Positions 1 to 64,000 of a DNA stretch of 64,000 nucleotides are shown here, piece after piece. Each line of letters opens with the position of its first letter. The stretch's first letter is position 1. The notes under the pieces were generated by a model. That model was given only the letters and a program-made list of their open reading frames with translations. It was not told the DNA's origin and ran no database searches. A program made the position numbers and the translations under genes. This DNA is from Sipunculus nudus (taxonomy: Eukaryota; Annelida; Sipuncula; Golfingiida; Sipunculidae). The stretch spans positions 37,650,019 through 37,714,018 of the forward strand of contig CM049306.1 in assembly GCA_026874595.1 (NCBI GenBank), in the 5' to 3' direction.

Positions 1-103
1 GGTTGGAACAAAGACAAAAATTTTGGTACCTAATGAACTTTTTTTCAATTCATAACAACATTAATAATGATTATATTGATACTGGTGTCCTTTTTTTACC
101 CAG

Positions 104-753
104 GCTGCGGGATGCACGCCGCAGAGATACTGAAAGACGTCCCAACCGACGCGCTGTGCTTCTGCAACCCGATCCCCGGGTTCGAACCAGGCGCAGACGC
201 TCCCATATTTACTGAAACCGAAAACTCAATCGCAACTTTAACCGTCCAGAACCAAGAAATTACGAAATATGGAGTCAGTCTTCAAAGTCCAGAACCTGCC
301 CAAAATACACTACCGGTGGTAGAAAAAAGAGCTGTGGTTACTATAGACGTTCCCGCCTATCCCAGCGATATACGAGATCACGTGATAGCAATGGAGGAGA
401 CAGTGATGACGACGCATGGATACGTCACGCGAATACAGCACTCATATGTAAAGCAGTCGCCGACAGTCCGCTTCACCGACGGTCAAAGCACCGCGACCAA
501 ATTATCGAATGCCGTTTATACGGCGTCACATGTGACTCACAATAATAATTACATGCAGCGAGCGACAGATTCTGGAGATCTTGAACATATTTCTGTTGAT
601 GCCAATGATATCCAAAACGTAGCTCCCAAAACCAAATCTCTCAAAGGTATTATGAAGGACCCCCGTCATGCGAAATACAGGAAGCACCGAAACCCCAAAG
701 ACTGCAATCCGAAGAGCAAGCACAAGCATATGAACAGATGCAGAATCGTGTGA
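104..753 (+). CDS. Terminal exon of an unrecognised gene (5' part outside window)
   Basis: An open frame of about 216 codons follows a good 3' splice site: a T-rich run then CCCAG ending at 103, so the exon most likely starts at 104 with two bases completing a split codon. It ends at TGA 751-753. The encoded tail has a short Cys pair near its start (LCFCNP), then an acidic to neutral Thr/Val-rich stretch, and finishes with about 45 residues rich in Lys, Arg and His (for example KHRNPKDCNPKSKHKHM). I see no membrane segment once the intronic Met-Ile-Leu part upstream of the splice site is removed. I do not recognise the family. It could be the cytoplasmic or secreted tail of a larger protein. 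The reading of 104 as exon start rather than ATG at 67 is inference from the splice signal. Confidence 0.6.
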
Positions 754-754
754 T

Positions 755-795
755 AATAAAGGATGCAGAGTCATCCCCTTACTGCAGTAAATAAA
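755..795 (+). promoter_or_regulatory. Polyadenylation signals of the terminal exon
   Basis: Two AATAAA hexamers lie at 755-760, two bases after the stop codon, and at 790-795. The second is the more likely signal, giving a very short 3' UTR; the first almost touches the stop codon. Confidence 0.5.
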
Positions 796-1960
796 TATAT
801 TCTTGTATATATATATAAAATAATGCCACACATAAAATTGTTCTACGGACACACCGCTCCCTTGTTTTGGTAGATCTTTTTCTTGTGTTAATCATATACA
901 CCATTTCAAGAATTAAAGGAAATATTTGTATTTTCTTGGGAGCTGGCAAAATTCCAAGTGTTGTGTCTCCAATTGCAAAGAAAATAAGGGAATTCGTTCG
1001 CTCAAACCATACTTTTATTCCTAGAGTGGCCTTACTTAATTTATTCATTATTTTACTTCATTGTTTATTAGTTCATCAACTGAATTTATTCAGGCGTTTA
1101 TCATTACTTGTTCCTTTTCCTAATTCATGTTCCACATTTTTGTTTAATTATTTGTGTTATAATATTCTGTCATCCTAGTTTGTAACTTTGTTATAATTGA
1201 ATGATTATATTCCTGGCTCATCGGTTCATTAAAACCATAGTCATAACGTTACTACCAAGTCTGAAGCAAAGTGGCTCGCTGAGTGGCTCGCTGAGCCAAG
1301 ATGTGTAAAGAGCGTGACTTAGACCTTAGGTGCCTTAGACTTGATAGTACGAACATGATTCACACTCGGCTCCGGTGCAGTATTTCATTCTTTCTACATA
1401 TATCTTTGTGTTGAAATTAATAATACATGCGTGTGAATCTGTTTGTCAGTTTAAATTTCGAGAACTTTACTGTTACTTCTCTTTCAAAATTAACCAAATG
1501 TAAACCGCGTGGCTTTTATAATTTTTTTCTGACTGTACATTCTAGTAAAGGTACACTAGCTCTGCGCATAATTTTTTCCATGTTACAACATTAAGTATGA
1601 TAGACTTTCTGTGATACATTACAGATGTGTTCATTTAATCATCTGCAGTCTAAATAATTTTTCGGTTTCCAGTCAGATACATGTATATCATAATAATATG
1701 TTGCTTTTTTATTTTCATTTTATCGTGGACGAATGATCTTGGTGTCAGGCCGGTGAAAGGGAACTTGTATTATTTGAATTTGCCTGTGGCATAGGGTCTG
1801 TCAGCTTTGGTCGAATATCGTAAATGTGTTTCCAGTTTAAGACAGATATTTGCAGAGCTGGAACAGTTATGTCACTGCACGAGGAATGTAAAGGATATTC
1901 TGTTGACCCTGCATGCAGTGCCGTGGTCTAGTGTGCAGAGCAGTGATAACGGCCCCATTG
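796..1960. other. Intergenic, AT-rich, no gene seen
   Basis: Small ORFs here are not supported by splice sites or codon pattern. The only local structure is a 12 bp direct duplication GTGGCTCGCTGA near 1270-1295, which with GAGCCA can fold into a short hairpin. Confidence 0.5.
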
Positions 1961-1969
1961 TGAACACTC

Positions 1970-3690
1970 GCCAAAAACTGCGAGATCCATTGGAATAACA
2001 AGCCTCTCTCAGTTGATAATAAGACATTTTGGACTGCTTGACCCAGTGGAACAAGGAAGACATTAGTCGCTGATCATGAGGGGGTGTCCAGTGGGTCCAG
2101 ACCCCTCTCCCTCTTTTTTGAGCAGAAAAACCCTTTTTTTTGGGGGGGGGGGGGGGGGTTGAAACCACATTTTGCGACCTGGACCCCCTCCTTTCCGGAA
2201 GAGTGGATATTTCTTTAGGTTTTCTGTTAGTCTTCTTGTGTTGGACCCTCCAGAATCTTCGATCTGCCTCTGGATATCTTGGATGGGGAAACCCATTAAA
2301 ACAAAAATTCCCCCATGCATGCCTGATATAGCAGAACTTCTTGGACTGCATGATCATTAGAACAAAGTCCTCATACATGTAAGTAAGACAATTTGGACTG
2401 CGAGGTCCATTGAAACAGCGAAGCTCCACTCGGCTAATAATAAAACATTATATATGGACTGTGATAATCATTAAAACAACAACTGATGTCCCTCTTACTT
2501 GTAAACAAGACATTTGGACTGCGATAATCATTGAAACAACGTCCTATGTCCCTCTTACTTGATAACAAGGCATTGTGGACTGCGATAATCATTGAAACAA
2601 CGTCCCATGTCCCTCTTACTTGATAACAAGACATTTTGGACTTCGATAATCTTTGAAAAAAAAAAACGAATTATGCCTCTCTTACTTGATAACAAGACAT
2701 TGTGGACTGCGATAATCATTGAAACAATGACTGATGTCCCTCTTACTTGAAAACAAGACATTTTGGACTGCGATAATCATTGAAACAACGACCGATGTCC
2801 CTCTTACTTGATAACAAGAAATTTTGGACTTCGATATCATCTTTGAAACAACGACATATGCCTCTCTTACTTGATAACAAGACATTTTGGACTGCATTTA
2901 TCATTGAAACAAAGACTGGTGACCCTCTTGCTTAATATAAAGACATTTTGGACTGCGATAACCATTGAAACGACACCGATGCCCCTCTAACTTGAAAACG
3001 ACATTTTGGACTGCAATAATCATGGACACTACGACCGATGTCCCTCTTACTTGATAACAAGACATTTTGGACTTTGACAGTCTTTGAAACAACGAGGTGT
3101 GCCTCTCTTACTTGATAACAAGACATTTTGGACTGCAATAATCATTGAAACAGACTGGTGACCCTCTTACCTAATATAAAGACATTTTGGACTGCGATAA
3201 CCATTGAAACAACAACCGATGCCCCTCTTACTTAAAAACAAGACATTTTGGACTGCAATAATCATGGACACAACGACCAATGCCCCTCTTATTTGAAAAC
3301 AAGACACATTTGACTGCGATAACCATGGAAACAACAACCGATGCTCCTCTTCCTTGGTAGCAAGACATTTTAGACTATGACCCATTGGATCAACCTCTCA
3401 CCTGATATTAAGAATTTTTTATTGCGAGACAGCTGGAATGACGAAAACCTTCATACCTGATAATGAGACATTTTTGGAGTGAGAGAATAATTTAAAGAAT
3501 ACATTTATTCTCTCACACTAGATAATTAATCATTCTTGACGTTGTGATCCATCGGAACAACCAAGCCACTTTCACCTGGTAGTAAAATAATTTAAGACCG
3601 CGAGGCCAATAAAACAACGAAGCCCCTCTCACTTGATAGGAAGACATTTAGGACATCCGGAACATTGGAACAGAATGGTCCTCAAACCTT
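1970..3690. repeat. ~60 bp tandem array with higher-order structure
   Basis: A unit of 58-65 bp is repeated head to tail. It reads roughly TTGGACTGCGATAATCATTG, then AAACAACGACCGATG, then CCCTCTTACTTGATAACAAG. About 15 well preserved units run from 2434 to 3400, with eroded units outward on both sides (about 1975-2060, 2330-2460, 3400-3680). A foreign GC-rich block with G17 at 2142-2158 splits the left side. Because the unit is near a multiple of three, the minus strand shows several spurious ORFs with repeating MSCYQVRG-like peptides. Confidence 0.9.
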
Positions 3691-3699
3691 ACAGGAAAT

Positions 3700-4115
3700 T
3701 CAGATCTCATGGGATGGGACGACCCGTTTGAGCAAGGAAATCCTGGATCCGTGCCTGAATTTTATCTATCTAAACCTGGATTAGAATTAACCTATACTGG
3801 AAATGTAATTCTTTATTTTAAAACATTATAGTGCATTGTAATTTAGTTTAAATACGTCACACAGACAATAAAAGGTATATATATATATATATATACACAC
3901 AAACAAAATTATATATATATAAACAGAATTGTCCAAACTTTGATTATCCTCCTACACCTGCGAGTCATCCCCCACTATTGAAGATAAATTGAGACCACTG
4001 GAAAGTTCCATGTCCAAATATGAAACAAGGATTTCCATGAAATTACTGTGCATGTTCTTCCGAAAAAAGTTATCCTATTTATTGATAAGATCTGTGGTTT
4101 CACATGTATTTATTA
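3700..4115. other. Intergenic, short (TA)n tract, no gene seen
   Basis: Contains a (TA) run at about 3874-3893 and unassigned AT-rich sequence. Confidence 0.4.
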
Positions 4116-4400
4116 TATCCGCCAAAACGTTGTTTTGCGGATACTATCATGTTTTTGACCGGTTTCCGCCGCCGGCGCGATCGTTTCCGGAGCACACCTC
4201 TGAGACCACTGTACCGATTTTCAAAAACTTGAAATTTTGCATATGTATACATCCTGGATATAGCTTTCTTGATTTTATGACAGGTGGCGCCACCTACATT
4301 CACGTTTATGCTAATATGCAACACATCTCGCTCTATTTCCCCCTTGCCTCTCAATTTATGCCTCATTTCACTCGTCCCACTCTGATTTCGGTGGATACAC

Positions 4401-4480
<80 letters not shown>

Positions 4481-4512
4481 ACCTATAATCGCTTGTCGAC
4501 TATCCGTATTCA
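4116..4512 (-). mobile_element. Short Helitron-like (HINE-type) element, copy A
   Basis: Read on the minus strand this matches the 42.9-44.4 kb element: left part with GAATACGG, TAGTCGACAAG and GTATCCACC, one core with the GGTGGCGCCACC palindrome (4283-4294), a GC-rich block, then a terminal hairpin with arms 4116-4128 and 4132-4143 (TATCCGCCAAAAC and its partner). A (TA)n run of ~77 bp (4402-4478) sits inside the left part. It has no coding capacity. The right end is an inverted copy of the left GTATCCGCC. Assignment to Helentron-associated interspersed elements is inference from architecture (subterminal inverted repeat, internal core, 3' hairpin). Confidence 0.65.
4402..4478. repeat. (TA)n microsatellite
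   Basis: Uninterrupted TA dinucleotides, about 38 copies. Both strands give a meaningless Ile-Tyr ORF. Confidence 0.95.
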
Positions 4513-4519
4513 AGTTTTT

Positions 4520-7500
4520 CTTTTTCTTACGCATTTTTTTTTATTTTTACGGTTTCTCAGCTATTAGTTTTCGTAAAATTACAGCAGTTGTGTGATTTTC
4601 TTAGCAGTAGTTCAGTATATGCTTTCAAGTATTTATTATTAATAGTTTACTGAGTTAAAGACGTATGGTGCCACATGTATTCTAATTTATTTTTTAACTA
4701 TATTTTTTTGCATATTTGTCACTGCCATATTACACCAATAGTGTCAGTTTCTCATCAATGGTTTCAGACCATGCCCAGCAACTCTGTATATTTATTTATC
4801 CCCGGAGAGTGTTGTGTGTGTTATGTACGGCCTTGATATGTATGTTATTGGTGGACCGGTCACACGCTCTAGCTTTTGCTCATTAGATCTTCAAGAACAT
4901 GGCTTACATATCAAATTTTTTTATTATTTGAATAAAAATTCATACAAATGCATCAATTTTACAATAATATGTGCACTGATTAATTTCAAATTTGCCACGC
5001 ATGTTGATCTTAAATAAACTTATCTTTGGTATCATACCAGTGTTGTCACCTAAAGCATTATTTCATATGGCATGGTGTGTAATGGTTGTTTAGTTCATGT
5101 TAGCTTAGTAATTACGTATTTTAACTGAGACCAATTATATGACTCAAAAATTTTCTACCATATCATGAACAACGGTAATTGGAAATGTTTTTACGAAAGT
5201 TGTGTGCTCTGCAGTGGACTTTTGTGTATATAAATTTTCATTTGAAACGGGATAATTTTCTTTTTATACTTCTCATTAATAGTAACGAGGCTAAGATTAT
5301 TTTAGGAGTTAATTCCTACCATCAGTACCTTCTTCGACCTGTCCTTAACTGTGAATCTTGAAAAAATATTTTCTATCAGGGGCAAATGAATACTCAAAAA
5401 AGTAATCTGAAAATAAAAGCAGTGTTATGTAGTCATATTTAGTTCTCAATAAAACAAATTACATGAAGAGAAACATGTGCATTAATACGGAGTACTATCA
5501 AGGAAAACCATCCCAGTGCGCGGACTTTAATATCTGTGGTATTAATTTTTGTATGAGAGTAAACACAGCCCGCATGTGTCTATTTGCCAAAACAAGACTG
5601 CCTGACCAGAGGTCCTAAACAAGAAGAAGAAACACGAAAGAAGAAAACTAGAATTCACACCAGTTGGAGGCTTGAGTTGTGAAGTTGCGCGGCTGACAAG
5701 TTGTTTAGCGCAACTGATCACGCCCGGTGCAGGTTTATTTACACCCGTGTAAAGGAGTATTCAAACAGTTTTAGAACGAATTATTAGCAGACAGCATAAT
5801 GTTTAGAGAAGAAAACACTGTACCCCCTGTATATTTAACAATGGCAATCCCTTCATATTAAATAACATCTTCAGCGATGCAACAAAAGGAAGAAATCTGA
5901 CATCTTTTCGTTCACCACAGACGGTATTCGAGAGAGATGCCATATGGACCATTATAGAAAAAAGTCAAATCAGTCTAAATTACTTGTGTCAAGTTTGATC
6001 TTGCGTTTGCAGGTCATTGAACGGAAACGATGCATTTTCTTACAACTAGAGACTTCAGAAGAATATATAAAAGTAAACGAGCAAGCATATACATGTATAC
6101 CGGAATGTCAGTTTGAAGAGATTATGTTTGATTATGTTAAATAAGAGAGATGTGATAAAATATTCAAATGCACTTCAAAATTTCGCGTGGTAAGTTTTAG
6201 GCAACTAAATATCATTGTCTGGAACAGCGCGTGGGAATCGTTAGAATTAAGGAAAACCAGAACGTTTTGAAAGTAATGCACAAAAATTAATTAAGATCAG
6301 TTCTGTATGGAGTGACGTGCTTTTGACATTCCAAATATTTTGGCCTATACTTCTGTAGTAAGCATGTATTTATTAATTGGGGAGGCAGGAGCTAGGTTTA
6401 TACAGGAGTCGCTTGAAACCTTGGCATTAGTGATGAAGCCAGTTGATAGAGGGCGGTAAAACGTTATAAATTGTTCATCATGCCAGGCCATACCCTCCCT
6501 ACCTTGCGGTCGCATTCCATTCGTGTTATCCATTTTATTCGACCCACTGCTCCAACAGGGACCGCATGCCGATGAGCATCACCAGGAGCCGTGTATACAT
6601 ATCGGCGCGGGGCCAAGCATGATGCCTGAGCAGTAACTCTACTAACACCATGGCATGCACCTCTGTCATTGAAACATTTCTTTTTAATTATGCGTTTTAA
6701 ATGGGAAATAATCGGTAACGGCTGTCCGCTTCCAACACCCCTGCATGGTTTGTGTACCCCATATGCAGTATACCCCCTCATACCGGCAACTTGTATTCAG
6801 AATTTTTTGTGAGGGTTATCATAATTATTTCAAAAGTGAAATATTTCAATTTTTTAAAAATTATATTTATCTTACGATAAGTACTTTATAAAGGCATAGC
6901 ATCTTCATGTTGGTATGTATGATTTATGAGTGCGGAAGAGGGTAATCAACAGCCGGTTCAAATTTACGAATATATAAAAAATTATACCTCATTTGTAAGT
7001 TAACAGTATTCCAATCATTGACCATATAATAGCAAGATTTAGCAACGTGTAAATTTGTACGGATATTGTTCGGATACAGATGCGGATACGTTTTTGTGTG
7101 TCCATATAAAAATATATATAGGTTTTCAGAGCCGTTTTAATAACTTTCATTTCTTTTACCTTTTCAAAATGGCATCCAGCACATATATAGATATTACAGC
7201 TTCTTATGTGGAACCGGAAAAAAATTATTATAATCCATACTGCTTGCAGAGTGATGAAAAAAAAATTACTAGGAATATGCATTCTAAGGAATGCAAACCT
7301 CCGCCATATGTTTGCATTCACTTATTCAATGTTTGCATGCATTCACAGTCGGCCCATATACCCAGGTTAAGTCTCTCATAAATGACTACATTTATGAGTG
7401 TTCTCTGATGACGTCCCTGAATCCGGATCATGTGCCGGATCCACACCAAAATGTAATCGATTCTTCTTACCCCCCCCCCCCCCCCCCCATCCTGACGCAG

Positions 7501-8400
7501 GTAGCACAATGACCCAAAAAGGAACACCGCTCGGACACGAACCAGGGGCGTAGGCCTACAAGAATTCCATATTAATTTGAAAAAGTTCCATATTTGTTTG
7601 GGCATAAATGTAAAACTCTCTGATACACGGTTACTACATGTGCCTTCACATTAAATGTTGACATCGGCTGAAATTAAAACTTCTTGGTTAGGCCTTTATA
7701 TTTATGCACGGTTTTAGCTAGCTATCCATACCTGTGACGCAAACAATAGGCCTACTTAAGCTCAAGAGGGTCTATTCTAGCGTAACATCATGGGGATGTA
7801 TGAGGGAACCACTATATTTCGGGTGTTTTAAGGTAATTTGCAAAGATCCCCGTGTAAAATTGCACAAGATTCCCGTTTGGGGTTGTGTCGAGTCACAGTG
7901 GAAACCTCCCCCAAAAGCATTCGGACTTCATTCAAATATGAATGGAGGCGGAATGTTCGGACTAGGTGTTAGCCGCACTCATACAGGTTAGAGTGACCTA
8001 CTTCCGGATCCGGTCAGGGTTGGCCCATTTTGTGGCGTCAAAAGTGAGCGGGCATTAAATATTGCAAGGCAGCAGAAATTTTCAGGAAAAAATATTCCAG
8101 GGTGCATCCAAAATTCATAGCAGGTGGGTGATAGGAGAATATTAATAAATAAAGCAAAATAATGGCTTGAGAGGTGGCGACATATTTGGCTAGTTTTAGA
8201 AGCTGTCGCTTTCTATCATATTCCGCGAAAATGAGATACTCAACCCCTGTTTTCCTGGAATAAAATAAACTGTAGGAGGTGAGCTTGATATTGATGTGTC
8301 ACATGATGCAAAACACTCGATAGAAAAAACTTTCCTAGTGCCCCAGCGTGCACCTTATATGATCATATATAGGGCCAGGAAATACGTCCCTCTAACCTGT
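4520..8400. other. Intergenic, no convincing gene
   Basis: AT-rich sequence with several 60-110 codon ORFs that lack splice sites, plausible starts or protein-like composition. Poly-C tract at 7470-7488 (19 bases). Confidence 0.4.
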
Positions 8401-8440
8401 AGTCAACACCTAATGAACAACTGCAGCAAAATGAACTGAT

Positions 8441-8472
8441 CACGTGCATCAGGGAGCCTAGTCGTGACGTCA
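8441..8472 (+). promoter_or_regulatory. E-box and CRE upstream of the small Cys-rich gene
   Basis: A CACGTG E-box at 8441-8446 and a perfect palindromic CRE, TGACGTCA, at 8465-8472 lie 150-180 bp upstream of the ATG at 8620. This spacing is typical of CREB/ATF and bHLH sites in compact promoters. The function is inferred from position and motif only. Confidence 0.45.
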
Positions 8473-8619
8473 TAAAGTCTCCTGCGCGACCGAAATGGTT
8501 CCCACAACCACCAAACAACACCAACGTGCTGCCAACGTCCCTTACATTTTTACGTAAACCTTTAGATCAGCTCGGCCGTTAATACTTGCACAGTGGTATT
8601 TATTTCACACAAATCGAAG

Positions 8620-8668
8620 ATGTGTTACAGAACAGATTGCAAGAGCTGCGGAAAGTACACATGGGGAG
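8620..8668 (+). CDS. Exon 1 of the small Cys-rich protein gene
   Basis: Codes residues 1-16 plus the first base of codon 17, including C2, C7 and C10. It is far too short to be detected as an ORF. Confidence 0.78.
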
Positions 8669-11148
8669 GTATGCGGAAATGATTTTTTTCTTCCTTTTTA
8701 TTCTCTTCAGAGAGTAACAATTGAAAGTTTTTCATTATAGTATACCCTAATGTTATGGGTCGCAAAAATCGGGCCTTATAATTTTTCCTTTGAATCAAGT
8801 TTGATGTTGTCTTATTTATTTGTTGATCTGATATTATATAAAAGTGGTATTTGTGTATTTTAGAGGATTTTTTCAGTGGCCTTTTTTGCGGTCATTAACG
8901 CAACTTAAAAACAAAAGTAATATTCTGTAATATACAGATGTATACGTTTAGAAAATAAGGGTTATATAATGAAAGGAAGTGTTGTTTGAGAGGCATTGTG
9001 GTAAGGACTTCACGGTATAAGTAATTTCTAATGATGATGATATCTGCAACATAGGCTTAAGGGTTTTAAAGATGGAAAACATACTGGATGAATCGAATCA
9101 CTCTTTCACCCCCCTTTCGCCAGAGGTCGCTTCTATTCAAAATGAACCTCTTTCAGATTGAATTTTGTGGGGATGACCGAATTGTCAAACTTCAAAATCA
9201 TTTTATTTTATTTTATTTTATTATTTTTTTTTACATTTCAAGGAAACACATACTTACATTGGTGAAAGTGAATTTTAGCGGTTTTTTTTAGATGCTTATT
9301 TTACAATCTTTAAGGCAAATTATAAACAAAAGTAATACTCTGTAATATACAAGAGATTAATTATTTAAGAAAAATCAGAGTTTTTACTTACATAATGAAG
9401 AAAGGTGGTGTTGTTTGTGAGATTTCAGGTTTAGCATTGAGTTTTCCCATTCAGGCCGTGCTGTATGCACAGTCTCTATGTCCAAATGGTATGAATGTCA
9501 TTTCTGACATCAGTTTTCCGGAAACCAAACATATTGGCATTTGGTTGAATTTTGTTTTCCTTTCTTTATCACAGACAACATGGTTTTCAGATGATTGAAG
9601 CGTTAACATCACTGTCACTTATAAAATATTACTAATTATGATCTTTTAAACATTTTATTATTTTAATTTTATTGTTTTAACTTTTGATGCTAATATATAC
9701 AAATGTACAATACATATATGGTGAAATGGCTTGCAAAAAGGAAAAACTTCAGCTATCGAGCACCTATCAATACGGAGTATGGACTACGCATATACGTACT
9801 TATGGAAAACGAACTTTGCGGATACGGACTACGCATACGGACTACGCATGCGGACTACGGATACGGACTACGTACTTATGGAAAACCACCTTTATGTGGT
9901 ACATTCAAACATGTTGGATAAGAATGGATTCAAGACAAATTACATTTGTATATCAATGAAAACCTGGGTGGTTTTATGGTAAGGATTTCACGGTATAAGT
10001 TATATTTTGTAAGCAAACACGTGAAATGTAAGGGTAATTGTGTATTTAGCGTTTTTTTGGTGATAGGCTTATTGTACCACTTTAACGCATTATTTCCAAA
10101 TTTTGTTTATTCAATTATAATAAAAATGTTTACTTATATAAGAATAGGGCTTACAGTGTTTGATAACCAGTATATTTTAGATATAATGAGCAAAAATGCT
10201 AAAAAAAAATAGCTTGTTTTCTTGGCGACGTCATCAACGTCATGCATAACATTGTGGCGGACGATGAAAATTTCAGCCAATAAATGCGTAGTGCGCAAAA
10301 AATCGCTCCCGGCAGCGTGCGGATACGGACTACGCATACGGACTATGCATACGTACTACGCATGCGGATGAATGGAAACGGCCTGGTTAAAAAGTCTACA
10401 AAGTGATTTTTTGCGGACTACGCATGCGGACTACGCATACGGACTACGGATACGGACTACGCACTTATGGAAAAGCATCTTAACCCTCTTCACTTCATTT
10501 AGGTTAACGCCGCTGGTGTATTTAAAACACGCAGTGCATTGTGGGTAAAGAATTTCTATACCTACACTCCCTAACCTCATTATAATCATGCAAAGTCTGA
10601 TCCTCAACCCGAAAGTTTGTTCTATATCCTTTTTCGGCAACTGAGAAAGAAAATCATATGGTGTGGTCTCTTGCCTCAGGCCGTTAAAATAAATTGGTCA
10701 AAACATGTGCCCATGGATTGTGAATCAGACATAGCATGATTACGCAAATGTGGAATCTTTGAATGGCATATTAGCTTGATTTTTATAGTAATATTAACAT
10801 GTAGAAACGGGAATACTTCTGCAGGTAAAATGAATGGGCAAACGTATTTGTATAAATGAATTTGCGACTGAAAATAAAAAACGGACAGAGTTATGTTGGC
10901 TTTCTCCGCTTGTGGGTTCATCGCTGCGCTGCAGTTTTGCAACACAACGGAGCGCCCCCTGGGGGTGGGTGCTAGAAGTGGGTGAACAAGTGTCCTTGTG
11001 TCTTTCGTGTATTGAGAAATTGAACGTTATTTTCACAGGATGTGGCCGTCACGTGGACAACGTGATGAAGCAGATCCCAGAGGACCAAAGATGCACGTGT
11101 GGTAAAGACGGAACCGCAAAGAAGGCGACTACATGCACGATCTTTTAG
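8620..11148 (+). CDS. Small Cys-rich (probable zinc-binding) protein, 52 aa, two exons
   Basis: Exon 1 is 8620-8668 and exon 2 is 11039-11148, joined across a 2370 bp intron. The donor is GAG/GTATGC; the acceptor is a T-rich run then TTTTCACAG. Exon 1 leaves one base and exon 2 supplies two, rebuilding a Gly codon, so the frame continues to TAG 11146-11148. The ATG has A at -3, and an in-frame TAG lies at 8563-8565. The protein starts MCYRTDCKSCGKYTW and continues GCGRHVDNV; potential metal ligands are C2, C7, C10, C18, H21, C35, C37 and C49. From memory, short uncharacterised eukaryotic proteins share the M-C-x4-C-x2-C, T-W-x-G-C-G-x-H and RC-x-C pattern; function unknown. The last four residues, CTIF, fit a CaaX box with X = Phe, but this could be chance. 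Gene existence is fairly sure; function is not known. Confidence 0.8.
9779..10475. repeat. Two clusters of a 13 bp repeat, CGGACTACGCATA
   Basis: Inside the intron of the small gene, 13 bp units of CGGACTACG plus CAT or GAT and one base are tandem at 9825-9873 and again at about 10319-10345 and 10413-10460. Both clusters are followed by the same flank, CTTATGGAAAA (9874-9885 and about 10462-10472), so one is probably a copy of the other or both are parts of one dispersed element. Confidence 0.75.
11039..11148 (+). CDS. Exon 2 of the small Cys-rich protein gene
   Basis: Codes residues 17-52 and the stop, including C18, H21, C35, C37 and C49. Four bases or so after the stop comes AGGCGCC; no obvious AATAAA is close downstream, the first being in ATAATAAATCC near 11273. 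Confidence 0.78.
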
Positions 11149-11149
11149 G

Positions 11150-13285
11150 AGGCGCCACTGATAAAGAGGACAAACTGTAAAGGGACACTTGGCCATTAGC
11201 GAGAATGCATCGAGTGCGTTTCAGCACAAACACATGTTTTTCTTATCGGACTATTGAGTGAAACAGTCGTATAATAAATCCGACTGGACCTAAACGAATT
11301 TTGAAATTAATCATGAGAGCAGAAATATATGAAGCGCGATGAATTTTACGGTCACTGGAAATCGTGTGCTGCTACCCATACGGTTTGGGAAAATCATAAC
11401 ATAAGTGATGTTTGGACAATTAGGATTTTAAAATTAAATTAATGTCTATTATCTCCCACTGGAACAAGTATAAGTAAATGGTCATGCGAATTTTAAAAGA
11501 AGTGGCATAAGAAAGAGTTGAAGTAAGTAGTATTTCTATACTGTGGTCGTGAATCTGTTCTTGCTAAACGAGCATTTCCTCTAAAATTCAGCAGACGCGT
11601 CAGGAATAAGGAGAGAACCGACTTGAAACACTGTTAACGCGTTGCTAACGATACAACTAACAATATCAACTCAAATATATGACACCAGCCTACTTTACTG
11701 GACTTCAATTTTGTGCGCAAAAGGAGTTCTAAACGTTTAAAAGTTTGCTTTTAGGTCGTAACATAACGTACGACGGAGCATTGGTTCAAAGCGAAAACAA
11801 AGGACCTGTGGGTCACGGCGCTCAGCTAAAATTTATTCTAAGTATATTTGTATAAAATCCTAGTGCTTTTGTTGACTGTGCACTTTTATGGACTACATGA
11901 AAGACGGAGGAGCTTCTCATGATCACATACATGCATTTGTAAATGTTTCAGTATTTCAACTAAGTGACTGTAATATGCATGCAAATATATCCACTGGGAA
12001 TTTACGAAACCCTGTAAATTATAGAATAATGGACATGAACTGAAGCATAATAATACACATTTAAGTTATTAACTGAAATAAAAAGCTGTAAACAATTAGA
12101 AATTTCCATTTTCAAATGAGCATAAACCAAATTTGACTATTAGATAAACATCACATCTGCAATGTGTAATATATGAAACTTGTGGCCTGAACCCATTTAA
12201 TGATGCAATAAGGAAAAAAATAGTAAAGAGCCTAAGGGTTATATGAAAGTATATTAACACATTATATATTGAAACATGTCAATGAGTACTTTATTAGATC
12301 ATAATATTTAATCACATTTGTATATTAAAAAAATAAATTAATAATAAATTTGCAATATGTAGAGCTTGGGATTCAAATCCTGAAAATTTATTTTGTTTAA
12401 AAAAAATCGAATATTTTCAACAGTCTGAACAGAAATTGAATTTAATATTGGAATTATCAGATTCTTCTTGTTTATTCGACCTGTCAACTGTTACAAAAAC
12501 AGCCTCAGGTGGCAACACCAACTTTGGCATAGGCTACTCGGTATGTAAACAGCAGTTATTTTATGACATGGTCTTCTAAACACTTGAATAAAAGCTACCC
12601 TTTTTATCAACTGCTTTAAGATTTAAGACCTTTAAAGCTTAAATCCCCATATGTGCATCTCGTGAAATTAAATCAACAGTGCTTACTGTAAAGGGGACCC
12701 CAGATAAGCTTGGCAAAGGGAGCCAGGAGTGAAGGCATTATCAAATATGTCGGGAGGCCAGGGCTGTAGCTCTCTCTCTCTCTTTCTCCTTACAAGAGCA
12801 CTAGGCTGACCTGATGTAAACAATACTTGACATGGTGGTTGAAAACTTGAATACATGCTCTCAAATTTCAGATTATGTAAGTTTTAATCCTTGTGTCCAA
12901 GCTTTGAAATTTAAAGCAGGTTACAGTGCTCATAGGAACAAAATGTGCCATGGTCAAAGTTAGGCAAAATTTAAGGTACTGATTTTAAATTTATGATAAT
13001 AAATTCAAAAATTAAAAAAATTTGATCTGATATCTAGTTAACCATTACATCTAAATTAAATATAGTTATATCCTTAAAAAACGACTCTCTAGCTTCAACC
13101 GTTAACAAGTAAATTATGTAAATATATTTCGTAATGTTTTGACAAGGTACATTATGTTTGGGTCCGCAACTTACGCAATATTGACCTAATTTCTGGCAAG
13201 TGTATAGGAAATATACAGAGGAACATATATGCCGAATTTGAACGAAACAACACCAGCGGTTGTTCATAGTTGGCAGTCTTGAAGT
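11150..13285. other. Intergenic, AT-rich, no gene seen
   Basis: No ORF with coding character. A short CT-rich run occurs at about 12772-12790. Confidence 0.4.
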
Positions 13286-13538
13286 GTAACAATAGTTTTT
13301 TTTTTTAAATGGAGGTTTTTCCCCCCTAATTTCTCAGAGGAACGAAGTCGCAGTGACCTAATTTTGGGTGTGGTAGGAGAACTGAGGGACATCTAACTCC
13401 ATGTCAAATTTTGGATTCGTAGGTTGCAAGGTTTCAAAACGTGCTGTGTTAACGGACGGACGGACGACACGCCGGACGGACTGACGACCGACAAAGGACC
13501 ATGATTATAGCTCAGTTAACTTAGTCGGCTGAGCTAAA
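13286..13538 (+). mobile_element. Short dispersed element with ACGG tail and terminal hairpin
   Basis: Ends in the layout shared by several repeats of this window: an ACGG-type stretch (GTTAACGGACGGACGGACG near 13447), then a small palindrome, TAGCTCAG 13508-13515 paired with CTGAGCTA 13529-13536, followed by A5. It has no coding capacity. Bivalve pearl-type and related Helitron-like elements show similar tails; the assignment is inference. Confidence 0.5.
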
Positions 13539-13544
13539 AATGCC

Positions 13545-15371
13545 TTTTCACTTCATATATATCTTGCTCCTTGGCATTTCATTATTACATAAGTTTGGGG
13601 TGAGAATATTTGCGCCTGGTACCTCATTCCACAGGCGAATTGCTATTAGTGTAGATTTCGTAAAAATTTTGTTTTTTTTTTTTGCCAAATGACGTAGTTC
13701 AGCTTCCAGTTACTCGGGCAAAAATCACCGAATTGGAACCTGACATATACAAAAGAATTCTATCAAAAACGTTTAGAATAATAACAGATGCCTATTAAAA
13801 GCAAAAATCAGATATATTTTGTTCTTGGATTTATCTTACACTTTAGTTGGATATGGGCAACAATTATTTATGTTGCCTATACAGCTAAGCTGATATACCC
13901 ACATAGATCATATATATTATTATATTGAATCCACTAGCTTTACTTTCATTGTTAAATGTCCAATAATTCAGCAAAAAAAGTACATTTAAGTAAAACTCAA
14001 ACAAAGAATTATTTAAGAATGTTAGAGAATTTGAAACAATTTTGCAGAAGACTATTGCAGCTTTCTATGACCCTTCAAAAAATCAATTTATCGATCTTTT
14101 TTTTATACCACTGAGAGAATCCTATCCTAGGATAATTCTTGTGAAAAATTAAACCATTCTGCTTGACAGTTTGATCATGAAACATTTCTAATGTAGATAA
14201 GGAAAGGGGCTAAATTTACGACTTTTTGCCCAAGTAACAGGCCAATGTAAGTGGCTCCACAAATACCCCAATTTCACATGCGAGTCATGTGACCAAAATT
14301 TGCTTAAACATTGGTGACGCTAGCTCCTGTCATTTCTGAGACTGTTAAGTAGTTAGTATGCTTACTTGGCCAATTGACCAAGTTCAAATTCCTGTAACTC
14401 GGCAAAATTACATAGACCCCAGACCGTTTGAATGAGCTTGAGCGGCCTCATCTCTGGGATCATGAAATAATGACAAATTTGACTGAATGATTTCTGAGAA
14501 GATTTTCAAAGTTTTCAAGCTTTTCCCCACGTTAACGTAAGTTGATGCAGGTGGCGCTACTAAAACCTTAATCCCAGAACATTTGATATTCGACTGATAT
14601 CAGCATGAAATTATGCACGTGTATACATCTTCGATAGCTTCGTCATATACAAGACGGGTAGCACCACCTGCAATACTTTATGCACAGTGTATGCTCCTGT
14701 TTATTTCTCAGGAGTTATTTATACAATATTCAGGCTGATATGTCAAATAAGCATGAAAGCATTATACCGAAAAAAAGTTCAATACAACATTGAACATGGG
14801 ACTGATCTTTTGCATAAAATTTGGGGATGCTAGCTCCTCCTGTTCCTGAGAAATTAGGAGTAAATGTACCGATGACCCCCAATGGAGCCACCAATACCTC
14901 AGTTTTAAATAAGACTCATGTGAGCAACATTTGCATAAAATTTAGAGATGATAGCTCGAGCCGTTCATGTGATTAAATTTTAAGTATTCTTTTTTGGCCA
15001 GTTGACGGAGTTCAGTATTCAATAACTCCGCCAAAAAATCACCGAACTGGAACCATTCGAACAAACTTCAGAGAGATTGTTCTTGGGATAATTTCTGTGA
15101 AATATTGAACAATTTGGCTGGACGGTTTCGTCGAAGATTTTAACGGTTTTTAATTAGCTTTATCCTTATAAAATCTGAAGTCAATGCAGCTAGCAAAAAA
15201 AAAATAAAATAAAATAAGTTCTATCTTATCTATATAAAGTTTCACGTGACTGATCCTCCCATAACATTTGGTGCTGGGAGCTCCAACCATTTTTGAGATA
15301 GCAACTAATGTACGACAGCGGACAGACGCCGCTGCATCGTCGTATAAGCTCACAGGTTCGCTAAAAAAATG
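13545..15371 (+). mobile_element. Repeat element of the AAGCTCACAGGTTCGCTAAAA family, copy 1
   Basis: Contains three eroded cores around 13690, 14370 and 15000, each with a GTTCAGCTTCC-like start, CTCGGCAAAAATCACC and GGAACCATTCGAAC, and one AGGTGGCGC motif (14549-14557). It ends at an ACAGCGGACAGACGCCG tail plus ATAAGCTCACAGGTTCGC and TAAAA. The same cores and tail recur at 41.3-42.8 kb and in part at 44.8-45.2 kb. The short ORFs across it are not genes. Confidence 0.65.
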
Positions 15372-15379
15372 TAGGATCT

Positions 15380-18300
15380 CTACACCTCACATCGTGTTTG
15401 CAAAAACTGACAAAACAACCACAAACGATCGAGATAACTCGGCAACATATTTTATTTCCACTTATGCAAAAGACAACAAATATGCGACCGAACATTCAAA
15501 TAAAATACAAAATAATAAACGACCTAGGGTTTTTCTAGTCTAGTATTGTTTACTGAAAATGTGTGCTTTGCACGGCAAACTAATTACATGTTGTGGAATT
15601 ATGTGCAACACTGCTAGCAGTAACATAATGATCATGATACAGAGCTCAACAATGATAAAAAGCTTAGACATGAGAAATGTAAAGTAACCTTTTCTTGCTG
15701 CGAGCAAAGACCTATTTGCGGGAATGGGATGCAAGACATTATATGTAACACACAAAGAAAGATCACATACAGTATAAACAAGAACTGGTAAAATACATTT
15801 TCATAGACTTGAACCCTGTGCATATTTTAGCGCAGCTTCAATATAACTTGGTACCAGTCTATGTGGCACAGCCAAGGTAATACCTTTCAGGTTCAAATGA
15901 CAAAGGAAGAACTTGGTAGTTTTGGTGAGACTGTGAATCAATGTGGCATATTTTCAGTAAAAACAAAAAATGTCTGCTATGTGCTTCAGCTTGTATATTA
16001 CCCAAAGCTAAAGATATAATGACTACTATAAAATCACTCTGTAAATAAATATATATGTATTACCAAACTAAGCCATTAGGTACATGCATGGATCTCTTAT
16101 AGCTGTTACTATTTTCATTACTAGTTATATTATTTATATACATTTATTAAGAGTATATTTATTAATATTCAATCCAGCCACTTATCAATGCACCAACTGC
16201 TTTCAACTGTTTTAATATTTTCAAGGAAGACCTATCTGTAGTTGTTTAACTCGAGTGTATGATAAGTAATGTAGTTACTGATGACATTGAATTACTTCCA
16301 CATATTTACCACCTGATAAAGTATGCCACCTTCCACTAAATGGGATATCAACAGCGCATAATTACGATGTATACAGCCTGCACGTTATTTGAAAAGAAAA
16401 TTCCACAGGAACCAAATCTTGAGGTAAGTTTTTAAATTAGATGTTAATAGAGTGAAACAATGCATGCATCTTAGACATGTTTGTTCTAGCTTATTATTTC
16501 CCTTAAAACAGTTGACTGTCATGTTGTTTTATACAAATTTTATCTGGCATGCTTTCATTCAGTGATCTGAGAAGCTCTAGACACGCACCAGACCAACACA
16601 TACCAAAGACCTTTCCATTCACACTGTCGAAGAGATTCACTTCTTTAATTAGTTATTATAACTGAATAATATATTACGTACAAAATTTCACAGTTAACAA
16701 AATATTTGGTTCATTGAGTTACATTATAAAATCTGCAATATATAATGTAGCTTTCCACACTGAAACTAGTTATAATTCTTTCAAACCCATATATTCTCAC
16801 ACCTTCTGTCAACACAAGCAGTTGAGGGACTCAAGACCTAACAGAAGATGGAAAACTTCATGACAAGTACCAACATTTATATTGTTCAAACACTCTGGTT
16901 CTCCAACACGCCTTGTGGTCAACTGGTACCGTGTCTGCAAATAAACTGCAAACCTTAATTCCCTCTTTTTTTAAAGAATATTCATGACGGTAAACAACCA
17001 ATCAGGAGTTTCCATTGTATTTCTTTGTCCATGTGATCAATGACCTTGACATTCACTGGACTGAGATGTGTAAAACACTGTTTTCTTATACACTTATTTT
17101 GTATTTATAAAATACGTTGCTAGATTTAGGTTTGGTTTATTCTAGTACATTAAGTGTATGCATAATTAACTGGTAATGTTTTTGTTTTGAAAAGCATAGC
17201 AAATTATAATAAAAATACTGCCAATTTTAACTGGGTACCCTATGGTGAAATACATGATAGTTGCATTGACCTCATCACACAGCCACTGTCTTTGAATTGA
17301 CATGAACTGTTAAACTGTAGTATTGGCACTGCCTTGATTACAATGGTACCCCTTCCTGTTGCCTCACCAATTACGATGTTTACAATTATCAGAACTGGCA
17401 TATGATACTTTTATAATTACCCACAATAATGAAGCATGATTTTTGTGACTTTAACTCAATATTTCTGAAAAAAACTTAATAATAACAACAGTGTGATAAT
17501 CATAACCTCCACATATGATAAACACTGAAGATTTATAAAACAATTACAAGTTGTCTCAACCCCCCCCCCCCCCCCCCCCCCCCGGGGGACATACAGCAGT
17601 AAGAACCGATGTTCATGCAAACCTTAAATTGCGCACCGGTCCTCGGTTTGGAATAACATGTTCTTAAATTCCTTTACCATAGTGTAATCCCAGATTATGT
17701 GTGACTGACAGTTGTGACTTTATAACAAATATTAGTTTATCCTCAGCACTTTAATTCAGTGTTCATAGCTGATTCAGGGAGAGAGCAATTAACACATGAA
17801 GACTGCTACACTGAAGCGGTGTTATTCCTGTCAAGCCTGTAACACTGACTACATCTTAAGCTGTAATATTACCAGTGGTAATTGGTGTAATATAGCACTT
17901 GGTTATGCATCTGATACAGCAGAATTCCTCGTTAACAATTTTACAAATACAACACAAAGAAACCAATTTGCAATGGAAGGGAGGTCGAGCTTTAAGCACC
18001 ATTAAAATGTCTTCCACAATACGATTTAACTACTCATGACTAGATTTGGGTTCTTTCTATTGGATTTGGTCTGGAGCACCTGTTGGCTTTATAGCCGGTA
18101 GCTACTGTACTAATAATGGATATTTACGTGTTCCCCGAGTCTCATTAAACGAGGTATTACACACCTTGGAATATGGTATAAAATATGAATTACAAAAGAG
18201 AGAAACATTCATTCAAACATATGTACATGTAACAAACGTGATGATGCTATAAGCTAGACATTTACATACAAGTTCAGAGCTGATTATGTTTGATATGTAC

Positions 18301-20629
18301 AATGGATAGCGCTGCCTGCTGTATGCCTCTGTACTGCTGTGTACCCTGTACACGATCAACGTCATAATACTTATGCATCATCCACCAATACCAATGTGTA
18401 TTGTCGCACATCCTGTAACAGCGTGTCAATTATTCCCATTACTCAATTTTTACTGGTTTTAGTCAAAAGTTATGCTAGCCGATATAAAACCACATACACT
18501 ACCATTCATATCTAGTACTGATCCAGCGAACCACTTACGATTGGGCTAATAATTATGATTCTAATGAAGTTACAAAATTTCTGGCCTGTTAAGTCATTAA
18601 GTCATTATCATAAATAGCTGACCCGAACATGTCAATAACATCACCACCTTAATGGCTGGGTTTTGCTGAGCCCTGGCAACTTAACCTGTTTACTGTCCAT
18701 TTTATAAACATTGTTAAATTATATTATCAATATGAGGAAAGAGCCACTATTGTTGTGTACACTCCAACAAGTGTTTATGATACTTTGTTCGCTTACTTGT
18801 TTAAACTTAACCACTATTTTCAATATGAGGGTTTTTGCCACCAGGAACCTGGCACAGGTCCAAAAATGTTCTGAATAATCACAGCAGAGTATCCCAAGTC
18901 ACACTGAGTTTCAATTGAACCCACAAATTCTCATCTGTCATTGGTCAGATCATTTTGAACCCCATGCCAGAAACCCTGTGGCAAAAATGATGGCAAAGCT
19001 GAAGGAGTTACAGAAACAAATGTTGCATGACCAAAGCAAACATACTATATTAGATTTTTGAGCCCGATCTGAGGCCTAGAGGGGGTTACATCATGACAAT
19101 GATTGTGTTACAGCTCCTCCTGCTGTTACTAAGGCTTCAATTTCCACAAAAACTTTGGTGTCAGTCATGTAGCCGGACATTGAAAAAGAGTTAAAGCCAT
19201 GAGGTCTACATTCCGAATCCAAAATTCCTTTTTAATAAAAAGGTATGATTTCTTAAAATCTGTAAGTAACAAAAGTTTTCAGGGATTATCCTTATAACTC
19301 CAAAATAGTAAACATCTGCAAAAAAAATGACATACAGCAAGGGAAATCAGAAGCTATGAAAACTTGCTGATGCAACTGTAATACTGATACTTCTACTAAA
19401 CATGATAACATCGGCATAAAGTGTCTCATTCATTCACTCATATATATATATATATATACATATACATACATATATATTTATATAACCATAAATATTATGA
19501 TTCTATGGCAATTAAGCAATGAGAAAATAAAAATAATAAATGTAGCTGCACTGCGCTGTCATAAAATCTCAGACTAGCAAGCTACTGTCATGTATGCCTC
19601 GTCTTATAAAGCGTCATATATACAGTTTATAGTTCTGCACTCCCCAAAGCCAGAGTGATACAACTCCATGCAATGAGAAGCCAGGGAACCTAACTGTAAA
19701 TGAAGATGTCAACAAACATTCCATATAACAACCAGAATTCAAAAGAGGCCTACCGTTACTGAAGCTTGAACAGAAATATTCCACAAGTACACAATCCACA
19801 TTTGCAAAAGAAAAAATCAAGAACTTATTCTATGGGTCTGGTTCCTTCATGTTTGTAACACTGGCAATTCTTTCCAGATATTCTTTCATCAGGCATCTAC
19901 ACTTTAAATGTCAGACTTGCAGTGCCTTTTATCATAAACTGCACTCCCAGCAGCCACTTTGTTCATTTTGGGTAACTTTGTTTGTTAACTGATAAATACT
20001 CTTTGGTAACTACTGAAAGCAGCCCTCCAACAGACCCCGAATTCTGTTCTTTGATAAGCATTAACAATTCAGACCACGAGGTATCATACAAGTAGTCATG
20101 TAAAGTGAGAAAGTCTTATTACATAAACACCTGGCGGGCATTATGAAAAAAAAAAAAACAAAATAAATTCACTGGCTAACATAACTGAGCTCACTAACAT
20201 GCATATATATACACGTCACAAGAGGATATATTCCGTACAGGGGGCTCTACAGTAAATCCACATGCACAGAAATATCACTGATAATATATATTAAATGGTG
20301 ATACCTTGATTACATAGGCTGCACAGCAGATGCATATGATCATTTGGCATCCCGATTTGGCTATCTACTGTTCTACAGAACCTAGCTGACAAGGTGGGTG
20401 GACAGAGAACAAGTCTTCCTATAATACATGGATGGTGAAGGTTGAAAATGCACGCAAACATATACTGAAATCCAAATGAGCATGTCTGATATGTGGTCAG
20501 CTTGGAGCAGAACTTTTTACAACGACTTTATACAGTGTTCTATAAATACACATTCATGCAACGAAACAGGTGAAGTTAAGCAGCATGATGCTTGAAGAAG
20601 TTTCAGGACTTCAACAGTCACGCAACCAA
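15380..20629. other. Region downstream of the large minus-strand gene
   Basis: No coding exon was recognised. The part next to 20630 must hold the 3' UTR of the minus-strand gene, but I found no clear AATAAA on that strand close to the stop. Poly-C of 24 bases at 17560-17583 followed by G5; short (TA)n at about 19440-19458. Confidence 0.4.
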
Positions 20630-23600
20630 TCAGAACAAATTTTTCCTCACTGGACACTGAGAGTTCAACCATTGCCGCCAGGTCCTTGGATGACAATGGG
20701 CCATGTGCTTCTGGGCAGAAATTCTTTGGTACGAGTAACTTTTACATAACTGGCAGAACCAATGGCCCATTATTTTATCATATTTCAAATAGCAACACTC
20801 TGAGAGAACCAAATGTGAGAACCTTCTCTTTCCCAGAATATCAAGTTGTCTACTGCATCTGTTTTTTCGAGGGCTTCGTCGTAGTCTCATCTCACTCTGA
20901 GATTTCTGCTTCATTATGCTGATTTTCTGCAGATCATGGTCATTTTTTTCAACAGAAGAGGTTGGAATTGCTGGTATGGACTTCTTCAAACCAGACAACT
21001 GTCTTATGTAGTCTACAGTGTCCTCATCTAAAAGTAGACAAAATTGTATGTCCATGTCTATCTGAAGTCTGCATTTCAAAATCTTCCTTTCTCGGCATGG
21101 TGGTGAGTCTGATTCAGTTGTACCATCAAAAAAGTACAAATCAACTATCTTTGCAAATTCTTCCTGACTCTTGGTCTGGATGAGGCTACCATTCCATATA
21201 TTAACATCTTCCAACATGGCTGTTTCCTGAGCATCTTGATCACGACAAGAGACATCACTGGAGACCGTTTTCATCCCTGGTATATAATTGTCAGGTCCTG
21301 AAACAGCGATCCCCACAAAATCATCTCCACTTGCCTCCCGGCTGTCCAAACTATGGGAAACTTCAATCTCTCTACCACAAAGTAGTGCATCTGAAAACTC
21401 GCATTCCTTATTTGTTGAAAGGATACTGGCATCTATCATCTCAGCAGAGACAGAATCTTTTACTGGATTTTCTTGTTTTTCAGAATCCCTCTTAGCTGTT
21501 TGGTTGTTAGTTTGTTCTTGTTCTTCACTCTGGGTCAGGTTCTTCAGAATTTGACCAGTCGTTCTGGTAAAATCATCTGCTTCTGACCCTGTATCAATGT
21601 CAGAACAGCAGTATCTGTGCAACAGAAAAATATTATCATCAACGCTTTCAAATTCAAGATATGAAGGACTATCAACATCAGGGTTTGAATAGTCGACAAG
21701 GTCCACTGAAGCTGGTGGTATATTAGTATTCTTTACAAAAACATCTGCATACATCGACTGCACATCTATGATACACTCTGGGTCAGTCAGCAGCTCACCT
21801 GGCAAGTACATTTCATCCAAGTTAGGGACATCCTCCCCGTTTTTGTCCATTTTTAATTCAAAACAATCACTGGTGAAAACCTCACTTGTTACAGTATCTG
21901 TTGGTGAACTGGACCTTAGACTGTTACCACTGGTTGTCTCATGTTCTTTCTTAACATTATCAGTTGGCACATTATGACCATGACTCCTTTCACAAACCAA
22001 CTTCTCTTCAGGTAAACATACTTGTGGTTCCATCATTCCTGATATACTACTTTGTGTATCAAAGGCTCTCCTTTGCCCATCATGACATAATTCACTAACA
22101 TTTTGTTTGTTCATGTTCTGATTTGAGATTCTTTCAACTGGACAGCTCGTGTAATTTATCCTTCCCTCTAAAAATTCATCCATGCACCTTGGGTTACTGT
22201 TTTGACATCTGTACTGCTCACTATTACTGGCTCCAAAACCAGTTTCATCAAGATGTCTGTTCACCAGTGTGTGGAACATTTTGTTATCAACAACACTAGA
22301 CCTGTCAATATTTTGTTCTGTGCAATAAAGCATTAGATTTCCGCTGATGTCCTGTGAATATTGTTGCTGCAGAAATCCTTCTTTAATTGCCAATGCACTT
22401 ACTTTCTGTTCATGATTAAGATCACCAAAGCACCAAGGTATGTCAGGTAATGAATTGGTGACCAAACAAAAACTGCCTCCAGAACTGTGGCTGACTTCAG
22501 TATACAAATCAGATCTCTGCATATCTGGGTCTCTGTATCCATATGGGACTGTGCCATCAGTACCTGAAGATTCAAGCATCACTACTTCCTCTGACGCTTC
22601 GGCACTGTAACCATACAAACAAGACTTGTCAGCTGCACCTGTGACCACACACTTATTTTCAACATCCAAACCTGAGGGCTTACAAAGGTCTGCAACTTCA
22701 CCACTGGTACTTGGCAATGGTTTTGCCATCTCCAATGTATCAAGAATATCTAATCGAAAGCTTTTATCATCTTTGATGTGGATCTTTTCATCAGGAATCA
22801 TTCCTCCATCCTCTTTTTTCTGAACACATGGATAGCTTGGATCTACCAGGTGGTATCCTCTGCTGGTTCCATTTGCGGACTCAATGCACTTTTTATAATC
22901 AACTGCACTTGAGGTACTTGCATTCTCAAAGCCATCTAATTCTGTAAGCCAGAGACCAGAATGAGGAATATTATATTTTCTCTCTGATGACTTTTTCAGA
23001 TCCAGGAGAAAATCAAACACACTTCTCTGTACTGCTGATGCAGGCTGTGAATCATCAGATTCATCCACACTCTTGACTTCACTGAAGTTACTGTAGTCAT
23101 CACTGTCTTCCTCAGTTTCCAAAAGGTTTATGCAGTCTTGCACTGAAATGGTTGTAGTTCTATGTGCATTATCAAAGCACTGGGCCCTGGAATGTTCTTC
23201 TGGATACGAATGTGATACAGATTTTGGTTTTCTGTGTTCTACCTGAACCGGCTCAATATAAGTGTGATCAAACAGAGGGCCATTATCTGGTAAAGATAAA
23301 TCTGGCAGGTCAAATGGATCTAAATCATCACTGAAGAGAGAACCTTCCTCCATGTCACTCAGTTCTGTATCAGCATCTTGAGATTCAGAATTTGTCGTGG
23401 AAAGATATAAATGAAGTTTATCTTCCTCTAAACCAAACTGGGTTGTTGTAATAGGCTCTTCATCTAATAACACCACAGAATCTGAAGATAAATCGTCATC
23501 AGAACTTATGCTTTCACCTTGGGAACTTTCTGTGAGCAGGATGACCTCTTCAGAAGATTCACTAATGTGCTCCCAATCTGCACAGGCCAGATCATCCACA

Positions 23601-25069
23601 GATGAAGATGCCAACATCAGCAGTTTTGCTAACGGAGAGGTTGTCCTGCTGACTTCATGTGATAAACCAGTGTCCTTGCTGTTGACTTGATCACTGCTGC
23701 AACCTCCCACTGAATGATCCACATTCACACAGACATCAGCAGTACTGCTTAACTTTAGACAAAGCTGGTGGTTCTTTGATTCATGGGAACATGGTAAAGA
23801 CCTGTTCCCATGGGAATTTTTGCCAACAAATGCAGTTTCTTCCACTGCAGAAGCACTGACTCTAGGTGCATCACTGGATAAAAACATGGCCTGAGACACA
23901 TCAACTGCAAATTCCTTTGGGTCCTCTGAAGGTGTTGTTGCAGATGCTCTTTGGAAATTCACGACATTTTCTGTAAGGCTACATCTTGCCAACGGTTTGA
24001 TGTCAAAGTCTATTGAGGCCTGTACCTCTGCTTCTAGCATACTTGTGTCCAAGTCTACTCCAGACGTCCTCATGCTTTCCAGACTGCTAGTTAAGGTTTG
24101 CACTTGGCTTTCACCAAATGAAACGTGCTTCAAGTCTTCCTGGACTGCTACCTCTGGTTCTGCCTGGGACGCTCCCATATTTGGGCTGCTGGGCTCTAAT
24201 GCTGACTTGGATTCATTCACAGCACATTCAACATCAGAAACCATTTCTATATCAACCCTTGAAGAGGTCTGGGCTGTCAAATCATTTGTAGACGCTGTAC
24301 GTGTATCTGATGCATGTATCATCTCTGTTGCTTGCTGAGAAACACATGCATTTCCATTTTCAAACACCTGATCTTTTGCATTCTTCTTAAGAACACTAAG
24401 ACAACTTTTCTTAAGACAATCAGGGCACTGATTAAGACCAATGTCATAAGGTATACAGAGTTTTACAACACCAACTATAACAACATGCAAACTGGAGCTA
24501 AGGGGGCACACTGCACAGGGCTGGAATGCTTGGCATGGAACACCACTGGGACATTTGTTGCTGGTGTCAGTATCACAGTCAGGTTCTGAACATGATCCTG
24601 TTGACGTTACACATTCAGCAGCAATGGCACATGGGAGTTTGCTCCCATCACAGTCTTGCGACAACACTTCCCTTGTCTCTGAAGGCAAAGAACTGCCTGG
24701 TACTCCACGTGCAATTAGGGGTACCACTTCCTGTGCTGGCACAGGACTGTTTTCAGTCAGTACTGGTAGCTCTGTTGGCCAAGGCAGTGTATGTAGTTCA
24801 ATCTTGTTTTTCTTCTGGACAATATCCATCATTTGGCTAACCCAATGGTACATGTCCTCAGTTGGTTTTTGTGAAAAGACTGCCACGAGACATATCTGGA
24901 GCAGCCATGGGCAGTGTTTGGCACAAAAACAAAACAAGCTGGAGGTCAGGCCCTGAAGATGTGCCTGGCTGCTTGCACAAAGGTCATTTAGCTGCTGTTG
25001 CTTCTTGACCTCTACCTGGATGGCTCCAGCAAGGAACGCAGCATGGAACTGCACAGACTCCCTTCTAGT
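20630..25069 (-). CDS. Exon 7 (terminal, 1479 codons) of the RLF/ZNF292/ZNF654-like gene
   Basis: Acceptor TTCTGATTTCAG, first codons ACT AGA AGG; frame 0 follows from exon 6. Residues 327 to about 430 finish the helical domain (AAFLAGAIQVEVKKQQQ and onward). A Cys-rich patch with CPDC- and CAVC-type pairs lies near 500-545. The middle is acidic and Ser/Thr-rich; EEVILLTESS and SSDSVVLLDEEP look like SUMO-interaction motifs because a V/I/L core is flanked by acids and serines. The basic RLRRSPRKNR at 1721-1730 is a candidate nuclear signal. The C-terminal finger has C1765, C1768, H1781 and H1786 (C-x2-C-x12-H-x4-H). TGA is at 20632-20630. A single 4.4 kb exon for the whole C-terminal part fits the family, where the finger region is also in one large last exon. 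Confidence 0.88.
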   Translation of the reverse strand, partial: TRRESVQFHAAFLAGAIQVEVKKQQQLNDLCASSQAHLQGLTSSLFCFCAKHCPWLLQICLVAVFSQKPTEDMYHWVSQMMDIVQKKNKIELHTLPWPTELPVLTENSPVPAQEVVPLIARGVPGSSLPSETREVLSQDCDGSKLPCAIAAECVTSTGSCSEPDCDTDTSNKCPSGVPCQAFQPCAVCPLSSSLHVVIVGVVKLCIPYDIGLNQCPDCLKKSCLSVLKKNAKDQVFENGNACVSQQATEMIHASDTRTASTNDLTAQTSSRVDIEMVSDVECAVNESKSALEPSSPNMGASQAEPEVAVQEDLKHVSFGESQVQTLTSSLESMRTSGVDLDTSMLEAEVQASIDFDIKPLARCSLTENVVNFQRASATTPSEDPKEFAVDVSQAMFLSSDAPRVSASAVEETAFVGKNSHGNRSLPCSHESKNHQLCLKLSSTADVCVNVDHSVGGCSSDQVNSKDTGLSHEVSRTTSPLAKLLMLASSSVDDLACADWEHISESSEEVILLTESSQGESISSDDDLSSDSVVLLDEEPITTTQFGLEEDKLHLYLSTTNSESQDADTELSDMEEGSLFSDDLDPFDLPDLSLPDNGPLFDHTYIEPVQVEHRKPKSVSHSYPEEHSRAQCFDNAHRTTTISVQDCINLLETEEDSDDYSNFSEVKSVDESDDSQPASAVQRSVFDFLLDLKKSSERKYNIPHSGLWLTELDGFENASTSSAVDYKKCIESANGTSRGYHLVDPSYPCVQKKEDGGMIPDEKIHIKDDKSFRLDILDTLEMAKPLPSTSGEVADLCKPSGLDVENKCVVTGAADKSCLYGYSAEASEEVVMLESSGTDGTVPYGYRDPDMQRSDLYTEVSHSSGGSFCLVTNSLPDIPWCFGDLNHEQKVSALAIKEGFLQQQYSQDISGNLMLYCTEQNIDRSSVVDNKMFHTLVNRHLDETGFGASNSEQYRCQNSNPRCMDEFLEGRINYTSCPVERISNQNMNKQNVSELCHDGQRRAFDTQSSISGMMEPQVCLPEEKLVCERSHGHNVPTDNVKKEHETTSGNSLRSSSPTDTVTSEVFTSDCFELKMDKNGEDVPNLDEMYLPGELLTDPECIIDVQSMYADVFVKNTNIPPASVDLVDYSNPDVDSPSYLEFESVDDNIFLLHRYCCSDIDTGSEADDFTRTTGQILKNLTQSEEQEQTNNQTAKRDSEKQENPVKDSVSAEMIDASILSTNKECEFSDALLCGREIEVSHSLDSREASGDDFVGIAVSGPDNYIPGMKTVSSDVSCRDQDAQETAMLEDVNIWNGSLIQTKSQEEFAKIVDLYFFDGTTESDSPPCRERKILKCRLQIDMDIQFCLLLDEDTVDYIRQLSGLKKSIPAIPTSSVEKNDHDLQKISIMKQKSQSEMRLRRSPRKNRCSRQLDILGKRRFSHLVLSECCYLKYDKIMGHWFCQLCKSYSYQRISAQKHMAHCHPRTWRQWLNSQCPVRKNLF

Positions 25070-28000
25070 CTGAAATCAGAAGTAATACAGCTGCATAAGC
25101 AATGTTTTATCAAAACATGCAATATCTATTAAATGGATAAAACTATACATAACTAAATTTGAGGAATAATAGATATATATTAAAGCCAACAACTGTAACA
25201 CTCTTAATTTGACATTACTGTCCAAGTTTTATGGGATCTAAAACTAAGTGAATCATAATAACAACATTTCTACATGTAAAGGCAGAAAAAGGATCTACAG
25301 ACAACAGTATAAAATATGCTGCACTTGGGTTTCATATTGTATCCTCTCCCCATTATTACTGTACCAAAGACTTCAACATCTGAGATACGATGAAATTAAT
25401 ATTATTTTATAGGAATTAAATGATATATGGTTCTTCAGATACTTTTTATCAGATCATTTGTAACATGTTACTAAGCCAACAATTTTCTAAAACTAAAAAA
25501 TGATAAGCAGTATTCAAGAATAATTTCGAATTGAAAAGGATATAGATCTTAAAAGTGCTCCACTGCAGAATCCTCATCTCCAGAAAAATGTTAAGTTGTA
25601 CAGCTAAAACTGTTACATGACTGATCCTAGCAAGTTTTTACTTAACTTGTTAACAACACACACAAACAAGGGCCTAGAGGCACAAATAGTCCCCCGCCAA
25701 ATGTCTGACTATGAAAATGTAGCATCAGCCTACTAATATTCCCAAACCCTCACAAGAAACTATTTTAAATTCAAAATACATGCAATTTAATTAAAATGGG
25801 ATTTAAAAATGAGGTTTCATGATTAGCTGTTTAAGTATCTACATTACCTGGTTTTTAACTGGGAAGAAGAGGTGGATGCAATTCCTAAACTACACAGACC
25901 TTAATAAGAAACATAACGGTCAAGTCTTACATTCACTCAAATACTGTGCATGATACAAAACAAACAGTGCACTTGAAAATACCACTGCAGTTATTATCCA
26001 AAATAAGTGGCTGTCATGGTTGTGGCCAAGGAATATGTCTGTAACATTTTATGCAAACAGTTCCTGCTGTTGCAGGGAAATTTGGTGCTAGATTTCACAT
26101 GAAATAGGTTAACACCTGAAATTGTAAAATTTTGTGTTTGGTAACATTTGTATTTGCATGAAGAAGCCTTTATAAAGAAAAAAACATTCAAGTCAACCAC
26201 ACTTCATTTTGACCATAATATGCATTTTGAATATTTCCCAACTAATTCAGGAATTCACAGAAAATACCATTGCATCTTGATCAAACAGATCGGAAGCCAC
26301 CACCAGTGGTGCCAACTGCAAGAGAATCACATAGCAGTCACATGATCAAACATGTCTGCCAATTTGGAATGTTTGGTGCAGTGGAGCCTGAGATAAAAGC
26401 TAACAGATTTTGCACCATATATGCAAAGACAAAATTACAAAATTTTGCAATCAGTAAAATTCAAATTCCTGTGCAAAGATAATTTTGAAAATAATTACAT
26501 TCAATTTTTAGTGTTCATTCATTCTCCTTGCTCCAATGAATGTCAGTCAACTGATCAATACGTCTGGAAAATCTGGTAATGACTTGTGCAGTGGTTCAAG
26601 AGATGAAAGGTGAAAGATTTTCCACCATATATGCAAACCTCTGAAATCAGAAATTTTTGCGATCAGTCCCTTGGAAGTTTGAAACAGCATTTTAAAAATA
26701 ATTCTATTCAATATAGTATTCATTTAATTCATATTAGAAGGAATCTGTGTATAGGTTTTTGAAGGCTAAAGTATTCTAGTTTACGGACTTATCTGAAGGA
26801 AGGTGGAACAAATTATTTTAGATCACAAAAAGTAGTTCAATAGGTGTGGCACCACCTGCAGGTTAAAATCACATGAAAGTCATGTGATGAGAATGTCTGT
26901 AAAATCTGGTGAGGTAGCAGGGTTTTCATAAATATTTGGTGAAAGAAGGGAGAGGGTGAACAAACAGACCAACTGATGGTCGGCCTGACCCTGACCATTT
27001 CAGAAGTCCTCCTTCCTGTGTTGGGGGACTACACAGTACAAGTAAAGGTGGTGCCACTACTCTCATAAAACTGATACATATAACTATCCATGTTTAATAT
27101 TCAATCCTAACTGCAGTTCAAGCATTACTTTCTGACATCATGAAATTTTGTACTATTTTTTACTTTAAATTAATACTTGGAATTTCTCAACTGAAATTTA
27201 CATTTTTTAGGAACTCCTTTGGCAAATTTGGTATGTACCTTGAATGAAGACAGGGTCAGATATGTCAATGAGGAATATTTATTTTGATTTTATTATCTAA
27301 TGTAAGATATTTGTTCAATGACACTGAACACAAAGAATCAAATTTCTGTTTTCAAATTCCTTGCCTTGCAGAAACAGGTCAAGGTTACATAATTTCTGGT
27401 TTCAAAGATCTGATGACGAACTATATGAATGTACAGTTAGAAATGGCATATCTTGCTGCCAAATTTGAAGCTTTGTTCTCAGCATGATCGCCAAACTATC
27501 GCCAATATAACTTCAAACTGTTAGCCGAGCTTAACATTTAAGCATAATCTTGAATGGTAAATCTTAATCTGTGCAATATCTAAAATAAATTTATAAGCCT
27601 GGCTTAACTTAGCAATCAGCAGGGTTGATGGAAATCTGACATATAAAGTAAGTATATCAAAAGGCCTAATTTGGGGTCACATATTCCCTGCTCTGTATTC
27701 ACAGATTGGTAAACCTAAATGGAAATATCACAGCTGAGGAGATCAGGGGTATTAAGGCATGGAATGAACTGCGAATATGTGATACCATACAAAAAGGGAG
27801 CTAGATAAGTTACTACCAAGTTTAACCATCTAGAAATCTAAATTAAAGTGAAGAAATACAAAGAGACTGACATGGAAAATGAAACTGACTGAAATAACTC
27901 AGAACTACAAGCTGTCAAAGCATAATGTACCAAAACAGCAGAACAAATGTGAAACGTTGAGCATCACACAGCTAAAATAGGTTCATGCCTCAAAAGGTAA

Positions 28001-31000
28001 TAAACTGTAACACCAAAAATATATTACAAATGAACCACTGGAAGGTAAACAAAGAAAGGCAGTGGCTGGGTTTATTGATTTATTTGGAGGTTTTAATGGC
28101 TCCAGAGGTAAAGGGAGTTAGTTATCTGACACTGATCAAAATACAGCACAAGAACACGTCATCACAAGGCAGAATACCTAGAAGGTATCACAGAGCAAGG
28201 TACAAGGAGGTGAAACAGTAAGGCACCAGAGTAAGGCACCAGAATATATGACTGAATAAGACAGGTATCACACTGATAAGCCAGGCATTATTTATGGATC
28301 AAGGCAGGAGGTAAAGCAGTCAGGCCCAATAAAACACGGCACAGCAAGAGAGGGAAGCAACAGTAAGGAATCCTTGGACATTACAAGTACTAAACTAGAA
28401 TATCAGCAGAAGCTGACAAAAGCCCTCAGCCAAAACAACATGCAGTGTTTAGAGGTGGTAACAGTAACAAGTACTAAATATCTGTTCTCACATGGATGTA
28501 TATCTGTACATGTCTCAGTTATAAATTTAAAATGGAGAGGTATGTACCATGATTCATAACAATCCACCAAATGCTTCTTGAAAAATAAGCTTCTAAGTTT
28601 TATTCTATTATAGGTCAAGGTCACCCATCTTCGAACTTGACCGAGATTTTGTAGATATACGTCTTCACCAAAGAAATAAAAGTCCTCTTGTGAATCCTTT
28701 TAGAGATATCCCCCTCACAAAGCCAAAGTTGAAAAATCCAAGAAAAATTCATTAAAAATCAGAAATTGCAGGCGGCGCCCCAAAACTTGTGCAGCAGTTA
28801 CAGACCATCAGTCCCTATGATCATAGTAAGAATTGTGAAAATCCACCCAATGGTTTCTGAGAAATAAGCTTCTAAATGTTTTTTCTATAATCTGCTCTAA
28901 AACGTAGAAAAATAGGTCAAGGTCACCCATCTTCGAACTTGACCAAGATTTTGTCAATATACATCTTCACCAAAAAAATAAAATTCCTATGGTGAATCCT
29001 TTTAGAGATATCCCGCTCACAAGCCCAAAGTTGAAAAATCCGATAAAAATTCATTAAAAATCAGATATTGTAGGTGGCGCCACCAAACTTGTGAAGCACG
29101 TACAGACTATCAGTCCCAATAATCATAGTAAGTTTTGTGAAAATCCACCAAATGGTTACTGAGTAATAAGCATCTAAGTGTTTTTCTATAATCAGCTCTA
29201 AAATGTAGAAAAATAGGTCAAGGTCACCCATCTTCGAACTTGACCGAGATTTTGTTGATATACATCTTTACAGAGTGAATAAAATTCTGACGGTGAATCC
29301 TTTTCATGATATCCCGCTCACAAGGTAAAAGTTAACGGACGCCGGACGTACGGACAGCTTAGGTGACGACAATAGCCCATCAGCCTATGGGCTGAGGGCT
29401 AAAAACAGACAAAGGAAAGTGCAAGCAAAAGGATATGACAGAGCAAGACAAGGGAGGTAAAAGATGAGGCACTGGAATATATGACAGAGCAGAACAAGAG
29501 AGGTAAAGGATGAGGCACCAGAATATAAGACAGAGCAAGTCAGGGGAGGTAAAGGATGAGGCACCAGAATGTATGACAGAGCAAGTCAGGGTGGTAAAGG
29601 ATGAGGCACCAGAATATATGACAGAGCAAGTCAGGGGAAGTAAGGAATAAGGCACCAGAATATATGACAGAGCAAGTCAGGGGATGTAAAGGATGAGGCA
29701 CCAGAATATATCATTAAATGGCAGGGCAAGTCAGGGGAGGTAAAGGATGAGGCACCAGAATATATGACAGGGTAAGTCAGAGGAGGTAAAGGATGAGGCA
29801 CCAGAATATATGACAGAGCAGGTCAGGGGAGGTAAAGAATGAGGCACCAGAATGTATGACAGAGCAAGTCAGGGGAGGTAAAGAATGTGGCAACAGAATA
29901 TATGACAGAGCAAGTCAGGGGAGGTAAAGAATGAGGCACCAGAATGTATGACAGAGCAAGTCAGGGGAGGTAAAGAATGTGGCAACAGAATATATCATTA
30001 AATGACAGGGCAAGTCAGGGGAGGTAAAGGATGAGGCACCAGAATATATGACAGGGCAAGTCAGAGGAGGTGAAGGATAAGGCACCAGAATATATCATTA
30101 AATGACAGAGCAAGTCAGGGGAGGTAAAGGATGTGGCAACAGAATATATCATTAAATGACAAAGCAAGTCAGGGGAGGTAAAGGATGAGGCACCAGAATA
30201 TATGGCAGGGCAAGTCAGGGGAGGTAAAGGATAATGCAACAGAAAATATCATTAAATGGCAGAGCAAGTCCGGGCAGGTAAAGGACGAGGCACTGGAATA
30301 TATGACAGAGCAAGTCAGGGTGTTAAAGGATGAGGCACCAGAATATATGACAGAGCAAGTGAGGGAAGGTAAAAGATTAGGCACCAGAATATATCATTAA
30401 ATGACAGAGCAAGTCAGGGGAAGTAAAGGATGAGGCACCAGAATATATGACAGGGCAAGTCAGGGGAGGTAAATGAGGCACCAGAATATATCATTAAATG
30501 ACAGAGCAAGTCAAGGGAGGTAAAGGATGAGGCACCAGAATATATGACAGAGCAAGTCAGGGGAGGTAAAGAATGAGGCACCAGAATATATGACAGGGCA
30601 AGTCAGGGGAGGTAAAGGATGAGGCACCAGAATATATCATTAAATGACAGAGCAAGTCAGGATGGTGAAGGATGAGGCACCAGAATATATGACACAGCAA
30701 GTCAGGGGAGGTAAAGGATGAGGCACCAGAATATATGACACAGCAAGTCAGGGGAGGTAAAGGATGAGGCACCAAAATGTATGACAGAGCAAGTCAGGGG
30801 AGGTAAAGAATGAGGCACCAGAATATATGACAGAACAAAACAGGGGAGGTAAAGGATGAGGCACCAGAATATATGACAGCAGGTCAGGATGGTGAAGGAT
30901 GAGGCACCAAATATATGACACAGCAAGTTAGGGGAGGTTAAGGATGAGGCACCAGAATATATGACACAGCAAGTCAGGGGAGGTAAAGGATGAGGCACCA

Positions 31001-34000
31001 GAATATATGACAGAGCAAGTCAGGGGAGGTAAAGGATGAGGCACCAGAATATATGACAGAGCAAGTCAGGGGAGGTAAAGAATGAGGCACCAGAATGTAT
31101 GACAGGGAAAGTCAGGGGAGGTAAAGGATGAGGCACCAGAATATATGACAGAGCAAGTCAGGGGAGGTAAAGAATGAGGCACCAGAATGTATGACAGGGA
31201 AAGTCAGGGGAGGTAAAGGATGAGGCACCAGAATATATGACAAAGCAAGACATGAGAGATGACAGTGAGTAGCATCATGGGTATAACAATAAAAAAAGGG
31301 TGAGGTTGATTTTAGGAACAAGAAGCATAGATGTACAGAAGAGATATCAGAACCATTAAAGAAAACTACAATAACATAACACCAAGGTATAGGTAGGTCA
31401 TTACAGGGTCAGACAAAAGCAGTGCTGTAAATTATCAAACCTTTTGTACTCTTCAGATTTGCACTTCTGTATATTATGTTTGGTGGGTAAATCCTGAAAG
31501 AAAAATTATGGGTGAGCTAAACATAAATCTTAGAACTTGTCCAAGACATGCAACATATTCACTTTCATCCCTTATTTTAACATATGCTGAAGTATAAAAG
31601 CAACAAGTTAATTATGCTCTCGGTTTCACATAGACTGGAGCTGTATTAGTAATAACTTAAATAAAATTCCTTAGACTTTGCAAAACTCTTAATATGCATG
31701 CAGAACTGAGGAATATAAATTTTTCACTTGAAGCTATTATGTGTAAAAATCAATTGAGGAAACCTGATGTGACCAGTTTAGGGCAACTTATACTAATTTT
31801 GATCAGTCTTTCATTCTGAAAGCAGAAAAATCAAAAGAAATTCTTAACGATTAGGATTGTTAAAGATCAAGAATAAATTCTAATTCAAGAATATGCCACT
31901 AGCTCTTAAATCCTTAAATGCAATGCTTAACTGAAACTACTGACCAAAGCAGTCTCCACTGAATTTATATACAAAAAAGTAAAACATTACTGAAATGCTT
32001 CCCTTAAAAGCAGGTGATATATTTTTTCAACAAATCTCCATTAAAATTAGTTATACCTAACAGTCAAACAGGAAAAGTGCTGCAGTATTTTCCGGACCTA
32101 AAAGGCAGGTCTGATAATAACCCAAACATGATCTGAATATAATAAAAGGAGACTTTACAGTTTTGTCAACATGACCTGAATAAAATGAAAGGAGACATTA
32201 CAGATTTTGTCAATATGATCTGAACAAAATTAAAGGAGACATTACAGTCTTTGTCAATATGAATCTATAAGAAAGCTGCTCCTGATCTATGTGTCAAGAA
32301 AACAGCATGTGGAGCCTGCCACCTTAATACTGTTGTTGGTTTTGTGGAGCCTGCCACCTTAATACTGTGGTTGGTTTTGTGGAGACTGCTACCTTAATAC
32401 TGTGGTTGGTTTTGCGGAGACTGCTACCTTAATACTGTGGTTGGTTTTGTGGAGACTGCTACCTTAATACTGTGGTTGGTTTTGTGGAGACTGCTACCTT
32501 GATACTGTTGTTGGCTTAGTGTTTGCAAGGGTTTCAAATTCATAATACTAGCTGTGTACCCTTAATTCTGTAAATACAACTTGTAATATCCGGGTTTTAA
32601 AATGTTGAGAAATGGCAGCCATCATGAGTGGTTTCGAATTAACGCTGGTGACAGTCTGAAAGTAGGTAACTATCTGCAGAGAGTTTGACGACCACTAGAC
32701 CCGCAAGTACAAGCCAGTGGGATTCTTTCAGTAACCCACTCAAATCATCAAATAATAGTGGGATTCACATAAAATTTACAAAAAAAAATAAAAAGATCCT
32801 GAATAAAATATCTCATAGACACAGTTGATCAGTAATTTATACAGTATTTTCATTTGCAATTCATGTACTTTACCCATGCAAGTACCAAAAAAAATATTAA
32901 AATACAATAAGATCTTTATATTTATATGTCTATAATGAAACAGAATGAGTGGTCATTTCCTTGGGTCACTGTCATACTATAAAGAGTTTGCTTGCATACC
33001 AAATTCATGGATAAGCCACATGTGATCATACAGTAAATATCCTAATGTACTCTCTGTGCAGATTCCTATATGACGAAATTGAAATCCTTGTGAAACTATA
33101 AAGCCAACAACCAAATAAAATTTGATTGTCTTTAATAATCAAGCTTAAATCAGGCAACGACCATACCTCTTGTCCGAGCGCTTCTGCTACAAAATTGACA
33201 TAGGCTGGGTTGGTGAGGGTGGAGACAAACACTGTGACATGCTGGATGAACACAGAGTCATTTTGTGCAACCATCCGCTGTTGCTGCATCCAAAACTTGA
33301 CTAGCTCCTGTACAAGCAAACACAAGACAACCATGTACTCTTACAGATCTAGATCTAACATGCACTTTTTCAATCAGCCTATTGTTTTTTTTTTTTCTCT
33401 TAAAACATGTTAGCATTTACCACTATTACCTTGCAACATGTCCAACTTTACATGTATAATGTTAAGTTCAATTCTTATAGATGTGTGGTTGTGCTATCAT
33501 TTATCAAGCCCCTGAAAATATATCCTAATTCCCACAACTTTTTATGTTTTGTGGATGCAATTAACTGTTCTGAATCTTTCAGTCCAGGCCCAGCTGGACT
33601 AGGCCTGGACTGAGCCTGCTTTCCAAAATAGTAGTATCACAATCCAGCAGAGATCTCTGAGCTGACCTGTCATACAGCACATTAGATCCTAGAGTCTGAA
33701 AAGTGAGAATTGGTGCTGTTGTATACACATCAGAAATTCAAATTGACAAAAAAAAAAAAAAAAAAAATCACATGTGGGGTAATCTGTATACATAACAGTT
33801 TATAGAAAAACATAATTAGTGGTTGTAGGCATTATATTATTAACAACAGTTGTTTTTGATAGACAAAAACCATTCTGTAGAAATCCTCCTGCAATCAAAT
33901 ATAACATGAAACATTTATCTTGTGCCCGAGTATAAAGATATATAAAAGACCCTGAAAATGAGAAAAATAATAATAAAGGTTCTTTTTATTGTTTACTGAA

Positions 34001-37000
34001 GAATATGCAAAAATTTTGCATAAATGTTACAAAAGTCTCATACCTTTGAGCAGCACCTTTTATTGCTCTCCATATCTTGCATGAGTAGTGCTTGAGACAA
34101 CTGAAGTAATATGTGTGGGGAGACAGCCGGAGATCCGTGAGCCATCTCCTGTAACAACTGATGACTGCGGCAGCATCCAAGTACCTTCAGCTGAAGAAGA
34201 AAACACCAGCATCAGCACCAAAATATTTATTTGTTGCCTGCACCTGTATCATCCTTTGCATATTGGTGTTTGCTTTGAGTTCACTGGGGTTTTAAATTTG
34301 TTATGTATTTTTAGTATTTTTTTTTTGGAGGTAACCGCCTTAATTTTTTAATGTTATCTTAACCAAGTATTTAAATCTGATGAATTCCATTCCAGTTGAA
34401 AACCTCCATGACATGGCAATGGCTTCCTCTCATTTTATATCCCTGACTTTTGCACCTGTGGGCCTTGGGTGTGTAATCATCTTCATTGCTCAGTCATTCC
34501 AAGGAAGAACCCCAGAAAGGTTACCATACTGAGGATTTAATGACTAAACAGATCCAATCAAATAATGCACTTTAACATAACAGATCAATGACCTGTAACT
34601 GTGTTTTTTAATAAGGAAAAATGTAATGGTATGCCCAGAATTGACCTAACCACCACAGCTCTTATGCTCTGCCCCTTTGACCTATTTATGCTAATGAGCC
34701 CCAAAATGCTCCTACATAGAAGGCTTTCCATATCTTTTGTTGCAAGAGCTTTTAATAAGACTAAAGTGACCCATGACGTCACACTGAGTGGCGTCATCAG
34801 CTGTAATTGCCATATCTCTGTTCTCCAGTGATGAATATATCACAATCAAGTGTTTTGCTATATTTTGGATTATTTGTCACCTATAAAGTCAATGCAAGGT
34901 AAGACATCATTATTCACTCGGCAGTCGGGGGAATATTTCTAGAAATCTTTGGCCTAGATTTTTTTATACTGTCACCATTGAATAAAAAATTTCTGAAAAA
35001 ACATAGGGAGAGGTACTGGTACATATTACATCAGTGCACGTTTTGTTTGGGAGTTGCCCGTATTTGCAAATTCAGCACTTGTCAGGCGACTGACTGTTTA
35101 CATAGCCAACGATAACTTGATTGGTTGCTCACCACTGCTGTGTCAATGATTATTCATTGAATGAATATGCAATTAAGGACACATATAGTTCATGGTTGAT
35201 CAAGTGTCTACGCAGGAATGAGGAATGGTACAATAATAAACATGATTAAGGTATAGGAGTCCTTTTCTAAGGTTCCAGCATGGATGCTCAGGCTGGGGTG
35301 GAATCAAGAACTTCCTGGTTACACCCTACTCTCATGAACTACTGTGTCACACTAATAGGAGGAAAAGGAACATGAGGGTCCTCATATCATTTTAGATCTC
35401 TTAAATCATTTTTTTTAATGAAAAAAAAAACAGATTTCGTAAGGTAAATAAAACAAACTTGTACCTAACCATTTAAAGTAGGGTAGGAATGTTACAAAAA
35501 AATCTGTAACATAAACTGCCAGAGAAATATGTTCTTTCTCAATGATTTTACAGACCCAATGATATCACAGACCCTAACTCTTGATCTGATCTGCAATGAC
35601 TGTCACCAGAGAACTGTGACTTAGTTATTTTACTGCACATTCAAGTAAGGATAGTAAAACCAAATGATTGTTTAATTTGTGTACTTTAATATGTAGTATC
35701 ATGAATCAATGTTAGCATAGGAGTTGGTTTAGAGAACCCAGGTGTCTTATTTGACGTTGGTTTCAGAACAGTTATGATTCCGTGGGAATCAGTTCCTGCT
35801 GGTTTAAGTCTAGATGTTCCTGTAGTAGCAATGTAGACTTCAAAGGCAACGGACCTGCATACTTGATTTTTCCCATGCTTTGGTCTCTGGGGGCATGTCC
35901 ATTTTAGTATTCATGCACCAAATGACAGACCACATAATATTCTGAGGAGACAGGCCAAAGGCAGTCAGGATGTTACACATAAACAGGCGTATTTAAGCTG
36001 TAGACACTAGAGAAAACGACATAAAATCTTGTAGGTCAGCGAGCAAGATGGTGAGCACTTACTTCAATGGAGAACTGTGTCAACCCAGTTTTGTTTAACA
36101 GAGAGAGGGCTAGTGAGTGCCTGTGTATACAGCTACCTTGACTAGGGCAATGCATTCCAATGTCACATGTGTGACGTTCATGAGATCAGAAGCCGTGATG
36201 TCAAAGTGAACTTTCACAGTAGTGTACATTCAGGATTAAACAGGACTCTTGTGATTTTGTGTGATTATATAGACTCTAGGGAACTTCATTACATGTGTGT
36301 GACACACCTCTCCAGAGAAGTGAAAGTTTACATTTAAGATACTTTGATTTGTTATTCAAGTCTTTTTAAGTGTATGATTGAGTTTCAGCCAGTTTAGTTC
36401 ACCATTTAAAAGAACCTGGAATGTCCATTTCTTAGGGAGTGTGACACTGACAGGTGTTGCTATACACTATTCAAGGAGGTTTTACACTCGTCATTCTAGA
36501 ACGCCTTCGCTTTAACCACTGCTTAGTATAGCATGATTTTCTGGGTTTCATCAACAGGCCCTGGCACAGGGCAAAGAATTGTAATCAGAATAGTTACTGA
36601 GAGCATGGTATCACACTGTGCATCCTACTTCAAGTTTCAAACCTGCAGGACCTGCCCTTGTTGCTTTTACGCACAATATGATATCACGCTTTCATCCAAC
36701 ATGTTACAATTTTTGGCCCTGTGCAAGCCCTGTTGGTGAAAGCTATACAAAACACTGGTTAAAGTGTTGGAGATCTTGAATGACTGCAGTGTATAAGGAG
36801 TCTAGTGATGTCAGTGTGGTGGGAAGTCTACCAGCCTGCAGTCTTGTCATATGAAGAAAGTGGAAGGGTAATGGTTGTTCTCTAGCATCATTGTGTGTGT
36901 GTGTGTATTGATACCAACCTGCCCCCTGAGCTCCTCCGTGTGGCCTTGGTCTGCAAGCAGTTGGAGATAAAGCCTCTGTATGAACTGGTTGTCTGTATAC

Positions 37001-38846
37001 CGCGGCGATAACATACACCAGCGACATAGATTTAATGCAAAGTCTGTACAGCGGCTCTCATACAATACTTGTAAACGGACTAGAAGAAGTTCGGCTGACT
37101 CCCATTGTCTGAGGTAATTGAGTGCTGTAATAAAAGAAAAAATAATCATAAATAGTATGGAAATCAGTGACTTTGCCATGAGAAAACATTGAAAATTCAC
37201 ATTTACAAGATCTCTACTACTGAGCATGCGTCATCATATACAACAGAGCACTGTTAATCTCATTACCCATTATCAGATCATGTGGTCCACGGACCATGAC
37301 GCTTAGCTTAACTTGACATACTGGTGACCAATGAATATATTATTGATGTTATTAATTTGTGAATTACATTTGTAAAGGAACCTTTGAGAATGCTCAAAAA
37401 CATGCTTTTTGCTGATAGTCCTTAGAAATAGATTATAGCAAATTAGCAATTATATTTCGGGTTTCAATAAAGATTTCACCAGGAACTCCCTAGATGCAAA
37501 GTTAGAAGTTTCTATGTCCTACTGCTACATTTCAGTCCATCTGACTTCTAGGGAGCTGAAATCATGTTATTTTAAATGGCTCACAAAATATAGGCCACAG
37601 TGACCTCAGTAAAGGCTTCTAAGAAGATTTTACATGGCCTTACCTGATCTTAATTGGTCCAACATTGCTAGGTTCAACTTTATTTTTGCAAAAATTTTCT
37701 CTTTCACACTATTCATAGATGCCAGAAATCCGAAACCTTAGCAGGCCAGCAAACAAAAAGCTGACCCCAGAATTTGGCCTAGGACTTACCACGGACTGGA
37801 TCGACTCCCTGTCCAGTAATCATGGACGCTAGGACCGGATTCAGCCAATGGTGATCCAATAACCATAATAGGATATCTGTGTGGTGTGTAAGTCCTTTCT
37901 GTCGAAGCTGTCGTTTACAGTAGCTGAATGAACAGCGTAAAGACTCTCTCAAGCTGCTGCCTGGTGGTAGACAGACTATTCTCTCACTCAGCACGATGCG
38001 AGCGCATTCTCTGTGGCAGAAATTGTTTATATTGAGATAAACAAAAGAAAATATGTTAATAAAAATATTTCATGTACTCATTCAACCATCAATGATTTGT
38101 CATGCTGTGTGAAATAAATTTTATTTAAAGAAACAGATGTGTTATTTCTTTATTACATCACTTTTGCCTTTCAAATTTGGTTGTTACTGATAATGTACAT
38201 AAATTGTAGACGAGGGTATGGTATGAATAACCGTCAACCAGAGTAGATCAGGTGTCGCATTACATAAGGTTTATTTTACAAATTTGCTTTTTTCACAAAA
38301 ACTACAAATTTGAAAACCTTGCACACAAAAAGCAAACCACAGCATTCATGATAAAGCTAAAATATCAAGGAATCAGAACTTACCCTTTAGGAAATCAATT
38401 TAAGACATACAAGGAAGATTATAAATATGTTGCTCACAGGAATAATACTCTGGCCAGATCATCTATGGGATCACAGCTTGTCATGGATGGTCTCTTCTTA
38501 GCGAAGTACTCCAGCAGTAGCTGTAGCCCCGCCACATACAACTCATTGTGTCTCTCCAGGCGGGGCAGATGCTTGTCTGCGATCTGAAAAAGTAATAACA
38601 TAACAAACTCACTGCCTGTAGTCACCAATAGACTGTATTACTTGGTTTACATTTGATCATTTGCATCTGCATAAGTTAGAGGCCTTTTCAAATATCTGAT
38701 GTCTAACTAAAGATGATCTCTTGAACCTTTTATAACTCAGGACCCACGGGTCTCGATACTCAGCTGAATTTGTCTTTAAGGATAGGTTTACAGGGATGTA
38801 CTCAGAATAATTTGAGTGCCGGGAGGGCAGGCCGTGCATGTGAAAT

Positions 38847-38879
<33 letters not shown>

Positions 38880-41800
38880 CTCGCTACGGGATATTTAAAA
38901 GGTAAACTTTTATTTTTTATAGACGTGATTTGTGATATTTCAGCTGCATGAATAAATCATTAGTAATACTAAAATGTATTATTAATTCCCAATATGCCGA
39001 CAGCAATGCCGCCACAAAGAGCAAATCTGATTGTAAAACACCGTGGTGAACTCATCTGTCAGTTCAGATTCTGTCAGTCAGGATTTGTTGATGATTGCTT
39101 CCATATAATATGGGTATTAGAAAGGACCGTATCCAGGTTTCGCGCTTAAAACCTGAAACCAAACATCACATTCAACTTTTCTACAGCAGTTTGGCCTCAT
39201 TAAGAACTGTGACCATTCAAATATATTCGAATATTTACGTCGATTATCAATTATAGTCAATCAAACAACGTTTGGCGCGTCATGTGATTTCATGGAAGGT
39301 GAAATCAGCATTAGTCTTTTATACAGATACAAGGTGGCGCTACCATAGCAGCTATGTTCACTTCTTTTGTACCAAATTTTATTCATCAACATTCACTAAA
39401 TACGGGTCATTGTGAAAGAGTACCTTCTATTAAATATTCATTTTGGGCGCCACTGGATGTCTGGCAGACATGCACTTAGATATATACGACAGGGGTCACT
39501 AATTGTAATACCAGTTAAACACCACCAGATAAGCTTACACACGTGTACTTTTGTTCATGGCTTAAACAATTTAAAAAATATCACTGCCGGGCTGGTATTG
39601 ACACTTTCCAGTCAAGTGCTGGGCGGCAGGTAAGACTGCCGGGCGCACCCACCTGGCACCACCCGGCGTGGGCACATCCCTGGGTTTATGAGCTGTTGAC
39701 AAAAATGGGTCCTGTGATCAGTTGAAAGCCCACCTGTCTCCTCAACCTGGAGTAATCATCCATAATATAATTTGTGAATGGATGGGCTCTGTGACCTTGA
39801 CCTTTGACTGAATGACCCCCAAAATCAAAAGAAACCTTCCCCTATTGGCAGGTGCACCAAGTTGAAGACAGAAGGTTTGGGATGAAAATTGGCTTAAAAT
39901 GCATACACAATCTTATTAAAGAATAGGTCCAGTGACCTTTATCTTTGACATCATGACCCCAAAATCAAAAGGGTTCTTACATTAACATTATTGGTGGGTC
40001 ATATATATCAGTAAAGTCTGAAACCAATATGTCAATCCAAACTTGAATTATCATCTGGAAACAAATACGCAGACAGATGGCCTCTGTGACTTTGACCCCA
40101 AAATCAATCTTGATTTCCCTATTCTTCCCCTATTGGCAGGTCATTAATGCGTGTAAGATGGAAGGTTAGGGATGAAAAGTTAGGCTGAAAATGCATTTAC
40201 AAACTTTCTAAATATGTTGGTCCTATGACCTTGACCTATGACCTCATAACCCAAAAATTGATAGTTCTTGTGATAGAGATTGATCATATATAAGTCAAGA
40301 TTAAATCAATATGTCAAACCAAACTGGAGTTATCATTAGGAAAATATTGCATGAAAAAATAGAAGAAAATAAAGGTGGCAACACCAGTCTCCAGGAACTA
40401 AAGAAACCATTCATAATCAATAAACACCGGGTTTCAGGGCACTGGATGAAACCACAGCCAAGAAGCTGACATAATTGCTGTCATTTGATGGTCTAAATAA
40501 AACAGAAAAAAAAAATTGTTAAAATTAGAACAAGGCCTACAGGCCTAATGTGAACCTGTGCAGTGGTTTATACAACAGGTATAATGCTTCGATGCTGGGC
40601 CATTACTTTTCAAGTAGGCCTTCATATCTTGTATACGACTAAGGTATCAGAGATGTATACATATGCCCAATTTCAAGCTGATTTCCCCTCATGAGAAATA
40701 AGCAGAGACAAAAACTGTGCAAAAATTATTGTACATAGGTAGCCTCAAAAGTCTTGTATACAACAAAGTTTTACAATATATATTAATATGCCCAATTTCA
40801 GGCTGATATATCAGATTCCTTTGGAGAAACAAGCAGGCATACACACTGTGCAAAAGTCATTGTAGGTGGCGACACATGTCTTGTGAACAAGAAAGCCATC
40901 AAAGACGCATAGGTCAAAATATCAGGCCAATACATCAAACCTCTCTTATGTTTGTTACACTGGGCTGACCAGGCTTTGGTTAGAAAGGCAGTTGCCCCGA
41001 GTGAACTGTGACAAATTGTTGGCTCAAGATCAAGACTGACCTTTGGTCCCAAATCTGATACAGTGGGCAGTCTGTCAAAGCTGTAAACAGAATGCAGCTA
41101 CTGCCCTGAGTGAACTCTTGACCCATACCTGGCTACACTAAGTAAACTCTTGACCTGTTGCCTAATCTGATACAGTTGCCAGTCTGCCAAAGCTATAAAT
41201 AGATCCCGGCTGACCTTTAGCCTGTTGCCAAATCTGAAATAGTAGGCAGTCTGCCAAGCTATTTAACCGGAAATCTAAATGTCTAGTGGCATGATGTAAT
41301 AAATTCTGATAAACTGGAGCCAGGCTAGCTGTAACTGCTTCACACAGCTAACATATACCGTAAAATGACTCAATTCAATCTCCATAATTCAGCCAAAATC
41401 ATTCATGTGGAACCATTAAAGACAATTATTATAAGAATTATTGAAGGGATTATTCTTGTAAAATATTTAACAAACTGGCTTCAGTGGCATCAGAAGATGT
41501 TTTGCAGGTTCATATAGGAAGATACAGCAAACTGGCTAAGTTCAGCTTACCGTAACTCAGCCAAAAACACTGAACCAAAACCATTTGAACAAACTTGAAT
41601 CAATATCATCTGAGGATCATTAATGTGTGAGATTTTAGCATTTGGCCCAGTGTTTTTTGAGAAAATCTTTGTAGCCACTGCGCAAAATAGGGTTGTTATG
41701 GCATATGACTAAATTCAGCTTCCTATAACTTAGCCAATGTCACTAAACAGAGACCATTTGAACAAATTTAAGAAAGCACTACCCTAGGATCATTTCTGTG

Positions 41801-44800
41801 CTATATTAAACATTTAGGCCATATGGTTTCAGAGAAGAAGTTTTTTGTAGCCCTCAGTGTGATACAGGCACTGATGACCCCGTACAAAAAAGGCCAATGC
41901 AGGTGGCGCCACCAATACCTCAATTTCAGATATGACCTATGTGACCAACATTGGCATAAAATTTGGTGATGATAGCTTCAGCTGTTTCAAAGAATTAAAT
42001 TTTAATATGCTTTTTTGCACAATTAACAAGTTCAACCTCCTGTAACTTGGCCAAAAATATCCAAACTGGAACCATTCGAACAAACTTCAGAAAGATTGTT
42101 CCAGGGATCATTTCTATGAAATATTGGACAATTTGGCTGGACAGTTTCAGAAAAGAAGATTTTTAAAACATTTTTTAGCTTTTTCCCTATAAAATCTAAC
42201 AAAATGCAGTTAGAAAAAAATAAACAAAATCCAATATAGTTTTTTGGATGACTGATTATTTGCAAAAAATTTGGTCATGCTAGCTCCTGCCGTTTTTGAG
42301 ATAGCTATGGTTAATGTACAGACGACGCATGACGCACGACTGATGACGCCGCACCATCGCATAAGCTCACAGGTTCGCTAAAAATTGATGATGATAGCTC
42401 TAGTTATTTCTGAGGTTGTATTTTAGCATGTAATTGACTAAGTTCAACTTCCTGTAACTCAGTCAAAAATCACCCAACTGGAACCATTCGAACAGACTTG
42501 AGAGAGATTGTCCCATGGAACATTTCTGTGAAATATTGGACAATTTGGCTGGACAGTCTCAGAAAAGAAGATTTTTAAAGTTTTAAAGCTTTTTCTCTAT
42601 AAAATCTAAATTAATGCAGAACCTCTATAATAAGCTCTAGGGCACCAAGTTTCACATGTGACTAATTTCTACATGTAATTTGGAGCTGCTAGCTCTGAAG
42701 GTTTCTGACTTACAGCCATGGATGGCGGACAGCGAGCCTTGGACGGCAGATGGCGGATGGACGACGCCGCGCCATTGCATAAGCTCACAGGTTTGCTAAT
42801 AAAATGGGAGGTAAAATCAGTTTTCAAAACTCAATGGTAATTTCAAAATTAATAATTTAATTTTTACTTGAATAACAAATGACAAAATCATGGCAATATA
42901 TCAATGAACTAGAATACGGGTAGTCGACAAGGGACTACGTGTATCCGCCTAAATCAGAATGGAACGGGTGAAGTGAGGCATGGATTGAGTGGTAAGGGGA
43001 AATAGAGTGTTGCATATTAGTATGATAAAGAGCTATGTGAGAACTATACACATGCAAAACTTTGGCCCAATCGGTCAAACGGTTCCCAAGATATGAGCTT
43101 GGATGTCTGCTGCATAAACTAGAATGCAGGTGGCACCACCTGTCATAAAATCAAGAGAGCTGTCAGGGATGTATAAACCTGCAAAATTTTAGGCAGATAT
43201 GTCAAACCACTGCCGAGATATGAGTGATTTTATCCCATGGCAGACAAACAGACAGGAGCTGTGCAAAAATGGCTGCAGGTGGCGCCACCAGTTTTGCGTA
43301 TGATAAAGAGCTATGTGAGATCTATACACATGCAAAATTTTGCCCAATCGGTCAAACGGTTCCTGAGATATGAGCTTGGATGTCTGCAGCGTAAACGTGA
43401 ACGTAGGTGGCGCCACCTGTCATAAAATCAGAAAAGCTATCCAGGATGTATACGCATGCCGAATTTCAGGTGAATTAGTCAAGTCACTGCAGAGATATGA
43501 GTGATTTTAACCCAAGGCAGACGAACAGATGGACACTGTGCAAACATGGTTGCAGGTGGCGCCACCATTTTTTGTGTATGTTATAAAGCTTTCCAAGGGT
43601 TACATTTGTGCAAAAAAAATTTTCCTGATCGGTCAAATGGTTCCCGAGATATGAGCTTGGATTTCTGCAGCGTAAATGTGAATGTAGGTGGCGCCACCTT
43701 CATAAAATCAGAAAAGCTATCCAGGATGTATACGCATGCTGAATTTCAGGTGAATTAGTCAAGTCACTGCAGAGATATGAGTGATTTTAACCCAAGGCAG
43801 ACGAACAGATGGACACTGTGCAAACATGGTTGCAGGTGGCGCCACCATTTTTTGTGTATGTTATAAAGCTCTCCAAGGGCTACATTTGTGCAAAAAATTT
43901 TCCTGATAGGTCAAATGGTTCCCGAGATATGAGCTTGGATTTCTGCAGCGTAAATGTGAATGTAGGTGGCACCATCTGTCATGAAATCAGAAATGCTATC
44001 CAGGATGTTTACGCATGCTGAATTTCAGATGAATTAGTCAAGTCACTGCAGAGATATGAGTGATTTTAACCCAAGGCAGACGAACAGATGGACACTGTGC
44101 AAACATGGTTGCAGGTGGCGCCACCATTTTTTGTGTATGTTATAAAGCTCTCCAAGGGCTACATTTGTGCAAAAAAAATTTTCCTGATCGGTCAAACGGT
44201 TCCCGAGATATGTGAGTTTATGTGTGGAAACAGACGCACAAACGGACGCAGAGCGCAGAGGAAAGGTCAGAGGTCAAAACAAAATTGGGGCGCAGCAGTT
44301 CACATGTGACCCGAACATAATCCCGGGTTTCGTAAAATTCCGCCCAGCGGTTACGGAGGAGTTCTCCAAACACCTACGCCGCAGCGGCGGCATGCAGCTG
44401 AAAAGATAGTATCCGCAAAACTCTGTTTTGGCGGATACAATTTAAGTACACAAATTTATTTAAACCAAATGTCCAAAAACTATATCTGCAGAGTATTGTA
44501 TATGATAAGAAAAAACTGTGACTGTAGTATGAAAAGATGGACTGTCCATACAGGAAAATAATTAATTTTTATAAGCAGATCAACTGACAACAGAAGAGGA
44601 AGAGACCAGTGCAAAAAGATACTGTTGCAGATTATCAGACTTCGTCAACTTAGCTGAATAAAACAGCTACAGCTTGAGTAAAACAACCTCAACTCCTGCA
44701 TGGGAGTCCATTACCAGACAGTGGAAGAATGGTGAGTTTTAGTCCTACAAAGGTTATTAACCTAATTAGCTTCATTCTACTTATTTCTGTTTGATATTAA

Positions 44801-47800
44801 AATTAAACAATTTGGCCATATGGTTTTAGAGAAGAAGTTTTTCATAGCCCTCAGTATGATACGGGCACTATTAACCTCTGTACAAAACAGGCTGATGCAG
44901 GTGGCGCCACCAATACCTCAATTTCAGATATGACTCATGAGACCAACACTTGCATGGTTTGCATGGCAAATTTGGTTATGATAGCTCCAGCCATTTCTGA
45001 GACTGTAATTTTTAAATTTTTAATTATTCTGGGAGGTACTTGCAAGCACCATAGCTCTGAGGATACAGGTCGCACTGACCTAATTTCAGATTTCCAAGGA
45101 GAATTTTTATTGACCTACCTGAATGTACATTAAGAAGTTTCTAGGTTCAGCAGTTATGATTTTTTCCTTGCTAACTGACGGCCGAACAGATGAGGAATAA
45201 AGCACCATACTTAAACCTCAGCTTACCTTCAATCAGCTGATTAAAAATAGATATGAAAATGCCGATCCCACCGAAGAAAACGCACATAGGCCAATTGGTT
45301 TGTTCATTTCCATGTGTTATTAATGTGGATTTAATGCTAAAATAATCATAACACATTCAAAAACTACATCTGATGGCAAGTCAGACAAACCAGTTTTGAA
45401 AAGGCATTTTGCAACTAGTGACCTTTCAACTTCAGCACACATGCAACCAACCCCCTTCAGTTACATTTTTTGCTCGTAAACAAGCACCATGTAAACTCAC
45501 AACTTATAACTAACTCATAAATCTGCCACAAATGTATAACAAGAAATTTTTTTACCTGGAATTACCTACAGCTGTGATATGTACACAGAGCAGGTAAGGA
45601 ATAATTCTAAGGAAAATGTAGGTGAATCTTTTGCTTTAAAATTCTGCTTCAAGATGTTCAGCCTGGAGCACTATGAGTAAATATTCTATAATTTATTCCA
45701 GGGCAAAGCATCAGGTCAGGGCAGAAGAATTATAAAATTTAAGTTTACAAATATGCACAGGGGTTCTGCCAGAAGGTACCGATGACTGTCTCTTTCATGT
45801 TTGTTTGTTTTTTTCTAAGAGCTCATGACCCTTTTCTAATTTGGGTGTAGGAGTGAGAGATCTTGGCTGCAATTGCTGCCTTTCTACTTGAGAGAAGTCA
45901 ATAAAATGGCCTGAACTATGGTGAATTTTCCGAAAGTCAATACTGTTAACTAGCTGCCATACTGAAAGTATTGATGAGAACACCTAAGAATTCCCTGAAA
46001 TTACAGTACTGAACTTTTAGACATATTAAGAAGAGAAAGCAAAGGTGTCAGTACTTTCAGATTTAGGGTACCATTCTATCACACAAGGTACATTCCTGGA
46101 GTAAAATATATGACCACTTTCATTTTAGGTGCCACTCTGAGAGGAAATGTCTGTTTACCAGCCAATAAATACATAAAAACCCTTGTATATGCAAAAAAAG
46201 GGAGTGCATGTATGTACACAGAGAAAAAAATAATTAGTCTGTGCAGACATAGAAAGAGATCAGGACTGAATGTATGTGCTTCTCCACTTGCCCAAGGCAA
46301 GAAGTCACCTCTTATGTGTTCACAAGAATCAGCAAGTGGATTCAATATAAGCCTGTACTTAATAATCTTCAGTCTGCCAATTCCTTTCTTTGTAAAATGA
46401 AGTATTGATAAAAACATTTATCTCAATATACCAGTATATTGCACATTAAATACCATCCAAGCAATTGAAGGGCCTAGATTCCAATATTTGATGTCTATTC
46501 ACTAAAGATGATCCTTACAGTTTGTATATAAAAGGTTAGAAAATGCCAATCCCACCTCACAAAGTTCTTTTTGTTTGATGTGTTTACAAACAGCTCCCAG
46601 ATAAACAAGCTTGTCCATCTAACACAGAGGCATTTTAAGAACTTTCCTCAGCAAGAATTACCCTCAGTTTATTAATACATACACAGAGTGAACCAGAAAT
46701 CACAAATTCTACTGGATGTAAAGGTGAAAAGCTGGCTTAAAAAAAAGAGCAAATATTAACATGTTAACTGTCTCATGTGCCATAAAACATGCAAACACTC
46801 ATGTGAATCTACAACATACTCTCTGTTTGCCGCTCAAGCTATTGATCTTGTAAAGCAAGTATTTTTAAACAGCTTTTAATTTGAGTCCTACTGCCCTAGA
46901 TATGTTGAAATGTGTGTATATACCTGTACAGATACAGGGATATCTCATTATCCAGCTTTCCTTGAGCATGGAATATGTTGAATCTGATAACCTTAAAGCA
47001 CTTTAAAGCCGGAAGTGATATTTTCAGGTCACAGCGAATTTAACTGGACTGTGACAACACAAGCCCATGATGAACATCACGTGCTGTACTTGATATGGAG
47101 ATAACTATCAGTTAGAACTAAGGTGTACATGATGGCATCCACACCTTGCAGCTAGGGATTTAATGGCTTTCTTAGAGCACATAACACAGGCACATATACT
47201 GGTCACATTTTTATTCCTCTAAAATTCTAACCCTGCAGAAAGTGATGGTTTCAGTTCACTGTGTATATCTGTAAGATCTGAAGAATTAATTTATGGATTT
47301 TATTGAAATTAGACAACTTGATCAATATTGTGAAATATGAGATATCGCTAATACCTATACCTGTGTGTGAAGACAGTAAATGACTGCCTTCTTGAAAAAC
47401 TGCAAGCAAACAACTAGTGCCTCCTAGCACCCAGCCTGACCAGCCCATTGGCACTGTGATGGCACTGGACATAGCAATTTTAATTGCGTATCATCCTGAT
47501 ACTTGATATTTATCATATTTATTATGCTGTGTTAAAACATATTACAGAAGCATATAAAGACATCAGAAGTTGCAGCATTCTGCATGTTTTGCATTAGAAT
47601 TTGATCTTGTAGGATGACATAAGGGGAACATACACAGGGCCTTTCAGTCATTGATAAATGTCAAATTTTGCAAGTTTCCTTGATTTTGTCTTATATTCTG
47701 GTACCAAATAATTGTATTCTCGTACTTATTAAATGATCATATTAATTAATCAGTCCTTAGAGTATACAAGCTTACAAAGTTGAATGGCCAGTTTCATCCG

Positions 47801-50800
47801 TGCTAATGAGTGTCCGGCTGAATCATGCTTGCCTGCACAAACAGGCTTCCTCCTGCGCCAGCCAGTCATTTTCTCCTTCTTCTACACGAGAAGCTGCATT
47901 AGCAATATCCTGTATTCTTCCATTCAATTCCTGTCCTCTACCATCAGAGCCACAGAAAAAGCGTTGAAGAAAGTGGAGCAGCCAGGGGTATTTTTGTCTA
48001 CTCCTCACAAAGCCAACAATTGGCATCAGCACTAATATATATATCAAGATTTATGCTTGTATATGGCTGGACAGATATCAATTATTAAAATATGTGCAAT
48101 GAAGAAAGTAAGACATAGGAAAAGGATAAGCAGCAAAGTCAATGTGAAATAGCTGGATATAACCCATTTCCTGTTTCTACAGGTCTCGCAACTGTTTTAG
48201 AGTTGTACCCACTGATGTTTTGGGTGACCCCCTGTCTGACAGATACCAGTTGATTTGTCACCTCAGTTGTTTCTTCACCAGTATACATGTTGTACCACAC
48301 AGTCAATTCGTCATTTCACTGATGTTTTGTATGCTAAGATGTCAATTTGTATGATAATCTATTAATTTAAGGAAGTGCTTATTCCACTCCCCCAGGGAGT
48401 GGAAATAGGGGATGCTTATTTCTACTCCCTCTAGAAGTTTAACTAAAGAATACCTATTCCCACACCCTATATATAATAGAAAAGTTAAAATTTGCAAGTT
48501 AAGAAATTCATTTTCATCAGCCCTGTTGGATGTATAGAATGTAATAGAAGATGGCCATTTGTCTTACCTGTAATGTCCAACACTGGTCACAACAGTCTTT
48601 TATTACTCTATCATGTATGGATCCTATGTTTCTTTGTAGTTCTAATTTTTCTTTCAGACAAATTTCACTTATTTTGACATTACAGTCATGCCATTGAAAT
48701 TGTTTTGGATAAAATCAGCTAGTGGTCTGATAAATTCATGGAGTTGTGAACCAGAGTGTATGGTCCTGTGCAATTGTCTAGGCTTTACCTGTGCACTAAC
48801 TGACTAAGCCAAGACCTGACAATACTAGTCTTGGCATATGGAGACACAGACTCTAGACTGGCCCTGCTGATGAGGTGCTAACCAGGCATCAACAGATAAG
48901 GACTAAGCCAGGAAACAAAGATTGTCAAAACATTTCCCTCCCCCTTATTAAGCTACTGCAAGCTTGTTCTCATGCCTAATATATAAACCTATAAAATTAT
49001 GAAATAAACTAATTGACAAAATGTAACTTTTTCCAGAAAAATATACATTTTATGTGTCTTTAAAAATCTGACCAGAAATTTGAATGTATACTTGGTAATT
49101 TAACCGCAAGTTTTATTCTAACAAATCATATATGTTTTAAATTTATTTATAATACAGTAACAAGTTCACTTTGAAATGCATTGCAAAGTAAAAACTGAAA
49201 CCTTTTTAGTGCACAAATGTAAAAGTATATAGCCTATACAGATGAACCTATAATTAATCAATATAATAGAGTATAATGCACATTCGCTAAAATTCTTTTA
49301 ACAAGATATACTTCTTATAATTCCCAGAATACTTATGTACTGCACCAGCCTTTATCATGAGGAGTGGAAATAAGCATCCCTTATTTCCACTCTCCCGGGG
49401 AGTGGAAATAAGGCTTGCCTTAATTTAAATTCAAATAAACGACTATACCAATACTGAAAACCTTATTTTGTTGTAGATTCTTTCAATTAGCAGCTCAAGA
49501 TCCACCATACAAGAACTTGAAGAAGTGGATTACATGTGAATACAAACATTGTGCAGCATGGCCTACTGGCCTCACAGAAGCTCATTTGAATGTATCCTTT
49601 TATCTCAAACAAGGGGTTGTAATTCAAGTATTAGTTAATTTCAATCTACATCCATGGATGTAACACCAAAAAACGAGTCACCAAAAGAACTATCTAAAGT
49701 CTGAATCTTTGCAGAATGAAAACACTTTTTGTGGTGGAAACTATAACTTTCCGGTCCCATTTCTCTCTTCTGTCAATCAATTTTCTGGGTTTTTTTTCTG
49801 TCATTCCATTTGCGTCTGAATTACTGATTATTAGAATAAACAATCAATAGACATGCCAGGTCAAATCCCGCCAGCGTATCCATACAGTCTCTTCGTCACC
49901 ATTTTTTTTCTTTGGTGACTAATTAACTGTGGTGATGAAACAACCAGTTGGGCGACCCCTGTCTGACTGTAACTTGTGTCAGGAATGTCAACTCGCGTCC
50001 ACGACAAACCGTATATATAAGCTGAACGCAACAGGGCTTCCTCACAGTCAACATTCACTGACCTGTTAATTTTATCTGGCATTTAAAATATTTTTATTTA
50101 AACTAAATGTTATATTACATGAAAAATATTTAAGGCATTTTATTTTGCCTGATATCCTGACAATACATAACTGAGACAAAGGACTGAAACAGACAAACCT
50201 ATTTTTGTTCTGTCATTTAACAACCAAATGAATGATACACACATTAATTGTTTGCAGAACGAGTTATAAATATAAAGGGGATAATAAAAGGCGAACGGAA
50301 GCAATGACGATCAGATTGATTTTGTTCACGTTGATCCCCCCTTCCCCCCCCCCCCCCCCCCCCCCCACCCCACACACACACACACCACAAACACAGCAAT
50401 GACTCGGCCTCAAGTTTAACCGAAGAAATATTGACAAACAAATATCTAGATAATGAATATGAGATAAAAGGTAGATCAGGTAGGGTCATTGCATCAGATT
50501 AAAGCGAAAGGTCTGGATTTATAAACGGAGCAATTCTCGTTCAGAGATGGCGATAGGGAGTGGCCTTGACCCTGAAAAATGAGATCGGTTGGCATCCAGT
50601 TTGAGCAACACTGCCAACTCAAACAGATTTCACAAGCTCTGGGCCGTGTAATGAAGCCAAAAACACATCCCATATCTTAGGATACGTAATCTTGTTTGCA
50701 TTCATTGTGAATTCATGAACACCGGTGCCATTTTTGAACGGTTTGGCCGGTGGTAAACATGTCACTGGTCACGAACGCCGAGATCGGGACCCACCGGTTT

Positions 50801-50986
50801 GCGATCTGAAGTACCCACACGATTCCGGCCAATTTACCGTTAAAAACACGTCATTTGCATCGCCCTTACCTGTTTAAACCGCCTTGCATAAGTCGTAGAA
50901 CCGTTAGTGTCCTTCCAAGAATGGGTTTCAAGATTATCTAGGAGCTGCAATTCGGCTTGAAGCGAGTCCAGCACGCTTCGAGCCAT
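20630..50986 (-). CDS. RLF/ZNF292/ZNF654-like zinc-finger protein, 7 exons, 1805 aa
   Basis: Seven exons in order: 50986-50870, 38583-38438, 38010-37790, 37124-36919, 34190-34044, 33307-33167, 25069-20630. All junctions are GT-AG and all phases agree, giving 5418 coding bases with the stop. Residues 1-326 come from exons 1-6. By recall, this helical region parallels the N-terminal domain of RLF, ZNF292 and ZNF654: YARRFKQ with a Y-C-R-R-F-C-Q type start, SFSYCKRQLRQKG followed by WLNPVL where the family has W-x-x-PVL, and ELVKFWMQQQ where it has a WEL-F-W motif. The rest is acidic, Ser-rich and probably disordered, has SUMO-interaction-like motifs near 832-862, a basic stretch at 1721-1730 and a single C2H2 finger. 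Family members act as nuclear regulators. Vertebrate members carry many fingers, so this one is much reduced. Paralogue identity is not decided. Confidence 0.8.
26200..27010. repeat. Dispersed repeat dimer
   Basis: Two related segments, about 26355-26515 and 26560-26720, share GCAGTGG, GAGATAAAAG or GAGATGAAAG, ATTTTxCACCATATATGCAAA and a shared AATAATT-ATTCAAT end. The right side carries a degenerate GTGGCACCACC and a GAACAAACAGACC tail, as in other elements here. Confidence 0.5.
28187..28335. repeat. Outlying units of the 46 bp minisatellite
   Basis: AGCAAGGTACAAGGAGGTGA, AAGGCACCAGAATATATGAC and GGCAGGAGGTAAAGCAGTCA are diverged units of the array that begins at 29.40 kb. They are separated from it by about 1.1 kb, which includes the 28.56-29.40 kb element. 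Confidence 0.6.
28561..29402 (+). mobile_element. Three-unit element with AGGTCAAGGTCA cores and hairpin tail
   Basis: Three units of about 300 bp start near 28571, 28855 and 29157 (AATAAGCTTCTAAG-like). Each carries AGGTCAAGGTCA (28612-28623, 28914-28925, 29215-29226). Units 1 and 2 each hold the GGTGGCGCC region, perfect in unit 2 (29073-29084) and damaged in unit 1. The element ends with an ACGGACGCCGGACG tail and a hairpin, AGCCCAT 29374-29380 paired with ATGGGCT 29387-29393, then GGGCTAAAAA. There is no coding capacity. Confidence 0.7.
29403..31260. repeat. 46/54 bp minisatellite, about 38-40 units
   Basis: The basic unit is 46 bp, roughly GATGAGGCACCAGAATATAT, GACAGAGCAAGTCAGGGGAG, GTAAAG. 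A 54 bp variant has eight extra bases (CATTAAAT) after GAATATAT and occurs at irregular intervals (near 29705, 29995, 30095, 30145, 30245, 30390, 30488, 30635). Both strands give spurious ORFs; the minus-strand ones repeat a PPLTCSVIYSGASSFTSPDL-like peptide. There are no spacers, so it is not CRISPR-like. Confidence 0.95.
32120..32265. repeat. ~44 bp tandem repeat, 3 copies
   Basis: Units begin CATGATCTGAAT, CATGACCTGAAT and TATGATCTGAAC at about 32127, 32170 and 32214 and share AAAGGAGACATTACAG and TTTGTCAA. Confidence 0.75.
32309..32520. repeat. 35 bp tandem repeat, 6 copies
   Basis: Units start at 32309, 32344, 32379, 32414, 32449 and 32484, reading GTGGAGACTGCTACCTTAAT then ACTGTGGTTGGTTTT. 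The first two copies carry GCCTGCC in place of GACTGCT, so the array has two subtypes. Confidence 0.9.
33167..33307 (-). CDS. Exon 6 of the RLF/ZNF292/ZNF654-like gene
   Basis: 47 codons, frame 0 at both ends. Acceptor GTTTGCTTGTACAG, donor GAG/GTATGG. Begins ELVKFWMQQQRM, which lines up with a WEL-x-FIW segment recalled from ZNF654. Confidence 0.8.
34044..34190 (-). CDS. Exon 5 of the RLF/ZNF292/ZNF654-like gene
   Basis: 49 codons, frame 0 at both ends. Acceptor TTTTCTTCTTCAG, donor AAG/GTATGA. Begins LKVLGCCRSHQLLQEM; predicted helical. Confidence 0.8.
36919..37124 (-). CDS. Exon 4 of the RLF/ZNF292/ZNF654-like gene
   Basis: Acceptor CTTTTATTACAG, donor CAG/GTTGGT. Two bases complete an Ala codon with exon 3; then ALNYLRQWESAELLLVRLQV follows, a TPR-like helical hairpin pattern. 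Exits in frame 0. Confidence 0.82.
37790..38010 (-). CDS. Exon 3 of the RLF/ZNF292/ZNF654-like gene
   Basis: Acceptor TTTCTGCCACAG, donor GTG/GTAAGT. The first base completes a Leu codon; then ECARIVLSERIVCLPP. The segment RCSFSYCKRQLRQKG plus HHWLNPVL is the best match to the recalled family domain. Confidence 0.83.
38438..38583 (-). CDS. Exon 2 of the RLF/ZNF292/ZNF654-like gene
   Basis: Acceptor TTACTTTTTCAG, donor CCT/GTGAGC, leaving two bases. Codes IADKHLPRLERHNELYVAGL and on to DPIDDLARVLF. The CCT/GTGAGC donor was preferred over AGA/GTATTA because it restores the frame with exon 3 and is nearer consensus. Confidence 0.8.
39400..41330. repeat. Mixed eroded repeats with TGACCTTGACCT units
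   Basis: About 39750-40350 holds diverged ~150-220 bp units with TGACCTTGACCT, GACCCCAAAATCAA and CCCCTATTGGCAGGT (clear at 39792-39803 and 40226-40244). About 40560-40900 holds two units with CTTGTATACxAC, ATGCCCAATTTCAxGCTGAT and CTGTGCAAAA, related to the core of the 42.9 kb element. Confidence 0.6.
41330..42381 (+). mobile_element. Repeat element of the AAGCTCACAGGTTCGCTAAAA family, copy 2
   Basis: Five cores begin near 41370, 41535, 41705, 42020 and (next copy) 42430, each with GTTCAxCTTCCTGTAACT and a GGAACCATTCGAAC-like follow-up. The palindrome GGTGGCGCCACC is at 41902-41913. Tail near 42315-42381: ACGACGCATGACGCACGACT, then ATAAGCTCACAGGTTCGC and TAAAA. Non-coding. Confidence 0.7.
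42382..42796 (+). mobile_element. Same family, copy 3 (single core)
   Basis: Directly follows copy 2. One core, then a GACGGCAGATGGCGGATGGA tail and ATAAGCTCACAGGTTTGC. It may be a tandem duplication of the right end of copy 2. Confidence 0.6.
42912..44438 (+). mobile_element. Helitron-like element, copy B, with four tandem cores
   Basis: Left end GAATACGGGTAGTCGACAAG followed by GTATCCGCC. Cores of 279-298 bp repeat from about 43.03 to 44.2 kb; each carries GGTGGCGCCACC twice (after GCA and after GTA). The palindrome is perfect at 43278, 43406, 43555, 43687, 43835 and 44114. A GC-rich CGCCGCAGCGGCGG block precedes the terminal hairpin with arms 44409-44421 and 44425-44438 (GTATCCGCAAAAC / GTTTTGGCGGATAC), so GGCGGATAC inverts the left GTATCCGCC. 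There is no transposase, so the element is non-autonomous. Confidence 0.75.
44800..45180 (+). repeat. Partial copy of the AAGCTCACAGG family
   Basis: Shares GGCCATATGGTTTxAGAGAAGAAG, GATACxGGCACT and GATGCAGGTGGCGCCACC (palindrome 44900-44911) with 41.8-41.95 kb. No tail is present. Confidence 0.6.
45227..45336 (-). CDS. Isolated exon-like segment, possible membrane protein
   Basis: 110 bases between a good acceptor (GATTATTTTAG) and a strong donor (GAAG/GTAAGC), open throughout. It needs two bases from a previous exon and leaves one. The peptide IKSTLITHGNEQTNWPMCVF continues into a Gly/Ile/Phe-rich hydrophobic stretch ending NQLIEG, which looks like a membrane segment. I do not recognise it and cannot place confident partner exons. 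A piece at 47.82-48.05 kb, spliced through a GC-type donor (CAG/GCAAGC), would be phase-compatible. It could be a nested gene in intron 1, an alternative exon or a relic. Confidence 0.35.
45795..45972 (-). other. Exon-like open segment
   Basis: After an acceptor-like CATCAATACTTTCAG, the minus strand is open for about 58 codons to TGA at 45795. The peptide WQLVNSIDFRKIHHSSG and onward is hydrophilic and mixed, as real coding often is, but has no recognised match. Confidence 0.2.
47823..48047 (-). other. Exon-like open segment
   Basis: The minus strand is open for 74 codons with purine-rich codons and peptides such as RSRQKYPWLLHFLQRFF and ELNGRIQDIANAASRVEEG. It is the more protein-like of two overlapping open strands. 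An acceptor-like TATATTAG precedes it; possible donors are CAG/GCAAGC or TTT/GTAAGC. Family unknown. Confidence 0.25.
48181..48360 (+). other. Exon-like open segment left of the foldback element
   Basis: The strong acceptor CATTTCCTGTTTCTACAG is followed by an open frame of about 58 codons beginning SRNCFRVVPTDVLGDPLSDR. The opposite strand is also open, so strand choice is uncertain. Not recognised. Confidence 0.2.
48362..49428. mobile_element. Foldback element with ~70 bp inverted ends
   Basis: Left end 48362-48431 and right end 49360-49428 are imperfect inverted copies: TTAATTTAAGG, then CTTATT(T)CCACTCCC, GGGAGTGGAAATA, GGGATGCTTATTTC and ACTCC. Each end also contains its own palindrome, CCACTCCC...GGGAGTGG, so it can fold within itself. 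The inside (~930 bp) is AT-rich with no transposase. I could not fix target-site duplications; TTTAA or TTAA next to the ends is possible. It resembles a MITE or foldback transposon. Confidence 0.7.
49465..49640 (+). other. Exon-like open segment right of the foldback element
   Basis: After TTATTTTGTTGTAG the plus strand is open to TAA in a frame with peptides QLAAQDPPYKNLKKWITC and EYKHCAAWPTGLTEAHL. Codon and residue mix look protein-like. It lacks an ATG. It might belong with the 48181 segment, with the foldback element inserted in the intron between them. Not recognised. Confidence 0.25.
50870..50986 (-). CDS. Exon 1 of the RLF/ZNF292/ZNF654-like gene
   Basis: 39 codons from ATG 50986-50984 (context AAAACATGG, good Kozak) to the donor CAG/GTAAGG. 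Begins MARSVLDSLQAELQLLDNLE and ends YARRFKQ. The exon joins exon 2 in frame 0. Confidence 0.8.
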
Positions 50987-51039
50987 GTTTTGGTGGCTGG
51001 GATTTCCCGCTCCGGTTCGTGACCTTCAAGGGCCAAACA

Positions 51040-51160
51040 CTACGCCGTACGGTGGCGCCATCTGTAAACATCTGACAGGGAAACGGTTTACCTCCTCCGT
51101 GTTGTTACGCGCCCACGTGATGTACGTCACACGAAGTCGGACACGTGTAGCTATTTTTAT
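51040..51160 (-). promoter_or_regulatory. Probable promoter of the zinc-finger gene
   Basis: Within 60-170 bp upstream of the ATG the sequence is locally GC-rich: GGTGGCGCCATCTG at 51051-51064 (CTCF-type core), CACGTG at 51114-51119, TACGTCA at 51123-51129 (half CRE) and a second CACGTG near 51143. There is no TATA box at a fitting place. Inference from motif clustering. Confidence 0.45.
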
Positions 51161-51179
51161 TTTGGTTTAAAGTCTTAGG

Positions 51180-51482
51180 TTAATGGCAATTGTCCAATAT
51201 TTATACATTAAATTATGAAAAAAATGTTGAATATTGTTACAGAATGTAACGGCTTACAAAGTGTTTAATTAGGTGAAACTAGTTTATACATTCCCCTTCA
51301 ATTGAAAAGGAAATATTAATTTCATATTAACATAACGTAGTTATTGCATGAAACCCTGGAACTTAAGAGGAAATATTGAAGGGGCACACTGAACTTTGGA
51401 TGCATTAAAAGAATTCTCGAAAAAAATATGACATATTAGATACATTAATGTAACTACATTTAAACAATGCATATACAGGTGC

Positions 51483-51559
<77 letters not shown>

Positions 51560-52010
51560 TGGTAGAAATTGGGTTTAAAATTATAATCGATGACTGAAAA
51601 ATAAAAACGACTGATCATCGATTTTTAAATAATGACCACGTACCCCCCCCCCCCCCCCCGTAAAGAGTGTGACGTGTACATTAATATAATCAATAAATTG
51701 GCATATCACTATATATATACATTGTGTGTGTGTGGATATACATACTACCAGAATATCATATTAATATATAGGCCTACTGATGTTATGTGTATTTTTAAAT
51801 TTTGATATTTGCTGAAGTCAAAGTAAAATCAATTTTTCTAGCGATCGGTGAATTTTCGTTACTATGCAGTCCCGATATGAAAAATTAAAAATCAAATTAC
51901 AATTTAACCCAGTGGCGTCAATTTATCTTCCAGGGTCGGGGGGGGATGACTTTGTATATATATATATATATATATATATACCATTTTCAGCGTCTCTGAG
52001 TGACATAATA

Positions 52011-52079
<69 letters not shown>

Positions 52080-54110
52080 GATATATATACTTAATCATAT
52101 TTCAAATAATTATAATGTTTTAGATAATAAGTTATTTTGTGGATTCTTAGTTATATAACATAAGTTATAAGTTATATAACATATAGATATAACGTTTTTT
52201 CGTAAACTGATCCAAAGCGTTTAATTCTAATTTTTTTATATTTCATTTGCAAAATTATAATATTATTATCTGAAAAGTGGGGGGATGATTACATTGACCA
52301 TCCCCCCCTTGCCAAAAAGTGGGGGGTATATAAAAACCCCCCTCCCCCATCCCCCCCCCCCACCCCCAATATTGACGCCCCTGAATTAACAAAAAAATTT
52401 CTGGCCTTGTTTGCAAATGAAATATGAGGGATATTCCATAGCAGGACGGGCAGGTCCCCCCCCCCCCCCCATAACAAGAAACGAGTTCCGCGCAAAGTCT
52501 CGAATAGGCACCCTATCTGCTTTATGACAATTAAAAAGGATAAACGCCCGAGGTCACTTCAAGTATATCATAGTTTTATTCACTACCGCCACATTGCACC
52601 ATATTATAAGGGGTGAATATGTTTTGGTTTTACGTAAAAAGTTTGCTCAAGTTTCAACACTTAATTTTTTATTTTGTTTTAACTCTACCCAATGTGCAAA
52701 TATGACGGAATGTCGCCCTGTTTAAAATCAAAGGGACGTAGCCAGGATTGAGGGAAGGGAGGGGGCCGAAATATTTGGCAACCAGAGTGGCCCATCCCGC
52801 ATTTTCTGAGAAAATGAATTAGAGGTTCTATATTAGGTTAGTTCACCTGCGGCCCACCCAAACCCTTTGGCTACACGCCCCTGAATCATACGTTAGATAC
52901 ACTGAGCAGTGGAATGGACTTAAAGCTCTTCCCCCCCCCCCCCCCCGTCCTAAAAAAATGCAAGGAGATCATATCCCCTGTACCCTTGCAAAAACGGTAA
53001 TAATCATATTGAAACTATGAATCCACCTGCATCCAAGGTCGACTTGCCGTCGTCGGACGATTGTACGCAGGCAAGAATCCGTTTTGCTGTTCGTTACTTT
53101 TTGTTCGTACATCTCTGACAGGATAAGATTCTTTGCTTGTGCGTACGTAATCGTTTTTAATCCATTATGTAAAAAATGCAACCAATTTTATTGATTTTGA
53201 AAGAACATGACCAATCATCTATTTAATTGATTAATCGACACACCACTAATATAACTATATAACTATATATATATATATAGTGGCGAAAACCCGATAAAAC
53301 GCAGGATAAATCCATGCTTGAAAGACTGTAATCATATACGTGACGATTTGGATCCCTTTTGAGACGCCCTTTCTCGTGGTGGATAATGGATCTTAAAAAA
53401 AGGGGGGGGGGGGTCACTTCTCTTGCACTGGTAAATGTACCGAGAGTGTTAGCAAATGTTATACAAAACGCTCACACGCAGATGTATCGGGAAGAGAAAA
53501 ATGATCTGTTTCTCAATATTTGTCGTTTATTATTCTATTTTTCATATTTTTATATAAGTCGAAAAATTAAGAAGGCACCCGCGCCCCCTTAAATTTATAC
53601 GCCCTGCGTCTCCGTACCAAGTAAGCGTTGCTGTATACTCCTCTACTGTCCATTTCTGGTTTTATATGATTTCTCATGCTTAAGTTCACTTTTTAATGAG
53701 AAACTATATTTGATATATTTGTGTATGTTGAACATAGAATTCCATAGATGTGTACTTTTCACACGTTATCACGGTTCACACTAATTTACGATCAGCCTCA
53801 AAACGTTGCTCCGGCTTCTATACTTGGAAGATACAGAACTATAATGGCCACCTGGACCCTGCATGCAGTGTCACCGAGATACACAACATCACAGAGGCAC
53901 TACAGGTTCTAATGCCCACCAAACAATCTCCCCAGAGTATTGTCCTCAAAGTACTTGTCGTTTTTTCGTATCCTATTGAAATCCTGACCTTGCATCCTCG
54001 CAAATATTTTCAAAACGCTCATAGGAGCCCCCATTTTGCGTATACCGGCTAAAACGTCGAAAGTCGCATACCTGCATTAAGGTTATACACTTAGATATTA
54101 CTAGAATATG
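51180..54110. repeat. Simple-sequence region between genes
   Basis: (TA)n at 51486-51556, 51956-51980 and 52015-52071; poly-C at 51643-51659, 52351-52361, 52456-52470 and 52931-52946; poly-G at 53402-53413. ORFs are Ile-Tyr or Gly/Pro shadows of these. No gene seen. Confidence 0.85.
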
Positions 54111-54129
54111 GGCATGCAGTCGAATGCAG

Positions 54130-54763
54130 GTATCCGAAAAACAGACATATATATAGATGGATGCCAGATGAAATTGATTACAGATGGCGCTACCAATTTG
54201 TACACAAGATAAATAATTCCAAAATCTATGGACATGCAAATTTTCAGGCGGATTCATCAAACCATTCCTGGGAAAAGGGTATCAACGTATTCTACGAAAA
54301 CGGAACGGATGGTGGCGCCACCTGTATGGTCTACAACAAAGCTACCCAAGGCGGATAAACATGTAAAATTTTAGGTTGATATACATCCATCCTCTCCAGT
54401 CCTGAGATATGCGTAGTTTCACGCACGGATGGACGCCATCGGTCTTGATTCCAGTCGATTGCAGATGGCGCCACCAGTCTTGAATACGAGATGGAGGTAT
54501 CCAAGTTCCATGCATGGACATTTTTCAGCCCAATACATTGAACTGCTCCTGAGATGTGGGCTTTTATCACTAAAAAAGACATACAGATGGACACTGCGCG
54601 AAAAGGATTGCATGTGGCACCAGTTCAAATGTGAACCGATAATTATGCCAAGTTTCAGAAAGATTAGTCCAGGGGTCAGAGAATTTCTCCGGACACGAAC
54701 GAGGCGGCAGAGGAACTCGGCTGAAAGTGAAGTATATTCGCAAAACTCTGTATTGTTGGATAC
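54130..54763 (+). mobile_element. Helitron-like element, copy C (degraded)
   Basis: Starts GTATCCGAAAA, has cores with AGATGGCGC (54182-54190), GGTGGCGCCACC (54311-54322) and GATGGCGCCACC (about 54465), then an ACACGAACGAGGCGGCAGAG block and a decayed terminal hairpin at 54732-54763 (GTATATTCGCAAAAC with ...GTTGGATAC). Same architecture as copies A and B. Confidence 0.6.
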
Positions 54764-54769
54764 GTTTTA

Positions 54770-55818
54770 AATCTATGAACTACCCATGTATTATGCTTTC
54801 GGACAAGAGTTATGGGTAGAATTATGTATTTAGGGTACATATACATAACATTCTGTCCTCTTTTACCTATATACCATATATATAAACGTGTGTGTGTGTT
54901 ACGCCCAAAATGTGAAATTCTTTGCCCATTTCATGAAATGGGCAGAATTGCTAAATTATGCTTGCCCATTTCATCAAATAGGCAATCTAACTATACCGGG
55001 CATATATTTCTCAGTTCTGTAAGGTATAAGGAAACGTTTGAAGGATTTGTTGTGACTATCTGCATGCTTGCATGCGTAAATGCCAAGGGGGATGTGTTGT
55101 ACAAATCATTGTTATCTATAAATCACTTCGTATCATATTATGAGCATGCATAACTATACATGCAGAGTTGTTTCTTGGAGATTCATGCATGGTTTAATGT
55201 GTATATGTCAAAAGTATGCTGCAAAAAGAACATGCAAAGTTGCATATAAAAAGGCATCATTGATTAAATGACCAAAAAGTCCATATAAGAAGTTAAACTT
55301 CCAATTATTTTGTTGTTTTCTTATAAAAAATCTTTGTTTCTGAAAATGTTAAATAATATACTTGAACAATGCATTAAGCACTTTCTATCTTCACTGTAGG
55401 ATCAGATATTAAATTTATAATTTAGTTAAAAAGTTGTATAGTATTTAATATTAACATGCATAATAATATTATATATTATAAAGATAAATATTATCTATTT
55501 AATTTACAGTTACATTTTATTTTCAAGAAACACATAATATTAGTTACTGGTTTCTGTAAGTATATCACATGAATATGACTCAGTTCACTCAATTAATTTA
55601 AGCTTCAAATAACCTATTCTGATCCGATATAGTTAGTAATGAGTGTTTGTTTCCACCACTAAATTAAAGTACATTATAATTCCCCTTATTTCTAGTTATT
55701 AACCTTTTGCATGGAATTTTGGTAGCATCTAGCTATATCTTTATCTATTATATCTATCTATCTATCTATATCTCTCTATCCATCTATATCTATCTATCCA
55801 TCTATATCTATCTATCCA

Positions 55819-55861
<43 letters not shown>

Positions 55862-57590
55862 CATTAAAATTTCAGAATAGTGTGCAATTGTCCACGTATG
55901 ACATGATTTACATACACAGTTCATTTCCTGTCTTTGCCAAAATAAAGTTTATATATACGCATATTTATGTATAAGAATACAAAATATATATAGAAACAGA
56001 TTACATATTGTGTGCACATTTCATCTTTAACAAATAAAATATCATTGAATTCTATTTTTTTTATCATTTCGTAGCACTGACAAATATCCATTGCATGATA
56101 AATAGATATGTTATAAGATACTCCTGAAAATAATAATTCTTTTACATGAAGTGTAAAGAACCAGGGGTCGAAATAACGCCTTTCCGCTTGTCTAGATCTC
56201 AAACAGACACACATGCATATACACGGAAAGGCAAATTTATTATGTATAGGCCTATACCAGTCCGTTGCATGGAAAGGTGAACGCCTTGGTGTTTTTCACA
56301 TTAGTAGCTGATAATTATTTAAAAAATGACAAAAAAAAAACAATATTTTACTGGGGGTGTTCCACCGACTTTCTATAATTCCTGTATATATTTTCTAATA
56401 AAAACTGTCTATAATTTCTTGTACTCTCCGGCATTGAAGCCCTAATCTCTTATATTTACCTGTTTTGTTTCACTGCACAATCGTGCTTCTGACAAACAAA
56501 CATTGTTATTGAAAACATTCAGTTCTTTTTGCATGCGAGTGTGCATGTAGGTTGGCATTTAAGATGGGAGAATCAGGTTTACACCGAGGGAAAGAATTAA
56601 GTTTGATATGATGGTATAGGATGCTCCTTTGGAGAAGAGGCTTTTTTTCTGCGGCAAACCTGTATCAATGCCTTTCCGTTGGAAAGGTGAAAAATAAATT
56701 CGATCCCTGAGAACTATACAATACATAAGACTGGAATATTTACCATAGATGCAACGGATCGATGTTTACAGACAAATTTACAAAAGAATCATTTGGAAGT
56801 AAATAAGGTCAGGATAAGTGATATATACATCCCATCATTCAATAATATTTGTTCTAATACCTATTATTCTCACTATTATATAAGGAAATATTGAACACAA
56901 ATATTTACAGATTGAACCCCATACATGGTTACTAACAAACAAACACAAAACTGATAGCGCCAGTTCGGCCCTCTGCATGACATTAGAGAGTCTACGACCA
57001 ACGTATACTGACTGTCAGACTGCCTTAACATCCTTCAAAGAGATACGCGCTTCAAGGCTCTATGAGGATGCAAAAAATATGGCGAAAGTATAAATTAATG
57101 CAGAAATTGTACAATTATTTGTACAATTTAACTAAACAAGTGATACTTCTGAATAGGGAATTAATAACATTTGCAGTTATGTGGCAAGTTATAGCATGAC
57201 TCCTCAGTATTCAATATATCCATCCAATATATATAAAAAAAATTTGCAAGATCACAAAAAGAAATAATCGCAAATAAAATGTCAGATTTCTGAAACAGAA
57301 TATATGTCAACTGTTCGCAGAATGTTTATGTAAACAGCCTGAAATTAACACATGAAGATGATAATTTGAAAAAAAAATATAAAAAAGTATTAACGCTGAA
57401 AAAAGGTATAAAATGATATCTTTCCTGTAGAAAGTATGCTACTTTAAAAAACGTTTTAGAGTTCCAGCACTGCAATATAAACACCCCGGTCTCCGGTATT
57501 GATTTGTTGTAGACGCTGACGGCACCGCATGTACCTTGGTCCGCGGTCTTGAAACGAGGTTCTGGCAGGAAAGTGTGGAGGTCTAACTGA
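54770..57590. other. Intergenic AT-rich DNA
   Basis: TATC/ATCT tetranucleotide tract at about 55739-55823 leading into (TA)n at 55824-55859. No supported gene. Confidence 0.5.
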
Positions 57591-57595
57591 CATCC

Positions 57596-57800
57596 AGCGC
57601 CATCTACTGGTTGACTAAGATTTTACTAATCGCTCTAAAGAACACAGGCGCTATTTTTCTCCCCGAAGGCAGATATTGTCTGTTAAACAGCTTTATTATC
57701 ACATTTCATTAGTAATGTAGGAGATAATTCAAGGGTAATACTCCTTGACAGTACCTACATTCAAACTGTTCACTCTGTTATGGTGTGGCTCGATCCAGGG

Positions 57801-57840
<40 letters not shown>

Positions 57841-57930
57841 AGAGAAAATTAATGCGCATTTAAGTACTTTGAAATGTCTTGATTGTCATTGTACTTACCG
57901 AAATATACTCCATCTAGTGCCATCTAGTGT
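57596..57930. promoter_or_regulatory. Two CTCF-like motifs
   Basis: On the minus strand, CCAGTAGATGGCGCTGG at about 57596-57612 fits every position of the CTCF consensus CCASYAGRKGGCRS. A second, ACACTAGATGGCAC at about 57913-57927, fits 13 of 14. Both lie about 2 kb upstream of the MAGI start and point the same way. A GA microsatellite (57799-57845) lies between them. Confidence 0.5.
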
Positions 57931-58485
57931 AGATTCTATTAAAAAACAAAAAATATGAGGCAGTTAATACTTTGTGATTTTATTGTTTATCTTAACTGTA
58001 GGTGATTTTTTTAGGATATGTATGTATGTTGCAAAGTACAAAATTATAAGTTTCAAAGCTCCCGAAAAAAAGGAAAAATGGACAAAATTAAAAAATCACT
58101 AAAACATGGAAACACGTATACTAACGTGATATCACAGCATGACATCCAGTTACTCATGCATTTACGATAGCACGTACGTATTTCAAAACATTAATCCTAT
58201 ATTTAATAATTATTAGAGATTCACTCTCTTCAATGGACAGAACTGAGCGTCGGGCAGAAGATTTAAGAGGGGGGGGGGGGGGGGCATAAAAATGGCAGCG
58301 ATGCTGCTTAGGCCACACTCTGAGCGACCATGTGGAGGGTATAGAGGGGTATGATCTCCCATTATGAGAGATAGAATATAATACACGTACGTACGTTTTA
58401 TATCCGATGTTGCAAAATTACAACCTAAATTTTCCTAATATTTATATATTGATATATTTTTACATTTAGATATATATTTACATAT

Positions 58486-58549
<64 letters not shown>

Positions 58550-59470
58550 GGCTGTTTTATTTGATTTACATACTTAAAATACGTGTAGTAAACGGACTCG
58601 ATCGTAACTTTAATTGGCCAGGGCTAACTGATGGGGCGGATTGACAGGTATTGCGCCCGCTCTTTTTTGTCCCAAATATTGTAATACACGCGTAATAGGC
58701 TATACCGAAAAGCAGTGTCGGAATTTGTATCTCGCGCCGTTTCTTCCCTCAACTTTTGAAAGTCTTTGCGTGCGAGAAAATGTTTAAAGTCTACTTTAGT
58801 ACTCCGGGCAAACAATTTTGTTCATCCGTGCCCCCCCCCCCCCCCCCCCCCCCCCCGTTCTAAGATCCTTGTGTCGGTCGCCCCTGGCACGTGTTTACCC
58901 ATTGCATTTATCACCATGTAGATACACGAATGCACAACTTTACGTGTCACGTCTCATCTGATCACGTGGCTGATTGTATCGCCTGGGCGCTCACCACCCA
59001 TAAATATATATCAATGTCACATCGAATATATATATGCTATGTAGGCCTACAATAGTAAGCTACAGGCCTGGGTAGGGGGTCAAGTTTACACACCAATATT
59101 TTCGATGAAGTTAGTAATGACATTTGTAAGACTTGTTCTATGCAGTTTTTTTCGTATACGCGTATTCATATGAACGTTCATATATAATAGATAATTTTCA
59201 ATTATAATAATAATTAAAAAAATTAACGACATATTTGCCCACATAACGTTTTGATACCCTCGTCCCCATTATCACTGGAGCCTTATATTATCATTTAAAT
59301 TATATCGCTGTCCGTAAGTTGTGATAATTATAAATTTATCGCGATATATTTGGCTTTCTCGTGACACGGAAGGTTATCTACTACATTTAAGGTCAGTGTG
59401 TCAACCAAGCACTTGCTAAATACGCATTTTGCGACATAGTGATTTACATGACCTATTTTCGGCAAGCACA
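57930..59470. other. Intergenic, simple repeats
   Basis: Poly-G at 58269-58284, (TA)n at 58490-58547 and poly-C of 26 bases at 58831-58856. A 63-codon minus-strand ORF at 58624-58815 has protein-like composition but no splice or start support. Confidence 0.5.
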
Positions 59471-59474
59471 AACT

Positions 59475-59486
59475 TGCGCATGCGCA
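59475..59486 (+). promoter_or_regulatory. NRF1-like palindrome in the MAGI promoter
   Basis: TGCGCATGCGCA is a perfect NRF1-type site, about 350 bp upstream of the MAGI ATG. Such sites mark CpG-type promoters in animals. It suggests transcription starts near 59.5 kb. Confidence 0.5.
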
Positions 59487-59833
59487 CAGGAAGATTCACA
59501 GGGTAACAAGAGTGGATTGATTCTAAAATGCTCTAAAATCGTCCACAATTGACCGTAAAATGTCCTTACACGGGAATGAGGTCACTCTATGTGGATTTCA
59601 AAGTGATAATGGATAAGTGCAGCATTAAATACTTGTGGATTAAGGCCAGTTTGGAATGTAAGCGATCCAAAAGGCGGGGCATCTTCACGTTGGATTCAGA
59701 AATCATCGAGGTCAGTGGAGAGATGCTGGTTTATTGGAGAGAGTATCACTATCATTAATGGATTTATCGTACACATGTTTTTAGGATACATGTTAATTTT
59801 CTGTTTAATCACGCCTCCTAAAAGTACAATAAG

Positions 59834-60182
59834 ATGAGTAAGGCACGGTCTGCGAAGTCTCCAAGCCCGGTTAAAAACAAGAAACTAGACCCCAAACACT
59901 GGAGCCAATGCATTCAGGAAAGTATAATTTCTGCCGGCCCAGAAGGGCTACTGAGTGTGGTCATTAAAGGAGGGGCGGACAACGGACAGTTCTGTTACAT
60001 CTCAGAGATCAAACAGGATAAGGTTAAATACCACAGTGGCAAGTTACACCAGGATGATATTATATTGGAAATACAAGGCAGAAAGGTTGCCGGGTATGTG
60101 CTCAGAGATCTACTCAATTGGCTTAAACAAGTCAGCCGGAATGGAGAGCCTGTCATGTTCAAAACAATCCAGGCTAAAACAG
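59834..60182 (+). CDS. MAGI: First coding exon of a MAGI scaffold protein (N-terminal PDZ)
   Basis: 116 codons plus one base, ending at ACAG/GTGAGT. The ATG has A at -3 and an in-frame TAA at 59819-59821, so the start is firm. After a basic Ser/Lys-rich leader of about 20 residues, HWSQCIQESIIS opens the special N-terminal PDZ of MAGI proteins. Recognisable elements are GPEGLLSVVIKGGADNGQF (carboxylate-loop region), GKLHQDDIILEIQGRKVAG and a final PVMFKTIQ strand. MAGI proteins are membrane-associated scaffolds at cell junctions with a guanylate-kinase-like domain, WW domains and several PDZ domains; those exons lie beyond the window. The first intron is longer than 3.8 kb. One gene for all vertebrate MAGI1-3 is expected in an invertebrate, so no paralogue number is given. 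Confidence 0.9.
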
Positions 60183-63100
60183 GTGAGTCAGCCATAGGCA
60201 TTCACTAGATTTTCAGTGTCATTCACTCATTGTAGTCTTATTATTTTAAACAGATTTTTAAAACTATTTCATGACTAAGCTCTAGTTGAGCATCTCATAT
60301 TTTCTTTGATAATAGTAACATAAACGTATCTTTTATCAAGTGTGTCAAAATATATGCATATATATATATATATTACTTGCACATCTTTTATGTTATCAGA
60401 TTTTTCAAAATATTGGTAGTGTTCTACAGGCTGTTTATTAAGATATTTTTACAGTGGTACATTTAACTATAACAATTGAACTGTACTTCACTAATAAATG
60501 TTTGATAAAATTAAACATTATTCATTTGTGTGTATTATATTTATTTCGCAGTTATACACTTCCATGATTAGTGTCAATAATATTAATTTCAGGAATAAAG
60601 ATAATAATTCTTTTAACATACATATGCATACCCTATAAGTGTAGTAACAGGAGTACATGTACACCAAACTTTTGACTGTGCAACAGGTGACATCACTGAT
60701 GCTTCTGTATGGAGAAAATTACTGCTGGTATTAAGTCAGATATGTTCCAGTGACCAGAATATTAACATTTTTCTCTTTTTTTATATTATAAGTGGATTTT
60801 AACGTTATTCTGTATTTATGAGATATATCTGTAAAATTCTGCATTTCAGCTGGAAAACCTAACAATCTTTATATTCAACAGGCTAGTTACAGTGTGGCAG
60901 AAGTGCAGCATTTAGTGAAACTAGTTTTCAGTGCAACAATTAACATATCAATGATATTCCTTAAAGATGTGATCTTTATTATTAAATTTTCTGTTGCAGG
61001 CTTAATTAAAAAAAAATATTGTAATTAAATACTAATAAAATGACTTTTACGACCTGCAGGGTAAACCAAGTACATGAAGCTCGAAATTATCTTAAATATA
61101 TTTATTTCTCTCAAATCAGAATGAAACTATTGAAAGATTGATTTAAAGACTTGCAAAATTCTCAGATTATTCTTAACCAGTCAGTATTTTTTCCTATAAG
61201 AGGATTACTGGGCATTCGCTGTTTTTTATGCAGTTTCCACTTTCTAAAGATATGTGAATAATCCAGATGTTGTATTTCAGCTCTGTTATTAATCATGATA
61301 ATAATAGTAATCTTCATCTTCATTCAACTAAGAGGAACCATTTGAGGTATACAGAGTCATACAGATCTGTATAAGAGGACATATTACATGACCAGATTGC
61401 AGTTAATATATAAAACAAAATCAGAGCAACTATTGGTAAATGACAGTATAAGGAAATTGGTAAATACAACATCACATGCTACTGCCATGAGTCAGTACAG
61501 TAAAGAGTAATGGTCATGAGGGAAATTTGAAATAATATCCCTTAGGAAATGTCTAAGATGCAAGGTGTACTACCTGAATGAAGATACCAGCACAGTTATA
61601 AAAAAAACTTCACAACACGATCAGCATGTTGCATATATATCCTGCTCGCTACAGATTGTCTCTGTCTGTGCACCAAAATGACACCAGATAAGTTATCCAG
61701 GATATCTCTATTATGACAGTCAGACTGACTGAGGAAACTTATCTGTAACTATTAATTTATTGTTGTGCAGGTTTGCAGAAGCAGCAGACTAATGTACATT
61801 AGGCATTTGCGTAAGGTCCTCCTGGCATGAAGTTTATAGCTGTATAAACACACAGAAAGGTCACTTTCTTTGAAGATCATATATTATTTACACACAGATT
61901 TGCTTAATTTCTCAGAGTGGCATTTCCTTGCTGATGCAGAGAAAGGGCAGCCCACAAGAAAGCAGTTGTTGGAAGCTTCCAAGAAAAATAATGGCACTTT
62001 GTCACGTTAAAAACTTAAATATTCCCACGCAGACCCTTTTTGGAAAGCTCTGTGTGACATGCAAATGCAAATTGCATGGCATACTCCCTGATCAGAATCA
62101 CTAATAGACATAGCCAAACAGGTCATGTACCATTTTTCCGTCCAAGATAACAGACTAAAGATGGAATATGATTTTTTGTAGTAACAAGTAACATTTGTGG
62201 TCACCTAAACTAGTCAGTACTAATCTGTAGATTCTGTACAGTGCTCACTACTGTATAGCTCACCACTGATACTTCAAGGAATATTGAAAAGCAGAGCTAC
62301 CTTGTGATGTGGATCCCTTCATAAAAATAGGAAACAATGTATGGGAATCAGAAATTTCAAAGATTCAAAGTGTTATATCAGTCTCTCCACTGTTTAAGTG
62401 CATAAGAGATAAATGAAAAGCCTGTAACATGTTAATGTATTCATTGGATGGTAACATATTTTGTTTTATGTATTAATATGTAAAAAGTTTCAGATGTGCT
62501 TCCATAGCCCATAACTGTAATTGAAGACAGCCATGGCAGCATATGCATTATATACATAACAAATAGAAAAATGCTCTGGGAAATTACGTCTCTAGACTAT
62601 TGGGGCTGAATTGAGGAAGATGCCTGGGTGGTATATTAAATGTATCCTGCAGTATACATATTACTCTGTGGTGGACTTATATTCATTGTCATTTAATGGT
62701 GAGGGAGGTTAGGATTTCATGGATGTATAGGAAAACAGGGGATTTACCTGTCAGATACCTCAGACAATGTGAGCTCATAAACCACAGGAGACAGATTTGT
62801 ACATGGGTGGCCTCATCCTGAATAGATTTTATAGATTAATCCAGCTTTGTACCCACTTAGTCAGTGCTGATTAGGGCCAGGTTGCACTGCAAATGAACAT
62901 TGATTGGATTGTGTATACCATACATCTATTGTTCAGTCAGCTCAGGATTTTCCTAATTCCAAAGCTTGTCTAGCTGAGCTGACTTAAGGTATTATTTGTA
63001 AGTATATACTGTCCACCCAGTTTAGTCATCCTGTTTTCCTCGGTTTAGGAGATTGTATTTACATGTTTATCTATGTCAGAAGGAATTCTCAGAATTTATC

Positions 63101-64000
63101 AACATATTTCAATGAACATTTATTATAAATTGTGTATGTACAGATTTTGGGACTACATGTTTAGTTTACCTAATACTTGTAGTAATTATATACATCAAAA
63201 TAACAAAATTTATATAATAACAGTTACACAGTGGTAATGGAATGCAAAAATACTTGGTTAAGCAATGGTGTAGATCTGCAGTTCCTAATTTTTCTCTGGT
63301 AACCACTTTATATTTTTTGTCATCATGCAATTTTTGTAATGTTAAACTTATTCTAATGGTTTTAGAAGGATAAGCTTAAAAGAAAGCCATTTTCATATTG
63401 ATAGTGAATTCTTGACTAATTAATCATATATAAACATATGGATGCCAGGCAAGATCCTTGGCAGCACTGTTGGTGCATTATTTTTCAACCTGATATCTTT
63501 GAACATTCAGGACTGATGCATCATGAAATTTTGGCCAAAGATATAGTCCGTTTTGAATAAAACTGGTCTCACTCTTCAGTAACAGGACCAACAGTATTAA
63601 AATAATGTTCTTTTTGTCTGACTCTTCCATTACAGGACCAACAGTAAATCATGTTCTTTCATAGGTGACCTGTCAGAGTGCCAGTACTAGATTTAAACAG
63701 AACCAAGAAAAAAAATTGGTAAATTTGACAAAACATGAGCAGAGAGAAAGCAGTTTTAGGTTATCTGTCCATGTTTTTGCATAAGCGGCTCTGGGTGTGT
63801 GTGTAAGATATTCTATGAAGTGAGGTCTGCTTATACAAAAATAAAGCAGGGTGCCTATCTAACACACAGTCATGAATACAGATTCGTTATAAGAACAAAC
63901 AGAGATGTTTTACCTTACAACCTAGCTACTAATTTATTTCCCTTTGTTTTGTATTGTTGTGTCACTGATTGAATATGGCAGCACTCAACGAAGCTGGTTT
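60183..64000 (+). other. First intron of MAGI (continues past window)
   Basis: AT-rich with a short (TA)n at 60358-60372. No second MAGI exon (start of the guanylate-kinase region) was seen, nor any other gene. Confidence 0.6.

Follow-up and report, generated by a model that had tools for sequence, protein, structure and literature searches.

As far as the portions of the literature drawn on here go, HINEs carry subterminal inverted repeats (subTIRs) and a 3' palindrome and often contain satellite-like arrays (PMC4067079, PMC7492417), and a preference for TT as the target has been noted for the DINE-1/HINE group (PMC4067079). Oyster Helitron/Helentron elements contain such arrays according to the available parts of PMC11136912 and PMC8268682, and in Crassostrea gigas otherwise dissimilar monomer clusters are described in part of PMC7492417 as having two conserved segments in common. 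Excerpts of two other reports place a CTCF-like motif at the boundaries of squid TADs (PMC9023564, PMC10658181). Here we describe a 12-base palindrome, GGTGGCGCCACC, in repeat families that resemble, by analogy of their parts, non-autonomous Helentron-type (HINE/pearl) elements. All palindrome counts and family searches were confined to one 64-kb stretch of DNA (the window), which has a G+C content of ∼37%, contains long A/T and C runs and includes an ORF with a PDZ domain at 59822 (Pfam). These features give the impression of an animal genome, perhaps molluscan or otherwise lophotrochozoan.

Recurrence of the palindrome

The window holds 11 perfect copies of GGTGGCGCCACC, at 4283, 29073, 41902, 43278, 43406, 43555, 43687, 43835, 44114, 44900 and 54311, and base composition predicts 3.2e-4. 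The first-pass annotation had listed exactly these coordinates and had stated that such a 12-mer would not be expected even once by chance, and both points were borne out. It had also named four near copies. These exist, with their positions off by one base: the true starts are 14550, 39333, 54183 and 54464. Other near copies were absent from its list, among them 43129, 43965 and 51051. Sites with at most two mismatches to GGTGGCGCCACC number 25, compared to 0.49 in shuffles and, two phases of (TA)n aside, no other palindromic 12-mer is present at least twice in the window. Six of the 11 perfect copies lie within one homogenised tandem array (43278-44125), so the independent loci number about six: 4283, 29073, 41902, the 43-kb array, 44900 and 54311. 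In the open-access texts searched, the 12-mer turned up only in a single unrelated paper on chitinase and six variants of it not at all.

Elements carrying the palindrome

The sites are repeat-borne, as had been claimed, and lie within apparent mobile elements, which we refer to as families F1 to F4:

42915..44440, plus strand, element F1A, outer limits set by eye
43129..44125, plus strand, box array of F1A with 8 palindrome boxes, 6 of them perfect
43129, 43278, 43406, 43555, 43687, 43835, 43965, 44114, plus strand, boxes of F1A, spacing alternating between ∼130 and 149 bp
4118..4510, minus strand, element F1B, one monomer with the perfect palindrome 4283, outer limits by eye
54094..54765, plus strand, element F1C, three monomers with boxes at 54183, 54311 and 54464, outer limits by eye
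40612..40945, plus strand, decayed F1-like monomers, three units
14590..14687, minus strand, F1-like monomer inside an F2 region, box 14657, E 6.5e-7
14230..15364, plus strand, F2 element with decayed boxes at 14250, 14550 and 14881, right end ATAAGCTCACAGGTTCGCTAA
41710..42799, plus strand, F2 element with the perfect box 41902
44760..45185, plus strand, F2 fragment with the perfect box 44900, limits by eye
28421..29401, plus strand, F3 element with a 302-bp tandem unit
26305..26930, plus strand, degenerate F4 copies (starts 26305 and 26845), decayed palindrome, TGCA on the right

F1A consists of a left end with TGTATCCGCC, a central satellite-like tandem array of 277-280-bp dimers (43020-44212) and a right module with a 3' hairpin. 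The hairpin (44409-44438; -11 kcal/mol, z -6.65) holds the inverted copy GGCGGATACA, and the two ends show a subterminal inverted match of 10 bp, a length reached by 0 of 300 shuffles. F1B was found by the palindrome-masked F1 profile at E 4.3e-7 and has ends as in F1A, a (TA)n interruption and a 3' stem-loop (z -3.9). F1C has a fourth, decayed monomer near 54613; its ends are decayed too and the stem-loop at its right end is no longer present (z -0.6). The left end GAATACGGRTAGTCGACAAG..TGTATCCRCC is common to F1A and F1B, and the right module of F1A, F1B and F1C ends in ATCCGCAAAAC-n3-GTTTTGGCGGAT or a decayed version of it. Among the decayed monomers at 40612..40945 the box at 40865 is retained (2 mismatches) and the remaining two boxes are mostly gone.

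For the F2 elements at 14230..15364 and 41710..42799 the left coordinates are provisional. The F2 terminus ATAAGCTCACAGGTTYGCTAA occurs at three places, on a single strand only. Within the window the F2 right end has no inverted partner even when 3 mismatches are allowed, and its fold is no more stable than those of shuffled sequences (z +2.0). Over 76 nt the two perfect F2 copies agree at 89%, as close paralogues. In the element at 41710..42799 the right end appears twice in succession (42362-42381 and 42780-42799), as though there were two 3' ends.

F3 has a perfect box at 29073 and another with 3 mismatches at 28771. Its subTIR AGCCCTCAGCC at 28421-28431 recurs in inverse orientation at 29390-29400 as a perfect match of 11 bp, which none of 300 shuffles reached, and its 3' hairpin at 29373-29401 folds at -12.4 kcal/mol (z -5.48). 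Shortly after F3 a purine-rich unit of 46 bp is repeated ∼38 times in an array (29433-31249). Other arrays in the window are built of a 61-bp unit (∼15 copies, 2455-3376) and of the 13-bp unit CGGACTACGCATA (three short arrays, 9822-10463).

Compared with the features of HINEs, which include subTIRs of ∼11-15 bp, the inverted matches of F3 and F1A come to 11 and 10 bp, and the longest in F1B and F1C to 6 bp, which is chance level. A 3' stem-loop was found in F1 (F1A, F1B) and F3 only and not in F1C or F2, and a central tandem array in F1A and F3. HINE-like ends are present in two copies. No Rep, helicase or endonuclease domain was detected by Pfam in the 4 of 13 window ORFs that were scanned. 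One long open frame, 20630-25075 on the minus strand (1481 aa), has no Pfam match at E 0.001; on visual inspection its end resembles a C2H2 zinc finger.

A monomer plan common to the families

The units of the different families follow a common plan: the palindrome, ∼40 nt and then a second box (box B), in units of ∼130-150 bp. We built the box B profile from eight array units, in which box B starts 37-43 nt past the palindrome; its best match beyond the array is at 54234. Within an interval of 35-46 nt, and with two orientations tested, 11 of the 28 sites outside the array have a box B at p<0.01, compared to ∼0.6 expected. Six of these sites are F1-like or belong to no family (4283, 40374, 40865, 54183, 54311 and 54464) and five belong to F2, F3 or F4 (14881, 41902, 28771, 29073 and 26305). 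The test fails at 26845 and at the perfect F2 site 44900, in the latter case because of an 11-nt insertion. In F3 box B follows 40 nt past the palindrome with scores of 11.9 and 11.3, which are not significant alone (simulation maxima, n=20: mean 8.6, up to 16.8). Box B also recurs in F2 without the palindrome.

With the palindromes masked, the F1 profile still recognised F1-like units, with E values between 2.4e-9 and 0.005. Its matches to F3 had E 7-10, and those to F2 had E 1.6 or worse and did not fall in register (at 44900 the offset was 11 bases); the masked F2 profile matched F4 in register at E 0.23 and 1.5. A hit was counted as in register if it fell within 3 bases of a palindrome-like site, with hits up to E 20 considered and training copies excluded. 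For the masked F1 profile 8 of 29 hits were in register, which 0 of 2000 shifted controls equalled: six F1-like units, which are clear relatives, and both F3 units at offset 0. The masked F2 profile had 4 of 25 hits in register, of which F4 contributed two and F1 and F3 one each (controls 0/2000). As most of the eight in-register F1 hits are plain relatives, we added a control restricted to weak hits (E above 0.01). Two of 21 weak F1 hits were in register, both of them F3 at offset 0 (7 of 5000 controls reached two), and so were 4 of 20 weak F2 hits, with the same split among F4, F1 and F3 (controls 0/5000). The link between the families rests on this register; the similarity of single cross-family matches is weak. 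The earlier view that the families otherwise differ is partly wrong, as the second box recurs in them at a fixed distance from the palindrome.

Scanning the window for tRNA genes and against Rfam (gathering threshold) returned no match. A strict two-box pattern found 0 loci in viral contigs and one locus in prokaryote contigs (L001, on a Saccharibacteria contig), though the pattern matches the window itself only once, i.e. it is too strict. Four longer patterns found 0 loci in viral contigs and TGYAGGTGGCGCCACC alone found 34 viral loci. The palindrome-free F1 profile had no match at E 1 or better at any of 35 viral/prokaryote loci and we thus took these loci as chance.

Form and conservation of the box

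To describe the form of the box we used 17 sites with at most 3 mismatches, which were family members chosen and oriented by hand. The choice used the 12-mer as criterion and did not use the flank; two of the eight array copies represent the array and non-family sites were left out. The consensus of the box is ANTGYAGGTGGCGCCACC with GGTGGCGCCACC at its centre. To its left stands A(14)N T(13)G(13)Y(15)A(13), with the number of sites out of 17 in brackets, and the right flank is looser. The box is asymmetric: at the perfect sites TGYA stands on the left in 8 of 11, on the other side in one more and never on both sides. Of all 36 sites with at most 3 mismatches, 19 have it on a single side and none has it on both, at a background of 0.0129 per position. 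Both F4 copies carry TGCA on the box B side, opposite to the remaining families. Among the 17 sites we counted 21 changed palindrome pairs, and complementarity was restored in 0 of them. Folded as single strands, three examples of the box gave -2.3 to -3.1 kcal/mol (z -0.3 to -1.5). Judged by its letters, the asymmetric flank together with the lack of restored pairs points to an asymmetric protein footprint, i.e. to a box that is read as double-stranded DNA by a protein, and disfavours a hairpin.

The first-pass annotation had asked whether the palindrome is better kept than its surroundings. In the sample available in this one window, eight units outside the array picked from palindrome-masked hits, this is somewhat the case, by a modest margin: 76 of 96 palindrome bases were kept (gaps counted as misses), compared to 566 of 831 in the other columns (gaps left out). 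By column means the palindrome ranks 2nd of 111 windows, and the 1st is the same window shifted by one base. Conservation of the palindrome is hence above average, with two of the eight units (40628 and 40752) mostly without it.

Comparison with the CTCF motif

The boxes had originally been proposed as CTCF sites with AGGTGGCGC on both strands. We scanned them with an approximate version of JASPAR MA0139.1, a vertebrate matrix that may not be the host's; all bit scores given here refer to it. With a uniform background the better strand of 10 of the 11 perfect sites reaches 3.0-6.8 of 26.1 bits, and 43278, at 12.8 bits, is the only one that reaches at least 10 of 26. When the background follows the window composition, two of the 11 reach 10 of 31.3 bits: 43278 (16.4) and 54311 (10.1). 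The proposal is therefore unsupported for most copies. AGGTGGCGC is present on the plus strand in 10 of the 11 perfect copies and on both strands in only three (4283, 43406 and 43687).

By chance (simulated, uniform) we would expect ∼14 positions with at least 6 bits per 64 kb and 0.4 with at least 12; the window has 27 and 6. Two of these six are palindromic, 43278 and the F4 site 26847 (16.1 bits). Among sites outside the palindromes, 57595-57613 (20.5 bits) and 57915-57933 (16.8 bits) lie on the minus strand in the same orientation, 320 bp apart, and further CTCF-like sites were found at 10950-10968 (minus strand, 16.3 bits) and 22851 (12.1 bits). Since non-palindrome sites score up to 20.5 bits, the matrix is usable in the window.

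Set beside the vertebrate site, the box is alike in the 3' half YAGRKGGCRSYA, to which the match is limited, and differs in that the upstream CC is absent and an A is conserved at the first C position. The CTCF 3' core YAGRKGGCRS is matched, with YA on the left at 10 of the 11 perfect sites, and YAGRTGGCGCYA agrees with the 3' part of the consensus. Of the 17 sites, none has C at the first of the two upstream positions, where 14 have A, and 3 have C at the second. As the C pair is missing across families, we regard this as a property of the box and not as decay of single copies. Among the open-access papers listed on CTCF in connection with molluscs, Helitrons and satellites or invertebrate transposons, no title or abstract opening dealt with repeat-borne CTCF sites, and none of those listed for CTCF together with AGGTGGCGC had a title on repeats.

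Interpretation of the box

Our preferred reading, to which we assign a probability of about 0.58, is that the palindrome marks a conserved box, probably bound by a protein, in the satellite monomers of HINE-like elements, and that this box spread with the elements. GGTGGCGCCACC would be the centre of the asymmetric box ANTGYAGGTGGCGCCACC in a satellite-like monomer of ∼130-150 bp, and this monomer may be an old building block common to several non-autonomous HINE/Helentron-like families of the pearl/CvA/Cg_HINE type described in molluscs. Such elements would be mobilised in trans by a rolling-circle Rep/helicase. The box would act as double-stranded DNA, as a putative site for a DNA-binding protein that either belongs to the machinery of the element or is supplied by the host and exploited by the element. 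Repetition in arrays would multiply the putative site, and transposition of the elements would have spread it.

The palindrome could instead be structural, forming a hairpin or cruciform that takes part in rolling-circle transposition or in the expansion and breakage of arrays. We consider this rather unlikely. It would suit a perfect palindrome in tandem units, and two of the three F1 right modules start, by eye, just past a palindrome remnant; in the available parts of PMC5139131, 13 of 16 array junctions of the clam satellite phBglII400 lie at a 12-bp palindrome, and a palindrome close to the repeat junction of DTC84 is conserved. A hairpin has against it the unrestored pairs, TGYA never being on both flanks and folding energies far from those of the end hairpins of F1A and F3. 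Neither the folding of the boxes nor the changes in their pairs supports a functional hairpin. It is improbable, too, that the box has no present function and is shared through one recent source or homogenisation by gene conversion. The concentration of six perfect copies in a single homogenised array and the close paralogy of the perfect F2 copies would fit, but the palindrome persists in most units while the rest of the monomer has drifted to about 68%, and it spans families whose masked matches are near noise.

We regard CTCF as an unlikely reader of the box, and the wider proposal that CTCF binds the AGGTGGCGC core and that the elements scatter insulators as very improbable. In its favour are the fit of YAGRTGGCGCYA, the variants G2>A and C9>T, which remain within the CTCF consensus, and the two palindromic sites among the six strongest in the window. 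The enrichment of a CTCF-like motif at squid TAD boundaries, as given in part of PMC9023564, also agrees with it. The scarcity of C at the upstream anchors and the low scores of 10 of the 11 perfect sites speak against it. A related and equally doubtful idea is that ANTGYAGRTGGCGCYACC is read by an architectural zinc-finger protein peculiar to the lineage, or by a paralogue of CTCF whose upstream fingers have changed, and that HINE-like elements have scattered clusters of such sites genome-wide. If true, it would be a counterpart of the case proposed for placozoans, in which Mutator ends would have been domesticated at loop anchors.

On the protein-site reading that we prefer, an asymmetric box of 16-18 bp that is kept across families would offer a bait for its reader, whether element machinery or a host chromatin factor. 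Conserved segments have already been noted in the monomers of mollusc rolling-circle elements, with no role assigned to them in those parts of the literature considered here.

Comparison with known systems

The following comparisons refer to the portions of the cited papers that were available. The loop-anchor motif carried by placozoan Mutator elements (PMC12221973) is alike in being a transposon-borne motif that potentially serves an architectural protein; enrichment at loop anchors was measured there, and here the motif is known from sequence alone. In DINE-1/HINE elements of Drosophila and mites (PMC4067079) the subTIRs measure 12-15 bp and are identical over at least 11 bp among members of a family. 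They share with our elements the 3' stem-loop, optional tandem repeats and no coding capacity and differ in the layout of subTIR and hairpin. The satellites BIV160 and Cg170 have two conserved motifs in common (PMC5139131), which can be likened, by description, to the palindrome and box B. Also likened by description are the pearl-family elements CvA and DTC84 (PMC5139131), which are modular with central repeats; the conserved junction palindrome of DTC84 may be compared with the one found here. For Cg_HINE of Crassostrea gigas (PMC7492417) the likeness, which takes in the two conserved segments common to its dissimilar monomer clusters, is again one of description and not of monomer sequence. 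Its right subTIR precedes the hairpin, whereas here the right subTIR forms one arm of the hairpin. Cg_HINE and the elements described here are alike in their short monomer arrays between left and right modules and, as far as F3 and F1A go, in their subterminal inverted repeats and 3' palindrome.
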